Shown piece by piece: positions 1 to 62,125 of a stretch of 62,125 nucleotides of DNA. The stretch is from Dactylosporangium siamense. GTDB lineage: Bacteria; Actinomycetota; Actinomycetes; Mycobacteriales; Micromonosporaceae. The DNA lies in NCBI RefSeq assembly GCF_016862795.1, contig NZ_BONQ01000022.1, forward strand, positions 1-62,125, in the 5' to 3' direction. The notes below the pieces were generated by a model. That model was not told the origin of the DNA. It did not search any database and worked only from the letters and a program-made list of their open reading frames with translations. Within the stretch, counting starts at the first letter, position 1. Each line of letters starts with the position of its first letter. The position numbers and the translations under genes were made by a program.

Positions 1-105
1 GCGGCGCTGACCGGGGCCGCGCTGACGGGCGCGGCGCTGACCGGCGCGGCGCTGACCGGCGCGGCGCTGACCGGGGCGGCGCTCACAGGGGCATCGCTCA
101 CCGGG
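1..105. repeat. Seven 15-bp tandem repeats inside the truncated gene
   Basis: Seven 15-base units (1-15, 16-30, 31-45, 46-60, 61-75, 76-90, 91-105) resemble gcggcgctgaccggg. On the minus strand each encodes the pentapeptide PVSAA or a close variant. The rightmost units are the most diverged. The array may continue beyond the left edge, so its full copy number is unknown. Confidence 0.9.
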
Positions 106-245
106 TCGGACCGTTCGGCGTCGGCAGGGGAGTCGGTCAGGTAGTCGGCCTCGTAGCGGGGCTCCACCCGTACATCATCCGGCTCTTGATCTTCTGCATT
201 TGCTCGTGCGGCCGCCGGCTCGTCGGCGGCAGGCGGGTTCGTCAT
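1..245 (-). CDS. N-terminal part of an unknown protein (3' part outside window)
   Basis: An open frame reads leftward from ATG at 245 and runs off the window. The first 45 or so residues are acidic and alanine/proline rich (begins MTNPPAADEP), followed by a run of PVSAA pentapeptides. No catalytic domain is inside the window. It is divergent from a PspC-domain sensor kinase at 405, and in related actinobacteria a second PspC-domain membrane protein often sits here, so the missing part may be that protein. That identity is inference from context only. The low-complexity tail looks like a disordered cytoplasmic linker. Confidence 0.6.
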   Translation of the reverse strand, partial: MTNPPAADEPAAARANAEDQEPDDVRVEPRYEADYLTDSPADAERSDPVSDAPVSAAPVSAAPVSAAPVSAAPVSAAPVSA

Positions 246-404
246 GCCACTGATGTTCGCTGACGGGGCGCCCGGTCCGCCTCAGGCATCGACCCTGACA
301 CCACCCTGATTTGCCGGTTCCGGGGTCGCTCGGAGTGGTCCAGGCGCCGGTCCACGTGTGACGATTCGGGGGACCTCACCCGACCACGCGTTGAAACGAG
401 CCTG

Positions 405-1634
405 ATGACCAGCCCAGTGCCGATCCGCCGCCTCTACCGCGAGCCCGCGGACCGGGTCGTCGCGGGCGTCGCCGCCGGCATCGCCGCGCACCTGGGCGCC
501 TCCGTGGTGCTGATCCGGGTGGCGTTCGTGGTGCTCGCCGCGTTCTGGGGGCTCGGCGCGCTGCTCTACGCCGCGTTCTGGGCGGTGCTGCCGATGCCGC
601 CGCACCTGGGGCCCAGCCGGCGCAACGTCAACCAGCTGTTCTCGTTCCTCGCGCTCGGCATCGGCATGGTGCTGCTGGTGCTCATGGTGGAGCCCAGCGA
701 CGGCATCCAGTCGGTGATCGGCTGGCTGGCCGCGGTCATCGCGCTGGGCGCCGGCATCATCTGGCACCAGGCGGACCCGAAGCGCCGCGAGCGCTGGTCG
801 GCGACCGTGCCGGGAATGCCGTGGCTCGGCGCGGTGATGGACAACAACCGCAAGTCCTACCTCGTGCGGTTCATCGGTGGTGGGCTGCTCGTCGTCGTCG
901 GCATCATCGGTGCCTTCGTCGCGGGGGTACCCCTCGCCGGCGCGAACCTGGCCTCGATCGGCTACGGGCTCGGCTTCGCCGCCGTCGCCCTGGCCGGGGT
1001 CGGTCTGGCGCTCGCCCCGCTGCTCTACCGGATGTTCACCCAGCTGAGCACCGAGCGCGAGGCGCGGGTGCGCGAGCAGGAGCGGGCCGAGCTCGCCGCC
1101 ATGGTGCACGACCAGGTGCTGCACACCCTCGCCCTGATCCAGCGCAACGCCGGTGACCTCAAGGAGGTCCAGCGCCTCGCCCGCGGCCAGGAGCGGACCC
1201 TGCGCAACTGGCTGTACAAGCCGACCGCCTCGCCGACGGAGAAGTTCGGCGCCGCCCTGGAGGAGGCGTCGGCCGAGGTCGAGGACACGTTCGCGATCGC
1301 GGTCGAGACCGTGGTCGTCGGCGACCTCGACGTCGACGAGCGGGTCGCGGCGATCGTCGCCGCCGCCCGGGAGGCCCTGGTCAACGCGGCCAAGCACGCC
1401 AAGGTCGAGACGATCTCGCTCTACGCGGAGGTCGAGCCCGACTGCGTGAGCGTGTTCGTCCGGGACCGGGGCGTCGGCTTCGAGCTCACCGCCGTGGAGG
1501 CCGACCGGCACGGCGTCCGCGGCTCGATCCTCGCCCGCATGCAGCGGCACGGGGGCAAGGCCGAGATCCGCAGCACACCGGGCGACGGCACCGAGGTGCG
1601 GTTGAGCCTGCCCATCGATACGGAGAAGAAATGA
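405..1634 (+). CDS. PspC-domain sensor histidine kinase
   Basis: A 409-residue membrane sensor kinase. Residues about 8-65 form a PspC domain (RRLYREPADRVVAGVAAGIA followed by a hydrophobic pair), then several further membrane segments to about residue 210. The dimerisation helix resembles HisKA_3, with MVHDQVLHTLALIQ giving His235 as the likely phospho-acceptor. The C-terminal ATPase has an N-box (ALVNAAKHA), a G1 box (DRGVGFE) and a G2-like HGVRGSILARM. The stop overlaps the start of the LuxR-type regulator by four bases, so the two should be co-translated partners. PspC suggests sensing of envelope stress, but the signal is not known. ATG 405 is chosen because PspC begins immediately after it. 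Confidence 0.93.
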   Translation: MTSPVPIRRLYREPADRVVAGVAAGIAAHLGASVVLIRVAFVVLAAFWGLGALLYAAFWAVLPMPPHLGPSRRNVNQLFSFLALGIGMVLLVLMVEPSDGIQSVIGWLAAVIALGAGIIWHQADPKRRERWSATVPGMPWLGAVMDNNRKSYLVRFIGGGLLVVVGIIGAFVAGVPLAGANLASIGYGLGFAAVALAGVGLALAPLLYRMFTQLSTEREARVREQERAELAAMVHDQVLHTLALIQRNAGDLKEVQRLARGQERTLRNWLYKPTASPTEKFGAALEEASAEVEDTFAIAVETVVVGDLDVDERVAAIVAAAREALVNAAKHAKVETISLYAEVEPDCVSVFVRDRGVGFELTAVEADRHGVRGSILARMQRHGGKAEIRSTPGDGTEVRLSLPIDTEKK

Positions 1635-2284
1635 CTGACGAGACCCAGCGCCTGCGGGTGTTCCTGGTCGACGACCACGCCATGTTCCGCGCGGGGGTCC
1701 GTGCCGAGCTGGGCGTGCACGTCGACGTGATCGGCGAGGCGAGCGGGGTCGCCGAGGCGGTCCAGAAGATCACCGCGCTGGAGCCCGACGTGGTGCTGCT
1801 CGACGTCCACATGCCCGACGGCGGCGGGCGGGCCGTCCTCGACGCGATGCGCCGCAGCCGGCCGCAGGTGAAGTTCCTGGCGCTGTCGGTGTCCGACGCC
1901 GCCGAGGACGTCATCGGGCTGATCCGGGCCGGCGCGCGGGGATACGTCACCAAGACCATCTCGCCGGACGAGCTCGCCGACGCGATCCGCCGGGTTGCCG
2001 ACGGGGACGCCGTGTTCAGCCCGCGCCTCGCCGGGTTCGTGCTCGACGCGTTCGCCGCGCGGCCCGACGCCCCGGTCGCCGACCCGGAGCTGGACCAGCT
2101 GACCAACCGGGAGCGGGAGGTGCTGCGGCTGCTGGCGCGGGGGTACGCGTACAAGGAGATCGCGAAGGAGCTCTACATCTCGATCAAGACGGTCGAGACG
2201 CACGTGTCGAACGTCCTGCGCAAACTGCAGATGTCGAACCGGTATGAGCTGTCCCGCTGGGCCGCGGATCGCCGTCTGGTCTGA
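1631..2284 (+). CDS. LuxR/NarL-family response regulator
   Basis: A 217-residue two-domain regulator. The receiver domain has the acidic pair Asp14/Asp15 and the phospho-acceptor Asp58 in VVLLDVHMPD. The C-terminal GerE-type helix-turn-helix begins LTNREREVLRLLARG and contains IKTVETHVSNVLRKL. The ATG overlaps the kinase stop (ATGA), indicating translational coupling. The pair should act as a two-component system; its targets cannot be read from the sequence, although the adjacent surface-protein gene is an obvious candidate. Confidence 0.95.
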   Translation: MTDETQRLRVFLVDDHAMFRAGVRAELGVHVDVIGEASGVAEAVQKITALEPDVVLLDVHMPDGGGRAVLDAMRRSRPQVKFLALSVSDAAEDVIGLIRAGARGYVTKTISPDELADAIRRVADGDAVFSPRLAGFVLDAFAARPDAPVADPELDQLTNREREVLRLLARGYAYKEIAKELYISIKTVETHVSNVLRKLQMSNRYELSRWAADRRLV

Positions 2285-2311
2285 ATTTTTCCTGGGTTTA
2301 TCCGGACAAAC

Positions 2312-2338
2312 CGGTGTGACTGGTGTGACTGGTGTGAC
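2312..2338. repeat. Three 9-bp direct repeats upstream of the surface-protein gene
   Basis: CGGTGTGAC (2312-2320) is followed directly by two copies of TGGTGTGAC (2321-2329, 2330-2338). The array lies about 80 bases before the GTG start of the thioester-domain gene and just after the response-regulator stop. It could be a set of half-sites for a regulator such as the adjacent response regulator; this is inference. Confidence 0.7.
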
Positions 2339-2415
2339 GTACGAGGTGACAGAAGGGCCCTCGTACCGCTAGAAACGAGCGTCCCCCTATTTTTCTCCAA
2401 AGGTGGTCCCGTCTC

Positions 2416-3534
2416 GTGTCTCACCTTCCCCGCCTGGTCGGCCTGGCCGCAGCGGTGCTCGTCGGAGGTGCCGTTGCCCTCAGTGGCGCGGGCATCGCCT
2501 TCGCCGACCCGCTGGCGACCCCGGTCGCCGGCACCCAGATCTACCTCGATGACCCGAAGAGCCCGGCAGCGATCAAGGTCATCAACTCGAAGAACACCAG
2601 CCACAACCCGCTCGGCAACCTGACCGGCGCTCCGCGCCTGCAGATCAAGGTCGGGGACGCGGCGCCGGTTCTCGCGTACTGCATCGATTTCAGCCGTGAA
2701 ATCAAGATCAATACGTATGTTGAGTCCTCCTGGGGCGACAACAAGAACCCGACGCCCTCCAAGGAGGAGCTCGGCCAGGTGCGGTGGGTGCTGACGCACT
2801 CGATCCCGACCGTTGGTGTGGACGGCGTGCTCGCCGCCGCCAAGGTCACCAAGCCCGCCGGTGCCAGCGCCGAACTGCTCGAGAAGCTGGTCTACGCCGG
2901 CACGCAGAGCGCGATCTGGACGCTCACCGACGGCGACATCTTCGCCCTGCGCGGTGACAACGAGGGCCTCAACACCGGCAACACGCTGGACGAGTACAAG
3001 ATCATCGTCGCGGTCAGCGAGTACCTCGTGAAGGCGGCGAAGAGCCCGTCCGAGGACCCGAAGCCGAAGCTCGAGATCAACCCGGCCACCCTGACCGGTG
3101 AGGCCGGCAAGAAGATCGGGCCGTTCACCATCGCGTCGGGCGGCGGCACCGCCACCCTCACCGCCACCGGTGGCAAGCTCGTGGACGCCGACGGCAAGCC
3201 CGTCACCACGCTGCCGGACGGCGGCAAGTTCTGGGTCCTCGCCGACGCCGCGGGCACCGTCAACATCGAGGCCTCGGGCAGCGGCTCCGTGCCGATCGGC
3301 CGGATGTTCGTCACCACCCAGCGGCCGCACGACACGCAGAAGCTGATCCTGGCCGGCGTCACCGGCACCAAGCTGCAGGCGAAGGCCACGGTCACCGTGA
3401 CCCCGCCGCCGCCGAGCCTGCCGGTCACCGGTGTGAAGCTCACCGGTGCGATCACCGCGGGCGTGCTGCTCGTCGCGGGTGGCGTGGCGCTGCTGCTGGT
3501 GGTTCGCCGCCGGCGGGTCCGCTTCACCGCGTAA
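2416..3534 (+). CDS. Cell-wall-anchored thioester-domain surface protein
   Basis: A 372-residue secreted protein. Residues 1-32 form a signal peptide ending ...GAGIAFA. Residues about 40-215 form a thioester (TQXA) domain: the cysteine motif AYCIDF gives Cys89, and YAGTQSAIWTL gives Gln164, the pair that forms an internal Cys-Gln thioester in this family. A second beta-rich region follows. The C-terminus is a sortase signal: LPVTG at 335-339, a hydrophobic segment and a basic tail (VVRRRRVR). Such domains bind host or surface amines covalently in Gram-positive adhesins, and in actinobacteria they also occur on hyphal or spore surfaces. GTG 2416 is chosen because AAAGGTGG lies about 10 bases upstream and the signal peptide begins there. 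Confidence 0.9.
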   Translation: MSHLPRLVGLAAAVLVGGAVALSGAGIAFADPLATPVAGTQIYLDDPKSPAAIKVINSKNTSHNPLGNLTGAPRLQIKVGDAAPVLAYCIDFSREIKINTYVESSWGDNKNPTPSKEELGQVRWVLTHSIPTVGVDGVLAAAKVTKPAGASAELLEKLVYAGTQSAIWTLTDGDIFALRGDNEGLNTGNTLDEYKIIVAVSEYLVKAAKSPSEDPKPKLEINPATLTGEAGKKIGPFTIASGGGTATLTATGGKLVDADGKPVTTLPDGGKFWVLADAAGTVNIEASGSGSVPIGRMFVTTQRPHDTQKLILAGVTGTKLQAKATVTVTPPPPSLPVTGVKLTGAITAGVLLVAGGVALLLVVRRRRVRFTA

Positions 3535-3550
3535 CGCTTGGTTGTGCGCT

Positions 3551-3588
3551 CCGGGGCGGCCGCTTCTGCGGCCGTCCCGGTGTGTTTT
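3551..3588. terminator. Strong hairpin terminator between convergent genes
   Basis: CCGGGGCGGCCGC (3551-3563) pairs with GCGGCCGTCCCGG (3568-3580) around a TTCT loop, giving 13 pairs including one G-U. On the plus strand it is followed by a T-rich run (tgtgttttg). It should end the surface-protein transcript and may also serve the convergent PIG-L gene. Confidence 0.85.
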
Positions 3589-3603
3589 GTCAGGCTGCTT
3601 TTT

Positions 3604-4332
3604 TCAGGCGGTGTGGAACACGGAGAACGCCTCGGCCAGGGCGCCCTCGGGGAGGCCCGCCGCGCTCGCCGTGGCCGCCAGGCGCTGGCGCAGCAGGCCG
3701 TCGAGGTCCTCCAGGTGGGACGTCTGTGACACGTGGGCCCGCAGCGCCTTGAGCTTGCGCTCGTACGTCCCGGTGATGTCGACCACGTGATCCGGATCCG
3801 GGCCGCCGGAGTACCAGATCTCACGGACCGTCCAGGCCGGCAGGTCGAGGTCCGTGAAGGTGAACGGGTTGCGCGCGTCCGGATACACCGCGCACGTCGC
3901 CGCCTCCCCGGCCGCCAGATGGTCGGGGTGGCTCGGGCCGGCGATCCGGTCCCAGCGGCGCAGGGGCGAGTTGGTCAGCACCCGGTCGGGGCGGAACCTG
4001 CGGATCGCCGCGGTGATGTCGCGCCGCAGCTCGATCGACGGCGTCAGGATGCCGTCGTGGTACCCGTCGAGGAACTCGACGTGGTTGACCCCGACGACCG
4101 CGGCCGCCGCGCGCTGCTCCGCCTCCCGCAGGGCCGGCATCAGCTCCCGCGGGGTGTCGTCGAATCCGCCGGCGTCGCCGCGCGTCACCAACAGGTAGCC
4201 CACCTCGATCCCGGCGTCCACCCAGCCGGCGACGGTGCCGGCGCTGCCGAAGTCGACGTCGTCGGGGTGGGCGAGCACGCAGAGGACGCGCTGCACGTCC
4301 TGCAGTGGTGTGGCCGATCTCGGGAAGCTCAT
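3604..4332 (-). CDS. PIG-L (LmbE) family zinc deacetylase
   Basis: A 242-residue protein with the N-terminal PIG-L metal motif VLAHPDDVDFG (His22, Asp25) and the later GPSHPDHLAAG that supplies a further histidine ligand. The family removes N-acetyl groups from sugar substrates, for example in mycothiol and lipid-linked glycan synthesis. Here the usual AHPDDE reads AHPDDVD, as in a non-mycothiol branch of actinobacterial enzymes. The substrate cannot be assigned. AGGAAGC lies just before ATG 4332. It is transcribed toward the surface-protein gene and shares the terminator at 3551-3588. Confidence 0.88.
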   Translation of the reverse strand: MSFPRSATPLQDVQRVLCVLAHPDDVDFGSAGTVAGWVDAGIEVGYLLVTRGDAGGFDDTPRELMPALREAEQRAAAAVVGVNHVEFLDGYHDGILTPSIELRRDITAAIRRFRPDRVLTNSPLRRWDRIAGPSHPDHLAAGEAATCAVYPDARNPFTFTDLDLPAWTVREIWYSGGPDPDHVVDITGTYERKLKALRAHVSQTSHLEDLDGLLRQRLAATASAAGLPEGALAEAFSVFHTA

Positions 4333-4402
4333 GCTTCCTGTTGTATCGCTTTTTGATCTGCTTTTCGGCCGCAGGGGCTGCGGCCTTGATTACAGGCTCT
4401 GG

Positions 4403-4678
4403 TTACAGGGGGCCGCGGCCGGCGCGGAGGATCAGCAGGGCCAGCTGGGTGCCGTCGGCGCCGAGCTCGGCGGAGAAGCGCTCCAGGATCTCCCGCTCGC
4501 GCGACAGCACCAGACGGGTGCCGCCGGCGGCGACGCGGGTCGCGCCGACCTCGCGGGAGATCGCGGCGCGCTCCTTCCAGAGCGCGACCAGCGCCGCGTC
4601 GATCTCGTCGATCCTGTTGCGCAGGCCGGCGATGTGCTCGTCGGCGGCGGGCTGCTGTTCCATGGTGATGGCGGCCAT
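4403..4678 (-). CDS. aroQ: Chorismate mutase, AroQ-delta type
   Basis: A 91-residue (or 86-residue, from ATG 4663) all-helical chorismate mutase converting chorismate to prephenate on the way to Phe and Tyr. LRNRIDEIDAALVAL and AAGGTRLVLSREREILERF closely match M. tuberculosis Rv0948c, including the catalytic arginine region GGTRLV.SRE and the C-terminal RAGRGPL. AroQ-delta enzymes are weak alone and are activated by binding DAHP synthase through that C-terminus; the same is likely here (known for the family, not shown here). As in M. tuberculosis it is divergent from the pcrA/uvrD1 helicase gene. It is preceded by an apparent attenuator with an aromatic leader peptide. Confidence 0.93.
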   Translation of the reverse strand: MAAITMEQQPAADEHIAGLRNRIDEIDAALVALWKERAAISREVGATRVAAGGTRLVLSREREILERFSAELGADGTQLALLILRAGRGPL

Positions 4679-4727
4679 TCTCTCGTCCTTGTCAGTCTGG
4701 CTCTGGTGCCCCGCCCCGGGAACGCGA

Positions 4728-4755
4728 ACGCCCCGGGCTCGGGAGCCCGGGGCGT
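4728..4755 (-). terminator. Attenuator hairpin before chorismate mutase
   Basis: ACGCCCCGGGCTC (4728-4740) and GAGCCCGGGGCGT (4743-4755) form a perfect 13-base-pair stem. In the minus-strand transcript it lies after the leader-peptide stop and before the chorismate mutase start. There is no U-run after it, which is common in actinobacterial terminators. A competing stem, GTAGGT (4758-4763) with ACCTAC (4780-4785), and another at 4785-4807 overlap the leader-peptide codons. Confidence 0.75.
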
Positions 4756-4770
4756 CGGTAGGTTCAGCGT

Positions 4771-4839
4771 TCAGGCGCGACCTACGGCTGCCGGACTCCC
4801 GGAGCCGTAAAAAAAGTAGGGCCGCACCTGCTCGATCAC
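4771..4839 (-). CDS. Aromatic leader peptide of the chorismate mutase attenuator
   Basis: A 22-codon frame from GTG 4839 to TGA 4771 reads VIEQVRPYFFYGSGSPAAVG followed by RA. Its centre is four consecutive aromatic codons, TAC TTT TTT TAC (4818-4807), the products of the pathway that chorismate mutase feeds. Stems that can pair with each other and the strong hairpin at 4728-4755 follow it. This is the layout of ribosome-mediated attenuation: stalling at the aromatic codons when Phe-tRNA or Tyr-tRNA is short would favour read-through. GTG 4839 lies 7 bases after CATACT, so the leader mRNA may begin at the start codon. The role is inferred from sequence alone. Confidence 0.75.
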   Translation of the reverse strand: MIEQVRPYFFYGSGSPAAVGRA

Positions 4840-4846
4840 GTCGTCG

Positions 4847-4852
4847 AGTATG
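4847..4852 (-). promoter_or_regulatory. -10 box of the chorismate mutase leader
   Basis: CATACT on the minus strand, with TTCACG about 18 bases upstream as a possible -35 box. The leader-peptide GTG begins 7 bases after the hexamer, so transcription should start at or next to the start codon. Confidence 0.5.
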
Positions 4853-4925
4853 GCACGGGATTCTCGGCGACGTGAAGTGCTCCGGCGGTTTTCTGTCAGT
4901 GGGTCGGCATAGACTCGCCCGTGCG

Positions 4926-7361
4926 ATGCATGCTCTCTTCGATCTTCCCCAGTCAGAGCCGGCCGGCGTGACCGCTTCCGCCCCCGCTCAGCCACAGCGT
5001 GGCCCCGCCCGCGAGCGTGCGGAAGGCCGCCGCGACCCGGAGGCCCTGCTCGACGGGCTCAACGGTCCGCAGCGCGACGCGGTGACCCACGAGGGTTCCC
5101 CGCTGCTCATCGTGGCCGGCGCCGGCTCGGGCAAGACCAAGGTGCTGACCAGCCGGATCGCCTATCTGCTCGCGGCCCGTGCCGTGCACCCCGGCGAGAT
5201 CATCGCGATCACCTTCACCAACAAGGCCGCCGGCGAGATGAAGGAGCGCGTCGCCAACCTCGTCGGCGGCCGCGCCCGGCTGATGTGGGTGTCGACGTTC
5301 CACTCGGCGTGCGTGCGCATCCTGCGGGCCGAGCACGACCACGCCGGCCTCAAGTCGACGTTCTCGATCTATGACGCCGACGACTCCCGCCGGCTCATGC
5401 AGCTCGTGATCCGCGAGCTCGACCTCGACCCGAAACGCTATCCGGCCCGCGGCCTGGCCGCGCAGGTCTCCAACCTGAAGAACGAGCTGATCGACCCCGA
5501 GGCCTTCACCGCCAAGGCGGTCGGCCCCGCCGAGCGGACCCTGGCCGAGGCCTACACGCTTTATCAGCAGCGCCTCACCGAGGCCCACGCGCTCGACTTC
5601 GACGACCTGATCATGCGCGTCGTGCACCTGTTGCAGAGCCACCCCGAGGTCGCCGAGACCTATCGGCGCCGGTTCCGCCACGTCCTCGTCGATGAATACC
5701 AGGACACCAACCACGCGCAATACATGCTGGTGAAGGAGCTCGTCGGCAAGACCGGTGAGCTGTGCGTCGTCGGCGACGCCGACCAGTCGATCTATGCGTT
5801 CCGCGGCGCCACGATCCGCAACATCCTCGAGTTCGAGCGCGACTATCCCAGCGCCCGCACCATCCTGCTCGAGCAGAACTACCGCTCCACCCAGACGATC
5901 CTGTCCGCCGCCAACGCCGTCATCGGCCGCAACACCGAGCGCAAGGAAAAGCGCCTGTGGAGCGACCAGGGCGCCGGCGAGCAGATCGTCGGCTATGTCG
6001 CCGACACCGAGCACGCCGAGGCCGACTGGGTCGCCCGCGAGATCGACCGGCTCTCCGACAACGCCGGTGTTCGCCCCGCCGACGTCGCCGTCTTCTACCG
6101 CACCAACGCGCAGTCCCGCGTGTTCGAGGAGATGTTCATCCGCTTCGGCCTGCCCTACAAGGTCGTCGGCGGCGTCCGGTTCTACGAGCGCAAAGAGGTC
6201 CGCGACGCCCTCGCCTACCTGCGCGCCGTGGTCAACGACGACGACGTCGTCAGCATCCGCCGGATCCTCAACACCCCCCGCCGCGGCATCGGCGACCGCG
6301 CCGAGGCGTGCGTCGAGGCGCTCGCCGCCCGTGAGCGCATCTCCTTCGGTGCCGCCCTGCGCCGCGCCGCCGAGGCCCCGGGCATCTCCACCCGCGCCGT
6401 CAACGCGATCGGCGACTTCGTCGCGTTGCTGGACGAGCTGCGCACCCTCGCCGAGACCGCCCTGCCCGAGGAGGTCCTCGAGGCCGCCATCGAGCGCTCC
6501 GGCTACCTCGGCGAGCTGGAGGAGAGCACCGACCCGCAGGAGGTCGGCCGGGTGGAGAACCTGCAGGAGCTGGTCAGCGTCGCCCGCGAATACACCGAGC
6601 GGGCCGAGGCCACCATCGCCGTCGCCGCCGAGCAGGGCGACGCCACCGCCGCCCCGCCGCCCACCGTCGCCGGCTTCCTGGAGCAGGTCTCCCTCGTCGC
6701 CGACGCCGACCAGATCCCCACCGACGACCCCGACCACACCGGCGTCGTCACCCTCATGACCCTGCACACCGCCAAGGGCCTCGAGTTCCCCGTCGTCTTC
6801 CTCACCGGCCTCGAGGACAGCGTCTTCCCCCACCAGCGCTCCATGAGCGACCGCAAGGAGCTGGAGGAGGAGCGCCGCCTGGCCTACGTCGGCATCACCC
6901 GGGCCCGCCTGCGTCTCTACATCTCCCGCGCGGTCACCCGCTCCGCCTGGGGCCAGCCCTCGTACAACCCGCCGTCACGCTTCCTCGAGGAGCTGCCACC
7001 CGAGCTGGTCCGGTGGGAGCGCACCGACGCGGCGTATACGAGCTGGTCCGGCGGCGGTGGCCACGGCGGCCGCAACACCGGCCCCGCCCAGTCCCGCACG
7101 TCCTCCTTCGTCGGCGGCACCCCGAAGGCGGCCCAGCTCGCCGCCAAACTCGGCCTCGACGCCTCCAAGCTCTCCACCGCCAGCGAGCTCGCCCGCGATG
7201 TCCCTTCCCTGACCGTCGGCGACCGCGTCAACCACCAGCGCTACGGCCTCGGCCGTGTCCTGGCCGTGGAGGGCGCGGGCCCTCGCGCCCAGGCCCAGGT
7301 CGACTTCGGCGACCAGGTGATGTGGATCGTCCTGCGCCACGCCCCCATCGACAAGCTCTGA
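4926..7361 (+). CDS. pcrA: ATP-dependent DNA helicase UvrD/PcrA (UvrD1)
   Basis: An 811-residue superfamily 1A helicase acting in nucleotide excision repair and removal of stalled complexes. Motifs seen: Q-motif region LNGPQRDAV, Walker A AGAGSGKT (64-71, Lys70), ITFTNKAAGEMK, Walker B VDEYQDTN, motif III GDADQSIYAFRGA, LEQNYRST, TAKGLEFPVVFL and RRLAYVGITRAR. The C-terminal tudor-like tail (GDRVNHQRYGLGRVL...) that contacts RNA polymerase is present. The frame is open far upstream, but ATG 4926 gives the normal N-terminus (MHALFDLPQ). TAGACT at 4910-4915 is a plausible -10 box with a very short leader. Same position as uvrD1 (Rv0949) in M. tuberculosis. Confidence 0.97.
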   Translation: MHALFDLPQSEPAGVTASAPAQPQRGPARERAEGRRDPEALLDGLNGPQRDAVTHEGSPLLIVAGAGSGKTKVLTSRIAYLLAARAVHPGEIIAITFTNKAAGEMKERVANLVGGRARLMWVSTFHSACVRILRAEHDHAGLKSTFSIYDADDSRRLMQLVIRELDLDPKRYPARGLAAQVSNLKNELIDPEAFTAKAVGPAERTLAEAYTLYQQRLTEAHALDFDDLIMRVVHLLQSHPEVAETYRRRFRHVLVDEYQDTNHAQYMLVKELVGKTGELCVVGDADQSIYAFRGATIRNILEFERDYPSARTILLEQNYRSTQTILSAANAVIGRNTERKEKRLWSDQGAGEQIVGYVADTEHAEADWVAREIDRLSDNAGVRPADVAVFYRTNAQSRVFEEMFIRFGLPYKVVGGVRFYERKEVRDALAYLRAVVNDDDVVSIRRILNTPRRGIGDRAEACVEALAARERISFGAALRRAAEAPGISTRAVNAIGDFVALLDELRTLAETALPEEVLEAAIERSGYLGELEESTDPQEVGRVENLQELVSVAREYTERAEATIAVAAEQGDATAAPPPTVAGFLEQVSLVADADQIPTDDPDHTGVVTLMTLHTAKGLEFPVVFLTGLEDSVFPHQRSMSDRKELEEERRLAYVGITRARLRLYISRAVTRSAWGQPSYNPPSRFLEELPPELVRWERTDAAYTSWSGGGGHGGRNTGPAQSRTSSFVGGTPKAAQLAAKLGLDASKLSTASELARDVPSLTVGDRVNHQRYGLGRVLAVEGAGPRAQAQVDFGDQVMWIVLRHAPIDKL

Positions 7362-7450
7362 CCGCCGCGCCGTCCGCTCACTCGCGACGCGCCGCCTGCG
7401 GTGCGGACGCACGGACGGTGTCTTCGCGCGACCCGGATCGGGTGCCGTTT

Positions 7451-7479
7451 CGCCGGCGCCTCGGGCCACGGCGCCGGCG
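7451..7479 (+). terminator. Hairpin downstream of pcrA
   Basis: CGCCGGCGCC (7451-7460) pairs perfectly with GGCGCCGGCG (7470-7479) across a 9-base loop. No T-run follows. It lies 90 bases after the pcrA stop and is the likely end of that transcript. Confidence 0.6.
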
Positions 7480-7540
7480 AGCCGGAAACCATGGTCCGTC
7501 CCGGGCGGCCTTGGGGACGTCGCCGTGATCCGAGCTGCCC

Positions 7541-7546
7541 TATGGT
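7541..7546 (+). promoter_or_regulatory. -10 box of the HTH-protein gene
   Basis: TATGGT fits the TANNNT pattern used elsewhere in the window. It predicts a start near 7553 and a 26-base leader containing the GGAAGGTGG ribosome-binding site at 7564-7572, ahead of ATG 7579. Confidence 0.45.
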
Positions 7547-7578
7547 GGTAGTCATCCGATCACGGAAGGTGGCCATCG

Positions 7579-8166
7579 ATGGCTGTGTCCGGTCCGTCTG
7601 TGTCGTCGGCCGCGCCCGCGCTGAAGTCGTGGGAACTCGGCGACGGGCACTCGCACTACGAACTGGTCGCCGCTGACGGGCCGGAAGGACTCACGGTCGA
7701 GGTGACCGGCGCTGACAACGACGGACGGGTCATCGCCAGGGTGCGGGGCCATCTGCCTGCCCTGCACCTGCCCATGCTGGTCCAGTTGCTCCTCACCGCG
7801 GCCGCCGATCCGCACCTGGTGGCCACGCACGTGGTGCGGGTGCCGACACCGCGCAGCGGCGGCGCCGGCCAGGGTGCGGCGGAGACGCCGGATGCCCCGG
7901 TCGTCGCTGGGGTGGGCCGAGCCGCCGGCGGCGTCCGTCACGAGCCGCGTGAGGCCAAGACGCCGCACACTCCTGCCTACACGATGGAGGACCTGCGCCG
8001 GGTCCACCCCAACTCGCACAAGCCGTGGCGGCCGGAGGACGACGCCCGGCTCGCTGAACGTGCCGCGCAGGGCGCGACCGTCAACGAGCTCATGAGCGAG
8101 TTCGGCCGGAATCGCGGGGCCATCGCCGCCCGGCTGAACCGGGTCCTGCCGCCGTCGCGGGGATAG
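7579..8166 (+). CDS. Hypothetical protein with C-terminal Myb-like/HTH segment
   Basis: A 195-residue protein I cannot name. The N-terminal 90 residues are beta-rich with a hydrophobic patch (LPALHLPMLVQLLLTAA). A Gly/Ala/Pro linker follows. Residues about 145-190 (KPWRPEDDARLAERAAQG then VNELMSEFGRNRGAIAARL) resemble a Myb/SANT-like helix-turn-helix in which an acidic first helix is followed by a recognition helix. It may bind DNA or recruit another factor; function is not established. The start is supported by GGAAGGTGG eight bases upstream. It is inserted between uvrD1 and the M23 peptidase compared with M. tuberculosis. Confidence 0.8.
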   Translation: MAVSGPSVSSAAPALKSWELGDGHSHYELVAADGPEGLTVEVTGADNDGRVIARVRGHLPALHLPMLVQLLLTAAADPHLVATHVVRVPTPRSGGAGQGAAETPDAPVVAGVGRAAGGVRHEPREAKTPHTPAYTMEDLRRVHPNSHKPWRPEDDARLAERAAQGATVNELMSEFGRNRGAIAARLNRVLPPSRG

Positions 8167-8173
8167 ATCCCGG

Positions 8174-8854
8174 TCAGTTGTAGATGTCCTCGGTGTGCTT
8201 CTGGATGTCCACGCCGTGCTTGCGCATGAAGGCGAGGGGCTCGACCGGCTTGTCGTTCTCGCGGACCTCGAAGTGCAGGTGGGCGCCGAACGAGTGGCCG
8301 GTGTTGCCGGTGAGGGCGATCCGGTCGCCGGCCTTCACGAGTTGGCCTTCCTTGCACAGGAGCTTGGAGGCGTGGCCGTAGACGGTGACGATGCCGCCGC
8401 CGTGGTCGATCATGACGTTGTAGCCGTAGCCGCCGTTCCAGCGGCAGAGGATGACCTTGCCGGCCGCGACGGCGTTGAAGGGGGTGCCCTGGGGGGCGCC
8501 CAGGTCGACGCCGGGGTGCAGGCGCCCCCAGCGTTCGCCGTAGAAGGACGTCAGGGTGTAGCGCGGCATCGGCAGGATCCACACGTCGGGGGCGGGCATG
8601 TTGACCGTCGACATGGGCGTGGTGCGGGAGCGGCTGGCGCGGTCGTCGGTGCCGCGGACGCTGACGTCGTCGAAGTTGCCGCTGGCCTCGAGGGACAGGT
8701 CGTTGCGTGGCTCCGGCAGGGCGGTGGAGACGCCGAGGGCGACAATGCCGGCGCCGACGACGGCGGTGGTGAACACGGCGGCGTAGCGGGTGCGGGGCGA
8801 CTCGGCCCGGCGGCGGCCGCGGTAGGCGCCGCGCCGCTGCGGTGCTTCGTCCAC
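8174..8854 (-). CDS. Membrane-anchored M23 family metallopeptidase
   Basis: A 226-residue protein with a basic N-terminus, one membrane segment (about residues 25-48) and an extracytoplasmic M23/LytM domain. Zinc ligands are visible in RLHPGVDLGAP (His, Asp) and GAHLHFEVR (HxH). Between them lies the family core GYNVMIDHGGGIVTVYGHASKL. M23 enzymes cut peptidoglycan cross-bridges or regulate amidases; all expected ligands are present, so activity is plausible. The frame is open to 9127, but GTG 8854 is the start because a perfect AGGAGGT (8866-8860) lies 5 bases before it. Positional equivalent of Rv0950c. Confidence 0.92.
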   Translation of the reverse strand: MDEAPQRRGAYRGRRRAESPRTRYAAVFTTAVVGAGIVALGVSTALPEPRNDLSLEASGNFDDVSVRGTDDRASRSRTTPMSTVNMPAPDVWILPMPRYTLTSFYGERWGRLHPGVDLGAPQGTPFNAVAAGKVILCRWNGGYGYNVMIDHGGGIVTVYGHASKLLCKEGQLVKAGDRIALTGNTGHSFGAHLHFEVRENDKPVEPLAFMRKHGVDIQKHTEDIYN

Positions 8855-9162
8855 GCGCCACCTCCTAGGTGCCCCTCGGGGAAACACGACGGTTCGATAT
8901 GAACCGGCTGTCCCGGCAAAGGCGGCAATTCCGATATGACGGAACCGTAAACGCATTGCAAATGCTGAGCCGCAGGTCACCGTAGCCAATGTGGAATGCG
9001 CGCCACAAGCAGCGACAGGCCGGTAGGTGCAATGAGTGCCCGGGGGGTTGGTTGTGCGTAACTGTGGGTGCGCAAGGTCGTTGCGGACGTTCGATGCGGT
9101 ACCTTCGGCCCGAGGTGTGCGCCGCAACGGAGCGGTGCGCCCAAACGGGAAGGACCGTGAGG
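8855..9162. other. Divergent intergenic region without a recognised element
   Basis: These 308 bases separate the M23 peptidase from the B12-binding protein. Apart from the AGGAGGT of the peptidase at its left edge and GGGAAGGA at its right edge I find no convincing gene, hairpin or riboswitch. I looked for a cyclic-di-AMP-type leader on the peptidase side and did not find its conserved core. Confidence 0.6.
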
Positions 9163-9567
9163 ATGAGCGCGCGGACCCGCGTCGTCATCGCCAAGCCCGG
9201 TCTCGACGGGCATGACCGAGGCGTCAAGATCGTGGCCAGGGCGCTCCGGGACGCCGGGATGGAAGTCATCTACACGGGCCTGCACCAGACACCGGAGCAG
9301 ATCGTGGAGACCGCCATCCAGGAGGACGCCGACGCGGTCGGCCTGTCGGTCCTGTCCGGGGCGCACATGACGCTGTTCCGGAAGGTCATCGAGCTGCTCG
9401 CCGAGCGTGGCGCCGATGACATCCTGGTGTTCGGTGGCGGCATCATTCCCGACGACGACCTGCCGGAGCTGGAGCGGCTCGGGGTCAAGAAGATCTTCAC
9501 GCCCGGGGCGACCACGCAGTCGATCGTGGAATGGGCGCAGGCGCACATCGTGGCGGCGCATGCCTGA
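9163..9567 (+). CDS. Stand-alone cobalamin-binding domain (small subunit of an acyl-CoA mutase)
   Basis: A 134-residue Rossmann-like B12-binding protein. It carries the signature DGHDRG with the cobalt-ligating histidine, the later SVLSGAHM and the loop FGGGIIP. Length and sequence fit the small subunit of isobutyryl-CoA-type mutases (about 136 residues) or the detached C-terminal domain of methylmalonyl-CoA mutase. These isomerise branched acyl-CoAs and feed succinyl-CoA to the TCA cycle, which fits the neighbouring sucCD. No large mutase subunit is in the window. ATG 9163 is chosen over the longer open frame because GGGAAGGA precedes it and the domain starts directly ([15 protein letters not shown]). 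Confidence 0.88.
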
Positions 9568-9571
9568 TCGA

Positions 9572-9595
9572 CGGCTCTATATGTAAAAAGAGCCG
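9572..9595. terminator. Hairpin downstream of the B12-binding gene
   Basis: CGGCTCT (9572-9578) pairs with AGAGCCG (9589-9595), loop of 10. It lies immediately after the B12-binding gene stop. It may act with the stronger hairpin that follows. Confidence 0.5.
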
Positions 9596-9620
9596 AAAAG
9601 AAGGAAACGGGAAAAGGGGG

Positions 9621-9655
9621 AGAGGCCGGACGCACCCCTCACACGTCCGGCCTCT
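9621..9655. terminator. Strong hairpin between the B12-binding gene and sucC
   Basis: AGAGGCCGGACG (9621-9632) and CGTCCGGCCTCT (9644-9655) form a perfect 12-pair stem around an 11-base loop. The rest of the 379-base gap to sucC holds a -10-like box at 9881 and nothing else I can recognise. Confidence 0.75.
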
Positions 9656-9880
9656 CTATCGCACGATGCCCCGCCGCCACCCCTCGACCGACAGGGCATC
9701 GGCCGCCTTTTGGTGCCGGCCCTACCCCTCGGGGTGACCCACGCGGGCGGGCCGACACTGCACTCAACGACGGCCCGTGGACGGGGTTACGCGGCCGGGC
9801 CGGTGTACCTCTAAAGGGGAACCGGCTGTGGAATCCGGCACACCGTGCACCCGCCAAGTCGCAGCCTGTTCAGACCTGGT

Positions 9881-9886
9881 TAGGCT
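9881..9886 (+). promoter_or_regulatory. -10 box of sucCD
   Basis: TAGGCT, the same hexamer seen before eno and mfd. It predicts transcription from about 9893 and a leader of roughly 54 bases before GTG 9947. No clear -35 box at 17 bases. Confidence 0.45.
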
Positions 9887-9946
9887 GCGAGCGTTGAGCC
9901 GTCCTCGCGATGGGGCAGGCGGCACGGTTGACGGAACGGGACCACT

Positions 9947-11122
9947 GTGGACCTGTACGAGTACCAGGGGCGCGCCCTCTTCGCCAAGCACGGGTTGCCT
10001 GTGCTGGGCGGCGGCGTCGCCGAGACCCCTGAAGAGGCCCGTGCGATCGCCGAGGAACTCGGCGGCCGGGTTGTCATCAAAGCCCAGGTGAAGGTTGGTG
10101 GCCGTGGCAAGGCCGGCGGCGTGAAGCTCGCCGAGGGTGCCGACGAGGCCACCAGTCACGCGACCAACATCCTCGGCATGGACATCAAGGGCCACACGGT
10201 CCACAAGGTCATGGTCACGACCACGGCCGACATCGCCGAGGAGTACTACTTCTCGTACCTGCTGGACCGGGCGAACCGCACGTTCCTGTGCATCGCCAGC
10301 GTCGCCGGCGGCATGGAGATCGAGACCGTCGCGCACGACGCGCCGGAGAAGGTCGCCAAGGTCGCGATCGACGCGGCCAAGGGTGTCGACGAGGCCCTGG
10401 CCCGCGCGATCGTCGAGCAGGCGCAGTTCCCCGCCGACGTCGCCGACCAGGTCGTGTCGATCGCGGTCAAGCTGTGGCAGGCGTTCATCGCCGAGGACGC
10501 CACGCTGGTCGAGGTCAACCCCCTGGCGAAGACGACCGACGGCACGGTCCTCTGCCTGGACGCGAAGGTGACCCTCGACGAGAACGCCGGCTTCCGCCAC
10601 GCGGATCACGAGGAGCTCGAGGACAAGGCCGCCGCCGACCCGCTCGAGCAGGCGGCGAAGGCCAAGAACCTCAACTACGTGAAGCTCGACGGCAACGTCG
10701 GCATCATCGGCAACGGCGCGGGTCTGGTCATGTCGACGCTCGACGTGGTGGCATACGCGGGCGAGGGCCTCGGCAGCAAGCCGGCCAACTTCCTGGACAT
10801 CGGCGGTGGCGCCAGCGCCCAGGTCATGGCCAACGGGCTGGAGATCGTGCTCGGCGACCCGGACGTGAAGAGCGTGTTCGTCAACGTCTTCGGCGGCATC
10901 ACCGCCTGCGACGCCGTCGCCAACGGCATCGTGCAGGCGCTGCAGCTGCTCAAGGACCGTGGCGAGGCGGTCGCCAAGCCGCTCGTGGTCCGCCTCGACG
11001 GCAACAACGCCGAAGAGGGTCGCCGGATTCTCGACGACGCCGCCAACCCGCTGATCGAGCGGGTCGACACGATGGACGGTGCGGCCCGCCGCGCCGCCGA
11101 GCTCGCAGCGAGTGGGGTGTAA
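9947..11122 (+). CDS. sucC: Succinate-CoA ligase, ADP-forming, beta subunit
   Basis: A 391-residue TCA-cycle enzyme subunit that binds nucleotide and succinate. The ATP-grasp domain opens [16 protein letters not shown], with [17 protein letters not shown] as the glycine-rich nucleotide loop and [11 protein letters not shown] for Mg/ATP binding. The C-terminal ligase domain has [10 protein letters not shown] and [11 protein letters not shown] 9947 gives the standard N-terminus. It is followed after 5 bases by sucD, and together they form the alpha2beta2 enzyme converting succinyl-CoA to succinate with ATP formation. Confidence 0.97.
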
Positions 11123-11127
11123 CGACC

Positions 11128-12015
11128 ATGGCGGTATGGCTGACCGAGTCCAGCAAGGTCATCGTCCAGGGCATGACCGGTGCCGAGGGCTCCAAGCACA
11201 CCCGGCGGATGCTCGCCGCGGGCACCAACGTGGTCGGCGGCGTCAACCCGCGCAAGGCCGGCACGCAGGTCGACTTCGACGGCACGAAGCTGCCGGTGTT
11301 CGCCAGCGTGGCCGAGGCGATCGAGCAGACGGGCGCCGACACCAGCGTCATCTTCGTCCCGCCGGCGGGCACCAGGTCCGCGACGCTCGAGGCGATCGAC
11401 GCGCAGATCCCGCTCGCGGTGGTCATCACCGAGGGCGTGCCGGTGCACGACACGGCCAACTTCTGGGCGCACCTGCAGTCGGCCGGCAGCAAGACCCGGG
11501 TCATCGGGCCCAACTGCCCCGGCATCGCCAGCCCCGGCAAGTCCAACGCGGGCATCATCCCGGCCGACATCACCGGCCCGGGCAAGATCGGCCTGGTCAG
11601 CAAGTCGGGGACGCTCACGTACCAGATGATGTACGAGCTGCGTGACATCGGCTTCTCCACCTGCATCGGCATCGGTGGGGACCCGGTCATCGGCACCACG
11701 CACATCGACGCGCTCGCCGCGTTCGAGGCCGACCCGGAGACCGCCGCGATCGTCATGATCGGCGAGATCGGCGGCGACGCCGAGGAGCGTGCGGCCGACT
11801 TCATCAGGGCCAACGTGCGCAAGCCGGTCGTCGGCTACATCGCCGGCTTCACCGCGCCGCCCGGCAAGACCATGGGGCACGCCGGTGCGATCATCTCCGG
11901 CTCGGCGGGCACCGCCGACGCGAAGAAGCTCGCGCTGGAGGCCGCCGGCGTCCGCGTCGGCAAGACCCCCACCGAGACCGCCAACCTGATGCGCGATCTC
12001 GTCAAAGCACTGTAA
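11128..12015 (+). CDS. sucD: Succinate-CoA ligase alpha subunit
   Basis: A 295-residue CoA-binding and phospho-histidine subunit. It begins [18 protein letters not shown], has the CoA-binding GGVNPRKAG, the central GPNCPGI and KSGTLTYQ motifs, and the active-site loop GHAGAIISG with His251 as the phosphorylated residue. ATG 11128 lies five bases after the sucC stop, so the subunits are co-transcribed. A textbook terminator follows at 12025. Confidence 0.97.
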
Positions 12016-12024
12016 AGAGATTTG

Positions 12025-12060
12025 GGACGGCCGGGGTGAGTGACCGGCCGTCCTCTCTTT
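12025..12060 (+). terminator. Rho-independent terminator after sucD
   Basis: GGACGGCCGG (12025-12034) and CCGGCCGTCC (12044-12053) form a 10-pair stem with a 9-base loop, followed by TCTCTTT. It lies 9 bases after the sucD stop. Confidence 0.88.
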
Positions 12061-12075
12061 GACAGAGTAAGAGCG

Positions 12076-13377
12076 ATGCCGACCACCCCAGAGGAACCAG
12101 ACGACGGGGCCCCGACCCGGCTGGCCGATCGGGAGACCGTCCGCCTGCCGATCCAGCGGCGCTCCACCCGGGGCCGACCCCCGGGCCGGCGCCCTGCCCG
12201 GCGCGCCCCGCTGATCCTCGCCGCCACCGTCACCACGCTGTGGGCCGCCCTCGTCACGCTCGTGCCGGCCCTCGTCGTGGTCTGGCTGCTGCACGCCATG
12301 GACAGCTCCGGCGCTCCCCTCTGGCAGATCCTGCGCGTCGGCGCGGCCGGTTGGTTGCTCGCGCACTGGGTCCCGCTGTACACCGGGATCGGTCCGGTGT
12401 CGCTCGCCCCGCTCGCGCTGACCGCCGTCGCCGCCTGGCGCGTCTACCGGGCCGGGGTGCACACCGCCCGCGCCGTCGGCGCCCGGGCCCGCCCCGCCGG
12501 AGGTGCCTGGACACCGTGGCCCGCGGCGCGCGCCGGTGGGTGCATCGCCGTCGTGTACGGGCTGCTGGGCGCCATCACCGCGCTGGTCGCCGGGCACCGG
12601 GGCATCGAGGTCTCCGTCATCGGGGCGGGCCTCACCTTCGCCGGGTTCGGCCTGGTGGCGGGGGGACTCGGCGCGTTCGTCGAGGCCCGCGGCGTGGCCC
12701 GGCTCGCCGGGCGGCTGCCCGCGGTGGTGCGCGACGCGACCCGCACGGGCGCGATGGCCGCGTTGCTCATCCTCGGTGCCGGCGCCGCCGTCGCCGGGAT
12801 GGCGATCGCGGTCAGCGGCGGCGACGCCGGTCAGATCATCGACGACTATCACACCGGCGTGGCGGGGCAGGTCGGCCTCGTCGTGCTGTGCGGCTTCTAC
12901 ATCCCCGACGTCGCCACGTGGAGCGCCAGCTACCTGGTCGGGCCGGGGTTCGACGTCGGCGCGGAGACGACGATCAGCGCGGCCGAGGTGTCGATGGGCC
13001 GGCTGCCCGCGGTGCCGCTGCTGGCCGGGCTGCCGTCGACGCCGGCGACCGGCTGGGCGCCCTTGTTGCTCGGGCTGCCCCTGGCGGCGGCGCTGGTCGC
13101 GGGCTGGCTGCTGGCCCGCCGGTCGCTGCGCAACGACCCGGCGCGGGGCTGGGTGCCGTTGCTCGGCGCGGCCGCGCTGGCCGGGCCGGTCGCGGGGCTG
13201 CTGCTGGGGCTCGTGTCGGTCGCGGCGAGCGGCTCGGTCGGCGCCGGCGGCCTGGAGCAGGTCGGTCCGCATCCGGGCGCGGTCGGGTTCGTGGCGATGC
13301 TGATGGTGACGATCGGCACGGTCCTGGCGACGGCCGCCACGAAGATCGCGCTGCGGGTCCGGCAGGCGACGCCCTGA
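12076..13377 (+). CDS. perM: Multi-pass membrane protein of the DUF6350/PerM family
   Basis: A 433-residue integral membrane protein with a 45-residue basic cytoplasmic N-terminus and about nine hydrophobic segments (for example LILAATVTTLWAALVTLV and later GAVGFVAMLMVTIGTVL). It matches the actinobacterial family that includes M. tuberculosis Rv0955 (PerM), linked to stability of the divisome. The order sucC-sucD-perM-purN-purH is the same here, which supports the assignment. The frame is open from 12040, but that GTG lies within the sucD terminator; ATG 12076 is preferred. No strong ribosome-binding site is visible. Confidence 0.85.
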   Translation: MPTTPEEPDDGAPTRLADRETVRLPIQRRSTRGRPPGRRPARRAPLILAATVTTLWAALVTLVPALVVVWLLHAMDSSGAPLWQILRVGAAGWLLAHWVPLYTGIGPVSLAPLALTAVAAWRVYRAGVHTARAVGARARPAGGAWTPWPAARAGGCIAVVYGLLGAITALVAGHRGIEVSVIGAGLTFAGFGLVAGGLGAFVEARGVARLAGRLPAVVRDATRTGAMAALLILGAGAAVAGMAIAVSGGDAGQIIDDYHTGVAGQVGLVVLCGFYIPDVATWSASYLVGPGFDVGAETTISAAEVSMGRLPAVPLLAGLPSTPATGWAPLLLGLPLAAALVAGWLLARRSLRNDPARGWVPLLGAAALAGPVAGLLLGLVSVAASGSVGAGGLEQVGPHPGAVGFVAMLMVTIGTVLATAATKIALRVRQATP

Positions 13378-13504
13378 CGTGACCGTGCACCTCGCGATGC
13401 TGCCCGGCGCCGACGTCGTTGCCCGTTGTCACGCGGCAGCGGGTGGGCGGATGGCTGGTCACCTTCGCGTCAGCGCTGTCAGAGCGCCTTGCGGTGGGGG
13501 TACC

Positions 13505-13552
13505 AAATGAAAAAACGCAAAAGGCCCGGCCGCTGCGAACAGCGAACCGGGC
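13505..13552 (-). terminator. Terminator of the DUF4190 gene
   Basis: On the minus strand GCCCGG (13552-13547) pairs with CCGGGC (13529-13524), with an inner CGCT/AGCG stem, followed by CTTTTGCGTTTTTT. It lies 26 bases after the stop of the DUF4190 gene. Confidence 0.85.
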
Positions 13553-13577
13553 GATTGCGTGGTGCTCAGCGCGGGGT

Positions 13578-14156
13578 CTAGTAAACGGTGAACCAACCGC
13601 TGGCCATGCCGGCGGCGTAGAGGACCCAGAAGCTGATCTCGATGATGACGCCGACGGCGCCGGTGATGATGCCCGCGAGCGCCATGCCGCCGTTGTTGGC
13701 GAGGCCCTGCTTGACCTTCTGCTGGCCGAGGTAGCCGAGCACGATCGCCGCGGCACCGAGCAGGACGCCGATGTAGCAGCAGGCGAGCGGGATCGACACG
13801 ATGCCGAGGATCATCGAGACGAGGCCGAGCGTGTTCTGCTGCTGCGGCTGGCCGTAGCCGGGCTGCTGGTAGCCGCCGCCGGGGTACGCGCCACCGGAGG
13901 TCGGGTATCCGCCGCCGGAGGTCGGGTACGGCTGGCCGGACACCGGCGGCTGCTGCGCGTAGGGGTCCTGGTAGGCGGGCTGCTGCGGCTGCGCGTACGG
14001 GTCCTGGTACGCCGGCTGCTGAGGCTGGGCGTAGGGGTCCGGCTGCTGCGGCTGCCCGTACTGGGGCTGCTGGCCGTACTGCGGCTGCTGACCGTAGGGG
14101 TCCTGGTACGGCTGCTGCTGCCCGTACGGATCCTGGCCCTGTGGTGGGTAGCCCAT
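13578..14156 (-). CDS. DUF4190 membrane protein with Pro/Gln/Tyr-rich N-terminus
   Basis: A 192-residue protein. Residues 1-105 are a disordered, cytoplasmic or surface tail rich in Pro, Gln, Tyr and Gly. Residues about 108-185 hold the DUF4190 unit: LGLVSMILGIVSIPLACCYI, a second hydrophobic stretch containing AIVLGYLGQQKVKQG, and a last segment (GAVGVIIEISFWVLYAAG). Function is unknown; such proteins often accompany division or envelope genes. In M. tuberculosis a Pro-rich membrane protein (Rv0954) lies in the same sucD-purN interval, though I cannot say whether it is related. AGGAG about 8 bases upstream supports ATG 14156. Confidence 0.88.
   Translation of the reverse strand: MGYPPQGQDPYGQQQPYQDPYGQQPQYGQQPQYGQPQQPDPYAQPQQPAYQDPYAQPQQPAYQDPYAQQPPVSGQPYPTSGGGYPTSGGAYPGGGYQQPGYGQPQQQNTLGLVSMILGIVSIPLACCYIGVLLGAAAIVLGYLGQQKVKQGLANNGGMALAGIITGAVGVIIEISFWVLYAAGMASGWFTVY
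13957..14040. repeat. 36-bp coding repeats in the DUF4190 gene
   Basis: Two full 36-base units (13957-13992, 13993-14028) and a partial third (14029-14040) encode PYAQPQQPAYQD-like peptides. They account for most of the periodicity in the tail. Confidence 0.85.
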
Positions 14157-14355
14157 TGCGGTGGCTCCTAAGGCTGGGGACTGCTTATCGAGACGCGTTT
14201 CGCATCAGGGTAGTCCCGAGGGGGATACGGAACTTTGGCAGCGTACTGGTCAGGATCGAATCTTCGCAGTGCCGGAACGGTGGAACATCGACAGCACGCC
14301 TGATTTGCCACTATATGTCGCCCGGCCCGGCGCTGAGCAGGGCTGACCCGGTCGG

Positions 14356-14361
14356 TAGAGT
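14356..14361 (+). promoter_or_regulatory. -10 box of purN, leaderless arrangement
   Basis: TAGAGT ends 6 bases before the purN GTG at 14368. No ribosome-binding site lies between, so the transcript probably starts at or next to the GTG. Confidence 0.6.
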
Positions 14362-14367
14362 TTCACG

Positions 14368-14979
14368 GTGACCGTTCGGCTTGTCGTGCTCGTGTCCGGT
14401 TCCGGTTCCAATCTGCAGGCGCTGCTCGATGCCACCGCCGACCCTTCCTATGGTGCGTCGGTCGTCGCCGTCGGCTCCGATCGGCCCGACATCGAAGGGC
14501 TCACCAGGGCGGCCAAGCATGATGTGCCGACCTTCGTGGCGGCCGTCCGTGATTTCGCGGCCCGGGACGACTGGGATGCTTTTCTGACGGCGTCCTGCGA
14601 GCGGTTCGCGCCCGACCTCATCGTCTCGGCCGGCTTCATGAAACTCGTCGGTCCGCGGTTCCTCGCCTCGTTCGAGGGCCGTTATGTGAATACGCACAAC
14701 GCGCTGCTCCCGGCGTTTCCGGGCATGCACGGGCCGCGGGACGCCCTCACCTACGGGGTGAAACTCGCCGGCGCCACGCTGCACTTCGTCGACAGCGGCG
14801 TCGACACCGGGGCGATCATCGCGCAGGTCGCGGTGCCCGTCCTCGACGACGACACCGAGGACACGCTCCTCGAACGGATCAAGGTGGCCGAGCGCCGCCA
14901 GCTGGTCGACACCGTCGGCCGGATGGCCCGCGAAGGCTGGACCGTCAACGAACGAAAGGTCAGGTTGGGTCGTGGCTAA
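14368..14979 (+). CDS. purN: Phosphoribosylglycinamide formyltransferase 1
   Basis: A 203-residue folate-dependent enzyme converting GAR to formyl-GAR in purine synthesis. It has the phosphate-binding [28 protein letters not shown], the catalytic [12 protein letters not shown] (Asn108, His110) and [13 protein letters not shown] with Asp146 as the general-acid partner. Two positions differ from the common text: the proline after NTH is Asn, and GPII reads GAII. The catalytic Asn-His-Asp set is intact. Its end overlaps the purH start by 8 bases, and its GTG start follows a -10 box directly. Confidence 0.96.
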
Positions 14980-16504
14980 CCGCCGTCCCATCAGGCGCGC
15001 GCTCATCAGCGTCTACGACAAGACCGGGCTGGAGGAGCTCGCGCGCGCCCTCGCCGGCGCCGGCGTCGAGCTCGTCTCCACCGGCTCGACAGCGGCCCGC
15101 ATCGAGGCGGCCGGCCTGCCGGTCACCAAGGTCGAGCAGCTCACCGGGTTCCCCGAGACGCTCGACGGCAGGGTCAAGACCCTCCACCCCCGGGTCCACG
15201 CCGGGCTGCTCGCGGACCTGCGGCTCGAGACGCACGCCGCGCAGCTGTCCGAGCTGTCGATCGAGCCGTTCGAGCTGCTCGTGTCCAACCTGTACCCGTT
15301 CACCGACACGGTCGCGTCGGGTGCGTCCGACGACGAGTGCGTGGAGCAGATCGACATCGGCGGGCCGGCGATGGTGCGGGCCGCGGCGAAGAACTTTCCC
15401 TCTGTCGCTGTGGTGACGTCGCCGGCGTCCTATGCGGCCGTTGTGTCCGCTTTGTCCAGTGGTGGCTTTACTCTGGATGAGCGCCGCGCGCTTGCTGGCG
15501 TCGCTTTTGCGCACATCGCCGAGTATGACGTCGCTGTTGCTGCGTGGTTTGCTCGCGATACTTCGGACTTCTCGGGTACGGCACTGCGCCGCTCCGCCAC
15601 GCTGCGGTACGGGGAGAACCCGCACCAGGCGGCCGCGCTGTACGTCGACCCGGCCGCCGCCCCCGGCCTCGCCCAGGCGGAGCAGCTCGGCGGCAAGGAG
15701 ATGTCCTACAACAACTACGTCGACGCCGACGCCGCCTGGCGCGCCGCGCACGACTTCACCGAGCCCTGCGTCGCGATCATCAAGCACGCCAACCCGTGCG
15801 GCATCGCGATCGGCTCCGACGTGGCCGACGCGCACCGCAAGGCGCACGCGTGCGACCCGGTCAGCGCGTTCGGTGGGGTGATCGCCGTCAACGCCCCCGT
15901 CACCGTCGACCTGGCGAAGCAGATCAGCGAGATCTTCACCGAGGTCGTGGTGGCTCCCGCGTACGAGGAGGGCGCGGTCGCCGTCCTCACCGCCAAGAAG
16001 AACCTGCGGGTGCTGCAGGCCCCGGCGTGGACCCCGGCCGCGGTCGAGTCCCGGCAGGTCTCCGGTGGCGTCCTGGTCCAGGCCGCCGACCGGGTCGACG
16101 CGCCCGGCGACGACCCCGCGAACTGGAAGCTCGTCACGGGTTCGGAGGCGTCGCCCGAGGTCAAGCGGGACCTCGAGTTCGCCTGGCGGGCCGTGCGCGC
16201 GGTCAAGTCCAACGCGATCCTGCTCGCCTCCGGCGGCGCGACCGTCGGCGTCGGCATGGGCCAGGTCAACCGGGTCGACTCCGTGCGCCTCGCGGTCTCC
16301 CGCGCCGGCGACCGGGCCGCCGGCTCCGTGGCCGCCTCCGACGCGTTCTTCCCCTTCGCCGACGGCCCGCAGGGGCTGATCGAGGCCGGCGTCACCGCCA
16401 TCGTGCAGCCGGGCGGCTCGATCCGTGACGAGGAGGTCATCGAGGCAGCCCGCGCCGCCGGGGTGACGATGTACCTCACCGGCACGCGGCACTTCTACCA
16501 CTAG
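14972..16504 (+). CDS. purH: Bifunctional AICAR transformylase / IMP cyclohydrolase
   Basis: A 510-residue enzyme for the last two steps of IMP synthesis. The N-terminal MGS-like cyclohydrolase domain covers about residues 1-200 ([31 protein letters not shown]). The C-terminal transformylase domain has LRYGENPHQ and KHANPCGIA with Lys271/His272 as the catalytic pair, and ends GTRHFYH. GTG 14972 overlaps purN, so translation is coupled. Order and overlap match the actinobacterial purNH operon. Confidence 0.97.
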
Positions 16505-16523
16505 CTCGCTGCGACGGGGCCCT

Positions 16524-17450
16524 CTACGGCGTTGTGATCTTCGCCGGCACGGGGGCCCCGAAGTACGTCGCCACCGCGTCGCTCACCGCACGGGCGCCCT
16601 TGTCGAGGGTGCCGCTCGCGCCCTGTTCGTACATGGCGGCCACCACGTAGCGCTCGCCCGGACCCGCGAACCCGACCGTGTGCGTGACCCACACCGTCCG
16701 GCCGTTGACCGGCTTCTGCGCCCAGCCGTCCTTGTTGCCCGGGGTCAGTCCGCTGCCGGCGGCCCAGACCCCCCAGTGCTGGGTGCCGGCGACGTTGCGC
16801 AGCGTCTTGACCAGGTACGCGCGGTCGGCCGGGTCGAGCTTGTCCAGCACGTAGCCCATCAACGCCTGCAGGTCCTCGGCGCTGCACCGCAGGTTCCGCC
16901 AGAACGTGTCGTAGCCCGCGACCACGCTCAGGGTCTTCATGCCGAACCGCTGCTGGAACCGCCCGAGCATCCCCGGACCGTCGTAGCGGTTCCACAACGC
17001 GGTCGCCGCGTCGTTGTCGGAGTTGATGAGCGCCTTGTCCAGGTTGGCGCGATCCGTGGCGTCCAAGACGACGGACTGCTGCCGGTGCCGTTCGAGCAGG
17101 TCGGTGGCGATCGCCAGCTTGATCGTCGACGCGGTCCAGGTGGTGGCGGTGGTGTTGCCCGCCTTCCACGCCGCACCGGTCTGCCGGTCGCGGACCACGA
17201 TGCCGAGGGTGCCGGGCTGCTGCTTGACGAACGCCGCGGCCAGGTCTTCCTTGCTCTTGCCGGGGCTTTGACTCGTGGTGCCGCTCGGGTTCCTGGTCGG
17301 ATTCTCACCCAACGCGCTGTTTTGCGATGCGCTTTCAACTGGCGCTTGCGCCGTCTCGGCTTTTGGTGCTGGTTCGTCGCTTTTGTCGCTTCCGCAGGCG
17401 GCGAGCGTGATGATAGCGAGAAGGGCGACGAGCCACTGCCGGACGGACAC
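16524..17450 (-). CDS. Lipoprotein of the serine beta-lactamase-like superfamily
   Basis: A 308-residue secreted lipoprotein: signal segment WLVALLAIITLAAC with the lipobox cysteine at 19, then a 50-residue Ser/Pro/Lys linker. The catalytic domain has the S-x-x-K motif STIK (Ser108, Lys111), SDN at 144-146, and KDG in place of the usual KTG. This suits a class A beta-lactamase-like fold acting as a DD-peptidase or beta-lactamase-like hydrolase; which one cannot be told. The frame stays open leftward of the start through a repeat array, but GTG 17450 begins the signal peptide and follows a -10 box by 7 bases. It is convergent with purH. Confidence 0.88.
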   Translation of the reverse strand: MSVRQWLVALLAIITLAACGSDKSDEPAPKAETAQAPVESASQNSALGENPTRNPSGTTSQSPGKSKEDLAAAFVKQQPGTLGIVVRDRQTGAAWKAGNTTATTWTASTIKLAIATDLLERHRQQSVVLDATDRANLDKALINSDNDAATALWNRYDGPGMLGRFQQRFGMKTLSVVAGYDTFWRNLRCSAEDLQALMGYVLDKLDPADRAYLVKTLRNVAGTQHWGVWAAGSGLTPGNKDGWAQKPVNGRTVWVTHTVGFAGPGERYVVAAMYEQGASGTLDKGARAVSDAVATYFGAPVPAKITTP

Positions 17451-17457
17451 CCACGAA

Positions 17458-17463
17458 ACTGTA
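17458..17463 (-). promoter_or_regulatory. -10 box of the serine-hydrolase gene, leaderless arrangement
   Basis: TACAGT on the minus strand ends 7 bases before GTG 17450, with no Shine-Dalgarno between. It supports both the start-codon choice and a leaderless mRNA. Confidence 0.6.
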
Positions 17464-17570
17464 ACGGCAGGATCAATCTCGCGACGGCGACGATGGTCCG
17501 GCGGGGAGGCTGCCGCGGACCCGTCGAGGTCCGGTCTCTCTTTGTCCGCCCGCCCACGCGGGTCGGGCGC

Positions 17571-17773
17571 GGTCCCGCCCCTCTGCGCGATGTGTTCTGG
17601 CGCTGGTGCGGTCCCGCCTCTTTGCGTGATGTGTTCCGGTGCTGGTGCGGTCCCGTTCCCTTTGCGCGATGTGTTCTGGCGCTGGTGCGGTCCCGCCTCT
17701 TTGCGCGATGTGTTCTGGCGCTGGTGCGGTCCCGTTCCCTTTGCGCGATGTGTTCTGGCGCTGGCGCTGGCGC
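17571..17773. repeat. Five tandem 39-40-bp noncoding repeats
   Basis: Units begin at 17571, 17610, 17649, 17689 and 17728, each starting GGTCCCG and containing GCGCGATGTGTTCTGGCGCT or a near copy. They touch directly, with no unique spacers, so this is a tandem array and not CRISPR. Alternating units carry GTTCCC and GCCTC variants, suggesting pairwise duplication. The array lies 120 bases upstream of the serine-hydrolase start. Open frames across it exist only because the unit is GC rich and close to a multiple of three. Confidence 0.9.
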
Positions 17774-17783
17774 GGTCGTGTCG

Positions 17784-17963
17784 GTGATCGAAGTCGTGTG
17801 TCGGCTGTGCGGGCATCTGTGCGGGCGGCCGGTGCGCAACTTCGATCACGAGAATCAGCTGCTGCCGTGGGATCGCGTCGGGTCGAGTCGGTGGGACTGC
17901 CGCGGGTCGCGGCGGCGCGTGCGACCCGCGGTGAACCGGCGAGGGTGGGTCAGGTGGCGCTGA
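17784..17963 (+). CDS. Possible small zinc-ribbon-like ORF or gene remnant
   Basis: A frame from GTG 17784 encodes 59 residues beginning VIEVVCRLCGHLCGRPVRNF, with Cys spacing CxxCxxxC and one later Cys (SRWDC). An 11-base inverted repeat (GTGATCGAAGT 17784-17794 and ACTTCGATCAC 17839-17849) lies within it. No ribosome-binding site is seen and its end overlaps the convergent propeller gene by 14 bases. It may be a small zinc-binding protein, a decayed gene or chance. I do not recognise it. Confidence 0.25.
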   Translation: MIEVVCRLCGHLCGRPVRNFDHENQLLPWDRVGSSRWDCRGSRRRVRPAVNRRGWVRWR

Positions 17964-19569
17964 GGTACAGCTCCGCGCCCTTCTCCTCCCTCGTGGCCAC
18001 GACGGCGTGGGTGCTGGCGGCGGCCAGGGCGACCTCCGGGCAGCGGGTCGTGCAGGTGATCGTGCGGTCCTCGGTGGCGCCGCCGTCCGTGGTGCGGGCG
18101 CCGATGAGGCGGAGGCGGCCGTCCGGGCCGCGCCACAGGATGTAGGCCTTGTCGGCGGCGGTGGTGGCGGCGAGGGGCTGGTAGGAGCCGAGGCCGGGCA
18201 GCCCGACGTCCCACTTGACGGCGCCGGTGCGGACGTCGACGGCGGTGAGGTGGGCGCGCTCGCCGCTGGGCTCGGCGTAGAGCAGGAGGCCGCCGGCGGC
18301 CGGCACGGCCAGGGCGCCGGCGGCGTCGTGGCGGTTGCCGACGGTGCCGGTGTCCGCGTCCATGTAGACGGCGCGGCGGGGGGAGGCGCCGGTGACGGTG
18401 ACGAAGCCGTCGCCCGTGGCGTAGACGCGCAGCTCGGTGGGGCTGCGCTGGATGGTGTGCCAGGACCAGCGCTCGGCGCCGGTGGTGGCGGTCAGGCCGA
18501 CGGCGACGTCGTCGACGCCCTGGGCCCGGCAGCGCAGGGCGACCGCGACGGTCACGGCGGTGGTGGCGAGGTCGGTGATGTCGCAGGGGCCGCCGTTGCG
18601 GGCGGGGGTCCATCGCCACAGCAGGGTGCCGGCGGTGGCGTCGATGCCGAGCAGGTCGCCGGCGCCGATGCCCGAGCCGGCGAGGACGACGGTGCGGCCG
18701 GCGCCGTGGACGGAGGCCATCTTCCCGGCCTGGTACCGCTGGGTGAACCGGACCTGCCCGCTGCCGGCGTCCAGTGCCGTGACGAGCACGCCGTCGTCGG
18801 TGCCGAAGACCACGACGACGGTGCCGCCGGCGGGGCCGTCGACCAGGCCGGCGGTCTGGGTCGGCAGGTCGGAGCGCAGGTAGCGCCACGCGATGGCGCC
18901 GCTGGCCAGCCATACGGCCCGGATGCCGTCCTCGGCCCGCACGATCGCCAGCTGATCGTGGACCCCGACGAGTTGCACCCCGACATACGGCAGCGGCCAG
19001 GTCTGCTCGCCGGCGGCGGGCGGATCGCCGGCGGTCGTGGCGTCGACGAAGCGGCCCTCGCGGGCGTAGTCCACGGCGAATCCGGCCACGACCGCCAGCA
19101 CCACGGCGGTCGCGGCGACCGTGAGCCAGGGCCGGGCCGATCCCGGCAGCGCGCCGGGGCCCCCGGCGACGGCCAGCAGCCAGCCGAGGGTGAGGGCGGC
19201 CGCGCCGGCGACGGTGACCGGGCCGCCGAGGCCGACGCCGGCGCTGGGCTCGACCAGCCGGGCGAGGCCGATCGCGACGAGGGTCGCGGCGAGCCCGGCC
19301 ACGGCCGCGACGGCGGCGGTCAGCCGGAACCGGCGCGGCTCGGTGCGCGCATACGCCACGCAGAGCCCGCTGAGCAGCGGCCCGAGGAACACGATGCCGG
19401 CGATCGTCACCCCGTCGGGGTGGCGGCTGCCGGACAGGGTCCAGGGCAGCGCGAGGCCGGTGACGACGGCGGAGATGCCGGCGACCACGGCGACGAGCCC
19501 GGTCCCGCGGATGACGGGACGCGCGGCGAAGCGGTCAGCGGGACGCACTGCGGAGCGCCTGAGATTCAC
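17950..19569 (-). CDS. Membrane protein with PQQ-type beta-propeller domain
   Basis: A 539-residue protein. The first 175 residues hold about five membrane segments (for example GLVAVVAGISAVVTGLALPW and WLTVAATAVVLAVVAGFAV). The remaining 360 residues form PQQ/quinoprotein-like propeller blades, seen as repeated units such as IRAVWLASGAIAWRY, VTALDAGSGQVRFTQ, LLGIDATAGTLLWRW and VDVRTGAVKWDVGL. No quinone-ligating cluster is evident, so this is probably a structural or sensing propeller outside the cell. GTG 19569 follows CATCCT by 7 bases, again suggesting a leaderless start; other starts downstream are possible. Confidence 0.82.
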   Translation of the reverse strand: MNLRRSAVRPADRFAARPVIRGTGLVAVVAGISAVVTGLALPWTLSGSRHPDGVTIAGIVFLGPLLSGLCVAYARTEPRRFRLTAAVAAVAGLAATLVAIGLARLVEPSAGVGLGGPVTVAGAAALTLGWLLAVAGGPGALPGSARPWLTVAATAVVLAVVAGFAVDYAREGRFVDATTAGDPPAAGEQTWPLPYVGVQLVGVHDQLAIVRAEDGIRAVWLASGAIAWRYLRSDLPTQTAGLVDGPAGGTVVVVFGTDDGVLVTALDAGSGQVRFTQRYQAGKMASVHGAGRTVVLAGSGIGAGDLLGIDATAGTLLWRWTPARNGGPCDITDLATTAVTVAVALRCRAQGVDDVAVGLTATTGAERWSWHTIQRSPTELRVYATGDGFVTVTGASPRRAVYMDADTGTVGNRHDAAGALAVPAAGGLLLYAEPSGERAHLTAVDVRTGAVKWDVGLPGLGSYQPLAATTAADKAYILWRGPDGRLRLIGARTTDGGATEDRTITCTTRCPEVALAAASTHAVVATREEKGAELYLSAT

Positions 19570-19590
19570 GAGGAACAGGATGCCGGGTAC

Positions 19591-20187
19591 CTACGACAAT
19601 TTCACCCGGCGCTTCTGTCGGTAAGTGGCGGACTTCGCTCGGTTCTGGCACGCGAGCGAGCAGAAGCGCCGGGAGGCGTTCTTGGTGACGTCGAGGAAGT
19701 AGGCGTCGCACACCTCGGCGTCGCACTGGCCGAGCCGGTGGGTCTGCCGGGTGCCGACGAGAAACGCCAGGCTGGTCGCCGACTCCGCGGCCCAGGCGTC
19801 GACGACGTTGGCTTCGACGGCGTGGAACGCGAGGACGGCGGCCCCGTGCAGGTTGGGCACCGCGCCGTGGTCGGCGAGCACCGCGTTGAGCGCGGCGGCG
19901 GCGCTGTGCAGGTCGGCGGCGATGCACGCGTCCACCGCGACCCGCAGCCGGGCCGCGGCGTCGGTCAGGACGTCGATGTCGGCGCCGGCCAGCGGGAACC
20001 CCTGCCACCGCTCGGTCTCGGCCAGGTCGGTGAACGCAATGCCGATGCGCTGGTCCACGCCCAGATGACGGCCCTGCCGCGGCGTCACCACGAGGTCGTT
20101 GACGAGGACGAGACACAGCTCGACGTGCGTCAACACGTAACTGTCTATGTCGCCTTGACCAGTGATGCCACCGCCAGCTATCGTCAC
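19591..20187 (-). CDS. CGNR-type zinc-finger putative regulator
   Basis: A 198-residue protein with the ABATE-type N-terminal domain (VELCLVLVNDLVV..., AAARLRVAVDACIAADL) and a C-terminal zinc finger: CDAEVCDAYFLDVTKNASRR then FCSLACQNRAKSATYRQ. The classic CGNR tetrad reads CQNR. Family members are thought to regulate stress or metabolic genes. The frame opens at ATG 20193, but TAAGCT (20199-20194) lies 6 bases before GTG 20187, which makes GTG 20187 the more likely leaderless start. It is divergent from a small membrane protein and may control both promoters. Confidence 0.87.
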   Translation of the reverse strand: MTIAGGGITGQGDIDSYVLTHVELCLVLVNDLVVTPRQGRHLGVDQRIGIAFTDLAETERWQGFPLAGADIDVLTDAAARLRVAVDACIAADLHSAAAALNAVLADHGAVPNLHGAAVLAFHAVEANVVDAWAAESATSLAFLVGTRQTHRLGQCDAEVCDAYFLDVTKNASRRFCSLACQNRAKSATYRQKRRVKLS

Positions 20188-20212
20188 TGGCATAGCTTAA
20201 CTTGGCAGTGAC
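20159..20212. promoter_or_regulatory. Overlapping divergent promoters bracketed by an inverted repeat
   Basis: Minus-strand -10 box TAAGCT (20199-20194) and plus-strand -10 box TAACTT (20198-20203) overlap. They lie between GTCACTG (20183-20189) and CAGTGAC (20206-20212), a perfect 7-base inverted repeat with 16 bases between. A third half-site, CCAGTGA (20159-20165), lies inside the zinc-finger gene. The layout fits one repressor shutting both promoters; the CGNR protein is the obvious candidate by position. Confidence 0.6.
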
Positions 20213-20227
20213 GGGGAGTGGTCCGAG

Positions 20228-20641
20228 ATGGAGTTCGAGTTCACCGACGCGGGTCGCATCCTGGCTGGCATCGCCCTGCTCTCGATCGTGACCATCGAGG
20301 TCGGCGGCTGGTTCCTCACCAAGATCGTGCGCGGTGACGTGCCGATGACGCCCTTTCAGCAGGCGTTCGCGCGTGCCGGACATGCCCACGCCGGCGTCCT
20401 GGTCACGCTCGGGCTCGTGGGCATCCTCTATGCCGATCTGGCCGGGATCGACGGAGTCCTCGGCTGGATCGCGCGAGGTGGCGTGCTGGCTGCCGCCATT
20501 CTCATGTCCGGCGGCTTCTTCGCGTCGTCCGCAGGCAAGGGCCGCACGAAGCCCAACGGGGCCATGGTGATGATCTGGATCGGCGCGGTGTCGCTCGCGG
20601 CGGGCGTCGTGAGCCTCGGGGTCGGGGTCCTCGGCTCCTGA
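20228..20641 (+). CDS. Small four-helix membrane protein of unknown function
   Basis: A 137-residue integral membrane protein with four hydrophobic segments: about 11-32, 52-70, 77-98 and 110-135. The second begins FARAGHAHAGVLVTLGL, whose two histidines could bind a metal or haem, though this is speculation. I do not recognise a named family. GGGGAG about 9 bases before ATG 20228 acts as ribosome-binding site. Its promoter overlaps that of the divergent CGNR regulator, which suggests a regulated pair. Confidence 0.8.
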   Translation: MEFEFTDAGRILAGIALLSIVTIEVGGWFLTKIVRGDVPMTPFQQAFARAGHAHAGVLVTLGLVGILYADLAGIDGVLGWIARGGVLAAAILMSGGFFASSAGKGRTKPNGAMVMIWIGAVSLAAGVVSLGVGVLGS

Positions 20642-20651
20642 TCCCTTCGAT

Positions 20652-20669
20652 GCAGTACGCTCGTACTGC
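20652..20669. promoter_or_regulatory. 18-bp palindrome over the icd -10 box
   Basis: GCAGTACG (20652-20659) and CGTACTGC (20662-20669) are perfect inverted repeats separated by CT. TACGCT at 20656-20661 is a good -10 box within it, 45 bases before the icd ATG. Position and symmetry fit an operator for a dimeric repressor. Confidence 0.6.
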
Positions 20670-20705
20670 TAAGCGAAGGCAAGCCGCGAGAGGAGCGCCC
20701 GGCCG

Positions 20706-21923
20706 ATGGCGAAGATCAAGGTAAACAACCCTGTCGTCGAGCTCGACGGCGACGAGATGACCCGCATCATCTGGAAGCAGATCCGCGAGCAGCTGGTCCT
20801 GCCGTACCTCGACGTCGACCTGAAGTACTACGACCTGTCGATCGAGTACCGCGACCAGACCGACGACCAGGTCACCATCGACGCGGCCAACGCCATCAAG
20901 CAGTACGGCGTCGGCGTCAAGTGCGCGACGATCACCCCGGACGAGGCGCGGGTCGAGGAGTTCAAGCTCAAGAAGATGTGGCGGTCGCCGAACGGCACCA
21001 TCCGTAACATCCTCGGCGGCGTGGTCTTCCGCGAGCCGATCATCATGTCCAACGTCCCGCGGCTCGTCCCGGGCTGGACCAAGCCGATCATCATCGGCCG
21101 GCACGCCCACGGCGACCAGTACAAGGCGACGGACTTCGTCGTGCCCGGCCCCGGCAAGGTCACCGTGACCTACACGCCCGAGGACGGCGGCGCGCCGATC
21201 GAGTTCGAGGTCGCGAAGTTCCCCGGCGGCGGCGTCGCCATGGGCATGTACAACTACGACGACTCGATCCGCGACTTCGCCCGCGCGTCGCTGCGCTACG
21301 GCCTCGACCGCGGCTACCCGGTCTACCTGTCGACCAAGAACACGATCCTGAAGGCCTACGACGGCCGGTTCAAGGACCTGTTCGCCGAGGTCTTCGAGAA
21401 CGAGTTCAAGGACGAGTTCGCGGCGGCCGGCATCACCTACGAGCACCGCCTCATCGACGACATGGTCGCCGCCGCCCTGAAGTGGGAGGGTGGCTTCGTC
21501 TGGGCCTGCAAGAACTACGACGGCGACGTCCAGTCCGACACGGTCGCGCAGGGCTTCGGCTCGCTCGGCCTGATGACCAGCGTCCTGATGACCCCGGACG
21601 GCAAGACCGTCGAGGCGGAGGCCGCCCACGGCACCGTCACGCGGCACTACCGCCAGTGGCAGAAGGGCGAGAAGACCTCGACGAACCCGATCGCCTCCAT
21701 CTTCGCGTGGACGCGTGGCCTCGCCCACCGCGGCAAGGTCGACGGCACGCCGGAGGTCACCGCGTTCGCCGACACGCTCGAGCAGGTCTGCGTCGACACC
21801 GTCGAAGCCGGCCAGATGACCAAGGACCTCGCGCTGCTCATCTCGCGCGACGCGCCGTGGCTCACGACCGACGAGTTCATGAACGCCCTCGACCAGAACC
21901 TGGCCAAGCGCCTCGGCGCCTGA
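20706..21923 (+). CDS. icd: NADP-dependent isocitrate dehydrogenase
   Basis: A 405-residue homodimeric (type II) enzyme oxidising isocitrate to 2-oxoglutarate with NADPH formation. Seen: [13 protein letters not shown] at the N-terminus, the substrate loop [26 protein letters not shown], the metal-binding [20 protein letters not shown] and the cofactor segment [11 protein letters not shown]. It ends [16 protein letters not shown] supports ATG 20706. A palindrome covers its -10 box. Unusually, the DNA after the stop is a run of decayed copies of the gene's own 3' end. Confidence 0.97.
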
Positions 21924-22154
21924 CCGCCCGTCGTGAACCTGGTCGAGCGCTTCGGCGCCTGGCCAGGAAGACGTGGTCGAGCGTTTCGGCGCCTGACCAG
22001 GACGACGTGGCCGAACGCCTCGGCGCCTGACCGCCGTCGTGAACCTGGTCGAGTGCTTCGGCGCCTGGCCAGGAAGACGTGGCCGAGCGCCTCGGCGCCT
22101 GACCATCGCAACCAGCCGCGGCGCAATTGTCCTGGTCGAGCGTGACGGCGCCTG
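21914..22154. repeat. Tandem decayed copies of the icd 3' end
   Basis: The end of icd and six downstream copies share CGGCGCCTG at 21914, 21953, 21987, 22021, 22059, 22093 and 22146, spaced 39, 34, 34, 38, 34 and 53 bases. Copies before this core read like GTCGAGCGCTTCGGCGCCTG, close to the icd end that encodes AKRLGA plus stop. A larger period of 106 bases links 21931-21986 with 22037-22092, so two-step duplication is likely. All lie between the icd stop and the terminator at 22169. Confidence 0.88.
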
Positions 22155-22168
22155 ACCATCGCATCGCA

Positions 22169-22200
22169 AAAAGGGGCCCTTCAGTCGAAGGGCCCCTTTT
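22169..22200. terminator. Bidirectional terminator between icd and the GT2 gene
   Basis: AAAAGGGGCCCTT (22169-22181) pairs perfectly with AAGGGCCCCTTTT (22188-22200) around CAGTCG. Each strand has a T-run at the 3' side. The GT2 stop codon (22202-22200) touches its right arm. Confidence 0.93.
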
Positions 22201-23126
22201 CAAATGCCGTGACCCCGGCGGTGCAGGGCGCCCAGGACGCTTTCGACCTTGACCACGCCCGTGACGGCGGCGAGGGCGATCGCGGCCCGGGGTTCGCGCC
22301 AGTTGGAGCGCATCGCGGCCTTGGTCCAGAGCCAGGCGTCGCGGCGGTTGCCCGAGGCGGCGGACCAGCACGCGAGCTGGCCGTAGACGCGGCCCGCACC
22401 GGTTCCGGAGCCGGCGATCTCCGGGTGGCGCGTCATCATCCACCGCAGTGAGGCCATTTTGGTGGCGTACTCGTAAGCGAACATCGATGTGCGCCCCCAC
22501 AGGACGCGGACGAGCGGCTCGTCGACGTGGACGATCTCGCCGCGTTTGGCGGCCCGCAGCAGCAGGTCCCAGTCCTCGTTCTGGCTGCCCGGCGCGTCCT
22601 CGGCGACGAGGCCCATCTCATCGTCGGCGAACACGAAGCGGCGCACCAGAAACGTCGACGAGTGCAGCATCGACATCCGGGAGCGGACCAGGTCGTCGAG
22701 GCCCACCAGGGTCGCCCCGGCGAGGCGGGGGGTGAGCCGGTCGCCGAACTCGACCTCGATCGCCGCCGTGCAGAACTCCGCCTGAGGACGCTGCTGCAGT
22801 GCGAGGACCTGGCGGCGCAGCTTGGTGGGGGTCCACGCGTCGTCGTCGTCGCAGAAGGCGACCAGGTCGGTGTCCAGGGCCACGATGCCGGTATTGCGGG
22901 CCCCGGCAAGACCGGGCTTGCGCAGGTTGGGCAGGACGTCGAGGGGCCGGTCGCCGCCACGGCAGAGGGTCACGTCCGGGTCGTGCTGGTCGAACACGAC
23001 GATCGTGCGGACCGGGCCCGGGTAGTCCTGGGCGATGATGCCCTCCACGGCGCGGGCGAGCAGCTCGGGCCGGTTGCGGGTCGGCACCACCACGCCCACG
23101 CTGGGCCAGTGTCCGGCGGTGTTCAT
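22200..23126 (-). CDS. Family 2 glycosyltransferase
   Basis: A 308-residue GT-A fold transferase. The start VGVVVPTRNRPELLARAVEG is the nucleotide-sugar entry strand, and LVAFCDDDDAW carries the metal-binding acidic (DXD) run. A later NEDWDLLLRAAKRG is the typical ED acceptor-site motif. The last 80 residues are basic with amphipathic helices. It probably adds a sugar to a lipid-linked or surface glycan on the cytoplasmic face; donor and acceptor unknown. ATG 23126 overlaps the upstream sulfotransferase stop (ATGA), so the two form an operon. Confidence 0.9.
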   Translation of the reverse strand: MNTAGHWPSVGVVVPTRNRPELLARAVEGIIAQDYPGPVRTIVVFDQHDPDVTLCRGGDRPLDVLPNLRKPGLAGARNTGIVALDTDLVAFCDDDDAWTPTKLRRQVLALQQRPQAEFCTAAIEVEFGDRLTPRLAGATLVGLDDLVRSRMSMLHSSTFLVRRFVFADDEMGLVAEDAPGSQNEDWDLLLRAAKRGEIVHVDEPLVRVLWGRTSMFAYEYATKMASLRWMMTRHPEIAGSGTGAGRVYGQLACWSAASGNRRDAWLWTKAAMRSNWREPRAAIALAAVTGVVKVESVLGALHRRGHGI

Positions 23127-24046
23127 CGGGCACCCCGGTAGCCGTACATGCCGAGCAGCGGTGCGGTGAGCGCGCTGACGACGCGCCGCTGCCGCCCCGG
23201 CAGGGCCGTGCGCCACGCGTCGTCGCGGCGCAACGGGACCGGGCCGACGGTGAAGCGCATCGGGTTGCCGGCCGCGCTGTGACAGGGGCCGAGCTCCGCG
23301 GTGCCGCCGCTGAGGAAGTCCATGCCGCCGCTGGCCAGTCCCGAGAATTCGGAAATTTCCGATAGGACGGTCTCCGGGGAGTCCAGCAGTGACTCGTAGC
23401 GAACCCGCATGACCGGCACGCCGCACCGGTCCAGCACCGACAGCGCCATGTTGTGCGCGTTCCACAGCAGCGCCGACCGGCCGGGCGAGTACCGGGTCAT
23501 CTCCTCCAGGCCGTCGGTCTCCGGCCGCGTCACCTTCTTCGTCCAGGAGTATGCGACGCCCCGGCTGTCCCGGACCATGTGCACCACCCGCAGGTCGATG
23601 CTCGGCGCGAACCGCAGGCAGTACGCGAGCGCCGCGTGCTTCGACGAGTCGACCAGCACCGAGGCCCCGGACACGACCGCGGCGGCCTCGTAGAGCCGGG
23701 CGTACCAGTCGGCGTACTCCTCGACGAGCAGCCGGTGCGAGGGGCTCATCCGGACGCTGGCCAGCCGCGGAATGTGCCTGGTCCGCTCGACCGCGTGCCG
23801 CAGCGCGAGCACCCGCCACACGTCGACGTGCTGCCACCCGCCGAATGCCTTCTCCCCGACCGCCTGCCAGAAGTCGCAGGATGAGAAGTGTGCCCCGCAG
23901 GCGCAGCGCTCGTCACCGGCGACGTCGCGCTCCCACAGGTGGACGACCTCGCCGAGCGGGCACACGCCGGGCAGCTCGCCAAGCAGGCGCTCCAGCAGGG
24001 TGGTCCCGCTACGCCCGAGCCCGCCGAGGAACAGAACGCGTACCAA
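23123..24046 (-). CDS. PAPS-dependent sulfotransferase
   Basis: A 307-residue enzyme with the 5'-phosphosulfate loop GGLGRSGTTLLERLL (residues about 8-22) and the 3'-phosphate motif VVHMVRDSRGVAYSW. Such enzymes move sulfate from PAPS to sugar or small-molecule hydroxyls. A cysteine cluster (CACGAHFSSC) near residue 50 may be structural. TTG 24046 is the start: AAGGAGG lies 5 bases upstream and the first strand follows at once (VRVLFLGGLG). It is coupled to a GT2 gene, so the acceptor is probably a glycan. The APS kinase at 31.7 kb would supply PAPS. Confidence 0.9.
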   Translation of the reverse strand: MVRVLFLGGLGRSGTTLLERLLGELPGVCPLGEVVHLWERDVAGDERCACGAHFSSCDFWQAVGEKAFGGWQHVDVWRVLALRHAVERTRHIPRLASVRMSPSHRLLVEEYADWYARLYEAAAVVSGASVLVDSSKHAALAYCLRFAPSIDLRVVHMVRDSRGVAYSWTKKVTRPETDGLEEMTRYSPGRSALLWNAHNMALSVLDRCGVPVMRVRYESLLDSPETVLSEISEFSGLASGGMDFLSGGTAELGPCHSAAGNPMRFTVGPVPLRRDDAWRTALPGRQRRVVSALTAPLLGMYGYRGAR

Positions 24047-24073
24047 CCGTCCTCCTTGGTCGTTTTGGTAGAT

Positions 24074-24092
24074 ATGCCAGCTGTGCTGGCAT
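24074..24092. promoter_or_regulatory. Palindrome between divergent glycan genes
   Basis: ATGCCAGC (24074-24081) and GCTGGCAT (24085-24092) are perfect inverted repeats with TGT between. It sits midway in the 79-base gap between the sulfotransferase and the WecB/TagA-type gene, so a regulator bound here could affect both. Confidence 0.55.
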
Positions 24093-24125
24093 CTGTTACC
24101 TCTAACGACGAATTACGGATGAACG

Positions 24126-24968
24126 ATGCTGCACACCAGAGCGCGCTGGCGGCGGGTCCCTCTCGGCGGCCTCTCCGTGGACCCATTGACCGAAGCGGAA
24201 GTCGTCTCCCACGTATGCTCGGCGCTGGCTCGCGGCGAGGGCGGCTGGATCGTCACGCCCAACGTCGACATCCTCCGCCAGGTGTCCCGCGACCCCCAGT
24301 TGCGCGCCCAGCTCCGCGAGGCCGACCTGGTCGTCGCCGACGGCACGCCCCTGGTCTGGGCGGCCCGCCTCGCCGGCTGGAACCTCCCCGCCCGCGTCGC
24401 CGGCTCAGACCTGATCTGGTCGCTCTCCCGGGCCCTCGCCGCCGACGGTGGCAGCGTCTTCGTCCTCGGTGGCACACCCGCCGCCGCTGACCCCGATGGT
24501 GCCCACCGCGCCGCGGCCAGTCCCGATGGTGCCTACCGCGCCGCCGCTGTCCTTGCCGACGACTGCCCCGGCCTGCGCGTCGCCGGCACGCTGTGCCCTC
24601 CGTTCGGCTTCGATGCCGACCCCGCGAGCCTCGAAGCCGTGTGCGCCGCCGTCATCGACGCCGAGCCGGAGATGGTCTACGTCGGCATCGGCTTCCCGCG
24701 CCAGGAGCACCTGATCCGCCGGCTGCGTGCGGCGCTGCCCGGCACCTGGTTCCTGGGCTGCGGTGCCGCCGTGAACTTCGTGGCCGGCGACATCCAGCGG
24801 GCGAACCCGGCCATGCAGAAGGCCGGCCTCGAGTGGCTCGACCGCCTCGCCCGCGAACCTCGCCGGCTGGCGCGCCGCTACCTGCGCGAGGACGCGCCGT
24901 TCGCCGCGGCGCTGCTGGCGCGGTCGTTGCATCACCGGCTCACCCACCGGCCCGCGCATCGCGCCTGA
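24126..24968 (+). CDS. WecB/TagA/CpsF-type glycosyltransferase
   Basis: A 280-residue GT-E fold enzyme adding N-acetylmannosamine-type or related sugars to lipid-linked precursors. Family motifs: VTPNVDILRQ, VVADGTPLVWAARLAG, VFVLGG, YVGIGFPRQE and GCGAAVNFVAGDIQRAN, with LEWLDRLAREPRRLARRYL near the end. A 20-residue insert at about 122-141 comes from a tandem 30-base duplication (24491-24550). No strong ribosome-binding site is seen before ATG 24126. It is divergent from the sulfotransferase/GT2 pair and convergent with mfd. Confidence 0.9.
   Translation: MLHTRARWRRVPLGGLSVDPLTEAEVVSHVCSALARGEGGWIVTPNVDILRQVSRDPQLRAQLREADLVVADGTPLVWAARLAGWNLPARVAGSDLIWSLSRALAADGGSVFVLGGTPAAADPDGAHRAAASPDGAYRAAAVLADDCPGLRVAGTLCPPFGFDADPASLEAVCAAVIDAEPEMVYVGIGFPRQEHLIRRLRAALPGTWFLGCGAAVNFVAGDIQRANPAMQKAGLEWLDRLAREPRRLARRYLREDAPFAAALLARSLHHRLTHRPAHRA
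24491..24550. repeat. 30-bp tandem duplication in the WecB/TagA-type gene
   Basis: 24491-24520 and 24521-24550 match at 24 of 30 positions and keep the frame, encoding PDGAHRAAAS then PDGAYRAAA. It falls between two conserved strands, where it should be a surface loop. Confidence 0.8.
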
Positions 24969-24989
24969 AGCGGTCGCGGACCGCACCGG

Positions 24990-27900
24990 TCAGGACACCG
25001 GCACCGGATCTCCGAGCACCGTCTTCAACAGCTCGGCACCCCACTCCAGCAGCTGCGTGTCACGCATCGGCTCGCCACCGACCCGGCGGGTCGACGGGCG
25101 GGGCAGGGAGACCGTGTCCGCCGCGGCCTTGTAGACCGACTCCGGGTAGAGGCGCTTGAGACGCATCTGCTTCGAGTCGGCGAGCTGCAGCGGGCCGAAG
25201 CGGACGTGCTTGCCCTGCAGTGAGACGTCGGTCAGGCCGTAGGCGCGGGCGAGGAACCGGAACCGGGCGACCGCGAGCAGGTTGGCGACGGGCAGCGGCG
25301 GCTCGCCGTAGCGGTCCTTCATCTCGGCCACGATCTCGTCGAGGGCCGGGTCGTCCTTGGCGCCGGCGATCTTGCGGTAGATCTCGAGGCGGAGGCGCTC
25401 GGCGGAGATGTACTCCAGGGGCAGGTGGGCGTCGACGGGCAGGTCGATCTTGACGTCGGGCTCCTCCTCCTCGGGGCGCTCGCCCTTGAACTGCGCGACG
25501 GCCTCGCCGACCATCCGCACGTAGAGGTCGAAGCCGACGCCCTCGATGTGGCCGGACTGCTCGCCGCCGAGGAGGTTGCCGGCGCCTCGGATCTCGAGGT
25601 CCTTCATCGCGACATACATGCCGGCACCGAGCTCCGTGTGCTGCGCGATGGTGGCGAGCCGCTCGTGGGCGTGCTCGGTCAGCGGCTTGTCCGGCGGGTA
25701 GAGGAAGTAGGAATACGCGCGCTCGCGGCCGCGGCCGACGCGGCCACGGATCTGGTGCAGCTGGGACAGCCCGAGCAGGTCGGCGCGCTCGACGATCAGG
25801 GTGTTGGCATTGGGGATGTCGATGCCGCTCTCCACGATCGTGGTGCAGACGAGGACGTCGTATTCCTTCTCCCAGAAGCCGACCATGATCTTCTCGAGGG
25901 CGTCCTCGGTCATCTGGCCGTGCGCGACCGCGATCCGGGCCTCGGGGACGAGATCGCGCAGCTTGCGGGCGGCGCGCTCGATCGACTCGACCCGGTTGTG
26001 CAGGTAGAAGACCTGGCCGTCGCGGAGCAGCTCGCGGTGGATGGCGGCGGAGATCTGCTTGTCGTCCTGCGCGCCGACGAAGGTGAGGACCGGGTGCCGC
26101 TCCTCCGGCGGGGTGGCGATCGTCGACATCTCGCGGATGCCGGTGATCGCCATCTCCAGGGTGCGGGGGATCGGGGTGGCGGACATGGTGAGCACGTCGA
26201 CCGAGGCCCGCAGCTGCTTCAGGAACTCCTTGTGCTCGACGCCGAAGCGCTGCTCCTCGTCGACGATGACCAGGCCGAGCTGCTTGAACCGGGTCGCGGT
26301 CTGCAGCAGCCGGTGGGTGCCGATGACGATGTCGACGGTGCCGTCGGTGACCTTCTCCATGGTCAGCTTCGTCTCGGTCGGGGTCTGGAAGCGCGAGAGC
26401 TGCCGCACCTCGACCGGGAACTGCGAGACCCGCTCGGAGAACGTGTTGAAGTGCTGCTGCGCGAGCAGCGTCGTCGGCACGAGCACGGCGACCTGCTTGC
26501 CGTCCTGGACGGCCTTGAAGGCGGCGCGCACCGCGATCTCGGTCTTGCCGTAGCCGACGTCGCCACAGATGAGGCGGTCCATCGGGGTCGGCTTCTCCAT
26601 GTCGCCCTTGACCTCTTCGATCGCGGCGAGCTGGTCGGGGGTCTCCTGATACGGGAACGCGTCCTCCAGCTCACGCTGCCACGGCGTGTCGGGGCCGAAC
26701 GCGTGACCCTGCGAGTTCTGCCGGACCGCATAGAGCTGGATGAGCTGCGCGGCGATCTCCCGGACCGCCTTGCGGGCCCGCGACTTCGCCTTCTGCCACT
26801 CGGAGCCGCCCATCTTGTGCAGGGTGGGCGTCTCCCCGCCGACGTAGCGGGACAGCTGGTCGAGCTGGTCGGTGGGCACGAAGAGCCGGTCGCCGGGCTG
26901 GCCGCGCTTGGTCGCGGCGTATTCCAGGACCAGGTATTCCCGGTCGGCGCCGTTCACCGTGCGCTGGACCATTTCGATGTATCGCCCGATGCCGTGCTGC
27001 TCGTGCACCACGTAGTCGCCGGTGCGCAGCTCCAGGGGGTCGATCTGGTTGCGCCGCCGCGAAGGCATCTTGCGCATGTCCTTGGTGGACGCGCCGCGCC
27101 CGCCGGAGATGTCGGTGCCGGTGATGATCGCCAGGCGGGCGCCCTCGTCGAGATAGCCGTTGCCGAGCGAGCCGGTGGTGACGGTGACGATTCCGGGCGC
27201 GGGCACTTCCGAAATGCCGTCGGCCAGCACGACACCCAGACCGGCGTCGCGCAGCACCTCGACGGCGCGCTGGGCGGGACCACTGCCCTCGAACACGAGG
27301 GCGAGACGCCACCCGTCGCCAGCGAGCCGCTTCAGGTCGTCGACCACTCGGGCGGTCTCACCGTGATACAGCGGCGCGGGCTGCGCCGGCAGCGCGATGG
27401 TGATCGCATCGTCGGAGACGACCACCGGCAGATCCTCGCCGAGACGCCAGGGCTCGTCGGCAGCCACCGACGACGCGTCCAGAGAAAAAGCACTCAGCGA
27501 CCACCACGGCAGCCCGAGCGACGCGGCGGCCGCGCGCACCTCGGACAGGCTCTTGAACGCGGCCGCGCCGAGGTCGATCGGCGCCTTCCCGCCGACCGCG
27601 GCGGCGGCCCAGCTCGCCTCCAGGAACTCCTCGCTGGTGCGGACCAGGTCGTGCGCCCGGGTGCGGATCCGCTCCGGGTCGCACAGCAGCACGTGCGTGC
27701 CGGCGGGCATGGTGTGCAGGACCAGCTCGAGGGAGTCGGTGTCGCCGAGCAGCGCCGGCGCCAGGGACTCCATGCCCTCCACGGGGATGCCGCCGGCCAG
27801 CTTGTCCAGCAGCTCCGCCAGCTGCGGGTGGTCGGTCGACAGTGCCGCGGCCCGGGCCCGGACCTCGTCGGTGAGCAGCAGCTCCCGGCACGGCGGCGCC

Positions 27901-28580
27901 CACAGCCGCTCGACCTTCTCGATGGTGCGCTGGTCGGCGACGGCGAAGGAGCGGATCTCCTCGACCTCGTCACCCCAGAACTCCACCCGCAGCGGGTGCT
28001 CCTCGGTCGGCGGGAACACGTCGAGGATCCCGCCGCGCACCGCGAACTCGCCGCGCTTGGTGACCAGGTCGACCCGCGCATAGGCGAGGTGCGCCAGCCG
28101 CGCCACGAGCTCGTCGAGGTCGGCCGCGTCGCCGCCGGACAGGGCCACCGGCGAAAGATCACCCAGGCCCTTGAGCTGCGGCTGCAGCACGGACCGGACG
28201 GGCGCCACGACCACCCGGGGCAGGCCCGCGTCGGGTGTGGGGTGCGCGAGACGGCGCAGCACGGCCAGGCGCCGCCCGACGGTGTCGGAGCGGGGGGAGA
28301 GGCGCTCGTGTGGCAGCGTCTCCCAGGCCGGGTAGACGACGACGTCAGCGGGGTCGAGGAGACAGCCCAGGGCCGCGGCGAGATCCTCGGCCTCCCGGCC
28401 GGTGGCGGTGACCGCCAGGACCGGCCGTTCGGCCGCCACGACCGCCGTCACGAAGGTGCGCAGCGACGGCGGCGCGGTCAGGTCGACCTGATCGCTGCGA
28501 CCGCCCCGGGCCAGGTCACGGACACGGGCGAGCGCGGGGTCGGTGAGAGCGGCGGAGGTCAGACCGGCAAGCCTTGGCAT
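24990..28580 (-). CDS. mfd: Transcription-repair coupling factor
   Basis: A 1196-residue superfamily 2 translocase that removes stalled RNA polymerase and recruits UvrA. N-terminal UvrB-like module ([20 protein letters not shown]), the RNA-polymerase interaction domain ([19 protein letters not shown]), helicase motifs [45 protein letters not shown] and [15 protein letters not shown], the RecG-like [18 protein letters not shown], and a C-terminal TRCF domain. The open frame extends to 29078 but ATG 28580 gives the normal start and length. A -10 box TAGGCT lies 72 bases upstream. In M. tuberculosis mfd precedes mazG on the same strand; here it faces away, with 13 kb between. Confidence 0.96.
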
Positions 28581-28651
28581 TGGAGCAACCCATCTGCACG
28601 GCAAACAACCCCGGCACCCAGGATGGGCGGGGGGTGTATCGAGCAGTACCA

Positions 28652-28657
28652 GCCTAT
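28652..28657 (-). promoter_or_regulatory. -10 box of mfd
   Basis: TAGGCT on the minus strand (28657-28652), the same hexamer used before sucC and eno. It implies a leader of about 65 bases before ATG 28580. Confidence 0.45.
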
Positions 28658-28788
28658 CCCCGAGGTCTGACAAAACCACCGAGGGTAAGGGACGAAGGGT
28701 TTGCGTGGGAGCGCAGCGAGCATGAGGGTAGGAGAGACAGAAACAGTGGCGTGACTCACCGGAACGGCACGGTGCGTCGCGGCAGCCG

Positions 28789-28794
28789 ATACGA
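28789..28794 (+). promoter_or_regulatory. -10 box of ppc
   Basis: TACGAT fits TANNNT and predicts a start near 28801, 48 bases before the ppc ATG. No convincing -35 box. Confidence 0.35.
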
Positions 28795-28848
28795 TGCCGG
28801 TGAAAACGGACAGCGCCGTCCCAGCCGACTCGTCCGGAGGGATCCAGC

Positions 28849-31674
28849 ATGTCTGCAGAGGCACCCGCGTCCAGCGACGCCGACGCCGCGCTGCGCGCCG
28901 ATATCCGTCGCCTCGGCTCGCTGCTCGGGCAGAGTCTCGTGCGGCAGGACGGCCAGCAGCTGCTCGACCTCGTCGAAGAGGTCCGCGCGCTGGTCCGCAC
29001 CGACCCTGAGGCCGCCGCCGAGCGCCTGACCGGCCTCGACGTGGTCGCCGGCACCCAGCTGGCCCGGGCGTTCTCCACCTACTTCCACCTGGCCAACATC
29101 ACCGAGCAGGTGCACCGGGCGCGCGAGCTGCGCCGCATCCGCGTGCGTGAGGGCGGCTGGCTGGAGCGGGCCGCGAAGCTGATCGCCGACCGCGGGGTCG
29201 GGGTGAAGGAGATCAGCTCGATCGCCTCGAAGCTCGCGGTGCGGCCGGTGTTCACCGCCCACCCGACCGAGGCCGCCCGCCGGTCGATCCTGACGAAGCT
29301 GCGTGCCGTCGGCGACGAGCTCGACGCCGAGGCGGTCGCGACCGCGCTGGACGGCTCGCTCGAGCCGGACAAGACCCGCACGGCCCGCACCGACCGCCGG
29401 CTGGCGGAGCTGCTGGACCTGCTGTGGCAGACCGACGAGCTGCGGCTGGAGCGGCCCGAGCCGAGCGACGAGGCCCGCAACGCCGTCTACTACCTCGCCG
29501 ACCTGGCCACGGGCGCGGCCCCGCAGGTGCTCGACGACCTGTATGACACGCTCAAGGACCTCGGGGTGCAGCTGCCCCCGACCGCCCGCCCGCTGAGCTT
29601 CGGCTCGTGGATCGGCGGCGACCGCGACGGCAACCCGTTCGTCACCCCGGCCGTCACCCGCGACGTCCTGCTGATCCAGCATGAGTACGGCATCCGCGCC
29701 GCCGAGAGCATCATCGACGGCCTGATCGACGAGATCTCCGTCTCCAAGCGCCTGCGCGGGGTGTCGCTGGACCTGTCCGCGAGCCTCGCCGCCGACCTGG
29801 ACAACCTGCCGGAGCTGCCGGCCCGCTACCGGCGGGTCAACCTCGAGGAGTCCTACCGGCTGAAGCTGCGCTGCATCCGGCTCAAGCTCCAGCACACCCG
29901 CACGCGGCTGGCCACCGGCACCCCGCACAAGCAGGGCCGCGACTACCTCGGCACCGGCGAGCTCATCGCCGACCTGGAGCTGATGCGGGCGTCCCTGGCC
30001 CGCAACGGCGGCCAGCTCGCCGCGACCGGCAAGCTCGCCTCGGCGATCCGGACGCTGTCCGCGTTCGGCCTGCAGCTGGCCACGCTCGACGTGCGGGAGC
30101 ACGCGGACGCGCACCACGAGGTGCTGTCGCAGCTGTACCGCCGGGTCGGCGAGGTCGAATACTCGCACCTGGACCGCGACGCGCGCCGCCAGCTGCTGAT
30201 CGACGAGCTCAACGGCCGCCGTCCCCTGGCGACCCGCGACACCGGGCTGACCGACACCGCGCGCAAGACGTTCGACGTGTTCGCCGCGATCCGCGAGGTG
30301 CAGGACCGGTTCGGCCCGGAGGTCGTGGAGACCTACATCATCTCGATGACCCAGGGCATCGACGACGTGCTCGCCGCGGTCGTCCTGGCCCGCGAGTGGG
30401 GCCTGGTCGAGGTCAGCGCCGGCGCCGGGTTCGGCGGGGCGTCGATGGAGTCGGCCCGGGCCAGGGTCGGCTTCGCGCCGCTGCTGGAGCAGGCCCGCGA
30501 GCTGGAGATGGCCGGCGAGCTGCTGGACGATCTGCTGTCGATCCCGGTCTACCGGGCGATCGTGCGCGCCCGCAACGACGTGCAGGAGGTCATGCTCGGC
30601 TACTCCGACTCCAACAAGGACGCCGGCATCACCACCTCGCAGTGGATGATCCACAAGGCGCAGCGGCAGCTGCGGGACGTCGCCGCCCGGCACGGGGTGC
30701 GGCTGCGGCTCTTCCACGGCCGGGGCGGGACCGTCGGCCGCGGTGGCGGCCCGACCCACGAGGCCATCCTGGCGCAGCCGTGGGGCACGCTCGACGGCGC
30801 GATCAAGGTCACCGAGCAGGGCGAGGTCATCTCCGACAAGTACACGCTGCCGGCCCTGGCCCGGGAGAACCTCGAGCTGACCCTGGCCGCCGTGCTGCAG
30901 AGTGCGCTGTTGCACACCGAGCCCCGGCAGCCCGCCGACGCGCTCGCCCGCTGGGACTCGGCGATGGAGACGGTGTCGACGGCCGCGTTCGCCAACTACC
31001 GCGCCCTGGTGGAGAACCCGGACCTGCCGGCGTACTTCTGGGCGGCGACCCCGACCGAGCTGCTCGGCGCGCTCAACATCGGCTCCCGCCCGTCGAAGCG
31101 GCCGAACGCCGACGCCGGCCTCGGCGGGCTGCGGGCGATCCCGTGGGTGTTCGGCTGGACGCAGTCGCGGCAGATCGTGCCCGGCTGGTTCGGCGTGGGC
31201 AGCGGCCTGGAGGCGGCCCGGGTCGCCGGCCTCGGCGACGTGCTGCGGGAGATGCACGAGAAGTGGCACTTCTTCGGCACGTTCCTGTCCAACGTCGAGA
31301 TGATGCTGGCCAAGACCGACCTGGAGATCGCGTCGCGGTATGTCGACACGCTGGTGCCCGAGGACCTGAAGCCGGTCTTCGAGGTGATCCGCGCGGAGTA
31401 CGAGAAGACCGTCACCGAGGTCCTCGCGATCACGGGCGAGTCGACGCTGCTGGAGCGCCAGCCGGTGCTGGACCGCACGCTGGGCGTCCGCGACAGCTAC
31501 CTGCAGCCGCTGCACCACCTGCAGGTGTCGCTGCTCGCCCAGTACCGGGCCAGCAAGATCGCCGACAGCGGCGTCTGGGGCGGCGGGCGGAAGTCCTCGC
31601 CGGATCCGGCGCTGGAGCGGGCGCTGCTGACCACGGTCAACGGCATCGCGGCCGGCATGCGCAACACCGGATGA
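28849..31674 (+). CDS. ppc: Phosphoenolpyruvate carboxylase
   Basis: A 941-residue anaplerotic enzyme making oxaloacetate from PEP and bicarbonate. It has the catalytic-histidine motif [12 protein letters not shown] (His138), [13 protein letters not shown], the lysine motif [10 protein letters not shown], the mobile loop [14 protein letters not shown] and the C-terminal RNTG that carries allosteric and active-site contacts. GGAGGG about 8 bases upstream supports ATG 28849. Divergent from mfd; it lies inside the polysaccharide region without an obvious functional link to it. Confidence 0.97.
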
Positions 31675-31723
31675 CCGGACCCCAACGGGGTGAAAACAAA
31701 CCAAGACTGACAGACTGTCGAGC

Positions 31724-33274
31724 GTGTCTGTGAACGGTTGGGCTGTCGATGGATGGGCGTTGCCGGACGAGGTGCTCCGGGACGCCCCGACCTACACGCC
31801 CAGGCCATCGGAGCTCGCCGACCTGGAGCTGCTGCTGTCGGAGGCGTACCGTCCGCTGACCGGCTTCCTCGGGCTGGCCGACCTGACGTCGCTGCGGCGC
31901 AACGGCCGCCTCGCCGACGGGACGGCCTGGCCGGTGCCGGTGTCCCTGGAGGTGCCGCTGGCCGTGCTCGGCCATCTCGACGTCGCCGACCCCGGCAAAC
32001 GGGTGCTGATCCTCGCGGATCTGGAAGGCGCGCCGATCGCCGCGCTCGACACCGTCGAGGTGTATCCGACCCGGGAGGGCTTCGGTGGAGCCGCCGGCCG
32101 GGTCAAGCGCCTCGGCGACGGCAGCCACGGGGCGTTCCGCCGCATGCGCAGGACCCCGGCCGAGGTGCGCGGCACCCTGCCGCAGGGCCGGATCCTCGGG
32201 GTCATCGCGGACCGCCCGCTGCACCGCCCGCAGCTGGCACAGATCGCGCGTGCCGCTCGGACCCTCGCGGCCCACCTGCTCGTGCTGGTGCCGGTCGGCA
32301 GCCCCGGCCCCGACGGGCTGGCCCCGGAGGCGCTGGTCCGCTGCGTGCTCGCGGCGCGGGACCGGATGCCGGACTGCACGATCGTGGCGCTGCCACTGCC
32401 GCACCGCGGCGGCGACGACATCCGCGCCGCGATGCTGCGCACCCGGGTCGCCGCCGCCTACGGCGTCACCCACCTGCTCGCGTCCAGCGACTCGATGCTG
32501 TCCGGCGGCGGGCTGCGGGTCCTGGTGCCCCGGGAGCTCGCCTACGACGGCCGTGACGGGCAGTGGCGCTCGCTGGACGACATCCCGCCGAAGCACCGCC
32601 GCCTGCCGCTGACCTTCGGCGAGATCGAGGACCACCTCGACCGGGGCACGATCCTGCCGGAGTGGCACACGCCGCCGGCGGTCGCCCGCGAGCTGACCCG
32701 GGCCCGGCCGCCGCGCCGGCAGCGGGGCCTGGTCGTCTTCTTCACCGGCCTGTCCGGCTCCGGCAAGTCGACGATGGCGACCGGGGTCGCGGACGCGTTG
32801 CAGGAGTCGGGGGAGCGCACCGTCACCCTCCTCGACGGCGACATCGTGCGCCGGCACCTCTCGGCGGGCCTGACGTTCTCCGCCGCGGACCGCGACACCA
32901 ACATCAAGCGGATCGGCTGGGTCGCCGCCGAGGTGGGCCGCCACGGCGGGGTGGCGATCTGCTGCCCGATCGCGCCGTATCACGAGGCCCGGGCCGCGGC
33001 GCGGGAGTTCGCCCGTAACGCCGGGGCCGGTTTCGTGTTGGTCCATGTGTCGACCCCGCTCGAAGAATGCGAGCGGCGCGACCGCAAGGGGCTCTACGCG
33101 AAGGCGCGAGCGGGACTGATCAAGGGCATGACCGGCATCGACGACCCGTACGAGGCACCGACCGACGCCGAGCTGGCGATCGACACGACGGACCTGACGT
33201 ATGGCGAGGCGGTCACCACCGTCCTGCGGTACCTCGGCAACAACGGCTGGCTGGATCTCCGGCCAATTCCGTAA
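31724..33274 (+). CDS. cysC: APS kinase fused to a degenerate ATP-sulfurylase-like domain
   Basis: A 516-residue fusion. The C-terminal domain (about 335-512) is a complete APS kinase: P-loop GLSGSGKST (342-350, Lys348), LLDGDIVRRHL, FSAADRDTNIKRIG, and the lid KGLYAKARAG. It makes PAPS. The N-terminal 330 residues are built like an ATP sulfurylase (PUA-like LEVPLAVLGHLDVADPGKRV, YRPLTGFLGLADL), but the active-site motif QxRNPxHxxH reads ADRPLHRPQ at about 162-170, so sulfurylase activity is unlikely. GTG 31724 lies 7 bases after CAGACT. It is the first gene of the plus-strand glycan block and should supply the sulfotransferases. Confidence 0.87.
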   Translation: MSVNGWAVDGWALPDEVLRDAPTYTPRPSELADLELLLSEAYRPLTGFLGLADLTSLRRNGRLADGTAWPVPVSLEVPLAVLGHLDVADPGKRVLILADLEGAPIAALDTVEVYPTREGFGGAAGRVKRLGDGSHGAFRRMRRTPAEVRGTLPQGRILGVIADRPLHRPQLAQIARAARTLAAHLLVLVPVGSPGPDGLAPEALVRCVLAARDRMPDCTIVALPLPHRGGDDIRAAMLRTRVAAAYGVTHLLASSDSMLSGGGLRVLVPRELAYDGRDGQWRSLDDIPPKHRRLPLTFGEIEDHLDRGTILPEWHTPPAVARELTRARPPRRQRGLVVFFTGLSGSGKSTMATGVADALQESGERTVTLLDGDIVRRHLSAGLTFSAADRDTNIKRIGWVAAEVGRHGGVAICCPIAPYHEARAAAREFARNAGAGFVLVHVSTPLEECERRDRKGLYAKARAGLIKGMTGIDDPYEAPTDAELAIDTTDLTYGEAVTTVLRYLGNNGWLDLRPIP

Positions 33275-33357
33275 AAGCGGGCACATCAGCCCATTACGCC
33301 GGACGTCTCGGAAGCGTTAGCCCCTGGAGAACCTGACGCCGAAGGGGCCGCCGCTTC

Positions 33358-35175
33358 ATGGACGCCAACCGCCAGCTTTCCGCCGATACCGACTCACCGG
33401 GCGTCGACCTGCTCGGCATGGCCCGGCGCCATTGGTGGCTGGTGCTCCTGATGGTCGGTGCCGGTCTCCTCGGTGCCGGGCAGTTCACCGGGATGCAGAA
33501 GAAGGTGTACGAGTCCGCGACCTCCGTCCTCGTCTCGCCGCTCGGCAACGGGCAGGACGCGAACTCCACCAGCGGCCGCACCAAGGGCGACATCAACCTC
33601 GACAACGAGGCGCAGCTCGTCACCTCCACGACGGTCGCCACCGACGCCCGCGAGCTGATGCGCGCCACGGAGACGCCGGACGAGCTGGCCCGCCAGGTGC
33701 GCGTCGAGGTGCCGCCGAACACCACGTTCCTGGTCATCACGTATTCCTCCAGCAACGCCCGGACCGCCCAGGCGGGGTCGCACGCGTTCGCCGAGGCGTA
33801 CCTGCGTAACCGCGAGGAGAGCGCGAAGACGGAGGTCGCCGGCCGGATCGCGATCCTGCAGGACAAGCTCAACCAGCTCAACGCGAGCCTGCTGCAGATC
33901 AACACCAGGCTCGCCAACCTCCGCCCGACCGACCCGAACCGGCCGAACCTGGAGAGCCAGCGCACCACCGCGACCTCGCAGATCAACACCCTCGCGGGTC
34001 AGCTCAACCAGCTGCTCACCACGACCGTCAACGCCGGGAAGATCATCCGGGACGCGGACCTGCCGTCCCGCCCGGTGAAGCCCAACCGGCTGCTCAACCT
34101 CGCCAGCGGCGCCATGGTCGGCCTGCTGCTCGGCGTCGGCGCGGCGCTGCTCCGCGAGCGGCTCGACCAGCGCGTCCGCCGCCCCTCCGACCTGCCCCGC
34201 CGGGTCGACGTCACGGTCCTCGCCGCCGTCCCCGGCCGGGTCAAGCCCCGCCTCGACGACGTGTTCGCGCCGTTCGGCGCCGGCGGCCGCATCTTCAACC
34301 GGCTCCGCAACGAGGTCCTCGCCAGCATCCCTGCGCCGAACGGCGCCGACGCCCGGGTCGCGCTCGCCGGGCAGGTGGTCGTGGTGGCCGGCGCGAGCCG
34401 TGGTGCCGCCTCGACCGTCGTGGCGGCCAACCTCGCGGCGGCGTTCGCCCGCACCGGCGCCGAAACGGTCCTCGTCTGCGCGCACCTTCCCGACAGCCTC
34501 GTCGACACCGCCAGCGTCAACCGGATGCTCGGCGTGCGGTCCGTGCCCGGCCTGTCCGACGTGCTCGCCGGCCGGTTCTCCCTCAGCAGCGCCACCCAGC
34601 GCGCGCCGCGGCACCCCAACCTCAGCGTCGTCACCACCGGCGGCACCGCCAGCGCCGGCGGGCTGCTGCAGTCGCAGGCGCTGCGGGACACCCTCGCGAC
34701 CCTGCGGGAACGCGCCGCGTACGTCGTCGTCGAGGCGCCGTCGACGGCGACCAGCGCCGATGCGCAGAGCCTGGCCAGCCTCGCCGACGCCGCGATCGTC
34801 GCGGTCGAGCTGCGGCGCACCCGCAACACCGAGGTCGCCGACGCCGCCGACCAGCTGCGCCGGGTCGGCACGCCACTGCTCGGCGCGGTGGTCCTGCCCC
34901 GCCTGGCCGGCGCCCGCGGCACCGAGGAGCGCGACGACCAGCCGATCTCCGTCGCCGACGACATGACCACGATCCTGGACAAGCTGCCGCCGAAGGAGAC
35001 CGAGGAGCCGGTGGTGCCGCCGCGGGTCCGCACCGCTGCCGCCGCCGCGACCGTCACGGCGCCGAAGGTCGTGCCGGCGTCCCCGTCGGTGCCGAAGCGG
35101 CAGACCCGCACCATCTCCGTGACCCGGGTCAACGCCGACACCGCGGGCGAGAACGGCGCCGACAAGCGCCGATGA
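33358..35175 (+). CDS. Wzz-type chain-length protein with an inactive BY-kinase-like domain
   Basis: A 605-residue polysaccharide co-polymerase. Membrane helix at about 25-45, a periplasm-side Wzz domain with coiled coil (about 170-230, NQLNASLLQINTRLANL), second helix at about 246-265, then a cytoplasmic BY-kinase-like ATPase. In that domain the Walker A reads AGASRGAAST (344-353), with Ala351 where lysine belongs. The Walker A' aspartates are also missing (TVLVCAHLPDSL), and there is no C-terminal tyrosine cluster. It probably sets chain length without phosphorylation. Next gene encodes the Wzy-like polymerase. Confidence 0.88.
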   Translation: MDANRQLSADTDSPGVDLLGMARRHWWLVLLMVGAGLLGAGQFTGMQKKVYESATSVLVSPLGNGQDANSTSGRTKGDINLDNEAQLVTSTTVATDARELMRATETPDELARQVRVEVPPNTTFLVITYSSSNARTAQAGSHAFAEAYLRNREESAKTEVAGRIAILQDKLNQLNASLLQINTRLANLRPTDPNRPNLESQRTTATSQINTLAGQLNQLLTTTVNAGKIIRDADLPSRPVKPNRLLNLASGAMVGLLLGVGAALLRERLDQRVRRPSDLPRRVDVTVLAAVPGRVKPRLDDVFAPFGAGGRIFNRLRNEVLASIPAPNGADARVALAGQVVVVAGASRGAASTVVAANLAAAFARTGAETVLVCAHLPDSLVDTASVNRMLGVRSVPGLSDVLAGRFSLSSATQRAPRHPNLSVVTTGGTASAGGLLQSQALRDTLATLRERAAYVVVEAPSTATSADAQSLASLADAAIVAVELRRTRNTEVADAADQLRRVGTPLLGAVVLPRLAGARGTEERDDQPISVADDMTTILDKLPPKETEEPVVPPRVRTAAAAATVTAPKVVPASPSVPKRQTRTISVTRVNADTAGENGADKRR

Positions 35176-35239
35176 GTGAGCTTGCGAGCGAGTCATGTGG
35201 CAGGTGTTGGGTCAGGCGCCCGGAGCGAAGTGAGGACGC

Positions 35240-36610
35240 ATGACCGCTGTTGCGAACCATCCCTCACTGCAGGCGGCACCGCGACCAGGTCTGACGCAGC
35301 GGCCGCACCGGCTGCCCGCCTGGCCCGTCACCGGCCTGCTCATGCTCTACCCGCTGTGGTGGGCGCTCGGTCTCGGCACCCTGATCTTCTTCCTGGTCGC
35401 CGTGCCGATGGCGGTGTCGCTGATCCGGCACCGCGCGTCGGGCCAGTTCGTCAAGCTGCCGCCGGGGTTCCTGCTGTGGCTGCTCTTCCTGGCCGTGGTC
35501 GGCCTCGGGCTGTTCAGCCTCGGCGCCGACCCGACCGGCACCGTGCCGGGCACCGCGGCCAGCCGCCTGGTGTCCTTCGCGTTCCGGCTCGGCGGCTACC
35601 TGGCGCTGACCGTCATCCTGGTCTACGCCGGCAACGTCGACCGCCGCGAACTGCCGCAGCGGCGCTTCATCCGGCTGCTCGCCTGGCTGTTCGTCGTCAC
35701 CGTCGCCGGCGGGCTGCTCGGCATGGCCGCGCCGACGTTCGAGTTCACCGCGCCGCTGGAGCTGCTGCTGCCGCACCACCTGCGCGAGAACGGCTTCATC
35801 CAGTCGCTGGTGCACCCGACCGCCGCACAGATCATGAACCTGCTCGGCGGCGAGACCCCGCGACCGGGCGCGCCCTGGGGGTACACCAACACCTGGGGAA
35901 ACAACGTCTGCCTCCTGGTGGGCTGGCTGCTCGTCGCGGGCTGGTCGCTCACGAAGAGCCGCCGCACCAAGGCGTTCACGATCGCGACGCTGCTCATCGC
36001 GATGGCGCCGATCGTCTACTCGCTCAACCGGGGCCTGTGGATCGGGCTCGGGGTCATGGTGCTGTACGTGGCGGTGCGGCTGGCGCTGCGCGGGCGGTTC
36101 GCCGCGCTGGGCCTCGTCGGGGTCGCCGGCGTGGTGGTCGCCGTCGCCGTCGCCACGACCCCGCTCGGCGACGTGGTCACCGCCCGCCTGGAGGACGGCA
36201 AGTCCAACGGGGTCCGCATGTACACCACGGAGAAGGCCATCGGCGGGGTGGTCGAGTCGCCCCTGATCGGCTTCGGCTCGACCCGCAACACCATCGGCGG
36301 GCGTAACTCGATCGCGGTCGGCGAGAGCGAGGACTGCGAGCGCTGCGGCAACTTCACCATCGGCGGCAACGGCCAGCTGTGGCAGCTCCTCTTCGCGCAC
36401 GGGCTGCTCGGCACCGTCACCTACCTGGGGTTCTTCGTCGTCGGGCTGTGGCGCTTCCGGCGCGACGCGACCCCGGCCGGGCTCGCCGCCACCGCCGCGA
36501 TCGTGTCCAGCTTCGCCGCGATGTTCTGGTACAACGCGCTCGTCTCCCCGCTGGCGCTGACCTTCCTCGCGTACGCCGTCCTGTGGCGCAACCGTTTGGA
36601 GAGCCGATGA
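35240..36610 (+). CDS. O-antigen polymerase/ligase-like membrane protein (Wzy-like)
   Basis: A 456-residue protein with about eleven membrane segments and a large outer loop between roughly residues 170 and 220 (GYTNTWGNNVCLLVGWLLVA follows it), plus a second loop with GFGSTRNTIGGRN and GNGQLWQLLFAHGLLGTV. This is the Wzy_C/O-antigen ligase pattern, where conserved Arg and His in outer loops handle the lipid-linked repeat units. LNRGLWIGLGVMVLY is the usual core helix. Between Wzz-like and Wzx-like genes, a polymerase role is more likely than ligase. ATG 35240 follows AAGTGAGGACGC. Its stop overlaps the next start. Confidence 0.85.
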   Translation: MTAVANHPSLQAAPRPGLTQRPHRLPAWPVTGLLMLYPLWWALGLGTLIFFLVAVPMAVSLIRHRASGQFVKLPPGFLLWLLFLAVVGLGLFSLGADPTGTVPGTAASRLVSFAFRLGGYLALTVILVYAGNVDRRELPQRRFIRLLAWLFVVTVAGGLLGMAAPTFEFTAPLELLLPHHLRENGFIQSLVHPTAAQIMNLLGGETPRPGAPWGYTNTWGNNVCLLVGWLLVAGWSLTKSRRTKAFTIATLLIAMAPIVYSLNRGLWIGLGVMVLYVAVRLALRGRFAALGLVGVAGVVVAVAVATTPLGDVVTARLEDGKSNGVRMYTTEKAIGGVVESPLIGFGSTRNTIGGRNSIAVGESEDCERCGNFTIGGNGQLWQLLFAHGLLGTVTYLGFFVVGLWRFRRDATPAGLAATAAIVSSFAAMFWYNALVSPLALTFLAYAVLWRNRLESR

Positions 36611-37815
36611 GTCCCGTGAAGACCGCCCCGGCCGCACTGCGGGTCGACGACGAGCAGCTGCGCGCGCAGTACATCGAGGAGGTCCTCGCCCTGCTGTACC
36701 CGGGACAGGGGACCGCGACGGTGGAGTTCCTGGTCGTGCCGAACGCCCGCAAGCCGCGGCTGCTGGTGCCCGCCGACGACCGCCGCCTCGCCGCCGCCGC
36801 CGTGCGCCGTTACGCCGAGCCGCAGTCCCGGGTGGCGAAGCTCAAGCGCGACGCGGTCGTCGCCGCCCTGCGCACCGGCGCGTCGTCGGTGCTGCTGCGG
36901 GACCGGCTGCGGGTGACGCCGGGCGCGGACACCATCGACACCTACCTGCGCCGCGTGCTGGAGGCCGACGTGCGGCTCAGCGTCCACATCGGACCCGCGC
37001 GGGCCAACCGCAAGCCGGTGCTGCAGCTGCTCACCGCCGACGGCACCACCACGGCGTTCGCCAAGCTCGGCACGTCGTCGCTGACCCGGGCCCTGGTGAA
37101 GGCCGAGGGCAACGCCCTCGCGGCCGTGTCGACCGCAGGGCTCAAGGCGCTGCGGGTGCCCGGCGCGCTCCACATCGGACAGTGGGGCGAGCACGAGGTG
37201 CTGGTCCAGTCGGCGCTGCCAGTGTGGCGGCCCAGGGCCCCGCTGACCGCGCCCCGGCTGGCCAACGCGATGCGCGAGGTCGCCGCCTGCTGCGGCACCC
37301 GGCGCGGCCGCCTCGACGACAGCGGTTACTGGACCCGCCTGCGCGCCCGGCTCGACGCCGTCGCCGAGCACCCCGAGGGTGGCGCGCTGCGGGCCGCGGC
37401 CGAGCGGATCGCCCGCTCCGCCGGCGGCGTCCAGCTCACGTACGGCTCCTGGCACGGCGACTGGTCACCGTGGAACATGGCCTCCCTCACCGACACGATC
37501 CTGGTCTGGGACTGGGAACGCTTCACCCCCGGCGTCCCGATCGGCTACGACGCGCTGCACCACGCGCTGCAGGTCGGCATCGGCCGGTCCCCGTCGGCGG
37601 GGCAGGCCGTCAACGACCTCATCGACGCCGCGCCCGAGCTCCTGCTGCCGTTCGGCGTGGTGCACCGCCAGGCGGTCGAGGTGACCACCCTGCTGTACCT
37701 CATCGACCTGGCCACCCGGTACGTCACCGACCGGCAGGCGGAGGCCGGCGCCCGGCTGGGCGTGCTCGGCAGCTGGCTGCTGCCCGTTCTCGTCGCGCGA
37801 GTGGAGGCACTGTAA
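36607..37815 (+). CDS. Phosphotransferase (APH/choline-kinase-like) in the glycan operon
   Basis: A 402-residue protein. The C-terminal half is a protein-kinase-like phosphotransferase: catalytic loop SWHGDWSPWN (His283, Asp285, Asn290) and metal-binding VWDWERF (Asp302). The N-terminal half has a weaker nucleotide-binding lobe (FAKLGTSSLTRALVKAEGNA) and a 100-residue leader I do not recognise. Such enzymes phosphorylate small molecules or sugars; here the target may be a glycan residue or carrier. ATG overlaps the polymerase stop (ATGA), so it is co-translated. Confidence 0.82.
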   Translation: MSPVKTAPAALRVDDEQLRAQYIEEVLALLYPGQGTATVEFLVVPNARKPRLLVPADDRRLAAAAVRRYAEPQSRVAKLKRDAVVAALRTGASSVLLRDRLRVTPGADTIDTYLRRVLEADVRLSVHIGPARANRKPVLQLLTADGTTTAFAKLGTSSLTRALVKAEGNALAAVSTAGLKALRVPGALHIGQWGEHEVLVQSALPVWRPRAPLTAPRLANAMREVAACCGTRRGRLDDSGYWTRLRARLDAVAEHPEGGALRAAAERIARSAGGVQLTYGSWHGDWSPWNMASLTDTILVWDWERFTPGVPIGYDALHHALQVGIGRSPSAGQAVNDLIDAAPELLLPFGVVHRQAVEVTTLLYLIDLATRYVTDRQAEAGARLGVLGSWLLPVLVARVEAL

Positions 37816-37817
37816 CC

Positions 37818-38705
37818 ATGCCCGTGCAGATTCCCGACACGATGAAGCGGATCGTCCACTTCGGATCCCGCAACTACGGGCAGCTGACCGCCGGCCGGCG
37901 GATGCTGCCGCAGTTCCTGATCTGCGGCGGTCAGCGCTGCGGCACCACGTCGCTCTACCGGGCCCTCGCCGCGCACCCCGCCGTCATCAAGGCCGTGTTG
38001 CACAAGGGCGTGCACTACTTCGACATCGGCTACCACCACGGGCTGCGCTGGTATCGCGGACACTTCCCGCTGCAGCGGCGGGCGCTGCGGATCCAGGACG
38101 AGCTCGGCGTCCCCGCGCAGACGTTCGAGTCCAGCCCGTACTACATGTACCACCCGCACGCCCTCGCCAGGATCGCCGCGGACCTGCCCGACGTGAAGCT
38201 CGTCGTGCTCGTCCGTGACCCGGTGGAGCGCGCCTACTCGCAGCACGCGCACGAGGTCGCCCGGGGCTTCGAGCCGGAGGTCGACTTCGGCCGCGCCCTC
38301 GCCCTGGAGCCCTCCCGGCTCGCCGGGCAGCGCGAACTGCTGCTCAACGACCCCGGCGCGTACAGCTTCGCCCACCAGCACCACGCCTACCGGGCCCGCG
38401 GCGAGTACATCGAGTACATCGAGCCGATGGCGGCACTGCTCGGCCGCGACCGGATCCACGTCGTGGACAGCACCGAGTTCTTCCTGCGCCCCGAGCCGGT
38501 GTACGACGCCGTCCTGGACTTCCTCGGCCTGCCGCGGGTCGGGCAGTACCCGGCGTTCGAACGGCACAACGCCCGCCCCCGCAACCGCCTCGACGACTCG
38601 ATCGCCTCACAGCTCGCGGCGCACTACGCACCCTTCGACGAGCGCCTGGCCACCTGGCTCGGCCGCCGCCCCTCCTGGCTGTCCACAGCGGACAGTCCGG
38701 CGTGA
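37818..38705 (+). CDS. Carbohydrate sulfotransferase
   Basis: A 295-residue PAPS-dependent sulfotransferase of the heparan-sulfate/NodH-like group. The 5'-phosphosulfate loop is CGGQRCGTTSLYRAL (about 36-50) and the 3'-phosphate motif is LVVLVRDPVERAYSQH. The acceptor loop ESSPYYMYHP and FLGLPRVGQYPAFERHNARP near the end are typical of enzymes using glycans. It starts 2 bases after the kinase stop and overlaps the flippase start. With the APS kinase six kilobases upstream, this argues for sulfation of the product. Confidence 0.92.
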   Translation: MPVQIPDTMKRIVHFGSRNYGQLTAGRRMLPQFLICGGQRCGTTSLYRALAAHPAVIKAVLHKGVHYFDIGYHHGLRWYRGHFPLQRRALRIQDELGVPAQTFESSPYYMYHPHALARIAADLPDVKLVVLVRDPVERAYSQHAHEVARGFEPEVDFGRALALEPSRLAGQRELLLNDPGAYSFAHQHHAYRARGEYIEYIEPMAALLGRDRIHVVDSTEFFLRPEPVYDAVLDFLGLPRVGQYPAFERHNARPRNRLDDSIASQLAAHYAPFDERLATWLGRRPSWLSTADSPA

Positions 38706-40174
38706 CGGCGACGCTCTCCAAACCCACCCTGGAGACGCCCAGCGGCATGCTGCGCGGCGCCGCCCGGGGTGGGCTGGCGAACCTCGCCGGCACCGTCTGC
38801 ACCGGCGTCGCCGGGCTCGGCGTCACCTGGCTCGCCGCCCGCGCCCTCGATCCGCACGGCGCGGGCGCGTTCTTCGCCGCCACGGCCGTGTTCGGCCTCG
38901 GTGTCACCGTCGCCAAACTGGGTGTGCAGACGTCGCTGGTGTACTGGCCGGCCCGGATGCGCGCCGTCGGCGACCTGTCCCGCCTCGGCCAGTGCCTGCG
39001 CACCGCGCTGGTCCCGCTGGCCGTCGCCGCGCTGGTCATCGGCGGTGGGCTGTGGTTCACCGCGGACCTGCTGCCCGGCCGCGCCGACCTGGTGCGGACC
39101 CTCGCGGTGTTCCTGCCCTTCGCCGCGCTCAGCGACGCGCTGCTCGCCGCCACGCGCGGTCTTCGCGCGATGCGGCCCACCGTGCTGCTGGACCGGGTCA
39201 TGCGCCCCGGTCTTCAGCTGGTGTTGCTGGCGCTCGTCTGGGCGCTCGGCTGGGGCCCGGACGTGTTCGCCGCCCTGTGGGCGCTGCCCTACCTGCCCGC
39301 CGCGCTGCTGGCCGGGGTCGCGCTGACGCGGCTGCGCGCGGCGGTGTCTCCCGCCAAAGTCGATATCTCGGATTTCACCCCTCGGCGGTTCTGGGCGTTC
39401 ACCGCGCCCCGCGCCGTCGCCAGCCTCGCCCAGATGGCGCTGCAGCGGGTCGATGTGCTGCTCGTCGCCGCCCTCGCCGGCCTCGCTCCCGCCGCGATGT
39501 ACGCCGTTGCCGGCCGCTTCGTGATTCTCGGCCAGTTCGTCAACCAGGGCGTCACCCAGTCCGTCCAGCCCCGCCTCGCCGAACGCCTCGCGGTGCAGGA
39601 CCAGGCCGGCGCGAACCTGCTCTACCGCCAGGCCACCGCGTGGGTCGTCCTCGCCTGCTGGCCGTTGTACCTGCTGATGTTCACCTACGCGCACCAGTAC
39701 CTGGACCTCTTCGGCGAGCACTACGAGGGCGGCGTGCACATCGTGCGGCTGCTCGCCGTGACGATGATGGTCGCGACCGCGTGCGGGATGGTCGACGTGG
39801 TGCTCGCCATGGCCGGCCGCACCTGGTGGAACCTCCTGAACGTGGGCCTCGCCCTGATCACCATGCTCGGCGTCGACGCGCTGCTGATCCCCCGGCACGG
39901 CGCGTTCGGTGCCGCCGTCGGCCTGTGCGCGGCGGTGCTCGTCAACAACCTGGTCCCCCTCGTCCAGGTGGTGCGTGGCCTCGGCCTGCACCCGTTCGGC
40001 CGGGCCACGCTGCTCGCCTGCGGGCTGGCCACATCGTGTTTCGCCGTGCCGCAGCTGGCCGTGCTGCCGGTCCACGGACTGCTCGTGAAATTCGCCGCCA
40101 CGGGGGCGGGTGCGGCCGCGTACTGCTACGCGGCCGTGCGTTTGAGGCACGTTCTGATGCAGGGGGAACGATGA
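38702..40174 (+). CDS. Wzx-like polysaccharide flippase (MOP superfamily)
   Basis: A 490-residue protein with twelve to fourteen hydrophobic segments and the paired-bundle layout of Wzx/MATE-type exporters. It starts with an amphipathic SGMLRGAARGGLANLAGTVC and has the conserved mid-region RRFWAFTAPRAVASLAQMAL followed by QRVDVLLVAALAGLAPAAMY. It should flip lipid-linked repeat units across the membrane. GTG 38702 overlaps the sulfotransferase stop (GTGA). With Wzy-like and Wzz-like genes upstream it completes a Wzx/Wzy-dependent export set. Confidence 0.9.
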   Translation: MTATLSKPTLETPSGMLRGAARGGLANLAGTVCTGVAGLGVTWLAARALDPHGAGAFFAATAVFGLGVTVAKLGVQTSLVYWPARMRAVGDLSRLGQCLRTALVPLAVAALVIGGGLWFTADLLPGRADLVRTLAVFLPFAALSDALLAATRGLRAMRPTVLLDRVMRPGLQLVLLALVWALGWGPDVFAALWALPYLPAALLAGVALTRLRAAVSPAKVDISDFTPRRFWAFTAPRAVASLAQMALQRVDVLLVAALAGLAPAAMYAVAGRFVILGQFVNQGVTQSVQPRLAERLAVQDQAGANLLYRQATAWVVLACWPLYLLMFTYAHQYLDLFGEHYEGGVHIVRLLAVTMMVATACGMVDVVLAMAGRTWWNLLNVGLALITMLGVDALLIPRHGAFGAAVGLCAAVLVNNLVPLVQVVRGLGLHPFGRATLLACGLATSCFAVPQLAVLPVHGLLVKFAATGAGAAAYCYAAVRLRHVLMQGER

Positions 40175-40917
40175 GAACTGACTACGCGGAGGTCTTCCAG
40201 TCCGATGAGGCGGTCGACAAGTACGAACGGGTGGTCTACGCGCCGGAGACCTACTCGACGGCGGTGAGCGGCCGGCAACGCGCGTTCCTGCGCCGCCTGG
40301 TCCGCCGCGAGTTCACCGCCCGCCGGCCGGTCCAGCACGACTTCGCGTGCGGCACCGGCCGGGCGATCAAGCTGCTGCACGGTGTCGTACGGGCGGCGCA
40401 CGGCTACGACGTCTCCGCCCAGATGCTCGCGAAGGCCCAGGAGGCGGGCGTCTACGCGAAACTGCACCAGGTCGACGGGGAAGGGCCGGTCCCGGAGCCG
40501 GCCACAGTGGACGGACCGGCCCTCGTCACCGTGTTCCGGCTGCTGCTCAACGCGCCGAAGGACGTCCGGGACCGGGCGATCGCGTTCGCCGCGAAGATCC
40601 TGCCGGAGGCCGACTCGGGCCTGCTGGTCGTGGAGAACCACGGCAACCGCTCGTCGCTGCGGCACCTGCGGCACCGCTCCAACCGCGCCAACCAGTGGTT
40701 CGCCGAGCTGCACCACGCCGAGGTCGAGCAGCTCCTCGCCCGGCACGGCTTCGAGGTCGTCGAGCGGCGTGGCTTCGCACTGTGCCCGGCCGGCGCGTAC
40801 CGCCGCGAATGGCTGCGACCGGTCGCCCGGCGCGCCGACGACCTCGCCGCCCGCAGCGGCCGCCTGTCCGGCGTGGCCACCGACGTGCTGTACGTGGCCC
40901 GCCGGATACCCAAGTAG
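40171..40917 (+). CDS. Class I SAM-dependent methyltransferase
   Basis: A 248-residue enzyme. Motif I is DFACGTGRAIKLL, followed by the acidic strand end GYDVSAQML and the post-motif VTVFRLLLNAPKD. A basic segment (SLRHLRHRSNRANQWF) precedes the last strands. The acceptor is not identifiable, but position in the operon suggests a sugar or cap methylation, which in other polysaccharides ends chain growth. GGGGGAACG before ATG 40171 and overlap with the flippase stop support the start. Confidence 0.87.
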   Translation: MRTDYAEVFQSDEAVDKYERVVYAPETYSTAVSGRQRAFLRRLVRREFTARRPVQHDFACGTGRAIKLLHGVVRAAHGYDVSAQMLAKAQEAGVYAKLHQVDGEGPVPEPATVDGPALVTVFRLLLNAPKDVRDRAIAFAAKILPEADSGLLVVENHGNRSSLRHLRHRSNRANQWFAELHHAEVEQLLARHGFEVVERRGFALCPAGAYRREWLRPVARRADDLAARSGRLSGVATDVLYVARRIPK

Positions 40918-40939
40918 CTCTCGGAGGGAAGTGCTCGTA

Positions 40940-42013
40940 GTGAAGCGGATCGGGCTGATCGCCGCCGTCGTGGTCGCCGTCGTGGCCGGGGCGACGGCGG
41001 TGACCCTCACCGTCATGCCCACGAAGGACGCGCCGGCACCCAGGCAGCCGACGCCTTCGGCCGGACCGGCGTCGCCAGGCGCTCCTCCGGCGATCGCCAC
41101 CTCCACCGGTCCGTTCGCGGCCGGCCCCATCGCGCCCCCGAAGCGCGGCTCCTACCTGGGCGCGTGGGTCCGGCCGGAACACCTCACCGAGTCCGGCCGG
41201 CTCACCGCGATGACCGCCTGGGAGAAGTCGGTCGGCCGGAAGATGGCGATCGTCAACACGTACCGCCGCTTCGACGAGAACTTCTTCAACGCCTCCGACG
41301 AGCAGTTCGCCGCTCGCGGCACGACGCTGATGCTGTCGTGGGCGGGCGGCGACACCCGCCTCATCACCATGGGCCGCTACGACGACCTCATCCGCGAGCG
41401 GGCCCGCGAGCTCAAGGCGTTCGGCCGTCCGGTGCTGCTGCGGTACCGGTGGGAGATGGACCGCCCGAACCTGCGCGCCCAGATGTGGTCCGGCGCGGAC
41501 TACGCCGCGGCGTGGAAACATGTGCGGGCCATCTTCACCGCCGAGGGCGCCACCAACGCCTCCTGGGTATGGTGCCCGACCGTGGAGGGTTTCCAGGGCG
41601 GCTACGCGGACGAGTTCTACCCCGGCGACGACCAGGTCGACTGGAACTGCGTCGACGTCTATGCCGGCAGCCGGTATGACACGATCGGCACGCTGATGCG
41701 GGAGTTCCTGCAGTTCTGCGCGCAGCACCCGACGAAACCCGTGATGATCGGCGAGTTCGGGGTGGCCCGCGCCTGGGGCACCGAGCAGCGCGCCACCTGG
41801 CTCGCGGACGCGTCCGCGACCTTCAAGGCCAACCCGCAGATCCGGGCCGTCATGTACTTCGAGTCCGACCCGACCGACAACAAGGGCCCCACGCAACAGT
41901 TCCAGGTCTCCGACGACCCTACGGTCCTCGGCGCCTTCCGCACGTCGCTCGCCCAGGACCCGCACTACACGCCGATGACCGCCGCCGCGGCCGGCAAGGC
42001 CAGGAAGAAGTGA
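40940..42013 (+). CDS. Membrane-anchored GH26-like glycoside hydrolase
   Basis: A 357-residue protein: membrane anchor at residues 5-27, a Pro/Ala linker to about 65, then a (beta/alpha)8 hydrolase-like domain. LLRYRWEMDRP gives Glu172 as likely acid/base and MIGEFGVA gives Glu272 as likely nucleophile, 100 residues apart as in clan GH-A. It looks most like GH26 (beta-mannanase-type). It could trim or release the polysaccharide made by this operon. Two in-frame GTGs exist (40931, 40940); 40940 is preferred because GGAGGG at 40923 then has normal spacing. Confidence 0.83.
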   Translation: MKRIGLIAAVVVAVVAGATAVTLTVMPTKDAPAPRQPTPSAGPASPGAPPAIATSTGPFAAGPIAPPKRGSYLGAWVRPEHLTESGRLTAMTAWEKSVGRKMAIVNTYRRFDENFFNASDEQFAARGTTLMLSWAGGDTRLITMGRYDDLIRERARELKAFGRPVLLRYRWEMDRPNLRAQMWSGADYAAAWKHVRAIFTAEGATNASWVWCPTVEGFQGGYADEFYPGDDQVDWNCVDVYAGSRYDTIGTLMREFLQFCAQHPTKPVMIGEFGVARAWGTEQRATWLADASATFKANPQIRAVMYFESDPTDNKGPTQQFQVSDDPTVLGAFRTSLAQDPHYTPMTAAAAGKARKK

Positions 42014-42015
42014 TC

Positions 42016-42711
42016 ATGTCCCGGTTCCGTGTCCTCGCGCTGGTCGCGGCGCTCGCGTGCGCGTCCCTCGCCGGCTGCCGGTCCGACCCGAACGTCGCGG
42101 CGTACCTCGGCGGGGACACCGTCACCATCGACGAGGTTCGCAGCGTCGCCGCCGACCTGCCCTTCGCCGCGGCCCAGCGCGGCGAGGTCACCGGCTACGT
42201 CCTCGGCTCGATGATCATCCGCGAGGTCGGCGGGCGGCTCGCCGCGGCCGGCTCGCTCCCGCTGTCCCGGACCACCACCCCGTCGGCCGTCGCGGAGTAC
42301 TACGACCTGCCCACCGACGCGCCGATCGTGTCCCTCGTCACCGACACCCAGAACGTCCTGCTCACCCTCGCCCAGTCGGTCACCCCCGTCGAACCCACCC
42401 GCGACCAGCAGCGCGCCGCCTTCGACGCGCTGTACTTCCCCACCGGCCGGCCGGTCTCCGACCGGTACACCTTCGAACAGGTCCAGTACCTGCTCAACCG
42501 CGACAGCATCGGCCGGATGATCGCCCTGCGCCGGCTGCTCGACGAGGCCGTCGCCACCTCCGGCATCACCGTCAACCCGCGCTACGCCGGGCTCACCTAC
42601 GGCCTGCCGGTGGAGGTCAACCTCGGCCAGTCCGGCGGCCCCGCGCGGGCCAGTATCCTGGTGCACCTGACTGTCGCCCCGGATTCCGCGGGGTCCTTCG
42701 AGGAGGTCTGA
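42016..42711 (+). CDS. SurA-N-like lipoprotein
   Basis: A 231-residue lipoprotein with signal segment FRVLALVAALACASLAGC. The mature part resembles the N-terminal chaperone domain of SurA/PrsA-type foldases: YLGGDTVTIDEVRSVAADL near the start and a helical body. No parvulin isomerase domain is complete, so chaperone activity without isomerisation is the most one can say. In actinobacteria such a lipoprotein commonly precedes mazG, as here. AGGAAG 8 bases upstream supports ATG 42016 (GTG 42010 is an alternative). Confidence 0.8.
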   Translation: MSRFRVLALVAALACASLAGCRSDPNVAAYLGGDTVTIDEVRSVAADLPFAAAQRGEVTGYVLGSMIIREVGGRLAAAGSLPLSRTTTPSAVAEYYDLPTDAPIVSLVTDTQNVLLTLAQSVTPVEPTRDQQRAAFDALYFPTGRPVSDRYTFEQVQYLLNRDSIGRMIALRRLLDEAVATSGITVNPRYAGLTYGLPVEVNLGQSGGPARASILVHLTVAPDSAGSFEEV

Positions 42712-42717
42712 GGCACC

Positions 42718-43665
42718 GTGCCGGGCAGCGTGATCCTGCTGGTGACGTCACCCCGGCTCCCGGCCGGCGTGCTCACCGCCCAGGCGTGGGACCTCGTCCG
42801 CGCCCACCCGGTGCTCACCGCCTCCGGGTCCGCGTTCGGGTCGTCCCAGGTCGACGCCCTGCGTGCCGCCGGTGCTTCGGTCACCGTCGTCGAGCCCACC
42901 GTCGACGTCCTGCTCGACGCCCTGGCCGAGCACGGCACCTTCGTCTGGCTCGCCTCACCCGACGGCGACGAGGACCTCGCCCGGTCCCTGGGCCTCCGGC
43001 TGGCCCGCGAGCCCGGCCTCGCCGACCTCGAGCTGCTCTACGGCTCCTGGGACCCGCCCGGCGCCCGCGTCCTGGACGCCGTCACGGTCATGGACCGGCT
43101 CATGCACCCCGAGACCGGCGACGCGTGGAAGCGGGCCCAGACCCACGCCTCGCTGGCGCCGTTCCTGCTGGAGGAGTCCTACGAGCTCTACGACGCCATC
43201 CGCGACGAAGACCTGGACGCGGTGCGCGAGGAGCTCGGCGACGTCCTGCTCCAGGTCGTCCTGCACGCCCGCCTCGCGGAGGAGACCGCCGGATTCACCC
43301 TCGACGACGTCGCGGGCGACCTGGTGGACAAGCTCATCCGGCGCAACCCCCACGTCTTCGCCGACACCGAGGTCGGCGGCATCGACGACATCATCGCCAA
43401 CTGGGAGCAGATCAAGCAGGCCGAGAAGTCCCGTGGCTCCGCCGTCGACGGGGTCGCCCTCTCCCAGCCGGCCCTGGCCCTCGTGGCGAAGCTGCTGCAC
43501 CGCGTCGCCCGGGCCGGCCTGACGGTCCCCTTCACCCCTGCCGACCCGCTCGGGGCGGCGCTCTTCGCCCTCGTCGTCCAGGCGCACGAGACCGGCCAGG
43601 ACGCGGAGGCCGCGCTGCGCATCGCCGCCCTGTCCTACATGGACGCCGTCCGCCGCGCCGAGTAG
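42718..43665 (+). CDS. mazG: Nucleoside triphosphate pyrophosphohydrolase MazG
   Basis: A 315-residue house-cleaning enzyme that hydrolyses non-canonical NTPs. The N-terminal 110 residues are the actinobacterial extension. The MazG core has WKRAQTHASLAPFLLEESYE and EELGDVLLQVVLHARL, giving the EExxE...ExxD magnesium site, then LIRRNPHVFAD and NWEQIKQAEK. It starts 6 bases after the lipoprotein stop. With eno, the FtsB-like gene, DUF501 and ppx downstream it matches the M. tuberculosis Rv1021-Rv1026 order. Confidence 0.94.
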   Translation: MPGSVILLVTSPRLPAGVLTAQAWDLVRAHPVLTASGSAFGSSQVDALRAAGASVTVVEPTVDVLLDALAEHGTFVWLASPDGDEDLARSLGLRLAREPGLADLELLYGSWDPPGARVLDAVTVMDRLMHPETGDAWKRAQTHASLAPFLLEESYELYDAIRDEDLDAVREELGDVLLQVVLHARLAEETAGFTLDDVAGDLVDKLIRRNPHVFADTEVGGIDDIIANWEQIKQAEKSRGSAVDGVALSQPALALVAKLLHRVARAGLTVPFTPADPLGAALFALVVQAHETGQDAEAALRIAALSYMDAVRRAE

Positions 43666-43726
43666 GGATCCCGCAGCGGCGCCGCCTTCCCGATCCCCGC
43701 CGCGACGCGTTCGACGCGCTCGTCGA

Positions 43727-44608
43727 TCAGGCGGTCGCCGGCGCCGGCGTCGCGGCCGGGTTCGAGGCATCCCGCCCCGCCCGCCTCAGGCCGATCACCA
43801 GGCCGGCGGCGACGGCCAGGACGCCGGCGAGCTGGCGGGGGTCGGGGGCGACCCGGTCGGTGACGGCGACCGTGGCGAGGGCGAACACCGGCACCAGCCC
43901 GACGAAGACGCCGGCGCGTTCGACGCCGAGGTGGGCGACGCCCGTGTACCAGCAGACGAACGCGACCACCGTCAGCACGAGCCCGAGAAAGGCCAGCGCC
44001 GAGCCCTCGCCCACGGTCGGCAGCCGGGGGAGCTCGCCGCTGAACGGCAGCACCACCAGGAGCATCGGCACGGCGAGGGCGGTGCTCCAGGCCGACACCC
44101 GGACCGGGCCGAGGCGGGGCAGCAGCGGCGCGGCGAGCAGCGAGAACGCGGCCTCGCACAGCAGCACCCCCACCGCGGCGAGCAGGCCGGGACCGTCGAT
44201 GCGGCCACCGCCCTCGACGAGGACGGCGCCGAGGACCACGACCGTGGCGGCGAGCAGCAGGCGGGGTGACGGACGGCGGCGCTCCTGCAGCGGGCCGAGC
44301 AGCGCGAGCAGCAGCGGGCTGACCCCGACGATCGTGCCGATGGCGGCCGGGTCGGCGTGGCGGAGGGCGTACATGAGCAGCACGTTGAAACCGACCAGGC
44401 CGGTCGCGGCGACCAGGGCCAGCCGCAGCAGCTCGCGTCCCGTGGGGCGCAGCCAGGAGGTGAGCAGGGCGAGCGCGGCCGTGGCGAGGGTGTAGCGCAG
44501 CGCCTGCCCGGTCAGGACCGGATAGTCCACCAGGGACCGGCTGACGGTGAACGAGGAGCCGAGGATCGCGCAGGTCAGCACGCAGTACAAGGTGTAGAGC
44601 CGGTTCAT
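43727..44608 (-). CDS. EamA (DMT) family exporter
   Basis: A 293-residue transporter with ten membrane segments and two EamA repeats (about 5-130 and 145-280). It begins MNRLYTLYCVLTCAILGSSF; each repeat has the usual helix bundle with short loops. Such proteins export amino acids or small metabolites. It is divergent from a MocR regulator, and the 69-base gap holds both promoters. ATG 44608 follows TAAGTT by 7 bases, a leaderless layout. Confidence 0.9.
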   Translation of the reverse strand: MNRLYTLYCVLTCAILGSSFTVSRSLVDYPVLTGQALRYTLATAALALLTSWLRPTGRELLRLALVAATGLVGFNVLLMYALRHADPAAIGTIVGVSPLLLALLGPLQERRRPSPRLLLAATVVVLGAVLVEGGGRIDGPGLLAAVGVLLCEAAFSLLAAPLLPRLGPVRVSAWSTALAVPMLLVVLPFSGELPRLPTVGEGSALAFLGLVLTVVAFVCWYTGVAHLGVERAGVFVGLVPVFALATVAVTDRVAPDPRQLAGVLAVAAGLVIGLRRAGRDASNPAATPAPATA

Positions 44609-44615
44609 GACGGTG

Positions 44616-44621
44616 AACTTA
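44616..44621 (-). promoter_or_regulatory. -10 box of the EamA exporter, leaderless arrangement
   Basis: TAAGTT on the minus strand ends 7 bases before ATG 44608. Direct repeats of CAGTG at 44629 and 44644, 15 bases apart, lie just upstream and could be MocR half-sites. Confidence 0.55.
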
Positions 44622-44677
44622 CGATCGGCAGTGGTCCACGCTACAGTGCCACCGAGCCCCGTGTTTGGAGGTCCACT

Positions 44678-46045
44678 TTGTCGGTCTGGGAGGCGTTGGT
44701 CGAGCTTGACCGCACTCGGCCGCGGGTTGGCGACCAGCTCGTCGGCGCGCTGCGGGAGGCGATCACCCGCGGGCGGCTGGCGCCCGGGACGCGGTTGCCG
44801 TCGACCAGGGACCTGGCCGCGGACCTCGGTGTGTCGCGAGGGCTGGTCGTGGGGGCGTATGAGCAGCTCACCGCCGAGGGGCGGCTGCTGACCCGGCGCG
44901 GGTCCGGCACCGTCGTCGCCGCCGTCGCCACGGCCGTCCCGCGCCGGCGCAGTGAGCCGCCGGACCGGCCGGCGACGGTCGCGCCGCTGCGGCCGGGCGT
45001 GCCGGACCTGGGGATGTTCCCGCGCACGGCGTGGCGCCGGGCCTACGAGACGGCGCTGACCAGCGCCCTGGACGCCGACTTCGACTACGGCGACGCGACC
45101 GGCGCGCCCCGGCTGCGCCGCGAGCTGTCCGGCTACCTCGGACGGGTCCGCGCCGCCCTGGTGGCACCGGAGGGGCTGATCGTGACCGCCGGCGTGACGC
45201 AGGGCCTGGCGCTGCTGGCGAAGGTGCTGCGGGAGCAGGACGTGCGCAGGATCGCGCTGGAGGACCCCGGCCCGGCGGCGCTCAGGGACCACCTCGGGCG
45301 GCTCGGGCTCGAGGTCGTCCCGGTGCCGGTCGACGCCGACGGCCTCGACGTGCGGGCGCTCGGCCGCAGCAGGTGCAAGGCGGTCGTGGTCACCCCGGCG
45401 CACCAGTTCCCGACCGGTGTCGTGCTGGCGCCGCAGCGCAGGACCGAGCTCATCGCGTGGGCCCGCCGGGTCGACGGGCTCATCGTCGAGGACGACTACG
45501 ACGCCGAGCACCGCTACGACCGGGAGCCCGTCGCCTGCCTGCAGGGCCTCGCCCCGGACCGGGTCGCCCTGGTCGGCTCGGTCAGCAAGGTCCTCGCGCC
45601 GGGGCTGCGGCTCGGCTGGCTCGCGCCGCCGGCGGCGGTCCTTCCGGCGCTGTGCGCGGCCAAGGCCGACGCCGACAACGGCGGCCCGGCGCTGCAGCAG
45701 CTGGCGTTCGCGGAGTTCCTGGCGAGCGGCGGCTACGACCGGCATCTGCGCCGGGCCCGCCGGCTGCACCGCGAACGCCGGGACGCGGTCGTCGCCGCGC
45801 TGCGCCGGCACCTGCCGCGGGCCCGCATCGGCGGGATCGCCGCGGGACTGCACCTGGTCGTGGAGCTGCCGCCCGGGACCGACGACCGGGACCTGGCGCA
45901 GCGGGCGCTCGACCACGGGCTCGGCCCGCTCGCGCTGTCGTCGCTGCGGGTGCGCAAGGGGCCGCCCGGGCTCGTCCTCGGATATGCCGCGCACACGCCC
46001 CACGAGCTCGCGAGAGCGGTGCGGACGCTCGCCGGACTCGTGTAG
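44678..46045 (+). CDS. MocR-family (GntR-HTH/aminotransferase) regulator
   Basis: A 455-residue fusion. Residues about 10-80 are a winged helix (GDQLVGALREAITRGRLAPG, then GVSRGLVVGAYEQL). Residues 95-455 are an inactive-type aminotransferase fold with the PLP lysine retained in GSVSKVLAPGLRLGW (Lys304) and VEDDYDAEHRY. MocR proteins sense PLP or amino-acid metabolites and control an adjacent divergent gene, here the EamA exporter. The frame is open from 44357, but TTG 44678 is chosen: TTGGAGG ends 7 bases upstream and the start would otherwise lie in the exporter gene. Confidence 0.9.
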   Translation: MSVWEALVELDRTRPRVGDQLVGALREAITRGRLAPGTRLPSTRDLAADLGVSRGLVVGAYEQLTAEGRLLTRRGSGTVVAAVATAVPRRRSEPPDRPATVAPLRPGVPDLGMFPRTAWRRAYETALTSALDADFDYGDATGAPRLRRELSGYLGRVRAALVAPEGLIVTAGVTQGLALLAKVLREQDVRRIALEDPGPAALRDHLGRLGLEVVPVPVDADGLDVRALGRSRCKAVVVTPAHQFPTGVVLAPQRRTELIAWARRVDGLIVEDDYDAEHRYDREPVACLQGLAPDRVALVGSVSKVLAPGLRLGWLAPPAAVLPALCAAKADADNGGPALQQLAFAEFLASGGYDRHLRRARRLHRERRDAVVAALRRHLPRARIGGIAAGLHLVVELPPGTDDRDLAQRALDHGLGPLALSSLRVRKGPPGLVLGYAAHTPHELARAVRTLAGLV

Positions 46046-46054
46046 GTCCAGGAG

Positions 46055-46060
46055 TAGGTT
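46055..46060 (+). promoter_or_regulatory. -10 box of the DUF885 gene, leaderless arrangement
   Basis: TAGGTT ends 6 bases before ATG 46067, and no Shine-Dalgarno is present between. Confidence 0.6.
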
Positions 46061-46066
46061 CAGGGC

Positions 46067-47680
46067 ATGTCGCATGACTTCGTGCCCCTTGCCGAGCACA
46101 TCGCCGACGCGTTGCTGGAGTCGGATCCCAGGCTCGCGGCGTCGGCCGGCGATCACCGGTTCGACGACCGGCTGCCCGACCTGTCCGCGGAGGCGGTCGC
46201 CGGCGACGTCGACATGCTCCGCGACGCCTCCGCCGCGCTGACCCAGGTCGACCTGGACCTGCTCGACCCGCAGGAGCAGGTCGACCACGCGGTGCTCCTC
46301 GCCCGGGTCGAGCGGATGCTGTTCGAGCGGACCGAGGTCCGCGAGCACGAGTGGAACCCGCTCGTGCACAACCCGGCGACGCTGCTCGACGCGCTGATCT
46401 CGCGGCCGTTCGCGCCCGCCGAGGAGCGGCTGGTGTCGATCGCGGCCCGGCTGGCAGCGATCCCCGACGCGCTCGCGACCGCCCGCGACATGCTCACGGA
46501 CATGCCGAAAGTGCACGTGGAGACCGCACAAGGGCAGTTCCAGGGCACTGCGCGGTTGGTACGGGACGAGCTCGGCGAAATGTTGCAAGAGGCGCCCGGG
46601 TTGGCCGACGTGGTGCGGCCGCTGCAGGAACGGGCCGCGGCCGAGCTCGACGACTTCGCCTCCTGGTTGCGCGGGCGGGTCGACGCCGCCGACCGGGACC
46701 CGCGCCTCGGCCGGCGGCTGTGGGAGGCCCGGCTGTGGCACACCCTCGACACCGAGCTCGGCGCGGCGACGGTGCTGGACCGTGCCGAGGCCAACCTGGC
46801 GCGGGTCACGGCTCAGCTGCGGGCCGCGGCGGCCGAGCTGACCGGCGGCCCGGAGACCGACGACACGGTGCGCGCCGCGTTCGCGCAGGCGGCGCTCGAT
46901 GTGCCGGACAACGACTCGATCGTGGACCTGGCGAAGGTGTCCCTGGACGAGGCGACCGCGTTCGTGCGGGACCACGACCTCGTCACCCTCATCGACGACC
47001 CGCTCGTGATCATGGAGATGCCGGAGTTCGCGCGGGGCGTCGCCGTCGCGTACTGCGACCCGCCGGGCCTGCTGGAGACGGCCGAGCTGCCGACGTTCTT
47101 CTGCATCTCACCCACCCCGTCGGACTGGTCCGCGGAGCGGGTCGCGTCGTTCTACCGCGAGTACAACAACCACATGCTGGTCGACCTCACCGTGCACGAG
47201 GCGACCCCCGGGCACTTCCTGCAGCTCGCGCACGCCCGCCGCTTCCGGGGCCGCACCCGGGCCAGGGCGATCGGCTGGTCCGGGCCGTTCGTGGAGGGCT
47301 GGGCGGTCTACGCCGAGGAGCTGATGGCCGAGCGTGGCTTCGGCGGCCTGCCGGTGCGCCTGCAGCAGCTGAAGATGCAGCTGCGGATGAGCATCAACGC
47401 GATCATCGACCAGCGGATCCACTGCGACGGGATGACCGAGCGGGAGGCGATGGCGCTGATGATGGACTCCGGGTTCCAGGAGGAGGGGGAGGCGGCCGGG
47501 AAGTGGCGGCGCGCGCTGCTGTCCTCGACGCAGCTGTCGACCTACTTCGTGGGCTACACCGAGGTGCGTGAGATCGCGGGTGAACGGCCGGTGGACGTCA
47601 CGCTGCGCGACTGGCACGACCGGATGCTCGCGCACGGCTCGCCCCCGCCCCGCCACCTGCGCACCCTGCTCAACCTGTAG
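46067..47680 (+). CDS. DUF885 family metallopeptidase-like protein
   Basis: A 537-residue protein of the DUF885 family, whose fold is related to M32/M2-like zinc peptidases. The motif VHEATPGHFLQLAHARR gives the HExxxGH ligands (His377, Glu378, His383), and EGWAVYAEEL supplies Glu410 as third ligand. No signal peptide, so it acts in the cytoplasm. Helical throughout. Natural substrates are not known. The start follows a -10 box directly. Confidence 0.9.
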   Translation: MSHDFVPLAEHIADALLESDPRLAASAGDHRFDDRLPDLSAEAVAGDVDMLRDASAALTQVDLDLLDPQEQVDHAVLLARVERMLFERTEVREHEWNPLVHNPATLLDALISRPFAPAEERLVSIAARLAAIPDALATARDMLTDMPKVHVETAQGQFQGTARLVRDELGEMLQEAPGLADVVRPLQERAAAELDDFASWLRGRVDAADRDPRLGRRLWEARLWHTLDTELGAATVLDRAEANLARVTAQLRAAAAELTGGPETDDTVRAAFAQAALDVPDNDSIVDLAKVSLDEATAFVRDHDLVTLIDDPLVIMEMPEFARGVAVAYCDPPGLLETAELPTFFCISPTPSDWSAERVASFYREYNNHMLVDLTVHEATPGHFLQLAHARRFRGRTRARAIGWSGPFVEGWAVYAEELMAERGFGGLPVRLQQLKMQLRMSINAIIDQRIHCDGMTEREAMALMMDSGFQEEGEAAGKWRRALLSSTQLSTYFVGYTEVREIAGERPVDVTLRDWHDRMLAHGSPPPRHLRTLLNL

Positions 47681-47709
47681 GTGCGGGTCAGCAAGATCCG
47701 TGCAACCGA

Positions 47710-49044
<1,335 letters not shown>

Positions 49045-49057
49045 TCCGGTTTCATGT

Positions 49058-49084
49058 CCGCGGCCCTCTTCCCGAGGGCCGCGG
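49058..49084 (+). terminator. Hairpin between eno and the FtsB-like gene
   Basis: CCGCGGCCCTC (49058-49068) pairs perfectly with GAGGGCCGCGG (49074-49084), five-base loop. A weak T-rich stretch follows. It would lower transcription into the division gene. Confidence 0.7.
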
Positions 49085-49106
49085 GTGTGTTCCGCAAGGG
49101 GGAGGC

Positions 49107-49646
49107 ATGCAGCAGCGCACCAGGCCGGGCGGCCGCGGCGCGCCCACCAGAGCCTCGGGTCCCCGTGGCGCGCAGCGCGCCGGGGCCGCCGGGGCGGGCC
49201 GGGCACCGGTCCGGCCGACGGTCGCCAGGCGGGCCGTGTCCACCGGCGGTGCCGCGCTGCGCACCCGCGCCCCGCAGCCGAGGCGTTTCACCAACCGTGC
49301 CGTGGTCCTCGGCCTGGTCCTGCTGGTCCTGCTGCTGGCCTACGCGTATCCGGTCCGCGTCTACCTCGCCCAGCAGGCCGAGATCACGGCCCTGGAGCAG
49401 AGCCAGGAGCGGCAGATCGCCAAGATCGCCGAGATGGCGGAGCGGGCGGCGAAGTGGGACGACAACGAATACGTGAAAAGCCAGGCGCGGCAGCGGCTGC
49501 ACATGGTCATGCCGGGTGAGAAGCCGTTCGTCGTGGTCGACCCGGCGCGCAGCCAGCAGATCGACCCGACGGCGATCCCGGGCGCCGAGAAGGCGCCGCG
49601 CCCCTGGTACAGCAAACTGTGGTCGAGCGTCGAGGCGGCGGACTGA
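49107..49646 (+). CDS. FtsB/DivIC-type septum formation initiator
   Basis: A 179-residue bitopic membrane protein. Residues 1-62 are a basic, Ala/Pro/Arg-rich cytoplasmic tail, 63-82 the membrane helix (VVLGLVLLVLLLAYAYPVR), followed by a short coiled coil (QQAEITALEQSQERQIAKIA) and the family signature KWDDNEYVKSQARQRLHMV. It links FtsL and FtsQ in the divisome. Strong AAGGGGGAGG before ATG 49107. Equivalent of M. tuberculosis Rv1024. Confidence 0.93.
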   Translation: MQQRTRPGGRGAPTRASGPRGAQRAGAAGAGRAPVRPTVARRAVSTGGAALRTRAPQPRRFTNRAVVLGLVLLVLLLAYAYPVRVYLAQQAEITALEQSQERQIAKIAEMAERAAKWDDNEYVKSQARQRLHMVMPGEKPFVVVDPARSQQIDPTAIPGAEKAPRPWYSKLWSSVEAAD

Positions 49647-49648
49647 GG

Positions 49649-50161
49649 ATGACTTCGGAATTCGAACCGGCGACCGACGCCGACCTCGCGGTGGTCGCGG
49701 CCCAGCTCGGCCGCGCCCCCCGCGGCACGCGCGCGGTCGCGCACCGCTGCCCGTGCGGCCTGCCCGACGTGGTCGAGACCACCCCGAGGCTGCCCGACGG
49801 CACCCCGTTCCCGACCCTGTTCTACCTGACCTGCCCCCGGGCGGTGCACGAGTGCAGCCGGCTGGAGTCCTCGGGTCTCATGCGCGAGATGGGCGCCCGT
49901 CTCGCGGAGGATCCTGACCTGCGCAAGGCGTATGAGGCGGCCCACGAGGACTACCTGCGCCGCCGCGAGCAGGTCGGCCACGTCGACGAGATCGACGGCG
50001 TCTCGGCCGGCGGCATGCCGACCCGGGTGAAGTGCCTGCACGTCCACCTCGGCCACGCGCTCGCGGTCGGCCCGGGCGTCAACCCGTTCGGCGACGAGAC
50101 CCTCGCCCTGGCCGCCGACTGGTGGTCCGCTGGCCCCTGCGTCGACGCCCCGCCGACCTGA
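49649..50161 (+). CDS. DUF501 family protein
   Basis: A 170-residue protein conserved next to ftsB-like and ppx genes in actinobacteria (Rv1025). Cysteines in AHRCPCGLPDVVETTPRLPD and TCPRAVHECSRLES and histidines in VKCLHVHLGHALA suggest a bound metal. It starts 2 bases after the FtsB-like stop. Molecular function is unknown. Confidence 0.92.
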   Translation: MTSEFEPATDADLAVVAAQLGRAPRGTRAVAHRCPCGLPDVVETTPRLPDGTPFPTLFYLTCPRAVHECSRLESSGLMREMGARLAEDPDLRKAYEAAHEDYLRRREQVGHVDEIDGVSAGGMPTRVKCLHVHLGHALAVGPGVNPFGDETLALAADWWSAGPCVDAPPT

Positions 50162-50182
50162 GACGTCCCGTGATCCGGTAAC

Positions 50183-50207
50183 CCTTGTGCACCAGGGGTA
50201 CACAAGG
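50183..50207. terminator. Hairpin after DUF501
   Basis: CCTTGTG (50183-50189) pairs with CACAAGG (50201-50207), loop of 11. It is weak and lacks a T-run but is the only hairpin directly after the stop. Confidence 0.4.
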
Positions 50208-50300
50208 TCGACCGGACCACGAGAGCGGCGCCCTGAGGCGGTGGCCGGCCGCGGGACGGGCGCGTATGCGCGATCCCAGCCAGCGCGGCACGCGCGGCTG

Positions 50301-50378
50301 TGTGAGCGCAGCGAGCATTGGGGGTCCGGGGTGAGAATCCCCCGGCGGGACCCGCCGCGCCAGCGGTGGGGCGGCGAG
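50301..50378. repeat. Dispersed palindromic repeat, copy A
   Basis: About 78 bases match the reverse complement of 61847-61925 with only a few mismatches and one gap. The core has two hairpins: GGGGG...CCCCC around the GTCCGGGGTGAGAAT region and GGCGGG-A-CCCGCC at 50344-50356. It lies in the 246-base gap after DUF501, which holds no gene I can support. Confidence 0.9.
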
Positions 50379-50407
50379 CTCTGGCGAAGCCACTGGCGGG
50401 TAACAGT

Positions 50408-51349
50408 TCAGATGCGGGTGACTACCGACCGGAGGATCTCCCAGCCCTCCAGGTCGTCGGCGGTGCCGGTGTGCGGGCGGCGGAAGCGGCGCACCTCGAC
50501 GGCGATGTCGGTCAGGGCCCATCGCAGCTGGTACAGCATGATCGTCGAGGGACGGGGCAGGACGCCGGTCGCGGCGGCGTAGGCGGAGAAGATCGAGCCG
50601 TCGCCCGGCTCGATGAGCCACAGGTCGCGCTCCGGTGGGGAGACCAGGACCGTGTCCCAGTCGATGAGGCGCCAGCCGCTCGGGGTGAGCATCGTGTTGC
50701 CGGAGTGCGGCTCGCCGTGGGTGAGCACCGCGCGGACGGGTTCGCCGTGGCTGTCCAGCACCAGCTCGTCATAGCGGGCCAGGAGGCCGGCCAGGGCCTC
50801 GCGGTGCCCGGCGAGCAGCTCCGCGGCCAGCCGGGCGTAGGGGCCGCAGTCGGGGCCCGGGGCCTTGAGCGCCGCCTCGATCTCGCCGCGGCCGGGGACG
50901 GCGAAGTCGTCGACGCGGGCGTGCCGGTGGACGATCGCGGGCGCGGTGTGCAGCTGGATGATCATGTCGAGGGTGGCCTGGCGGTGGTCGGGGCCGCGGA
51001 ACGCGTTCCAGTCGAAGCTCTGGCCGTCGACGAACGGGTAGACGGTGACGGCGAAGTCGCCGAGGACGAACAGCGGCGCGCCGGCGCGGGTCGGCACGGG
51101 GGCGACCGCGAAGGTCCGGCCGATGGCGTGCAGGTCCACCGCGACGCTCAGGGACGCCGTGAGCCGCCCGACGTCGGCGTCCTGGTCGACGGTGACGAAC
51201 CAGCGGTTGCCGCCGTCGTCGGCGACCTCCCAGTGGTGGCTGCCGAAGCCGACCGCACGGTATCCCAGCGACGCGACGGGGAGACCCCATTGCAGTCGCA
51301 GGGCCTCCTCGAGCGCGGCTTCGGTGAGACCAGCGGGCGGCGTCAGCAC
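50408..51349 (-). CDS. APH-family phosphotransferase
   Basis: A 313-residue aminoglycoside-phosphotransferase-like kinase. Catalytic loop LTHGEPHSGN (an HGxxxxxN variant with Glu where Asp is usual) and metal motif RLIDWDTVLV. The N-lobe is GYRAVGFGSHHWEVADDGG. Substrate unknown; it could act on an antibiotic, a sugar or a metabolite. GTG 51349 follows TAACGT (51363-51358) by 8 bases. It is one of four genes inserted between DUF501 and ppx. Confidence 0.85.
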   Translation of the reverse strand: MLTPPAGLTEAALEEALRLQWGLPVASLGYRAVGFGSHHWEVADDGGNRWFVTVDQDADVGRLTASLSVAVDLHAIGRTFAVAPVPTRAGAPLFVLGDFAVTVYPFVDGQSFDWNAFRGPDHRQATLDMIIQLHTAPAIVHRHARVDDFAVPGRGEIEAALKAPGPDCGPYARLAAELLAGHREALAGLLARYDELVLDSHGEPVRAVLTHGEPHSGNTMLTPSGWRLIDWDTVLVSPPERDLWLIEPGDGSIFSAYAAATGVLPRPSTIMLYQLRWALTDIAVEVRRFRRPHTGTADDLEGWEILRSVVTRI

Positions 51350-51416
51350 GGTTCTGCACGTTACGGCAGCACCGCCACCTCCGCCGCCCGACGTCTACAG
51401 AGCAGGACAGGAAAGA

Positions 51417-52160
51417 TTACTTACCCGCGACCGGCGGTGCGGAGCTCTGCACGATCTGGGCGCCCTTCGGCGCGACGAACGCCTGCGCGTCGACCTTCTC
51501 GCTGTACTTGCTGAGCTCGACGCCGATCGCCTTGTCGTCGGTGCCGACCCCCTTGAAGCGGGTGAGCAGGCCGCTCTCGGCGACGCAGACGTGGAACTCC
51601 TTCGCCGAGACGTCGTTGGGGCCGGCGTTGGCGTCCTGCGGGATGCCGGTGACGTCGAGGCAGTCGCTCTTCTGGCCGGCGATCGTCGCGGAGTTCTTGG
51701 CGATCTTGACGCCCGGCACCACGGCCGCCGCGGTCATCAGGGCGAGCGCCATCTCGGTGTTGATGAAGCCGCCGCCGGCGACGGCCGAGAGGTAGGCGGC
51801 CTGGTCGGCGGAGGAGAGCTGGCCGGTCTGCACGGCGCTCTTCTGGCACACGACCTTCTGGCCGGTCTTGCCGGTGCAGACCAGCAGCGTGTCCTCGGTG
51901 AGGATGAAGCGCCCGTCCTTGCCGATGTACGCGGCCTTCGGCGGCTGCTGCACCACGGTCGTCGCGGTGCCGTCGTCGGTCTTGTACTCGGCGGTGAAGG
52001 TCAGGTTGCCCGACTTGCCCATCCGATCGGCGAGGTCGGTGATCGCGGAGACGTTGTCGACGGTCTGCTTGACCTGGTTGAGGAGGCCGCAGCCCAGCGC
52101 GCCGGCGCCGAGCGCGGACGCGAGCACGACGGCGAGGATTCGGGAACCGGCACGATGCAT
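51417..52160 (-). CDS. Secreted lipoprotein, LppX/LprG-like
   Basis: A 247-residue lipoprotein with signal LAVVLASALGAGALGC. The mature region is beta-rich with LTFTAEYKTDDGTATTVVQQ and four later cysteines that may form disulfides (LLVCTGKTGQKVVCQKS, SDCLDV, FHVCVAE). The arrangement resembles actinobacterial LppX/LprG-type lipid carriers, but similarity is weak. Its neighbour is a membrane-anchored CBM2-like protein. Confidence 0.75.
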   Translation of the reverse strand: MHRAGSRILAVVLASALGAGALGCGLLNQVKQTVDNVSAITDLADRMGKSGNLTFTAEYKTDDGTATTVVQQPPKAAYIGKDGRFILTEDTLLVCTGKTGQKVVCQKSAVQTGQLSSADQAAYLSAVAGGGFINTEMALALMTAAAVVPGVKIAKNSATIAGQKSDCLDVTGIPQDANAGPNDVSAKEFHVCVAESGLLTRFKGVGTDDKAIGVELSKYSEKVDAQAFVAPKGAQIVQSSAPPVAGK

Positions 52161-52202
52161 GCCGCCAATGTGGGGCCGGTCACCCGGTCTTTCAACGAAC
52201 TG

Positions 52203-52673
52203 TCAGCAGGGCGACCCGTTGACGGTGCAGCTGACCGGATCGGCGGCCTTGCCCTTGGCCTCGAAGCCCATCCGGATCGAACCGCCGGGCTCCAGGTAGG
52301 TGTTCCACGACTGGGAGCGCAGCGTCACCTTGTTCGCCTTGTGCTCGGCGGCGGCGCCCCAGGTCGACGTGAGATCCACGCCCGGCGGCAGCTGCAACTG
52401 CACCGTCCAGCCCTGCAGCGGCTGGCTGCCGATGTTGGTGACGGTCACCTCGGCGTTGAAGCCGTCCTTCCACTTGCTGCGCACCGCGTAGCCCGCCTTC
52501 ACGCCCCCGCCGCTGCGGACCGGGGCGGCGCTCGCGCTGGGTGTCACCAGCTGGGTCCGCTCGACGGTCACCACCCGGGTGCCGGGGTCGCGGGTCAGGT
52601 ACATGACGGTCATGGTGCCCGCAACGACGGTCGCCACCGCCGCGGTGACGACAAGCACGCGCTCACGTGTCAT
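52203..52673 (-). CDS. Membrane-anchored CBM2-like carbohydrate-binding protein
   Basis: A 156-residue protein: membrane anchor at about 5-26, short Ser/Ala linker, then a single CBM2-type beta sandwich from about residue 56 (VTVTNIGSQPLQGWTVQLQL, SQSWNTYLEPGGSIRMGFEA, ending SCTVNGSPC). The aromatic residues expected on the cellulose-binding face are partly present (Trp in WKDGF, GWTV and SWNTY). No catalytic domain is attached. It may hold a polysaccharide at the cell surface. ATG 52673 is used; ATG 52682 is possible. Confidence 0.83.
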   Translation of the reverse strand: MTRERVLVVTAAVATVVAGTMTVMYLTRDPGTRVVTVERTQLVTPSASAAPVRSGGGVKAGYAVRSKWKDGFNAEVTVTNIGSQPLQGWTVQLQLPPGVDLTSTWGAAAEHKANKVTLRSQSWNTYLEPGGSIRMGFEAKGKAADPVSCTVNGSPC

Positions 52674-52693
52674 ATGCCACATCCGCGCGCCAC

Positions 52694-52699
52694 TACCCT
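52694..52699 (+). promoter_or_regulatory. -10 box of argA, leaderless arrangement
   Basis: TACCCT ends 7 bases before ATG 52707 with no ribosome-binding site between. Confidence 0.6.
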
Positions 52700-52706
52700 G
52701 ACCGTC

Positions 52707-53204
52707 ATGGAGGTAACCGTCCGGCGGGCCCGGACCGGAGATGTGCGGGGCATCCGGAGACTGGTCGCCATGTACGTGGCGGACCGGCGGCTGCTGTCGA
52801 AGCCGACCGTGGCGCTGTATGAGGCGGTCCAGGAGTTCTGGGTCGCGGAACGCGACGGCGTGATCGTGGGCTGCGGCGCGCTGCACGTGATGTGGGAGGA
52901 CCTCGCCGAGGTGCGCACGGTCGCCGTCGACCCGATGACCCGCGGCCACAAGATCGGGCACAGGATCGTGGCGGAGCTGCTGGCGGCGGCCCGGGAGATC
53001 GGCGTGCGGCGGGTGTTCGTCCTCACGTTCGAGACGCGGTTCTTCGGCTCGTTCGGGTTCGTGCCGATCGACGGCACCCCCGTCACCCACCAGGTCTACG
53101 AGGAGCTGCTGCGCTCCTACGACGAGGGTGTCGCGGAGTTCCTGGACCTGGAGCGGGTCAAACCCAACACCCTCGGCAACCACCGGATGCTGCTGCATCT
53201 GTAG
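52707..53204 (+). CDS. argA: Short GNAT-type amino-acid N-acetyltransferase
   Basis: A 165-residue single-domain acetyltransferase matching the short N-acetylglutamate synthases of actinobacteria (Rv2747 type). Motifs: EFWVAERDGVIVGCGALHVM, WEDLAEVRTVAVDPMTRG with the CoA loop, VRRVFVLTFETRFFGSFGF and the C-terminal DEGVAEFLDLERVKPNTLGN. It would make N-acetylglutamate for arginine synthesis. No other arginine genes are near. The start codon directly follows a -10 box. Confidence 0.85.
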   Translation: MEVTVRRARTGDVRGIRRLVAMYVADRRLLSKPTVALYEAVQEFWVAERDGVIVGCGALHVMWEDLAEVRTVAVDPMTRGHKIGHRIVAELLAAAREIGVRRVFVLTFETRFFGSFGFVPIDGTPVTHQVYEELLRSYDEGVAEFLDLERVKPNTLGNHRMLLHL

Positions 53205-53207
53205 GTT
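53202..53207 (+). promoter_or_regulatory. -10 box of ppx, overlapping the argA stop codon
   Basis: TAGGTT begins with the TAG stop of argA and ends 6 bases before the ppx ATG at 53214, giving a probable leaderless start inside the argA-ppx junction. Confidence 0.55.
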
Positions 53208-53213
53208 GGCCGC

Positions 53214-54149
53214 ATGACCCGTGTCGCCGCGATCGACTGTGGCACCAACTCCGTCCGCCTGCTGATCGCCGACAGCCAGCCCGACGGGTCCCTGGTCGAC
53301 GTCACCCGGCAGATGCGCATCGTGCGGCTCGGCCAGGGCGTCGACCGCACCGGCCGGCTGGCCGAGGAGGCGATCGAGCGCACCCGGGTGGCGCTGGTCC
53401 ACTACGCCGCGGAGATCGCCGCGGCCGGGGTCGACCCCACTGAAGGCCGGGCGCGGATGGTCGCCACCAGCGCGAGCCGGGACGCGTCCAACGCCGACGA
53501 CTTCCGCGCGATGGTCACCGCCACCCTCGGCTTCGCCCCGGAGGTCGTCAGCGGCGACGAGGAGGCCCGGCTCACCTTCGCCGGTGCCGTGCAGGGCCTG
53601 CAGGCGAAGCCGCCGTTCCTGGTCTTCGACATCGGCGGCGGCTCGACCGAGTTCGTGGTGGGGACCACGGCCGGCGTCGAGGCCGCGATCAGCGTCGACA
53701 TCGGCTGCGTCCGGCTCACCGAGCGCCACCTGCACGACCACCCGCCGACGCCGGCGCAGATCCTGGCCGCCGAGAAGGACATCATCGGCGCGGTCGACCG
53801 GGCCCTCGCCGCGGTCGACGCCGGGCGGGCCAGCACCTTCGTCGGGCTCGCCGGGTCGGTGACCACCGTGACGGCCCTCGCGCTGGGCCTGACCGAATAC
53901 GTGCCCGAGCACATCCACCGGGCCCGGGTCTCCACCGCCGACGTGGCGAAGGTGACCGCGGACCTGCTCGCCGCCACGCCGGAGCAGCGCCTGGAGAACG
54001 CCGTCATGCACCCGGGCCGCGCCGACGTGATCGGCGCGGGTGCGCTGATCCTGCGGATCATCCTGGAGCGGTCCGGCGCCGAGGCCGTGGTCGCCTCGGA
54101 GTCGGACATTCTGGACGGCGTGGCTATGTCATGTTTACGTCAGTCCTGA
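53214..54149 (+). CDS. ppx: Exopolyphosphatase / pppGpp phosphatase family protein
   Basis: A 311-residue ASKHA-fold enzyme removing terminal phosphates from polyphosphate. Motifs: AAIDCGTNSVRLLIAD (phosphate 1), ATSASRDASNADDF, VSGDEEARLTFAG with the catalytic Glu, VFDIGGGSTEF (phosphate 2) and GLAGSVTTV. Length fits the short actinobacterial form (Rv1026). It ends the eno-ftsB-DUF501-ppx block, from which it is separated here by four genes. Confidence 0.95.
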   Translation: MTRVAAIDCGTNSVRLLIADSQPDGSLVDVTRQMRIVRLGQGVDRTGRLAEEAIERTRVALVHYAAEIAAAGVDPTEGRARMVATSASRDASNADDFRAMVTATLGFAPEVVSGDEEARLTFAGAVQGLQAKPPFLVFDIGGGSTEFVVGTTAGVEAAISVDIGCVRLTERHLHDHPPTPAQILAAEKDIIGAVDRALAAVDAGRASTFVGLAGSVTTVTALALGLTEYVPEHIHRARVSTADVAKVTADLLAATPEQRLENAVMHPGRADVIGAGALILRIILERSGAEAVVASESDILDGVAMSCLRQS

Positions 54150-54158
54150 TCGGCGGCC

Positions 54159-54581
54159 TCAGCCGGTGCGGCGCACCTCGGCGCGGGACTGCTCGCGCGG
54201 CTCGGCGTCGTCGCGGGACCACCACCAGCCGTAGGTGAGCACGCCCTCGGCCGGCATCGTCATGATGATCCTCGCCGGCATGGGTCCCTCATACGCGTTG
54301 AAGACGCCGGCCTCGTGCTCCACGAACCTGGTCACACCGGGCAATTCCAGGCACGTGACATGCAGTTCGAGCCGTCCGGCCTCACTCGCTGTGAGGATCG
54401 TGTGCTCAACGTGTTGCAGCCCCTTGCTGTCGCTGACTGCTTCGTAATCGAGGGTGATCGCGTTGCCGCGCACCACCGAGGTCACCTTGATGCGGGCGAC
54501 GAACGGTCCGGACTCCAGCCCGTCACCGCGCCCACGGTAGACACCGGGGCCCGAGGCGAGGCGCTTCAGCAGATCGGTCAC
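54159..54581 (-). CDS. Small beta-rich protein of unknown function
   Basis: A 140-residue cytoplasmic protein. The pattern of alternating beta strands (FVARIKVTSVVRGNAITLDY, HTILTASEAGRLELHVTCLE, PARIIMTMPAEGVLTYGWWW) resembles a lipocalin-like or DUF1579-like barrel, but I cannot name a family. GTG 54581 is chosen over the longer open frame because TACGGT (54594-54589) lies 7 bases upstream. Convergent with ppx. Confidence 0.75.
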   Translation of the reverse strand: MTDLLKRLASGPGVYRGRGDGLESGPFVARIKVTSVVRGNAITLDYEAVSDSKGLQHVEHTILTASEAGRLELHVTCLELPGVTRFVEHEAGVFNAYEGPMPARIIMTMPAEGVLTYGWWWSRDDAEPREQSRAEVRRTG

Positions 54582-54588
54582 GGCGCAC

Positions 54589-54594
54589 ACCGTA
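54589..54594 (-). promoter_or_regulatory. -10 box of the small beta-rich protein gene, leaderless arrangement
   Basis: TACGGT on the minus strand ends 7 bases before GTG 54581. Confidence 0.55.
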
Positions 54595-54700
54595 ATACGC
54601 CCGCGCACTGGACTGTATGCATCACCCGTCTGCGGTTATCGTGAGCCGTCTCCCGCGGGCCGGTGGGTCGCTTTTGCGGGCCCAGGACCACTTCGCCCGT

Positions 54701-54706
54701 TAGGGT
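54701..54706 (+). promoter_or_regulatory. -10 box of the LppU-like gene
   Basis: TAGGGT predicts a start near 54713 and a short leader with GGAAGGAACC ahead of ATG 54737. Confidence 0.45.
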
Positions 54707-54736
54707 GATCTTTGCGGCATACCCGGAAGGAACCAC

Positions 54737-55324
54737 ATGTCAGATCAGTATCCGCCGCCCGGCAGCTACCCGCCGCCTCCCGGTGGTGGCGACCCATACG
54801 GCCAGCAGCCGCAGTACGGTCAGCAGCCCCAGTACGGTCAGCAGCCGCAGTACGGCGCCCCGCAGTACGGCGACCAGCCGCAGTTCGGATCGCCGCCCGG
54901 CGCGCCGTTCGGTGCCCCGCCGCCCCCGCCCCGCCGGGGCCGCGGTGGCAAGATCGCGCTGATCATCATCGGCATCGTCGTGGCGCTGTGCCTGGCCTGC
55001 GGCGCGGTCCTGTGGTTCACCGGCAACAGCATCTTCGACTCGATCAAGAACAGCTCCACCAACGCCAAGGTCGGCAACTGCCTCGAGGGTGACGAGATCA
55101 CCGGCACCGCCACCAAAGAGGTGAGCCTGAAGATCGTCGACTGCACCGACGCCAAGGCGAAGTACAAGGTCGTCGGCATCAAGAACGGCGTGAGCCAGGC
55201 CGAGACGCTGAAGCAGGACACCACCGTCTGCGACGACTACATCGAGAAGGGCGCGAAGACCGTGCTCTGGCAGGGCACCGACACCGCCAGCGGCCAGGCC
55301 CTCTGCCTCGGCCCGGCGAAGTAG
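54737..55324 (+). CDS. LppU/SCO3897-like membrane protein with Pro/Gln/Tyr tail
   Basis: A 195-residue protein. Residues 1-70 are a Pro/Gln/Tyr/Gly tail with three YGQQPQ repeats encoded by 18-base units (about 54805-54858). Membrane helix about 73-95 (IALIIIGIVVALCLACGAVL). The outer domain has the family cysteine pattern KVGNCLEGDE, KIVDCTDAKAKYKVVG, TTVCDDY and GQALCLGPAK. Function unknown; the tail is similar in style to the DUF4190 protein at 13.6 kb. Confidence 0.83.
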   Translation: MSDQYPPPGSYPPPPGGGDPYGQQPQYGQQPQYGQQPQYGAPQYGDQPQFGSPPGAPFGAPPPPPRRGRGGKIALIIIGIVVALCLACGAVLWFTGNSIFDSIKNSSTNAKVGNCLEGDEITGTATKEVSLKIVDCTDAKAKYKVVGIKNGVSQAETLKQDTTVCDDYIEKGAKTVLWQGTDTASGQALCLGPAK

Positions 55325-55359
55325 CCGGCGAAGCCTCTTTCGAAACCTGCTGCGAGAAG

Positions 55360-55389
55360 GGCGGCCCGCGACACGCGGGCCGCCTTTTT
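55360..55389 (+). terminator. Terminator after the LppU-like gene
   Basis: GGCGGCCCGC (55360-55369) pairs with GCGGGCCGCC (55375-55384), loop GACAC, then TTTTT at 55385-55389. A canonical intrinsic terminator. Confidence 0.93.
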
Positions 55390-55406
55390 GCATGCCCGCA
55401 CTTGAT

Positions 55407-55429
55407 AGTAGTGTGCAATGCACAGTACT
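55407..55429. promoter_or_regulatory. PadR operator centred on its own start codon
   Basis: AGTA-G-TGTGCA (55407-55417) and TGCACA-G-TACT (55419-55429) are inverted repeats, broken by one symmetric mismatch each side, around A55418, the first base of the PadR ATG. The symmetry and the TGCACA/TGTGCA core fit a PadR-type dimer site, implying autorepression. Confidence 0.7.
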
Positions 55430-55762
55430 CTGCTTCACGTGGACACCACCCAGCTGCTCAAGGGGGTCCTCGACCTGGCCGTGCTCGCCGTCCTGCGGGA
55501 CGAGGACGGATACGGCTACGACATCCTGCGCCGGCTGCGGTCGGCCGGGCTCGATGAGGTCGGCGACGCCTCCGTGTATGGCACCCTGCGCCGGCTCTTC
55601 CAGGCCGGGATGCTCACCACCTACGTGGTCCCCAGCGAGTCGGGACCGCACCGCAAGTACTACGCGCTGAACGCGGCCGGCCGCACGCAGCTCGGCGCCT
55701 CGGGCAAGGTGTGGCGGGGCTTCGCCACGACCATGGACCAGCTCATCGGGGAGACGTCGTGA
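55418..55762 (+). CDS. PadR-family transcriptional regulator
   Basis: A 114-residue winged-helix repressor: LLKGVLDLAVLAVLRDEDGY, YGYDILRRLRSAGL, ASVYGTLRRLFQAGM (recognition helix and turn) and SGPHRKYYALNAAGR for the wing. PadR proteins respond to phenolics, drugs or envelope cues. It is coupled (GTGA overlap) to a HAAS-type membrane protein, a frequent pairing that controls envelope genes. A palindrome lies over its start codon. Confidence 0.93.
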   Translation: MHSTLLHVDTTQLLKGVLDLAVLAVLRDEDGYGYDILRRLRSAGLDEVGDASVYGTLRRLFQAGMLTTYVVPSESGPHRKYYALNAAGRTQLGASGKVWRGFATTMDQLIGETS

Positions 55763-56721
55763 CCGAGGCAGCCACGATCGAGATCGACTACTACTACGAG
55801 CGGGTCGCGGCGGCCCTCGCCGACCTGCCCAAGGAGGCCCGCGAGGAGCTGCTCGAGGACCTGCCCGCGCACTTCGCCGAGGTGATCGAGGAGCAGGGCG
55901 GCCCGCTCGTGGACCGGCTCGGCCCGCCCGCGACGTACGCCGCCGAGCTGCGCGCCGCCGCCGGCCTCGACACCGGTCCGGCCGAGGGCGCGGACCGGGC
56001 GCCGCTGGTCGTCTACTACGAGCGGTTCGTCGCCGCCCTGCCGGACCTCGACCAGCGCGCCGGCAAGGTGATCGGCTACCCGCGGGCCACCGAGTTCCTG
56101 CGGCTGCTGCGCCCCGCCTGGTGGATTGCCCGCGCGGTCGCGATCGTGGTGCTGATCTTCGCCACCGACATCCTGCCGACGGAGCGCTTCGACGACCCAC
56201 TGGGCTGGCTGCTCATCGCGGTGGCGATCGTCGTGTCGATCCGCATCGGCGCCACCGGGGTGCCCCGGCTGCCGCGCTGGATCGGGTTCGCCACGACCGC
56301 GGTCGCCGTCGTCGGCACGCTGTTCGTCGTCGCCAACGCGCCCAGGCTGCTGCGGCAGTACACCTCCCCGGACTACTACCCGACCGCCGGCGGCCCGCTG
56401 TCCGGCGTGACCAACGTCTTCCCGGTCGACGAACAGGGCCGCCACCTGGAGCGCGTCACCCTGTACGACCAGAACGGCAACCCGATCCAGGTCGGCGACT
56501 ACTGGCGCTGCACGACCGGCGACGGGTCGAAACCGGCGGCCTACCCGCTGTGCCTCGGCACCCCGCGGCCGGCCGAGACCCCGGAGCCGGCGGACAGCGG
56601 GCCACCGTCCGCCACTCCTTCGGCCAGCCCCCCGGTCAGCTCCCCGGCCAGCCCCTCGGTCACCGCCTCGCCACCGCCGTCGGTGTCGCCGCCCGCCGTG
56701 AGCCCGTCGCCGTCCCGCTAG
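55759..56721 (+). CDS. HAAS-domain (DUF1700-like) membrane protein
   Basis: A 320-residue protein. The N-terminal 65 residues are a HAAS-type helical domain (ALADLPKEAREELLEDLPAH followed by RLGPPATYAAELRAAAG). Three or four membrane segments cover about 120-195. The outer part contains VTNVFPVDEQGRHLERVTLY and ends in a Pro/Ser-rich tail. It is translationally coupled to the PadR gene and is probably the main target of that regulator. Confidence 0.85.
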   Translation: MTEAATIEIDYYYERVAAALADLPKEAREELLEDLPAHFAEVIEEQGGPLVDRLGPPATYAAELRAAAGLDTGPAEGADRAPLVVYYERFVAALPDLDQRAGKVIGYPRATEFLRLLRPAWWIARAVAIVVLIFATDILPTERFDDPLGWLLIAVAIVVSIRIGATGVPRLPRWIGFATTAVAVVGTLFVVANAPRLLRQYTSPDYYPTAGGPLSGVTNVFPVDEQGRHLERVTLYDQNGNPIQVGDYWRCTTGDGSKPAAYPLCLGTPRPAETPEPADSGPPSATPSASPPVSSPASPSVTASPPPSVSPPAVSPSPSR

Positions 56722-56724
56722 CTT
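56719..56724 (+). promoter_or_regulatory. -10 box of the uracil-DNA glycosylase gene, overlapping the upstream stop
   Basis: TAGCTT starts with the TAG stop of the HAAS-domain gene and ends 6 bases before GTG 56731, as at the argA-ppx junction. Confidence 0.55.
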
Positions 56725-56730
56725 TGGGGC

Positions 56731-57444
56731 GTGACCGACGACCTCGACCTCCTCGACGCCGAGATCTGCGACTGCCGGCTGTGCCCCCGGCTGGTCGCGT
56801 GGCGGGAGGAGGTCGCGGCGACGAAACGGGCCGCCTTCCGCGACGAGGAGTACTGGGGCCGCCCGCTCCCCGGCTTCGGTGCCCACGACGCGCGGATCGG
56901 CATCCTCGGCCTGGCACCCGCGGCCCACGGCGGGAACCGGACCGGTCGCATCTTCACCGGCGACCGGTCCGGTGACGTCCTCTTCGCCGCCATGCACCGG
57001 GCCGGCCTGGCCAACCAGCCGACCAGCGTCAGCCGCGACGACGGCCTCACGATCACCGGCACCCGGATCTTCGCCGCGGTGCGGTGCGCGCCGCCGGACA
57101 ACAAGCCGACCCCCGCGGAGCGCGACACGTGCGCGCCCTACCTGCACCGCGAGCTTGCCCTCATCCGGCCCGACCTGCGGGTCGTCATCGCGCTGGGCGG
57201 GTTCGCGTGGGCCGCGTTCTGGCCCGCCCTGCGCGCCGTCTACGGTGTAGCACCGGCACGGAAGGTACCGTTCGGCCACGGCGCGCTGTGGCAGGCCGGC
57301 GATGCCCCGTGGCAACCCGGCGCCGCCCCCGCGTTGCTCGGTTGTTACCACGTGAGCCAGCAGAACACCTTTACCGGCAGGCTCACGCCAGGAATGCTGG
57401 ACGAGGTTTTCACCCGTGCGAAGGCACTCGCCGGGATCGGATGA
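56731..57444 (+). CDS. Family 5 (UdgB-type) uracil-DNA glycosylase
   Basis: A 237-residue DNA repair enzyme with an iron-sulfur cluster: N-terminal cysteines in [11 protein letters not shown] and a further Cys in [11 protein letters not shown] and DTCAPYL. Motif A is [14 protein letters not shown], with Ala/His in place of the usual catalytic Asp as in family 5, and motif B is [15 protein letters not shown]. It removes uracil and deaminated purines. The GTG start follows a -10 box. Confidence 0.93.
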
Positions 57445-57463
57445 CGCTGACCGACGGGATGTC

Positions 57464-58186
57464 ATGGACCGCACCTTCAACCGCTGGTTGCCGGTGCTCG
57501 CCGTCATCGCCGCCCTCGGTGTCGCCGCCGTCGCCGCGGCCACCTCCTCGCCGGAGATCAACAAGCTGCCGGTGCCGCCGCTGGACCAGAGCCCGCCCGT
57601 GCCGTCCGACCTGCCGACCAGCACCGCGGTGGCGACCCTCCCGCCGCCGCCCGCGGCCGAGCAGGCGTCGTCCTACGAGTTCCCCGAATGGGTGACGTAC
57701 ACCGCCGGGGTCCTGTGCGTGCTCCTGCTGGTCATCGCCGCCGGCGTGCTGATCTGGTCGCTGCTGCGCAACGGCGACCCGAAGCGCAAGGCCAGGCTGT
57801 TCGTCGAGCCGAAGCGGCCGGCCCAGCTGACGGACGACGGCGGCGCCGCGGTGATCGCCGCGGTCGAAGCGGGTCTCGTGGAGCTCTCCGACACCGACAC
57901 CGACCCGCGCAAGGCCGTCATCGCGTGCTGGGTCCGCCTGGAGCGGGCCGCCGCGGCCGCCGGCACCCCGCGGGAGACCGGCGACAGCCCCACCGACCTG
58001 GTCACCCGCCTCCTCGCCGGGCACCAGATCAGCCGGCCGACCCTGGAGGGCCTGGCGTTCGTGTACCGCGAGGCCCGGTACGCCACCCACCCCGTCGACG
58101 AACGGTCCCGGCAGGGCGCGATCGAGGCGCTGCGGCAGCTGCGGGCCGAGCTGGCACTGCGCGGAGGTGCCGTCCGTGGCGCGTAA
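57464..58186 (+). CDS. DUF4129 domain membrane protein
   Basis: A 240-residue protein with membrane helices at about 8-28 and 80-104 and a C-terminal cytoplasmic DUF4129 region: VIACWVRLERAAAAAGTPRE, DLVTRLLAGHQIS and VYREARYATHPVDERSR. This domain accompanies MoxR/DUF58 clusters and some transglutaminase-like proteins. First gene of a five-gene unit with a MoxR ATPase. ATG 57464 is preferred; a longer frame begins in the glycosylase gene. Confidence 0.88.
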   Translation: MDRTFNRWLPVLAVIAALGVAAVAAATSSPEINKLPVPPLDQSPPVPSDLPTSTAVATLPPPPAAEQASSYEFPEWVTYTAGVLCVLLLVIAAGVLIWSLLRNGDPKRKARLFVEPKRPAQLTDDGGAAVIAAVEAGLVELSDTDTDPRKAVIACWVRLERAAAAAGTPRETGDSPTDLVTRLLAGHQISRPTLEGLAFVYREARYATHPVDERSRQGAIEALRQLRAELALRGGAVRGA

Positions 58187-58840
58187 CCCCGACGAGATGG
58201 TCAGCCTCGAAGAGCTGTTCGACGCCGGCCGCACCGCCGTCGCCGCCGACCCGCGCCCGGTGCGCCGGCCGTCCCGGCCGTATGACACCCGGTGGTGGAT
58301 CCGCCGGCTGTTCATCGCGTTCGCGCTCACCACCGTCGGGTGGGGCCTGCTGTACGTGTTCGGCCTGACCGTGTCGTACCCACTCGTCTTCCTCGGGATC
58401 CTCTCGGCCGGGATCATCCAGGAGGGGCTGCGGCAGGTCCGCGCCGACGAGCTGCCGGTCGCCGTCACGGGACGCGGGCTGACCCCGGTCCGGCCGCCGA
58501 CCCTCGCCAGGAAGAAGGCCCTCGCCAAGACCCGGCGCACCGGCGAGGTCCTCGACGGCATCCCGGTGCTCGACGGGCTGCGGCTGGCCGTCGGCCGGTG
58601 GGAGGACCGCCTGGTATGGGGCGAGCGGGACGCGAAGCGTTTCGGGGCCCTCGTCGTGCCCCGCATCGCCGACCTGGTCGACACCAGGCTGCGGCAACGG
58701 CACGGGATCACCCTGGCGGGCTCGCCGAGACAGGCCCGGGCACTGCTGGGGGAGGAGCTGTGGACGTTGCTGCATCAGCCGCCGTCGCGCGTGCCGAGCC
58801 CAGGGGACGTAGCATCGATCGTCGCGAAGGTGGAGGAGCT

Positions 58841-58844
<4 letters not shown>
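58176..58844 (+). CDS. Hypothetical two-helix membrane protein of the MoxR cluster
   Basis: A 222-residue protein with two membrane segments at about 42-80 (LFIAFALTTVGWGLLYVFGL) between basic cytoplasmic regions. I recognise no family. GGAGG at 58162-58166 supports GTG 58176 over GTG 58167. It overlaps the DUF4129 gene and its stop overlaps the MoxR start, so it belongs to the same operon. Confidence 0.82.
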
Positions 58845-59822
<978 letters not shown>

Positions 59823-59830
<8 letters not shown>

Positions 59831-61151
59831 GCCGCGGCCGCGCCGGACGCACGCCCGTGCCTTTGAGCCCACCCGGGCACTCGGCCGGGCGGTGTTCATC
59901 GCCGGGTTGCTCGTCTTCGTCGCCGTCCTCATCGGACGGTTCGACCTGGTCGTGCTGGCCACCCCGTTCGCCGTCGGCACCGCCCTGTCCCTCATGCGCC
60001 GCCCCGGCCGCGCGCCGACGCTGGAGGTCACCGCCGCCGAGCCGTTCGTGGTCGAGGGCGCCGATCTCGACGTGAACATCGGCGTCGGCAACCCCAACCC
60101 CGGTGGGTTCGACCTCGTCGTGGTCCGGCTCGCCGTGCCCCGCTGGGTCCGCCTCGAGCGCAGTGACCGCCCGTACGTCGTCGACGTCGACCCCGGCACC
60201 ATCGCCGGCGTCGACCTGCACGGCCGGGTCCTGCGCTGGGGCCGCCACCTGCTCGGCCCCGTCACCGCACACGGCTTCGCCGCCGACGGCCTGCTCATCA
60301 GCCGGGCCGTGCAGGCACCCGCGCTGCCGATCAAGGCGTACCCGGCGATCGAGCACTTCGACGCCGACGAGGCCATGCCCCGCGCCGCCGGGCACGTCGG
60401 CGGTCACCGCTCCCGCCGCCCCGGCGAAGGCGGCGAGCTCGCCGGGGTGCGCCGCTTCGGCTCCGGCGACCGGCTGCGCCGCATCGACTGGCGGGTCTCC
60501 CTGCGCACCCGCGAGCTGCACGTCGTCAGCACCCTGTCCGACCGCGACGCCGAGGTCGTCGTCCTGCTCGACGCGCTGCACGAGGCGGGCCGCTCCGGCG
60601 GCATCGACGGCCGCGCCTCGGTCCTGGACACCACCGTGCGCGCCGCGGCCGGCATCGCCGAGCACTACCTGCGCCGCGGCGACCGGGTCGCCCTGTTGCA
60701 GTACGGCGGCCAGGTCCGCCAGCTGCGCGCCGCCAGCGGTCGCCGGCACTACATGACGACGCTGGAATGGCTGCTCGACATCGCCCCCGCCCAGGTCGCC
60801 GACGAGCCGCCGCCCTCGGTCTTCGGCCCGCACATGGTGCAGCACAACGCCCTGGTCATGGTCCTCACCCCGCTGCTCGACCCGCGCTCCGCCGCGATGC
60901 TGGCCAACCTCGCCCGCGCGGGCCGCTTCGTGGTCGCCGTCGACACCCTCACGGCGCCGTCGAGTGCCCTGCGCGGCACCGGCCCGTGGGGCCACGTCGC
61001 CCACCGCCTCTGGGCCCTCGAACGCGACAGCGTCATCGGCCAGCTCCGCGAGCACGGCGTCCCCGTCGTCCCCTGGGGCGGCGCCGGCAGCCTCGACGAG
61101 ATCCTGCGCGGCGTGACCCGCGTCGCCCTCTCCCGGACGGTCACCAAATGA
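59823..61151 (+). CDS. DUF58 domain protein
   Basis: A 442-residue protein. Two membrane segments at about 22-58, then an Ig-like middle part and the DUF58 signature GELAGVRRFGSGDRLRRIDW at about 200-225. The rest is VWA-like (DRDAEVVVLLDALHEAG). It is the usual partner of MoxR ATPases. It overlaps moxR by 8 bases. Confidence 0.92.
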
Positions 61152-61720
61152 TCGAGGAGCTCCAGGACGCCCTGCTGGCCCGCCTCGGCCGGCTCAAGGA
61201 CATGCTCGAACGCGCCGCGGCCGGCCCCATGCTGGTCCGCTTCATGGTGTTCCTGCTCACCCTGGTCTCGGCCCTGGTCGCCTTCCCCGCCGACGTGATC
61301 CTGCGCCCCGTCGCGCTGCTGTTCGCCGCGGTGCTGGCAGCGCTGCCCGCCCTCTTCCCCCGCACCCGCCTGGTCGGCCTGGCGATCCTGCTGTGCGTGT
61401 TCGGCTGGCTCCTGGGCACCTACCTCTACGACCAGGTCATCACGATCCCGCGCCTCATCGCCCTGGCCACGGTCCTGTACCTCACGCACTCCCTCGCCGC
61501 CCTCGCCGCCGCCCTGCCCTACGACGCGATCGTCTCGCCCGGCGTCATCGTCGGCTGGCTGCTCCGCGCGATCGCCGTCGTCAGCGCCGGCGCGATCGTC
61601 AGCGTCCTGCTCCTCGCCGTCGTGAAGGCCGTCATCGGCCCGGTCTTCCTGGTCGCCTCCCTGGCCGGCGTTGTGGCAGCCGGCGCGCTGGCTTGGCTGA
61701 TAACCCGAAAGGCCAGCTGA
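61148..61720 (+). CDS. Small integral membrane protein ending the MoxR cluster
   Basis: A 190-residue protein with about six hydrophobic segments (for example FMVFLLTLVSALVAFPADVI and AVVSAGAIVSVLLLAVVKAV). I do not recognise a named family. ATG 61148 overlaps the DUF58 stop (ATGA), so it is probably a functional member of the cluster. Its stop codon lies in a direct repeat. Confidence 0.85.
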   Translation: MIEELQDALLARLGRLKDMLERAAAGPMLVRFMVFLLTLVSALVAFPADVILRPVALLFAAVLAALPALFPRTRLVGLAILLCVFGWLLGTYLYDQVITIPRLIALATVLYLTHSLAALAAALPYDAIVSPGVIVGWLLRAIAVVSAGAIVSVLLLAVVKAVIGPVFLVASLAGVVAAGALAWLITRKAS

Positions 61721-61737
61721 GCTGTGCTGAGCTGTGC
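61718..61737. repeat. Two 10-bp direct repeats at the end of the MoxR cluster
   Basis: TGAGCTGTGC occurs at 61718-61727 and 61728-61737; the first includes the stop codon. Further AGCTGGG copies follow to about 61772. The 286 bases from here to 62006 hold no gene I can support. Confidence 0.7.
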
Positions 61738-61846
61738 CAGCTGGGCCACTGTGCTAGCTGGGATCACGGCTGGCGCCGCGACCCCGGCGGGGGGCTGCGC
61801 CACCCCACACCCCCCATGCTCGCGTTGCTCGCACTCAAGCCTGTAA

Positions 61847-61925
61847 CTCGCTGCCCCACCGCTGGCGCGGCGGGTCCCGCCGGGGGATTCTCACCCCGGA
61901 CCCCCAATGCTCGCTTGCGCTCGCA
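61847..61925. repeat. Dispersed palindromic repeat, copy B (inverted)
   Basis: Reverse-complement copy of 50301-50378. A partial copy of its end (CCCCCATGCTCGC then TTGCTCGCAC) lies just to the left at 61812-61833. Weak similarity continues rightward to about 61970, so the element may be longer than 80 bases. Confidence 0.9.
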
Positions 61926-62006
61926 CGACCTGCGCCCTGGCGGGCGCGGCCGACTGGAACGCATGCGCGTGGCAAGTTGAAGACCGGGGGTCCAGGTTCC
62001 AGGCAG

Positions 62007-62125
62007 TCAAGGTCTGTCGTCCTCCTCGCCCGCCATGCGCGCGAGACGACGGGGGCGGGCCGTCCACCACAAAAACCCGTCGATCACCAATCTGGGCACC
62101 CCCAGCGATCTTGCGACAACCAGGT
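62007..62125 (-). CDS. C-terminal end of an unknown protein (5' part outside window)
   Basis: A minus-strand frame runs from the right edge to a TGA at 62009-62007, encoding about 38 residues: LGVPRLVIDGFLWWTARPRR then LARMAGEEDDRP. It reads like a real C-terminus with an amphipathic helix and acidic tail, and uses mostly normal codons. It is too short to assign a family. Confidence 0.45.
   Translation of the reverse strand, partial: LVVARSLGVPRLVIDGFLWWTARPRRLARMAGEEDDRP

Follow-up and report, generated by a model that had tools for sequence, protein, structure and literature searches.

The window analyzed here, 62,125 nucleotides of Dactylosporangium siamense DNA (contig NZ_BONQ01000022.1), very likely encodes the greater part of a Wzx/Wzy-dependent route to an extracellular polysaccharide that would be sulfated, methylated and perhaps phosphorylated. 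The locus is the counterpart of wps-1 (AMIS_7280-AMIS_7380) plus AMIS_7390 from Actinoplanes missouriensis, described as a putative sulfated-polysaccharide locus by Tezuka and Ohnishi in June 2026 (PMC13390465), and is thus an already known type of cluster. Our pathway assignment is based on sequence, namely on gene content, synteny, the loss of an ATP-sulfurylase motif, the detection of a single APS kinase and the tracking of a phosphoglycosyltransferase (PGT) with wps genes. New here are the APS kinase as the probable source of PAPS, a cysQ-linked PGT as the probable initiating enzyme, and the linkage of a PGT to wps in other genera.

Profile matches and gene calls recovered every gene named in a first-pass annotation of this DNA at its place. 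One half of the locus comprises a GT2 glycosyltransferase (WpsA counterpart, 22200..23126, minus strand; PF00535, 6.8e-16 on a longer frame), the sulfotransferase ST1 (WpsB counterpart, 23123..24046, minus; PF13469, 5.8e-14) and a GT26 glycosyltransferase of the WecG/TagA/CpsF type (WpsC counterpart, 24126..24968, plus; PF03808, 9.3e-47). Two passengers lie between the halves, mfd (24990..28580, minus; profile match, open frame extending to 29078) and ppc (28849..31674, plus; PF00311, E=0). The second half, entirely on the plus strand, starts with a two-domain APS kinase (AMIS_7390 counterpart, 31724..33274; pseudo-ATP-sulfurylase N-terminal, intact APS kinase), followed by a Wzz/Wzc-like chain-length protein (Wzz/GNVR; WpsK counterpart, 33358..35175; PF02706/PF13807), a Wzy-like polymerase (WpsJ counterpart, 35240..36610; PF04932, 1.4e-5, and alignment), an APH-fold kinase-like protein (WpsI counterpart, 36607..37815; PF01636, 2.8e-4), the sulfotransferase ST2 (WpsH counterpart, 37818..38705; PF00685, 2.7e-12 on a longer frame), a Wzx-like flippase (WpsG counterpart, 38702..40174; PF01943, 5.4e-8), a SAM methyltransferase (WpsF counterpart, 40171..40917; PF08241, 1.1e-4, above the gathering score) and a probably secreted GH26-like glycoside hydrolase (WpsE counterpart, 40931..42013; PF02156, 3.7e-4). 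Wzx, Wzy, Wzz and the glycosyltransferases of a Wzx/Wzy-dependent pathway are all present, with Wzy (25.4 bits versus a cut-off of 31.7) and the APH-like protein (21.1 versus 23.2) below their Pfam gathering scores and GH26 barely above its own (20.4 versus 20.2). Conserved synteny upholds these three assignments despite the weak scores. Start codons were set to the longest or most plausible frames, and a custom gene caller chose later starts for several genes. With the chosen starts, the tight packing noted earlier is found at six junctions (four 4-bp overlaps, one 2-bp gap and one 13-bp gap) but not between ppc and the APS kinase (49 bp), the APS kinase and Wzz (83 bp), or Wzz and Wzy (64 bp).

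We compared the locus to wps-1. Gene content is the same except for wpsD (DUF4262), which is absent among the genes called between 24126 and 42013 and is dispensable in A. missouriensis (PMC13390465). Gene order is kept within each half and the APS kinase lies beside wzz in both species, whereas wpsABC are split from the remainder by mfd and ppc in D. siamense. Homology was judged through G142, a single-contig genome that we infer to be A. missouriensis or a near relative: it carries wpsA-K in the published order, with a DUF4262 gene at the wpsD position and the APS kinase following, and its proteins are 54-70% identical to those of the window. A. missouriensis mutants of AMIS_7390 and of all genes from wpsA to wpsK except wpsD show defects in forming sporangia or in releasing spores (PMC13390465).

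The arrangement that had been described as wrapped around mfd and ppc is real, but it is a peculiarity of this lineage: the two halves are adjacent in 17 of 19 mapped relatives, and they are contiguous also in the congener D. fulvum (L097). A single lineage-specific inversion placed mfd and ppc between the halves, which explains their presence inside the D. siamense locus; they are no part of its function. None of the 25 imperfect inverted-repeat pairs listed (of 50, over 22 kb) joins the edges of the inversion, and we thus do not claim a repeat-driven flip. The remaining genes travel together in relatives. ST2 and Wzy lie no more than 3.5 kb apart in 102 of 150 family genomes among the matches listed, and ST1, Wzz, the APH-like protein and Wzx accompany them in 19 of 20 mapped loci, which were chosen because ST2 and Wzy are present and include one that is poorly gene-called (G014). 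The GT2 counterpart is found in 18 of the 20. A phylum-wide search with the Wzy alignment drew matches at E <= 1e-40 from 16 of the 396 genomes, with none of the 14 same-order genomes among the matches listed. The cassette also occurs in further families, in Modestobacter, Blastococcus, Nonomuraea and a Thermomonosporaceae MAG. Nonomuraea combines in one locus the APS kinase, Wzz-Wzy-APH-ST2-Wzx, GT2, ST1, CysN-D-Q and a PGT; GT26, the methyltransferase and a wpsE-type GH26 have no match there.

Several sequence features bear on the predicted activities. In ST1, Arg-159 and Ser-167 are invariant in 20 aligned sequences, and ST2 conserves an RDPVERA.S motif among its relatives. Both enzymes thus carry conserved candidate motifs that we take to be PAPS-binding, the two ST1 residues among them, and the genome also encodes a predicted PAPS source. 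The Wzz/Wzc-like protein lacks the Walker A (P-loop) lysine in all 18 aligned sequences and looks like a kinase-dead pseudo BY-kinase. The GH26-like protein has two invariant glutamates (Glu-175, Glu-275) in 15 aligned sequences. HGDW.PWN and W-D-x-E motifs are conserved in the APH-like protein, whose AF2 model (pLDDT 86) resembles APH, FN3K, homoserine kinases and choline kinases with low TM scores. Small-molecule kinases top the fold search (TM 0.33-0.46 by query length, best 20 rows), and we consequently rejected WpsI as a protein kinase.

The co-occurrence of these genes in relatives, and the publication of the same set as a putative sulfated-polysaccharide cluster (PMC13390465), support the initial reading of the product as a sulfated glycan. 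Such polymers are indeed hardly documented in actinobacteria, both according to that study and in our literature search. It could be argued that the sulfotransferases modify a lipid, a small molecule or a protein instead, leaving the polysaccharide unsulfated: the families PF13469 and PF00685 are both broad, loss of wpsB has a mild effect that leaves sporangia nearly normal (PMC13390465), and our literature search found neither a product analysis nor a sulfate measurement on a wps-type polymer. We consider this highly improbable, as 19 of the 20 mapped relatives keep ST1 and ST2 together with the polymer cassette and the wpsH mutant resembles the wzx, wzy and wzz mutants (PMC13390465). In addition, Vibrio sp. 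KMM 8419 has a capsule cluster that unites second copies of cysC, cysN and cysD with sulfotransferase genes and accompanies a structurally solved sulfated capsule (PMC11641403). This likeness is one of description, and the Vibrio system differs in its Gram-negative host and in its capsule export by an ABC transporter.

A sulfated product would require PAPS. The APS kinase protein contains a degenerate ATP-sulfurylase domain at its N-terminus, a feature that adds to the first-pass annotation. Where 1i2d has the ATP-sulfurylase motif QTRNPMHRAH, the window protein reads IADRPLHRPQ in the alignment, with loss of residues that are presumably catalytic, and the P-loop of the APS kinase domain is retained. 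A bifunctional PAPS synthase was set aside because of this loss. The best PDB match is 3cr8 (1.1e-93), which we take to be the Thiobacillus denitrificans protein. The same fusion of a degenerate ATP-sulfurylase-like N-terminus with a C-terminal APS kinase is found in T. denitrificans, whose domain arrangement is described in PMC13213808, and in Entamoeba histolytica EhAPSK; both differ from the window protein in host and role, and the activity of the actinobacterial enzyme is predicted. PF01583 has a single match in the D. siamense genome, making this the only APS kinase detected there. Together with the lost motif, this suggests that the two-domain protein probably makes PAPS for ST1 and ST2. 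Such a supply would explain the AMIS_7390 deletion phenotype, termed unexpected by the authors (PMC13390465).

Alternatively, the APS kinase may be a housekeeping sulfate-assimilation gene placed beside the cluster incidentally. APS kinase is found in 149 of 150 family genomes, wps-negative ones included, and CysQ in at least 147, and both therefore also serve purposes beyond wps. AMIS_7390 is not co-activated with wps-1 (PMC13390465), and in 30 of 101 wps-positive genomes the APS kinase lies more than 20 kb from ST2 or on another contig. Against this, it lies within 20 kb of ST2 in the other 71 and inside the Nonomuraea locus, and the AMIS_7390 deletion strain, though of normal appearance on plates, has severely defective sporangia (PMC13390465). 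As the only APS kinase detected in D. siamense, it would be needed by PAPS-dependent sulfotransferases wherever it is located. We thus regard an incidental placement as possible but rather doubtful, and a role in PAPS supply as probable.

The first-pass annotation found no initiating phosphoglycosyltransferase in the window and called the pathway incomplete. This holds for the window, but the D. siamense genome (G000) encodes seven PGTs elsewhere. One of them, on contig L180, overlaps cysQ by one base and is collinear with cysD and cysN. Linkage and co-occurrence suggest that this PGT, positioned directly before cysQ-cysD-cysN, is probably the missing initiator. The main text of PMC13390465 contains no mention of PAPS, cysD or phosphoglycosyl and names no initiating enzyme for wps-1, and we found no PGT named for it in a literature search that mostly lay outside subscription papers. 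G142 has the order glmU-prs-rplY-pth-PGT-CysQ-CysD-CysN elsewhere in its genome. The only PF00953 match in D. siamense is MraY by context, behind an apparent murF frame, and hence no WecA/TagO initiator was found.

The PGT adjoins CysQ/CysD in 19 of 20 wps-positive relatives and in none of the 20 loci, drawn from 18 genomes, in which no linked ST2-Wzy pair is present (G034 being ambiguous); in 17 of these 20 loci, pth is directly followed by CysQ-CysD-CysN. In a 53-locus tree, 48 loci agree (24 with wps and PGT, 24 with neither), three have wps only and two PGT only. Nine independent wps contrasts yielded five to six in agreement, none opposed and three to four with no PGT difference (median p 0.03); the reverse direction gave six contrasts, about five in agreement and none opposed (median p 0.06). 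All five contrasts of a first tree were concordant, with p 0.06 the best attainable. The trees were quick, without bootstrap. The 53-locus tree leaves out seven entries, of which G033 had too few genes and G035, G030, G075, G097, G113 and the wps-side entry of G122 lacked a pth junction; it contains one locus each for G003 and G010, whose second loci were left aside. In a family census, whose hit coordinates were transcribed by hand from hit tables, at least 81 of 102 wps-positive and one or two of 39 wps-negative genomes had the PGT-CysQ link among the matches listed (Fisher p 4e-18, kinship ignored). The wps-negative side may miss cases; three of the 39 lack CysQ among these matches, and nine of the 150 genomes were excluded as ambiguous, two of which (G063, G094) have the link.

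This PGT could instead prime another polymer, such as the imp sporangium-matrix polysaccharide, its link to wps being an accident of a shared neighborhood, because housekeeping genes (pth-rplY-prs-glmU and mfd-mazG-eno) bracket the region; they flank the Nonomuraea locus on both sides. Any of the six other D. siamense PGTs could then prime the wps pathway. Consistent with this, G091 (frameshifted) and G002 (fragmented) have the PGT with no detected wps, and G023, G116 and G122 carry divergent wps genes and no PGT at the cysQ site; G030, a wps-positive genome outside the tree, likewise has no PGT beside CysQ. An accident is nevertheless unlikely given the absence of the PGT from all 20 compared loci without linked ST2-Wzy, and its gain or loss together with wps within one genus code (G022 has both; G053, G073 and G089 have neither). 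In Nonomuraea, Modestobacter, Blastococcus and Longispora, a PGT is found inside the wps cluster or close to it, and in Modestobacter and Blastococcus it adjoins the wps GT2 gene, which also speaks against an accident. We do not extend this linkage to every paralogous wps-like cluster, as a same-contig PGT no more than 40 kb away accompanies only 5 of 10 type 2 (divergent) and 10 of 29 type 3 clusters among the matches listed.

With the cysQ-linked PGT as probable initiator, a pathway can be outlined, for which we infer all enzyme activities, the identity of the first sugar, the order of decoration and sulfation. CysD-CysN, encoded on another contig, would generate APS, which the two-domain kinase would convert to PAPS. 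The PGT would transfer the first sugar-1-phosphate onto undecaprenyl phosphate, and GT26 and GT2 would add at least two further sugars. The repeat unit should therefore have at least three sugars, versus two in the hypothetical wps-1 model (PMC13390465). In the cytosol, ST1 and ST2 would sulfate the lipid-linked unit, the methyltransferase would methylate it and the APH-like kinase may phosphorylate it, with a CysQ-like phosphatase clearing the by-product PAP. Wzx would then flip the unit, Wzy would polymerize it under control of the apparently kinase-dead Wzz/Wzc, and GH26 would trim the chain.

Our comparison thus proposes answers to two gaps in the wps-1 work, the unnamed initiating enzyme and the unexpected AMIS_7390 phenotype. 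On balance, we favor the view that filamentous actinobacteria widely share an old system, complete and dedicated to a sulfated glycan, which was ancestrally one locus in the order mfd side - APS kinase - wps cassette - cysN-cysD-cysQ - PGT - pth side. A dedicated PGT would have been built into the sulfate-activation operon, with Nonomuraea nearly ancestral and the locus split in Dactylosporangium and Actinoplanes. The system would not be confined to sporangia, because some genera carrying the cassette presumably lack true sporangia. The counterpart locus in A. missouriensis is needed for normal sporangia (PMC13390465); if our reading is correct, sulfated surface glycans whose repeat units comprise three or more sugars may be general in these bacteria.

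Gene calling and Pfam matches bore out all the genes that the first-pass annotation had named in the locus at 22200-42013, in a window that spans the entire contig C22 of the 12.7-Mb genome. We compared this locus with wps-1 of Actinoplanes missouriensis (AMIS_7280-AMIS_7380), where, according to the main text of Tezuka and Ohnishi (2026, PMC13390465), wpsA-wpsK encode GT2, sulfotransferase, GT26, DUF4262, GH26, methyltransferase, Wzx, sulfotransferase, kinase-like, Wzy and Wzz proteins, and AMIS_7390, of the sulfate adenylyltransferase/APS kinase family, adjoins the cluster. The window carries an equivalent gene set, APS kinase included, but a DUF4262 gene (wpsD) was not called in it. In the single-contig genome G142 (8,773,466 bases), the wpsA-K order is as published, with 54-70% identity to the window proteins and a DUF4262 gene at position D (PF14081, 1.1e-31); we infer that G142 is A. 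missouriensis or a near relative. Sporangium formation or spore release is impaired in single mutants of every wps-1 gene but wpsD, mildly so for wpsB; an AMIS_7390 mutant shows severe defects, a result that the authors term unexpected. They predict a sulfated polysaccharide product, verification of which is awaited; their main text uses none of the terms PAPS, cysD and phosphoglycosyl (PMC13390465).

Both sulfotransferases, ST1 (PF13469) and ST2 (PF00685), retain in alignments the conserved motifs that we take to bind PAPS. The APH-like protein retains HGDW.PWN and W-D-x-E, and its model (pLDDT 86, pTM 0.85) gave low-TM matches to aminoglycoside phosphotransferases, FN3K, and homoserine and choline kinases. 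The GH26 protein retains two glutamates (E175 and E275), and the P-loop lysine of the Wzz homologue is absent in 18 of 18 aligned sequences.

The window APS kinase is the only PF01583 match in the genome. Its P-loop, GLSGSGKST, is intact, and in its N-terminal domain the motif QTRNPMHRAH of the ATP sulfurylase 1i2d aligns to IADRPLHRPQ, with loss of residues that are presumably catalytic in ATP sulfurylase. The best PDB match is 3cr8, which we take to be the two-domain APS kinase of Thiobacillus denitrificans. A 2026 paper (PMC13213808) describes the N-terminal domain of an Entamoeba enzyme as catalytically inactive and mentions a comparable composition for T. denitrificans; it also cites work whose title refers to absent ATP sulfurylase activity in that species. 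Because the motif is lost, APS would have to originate from CysD-CysN, and a single CysD match over cut-off was found, on contig C69. Five genomes of genus g4 with a linked ST2-Wzy pair (wps+; G045, G082, G096, G122 and G126) hold two copies of cysQ, the additional one at 12-13 kb from ST2.

Co-occurrence of the genes in relatives, suggested earlier as a check, was recovered: of 150 family genomes, 102 have ST2 and Wzy no more than 3.5 kb apart, the rest being 39 with neither gene by the thresholds used (wps-) and 9 ambiguous. Among 20 mapped genomes, selected for presence of ST2/Wzy, ST1, Wzz, APH-like and Wzx genes each occur in 19, GT2 in 18, GT26 in 17, the methyltransferase in 15 (one a fragment, G014) and GH26 in 14. 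APS kinase is found in 149/150 family genomes; of 101 wps+ genomes, 71 have it no more than 20 kb from ST2. Among the 80 loci retained out of 535, ST2 relatives come from, among others, Actinoplanes, Asanoa, Catellatospora, Glycomyces, Longispora, Pilimelia, Virgisporangium and Phytohabitans, and beyond the family from Modestobacter, Blastococcus and a Thermomonosporaceae MAG. Several genera with an ST2 relative are not known to form true sporangia. A second, divergent GH26-like gene (GH26-A) lies near wzz or the APS kinase gene in 12/20 mapped relatives (e.g. L050, L058, L062, L249); none was called in the window. In genus g35 (G034, G060, G079, G093, G105, G121), an ST2 homologue (53-56%) adjoins APS kinase, and the matches listed show no close relative of the wps Wzy in its vicinity; it is perhaps a relic or in other use. 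Paralogous Wzy-sulfotransferase clusters occur in many genomes (divergent type 2 in G016, G071, G124 and G135; type 3 in G028, G050, G070, G086, G111 and others), some with their own initiating phosphoglycosyltransferase (PGT) at 3.5-19 kb.

No PGT lies in the window and one was sought elsewhere; the genome encodes seven PF02397 proteins. One, on C69 and the candidate initiating enzyme of the pathway, sits directly upstream of cysQ, cysD and cysN and is preceded by glmU-prs-rplY-pth. In the fetched locus L180, all on the minus strand, are this PGT (13951-15999; over the cut-off of NCBIfam TIGR03025, exopolysaccharide polyprenyl glycosylphosphotransferases), a CysQ-like protein (13112-13951), CysD (12184-13092) and CysN (10895-12148). 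The CysQ name is based on context, since the protein scores 80.8 bits against a cut-off of 228.8. The PGT has 682 residues, with an arginine-rich, low-complexity N-terminal extension of ~210; relatives outside Dactylosporangium have 418-588. Counting PGT, GT26 and GT2, at least three sugars are expected per repeat unit; the hypothetical model outlined in PMC13390465 has two.

In Nonomuraea gerenzanensis (Streptosporangiaceae; NZ_LT559118.1, 11342769-11379608), a single locus reads, omitting five unmatched genes, eno, MazG, mfd, APS kinase, GH26-A, Wzz, Wzy, APH-like, ST2, Wzx, GT2, ST1, CysN, CysD, CysQ, PGT, pth, rplY, prs, glmU; GT26, methyltransferase and wpsE-type GH26 were unmatched there. 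This 11.85-Mb, chromosome-like replicon is recorded as 'plasmid I' in a plasmid collection. Modestobacter (L158, L173) and Blastococcus (L171) have GT2, then PGT, then pth, the locus edge being APS kinase in L158 and CysQ-CysD in L171, and CysN adjoins ST1 in the Thermomonosporaceae MAG (L175). Inside the family, G012, G040 (Longispora) and G062 have a single gene between PGT-CysQ-CysD-CysN and GT2 or less; in G050 the distance is four genes, and in G035 PGT-CysD-CysN adjoins GT2 directly. These arrangements support one functional unit, split in the window's lineage.

Of 20 wps+ relatives inspected, 19 (all but G030) have PGT next to CysQ or CysD. The same holds for 0/20 loci from 18 genomes that lack a linked ST2-Wzy pair (in 17 the thresholds used detected neither gene, and G034 is ambiguous), pth being followed directly by CysQ-CysD-CysN in 17 of these loci. 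In a third set of 20 loci, partly chosen in search of exceptions, PGT is present at this site in 5/8 wps+ genomes (absent there in G023, G116 and G122); among wps- genomes it is absent in G074, G025, G005, G089, G033, G114 and G107 and present in G002 and G091, with no junction visible in G097 and G113. On a tree of 53 loci, PGT and wps agree in 48 and disagree in 5; nine independent wps contrasts gave 5-6 concordant, 0 opposed and 3-4 without PGT difference (median p 0.03), and exchanging the roles gave six contrasts (median p 0.06). A prior 38-locus tree had zero discordant rows and only five contrasts, so that 0.05 was unreachable. Family-wide, the PGT link occurs in at least 81 of 102 wps+ against at least 1 of 39 wps- genomes, inspection adding G002 as a second wps- case; in genus g30, which includes G142, it occurs in 14/14.

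The two halves of the locus lie together, 0-6 genes apart, in 17 of 19 mapped relatives (exceptions G064 and G106; G014 could not be mapped). D. fulvum (L097) has the order mfd, ppc, APS kinase, Wzz to GH26, GT26, ST1, GT2, IDH, as does Planosporangium (G022) with four extra genes. Inverting the block from mfd to GH26 yields the window order in one step; gene order suggests that a single inversion placed mfd and ppc between the halves. D. aurantiacum (G064) has the window order, with 80-99% protein matches in the mapped region. Two further inversions, with the GH26/GT26 edge in common, are found in D. vinaceum (G106/L096) and Dactylosporangium sp. AC04546 (L098); no repeats joining inversion edges were among the 25 listed. 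Among the four named Dactylosporangium strains (L096-L099), D. fulvum has joined halves and the others three different inversions sharing that edge.

The locus is real and functional-looking, and its main lines have already been described in a relative. New here are the reading of the APS kinase, the assignment of the PGT and the superlocus; the overall mechanism, with sulfation of the product predicted, is in our view very probable.
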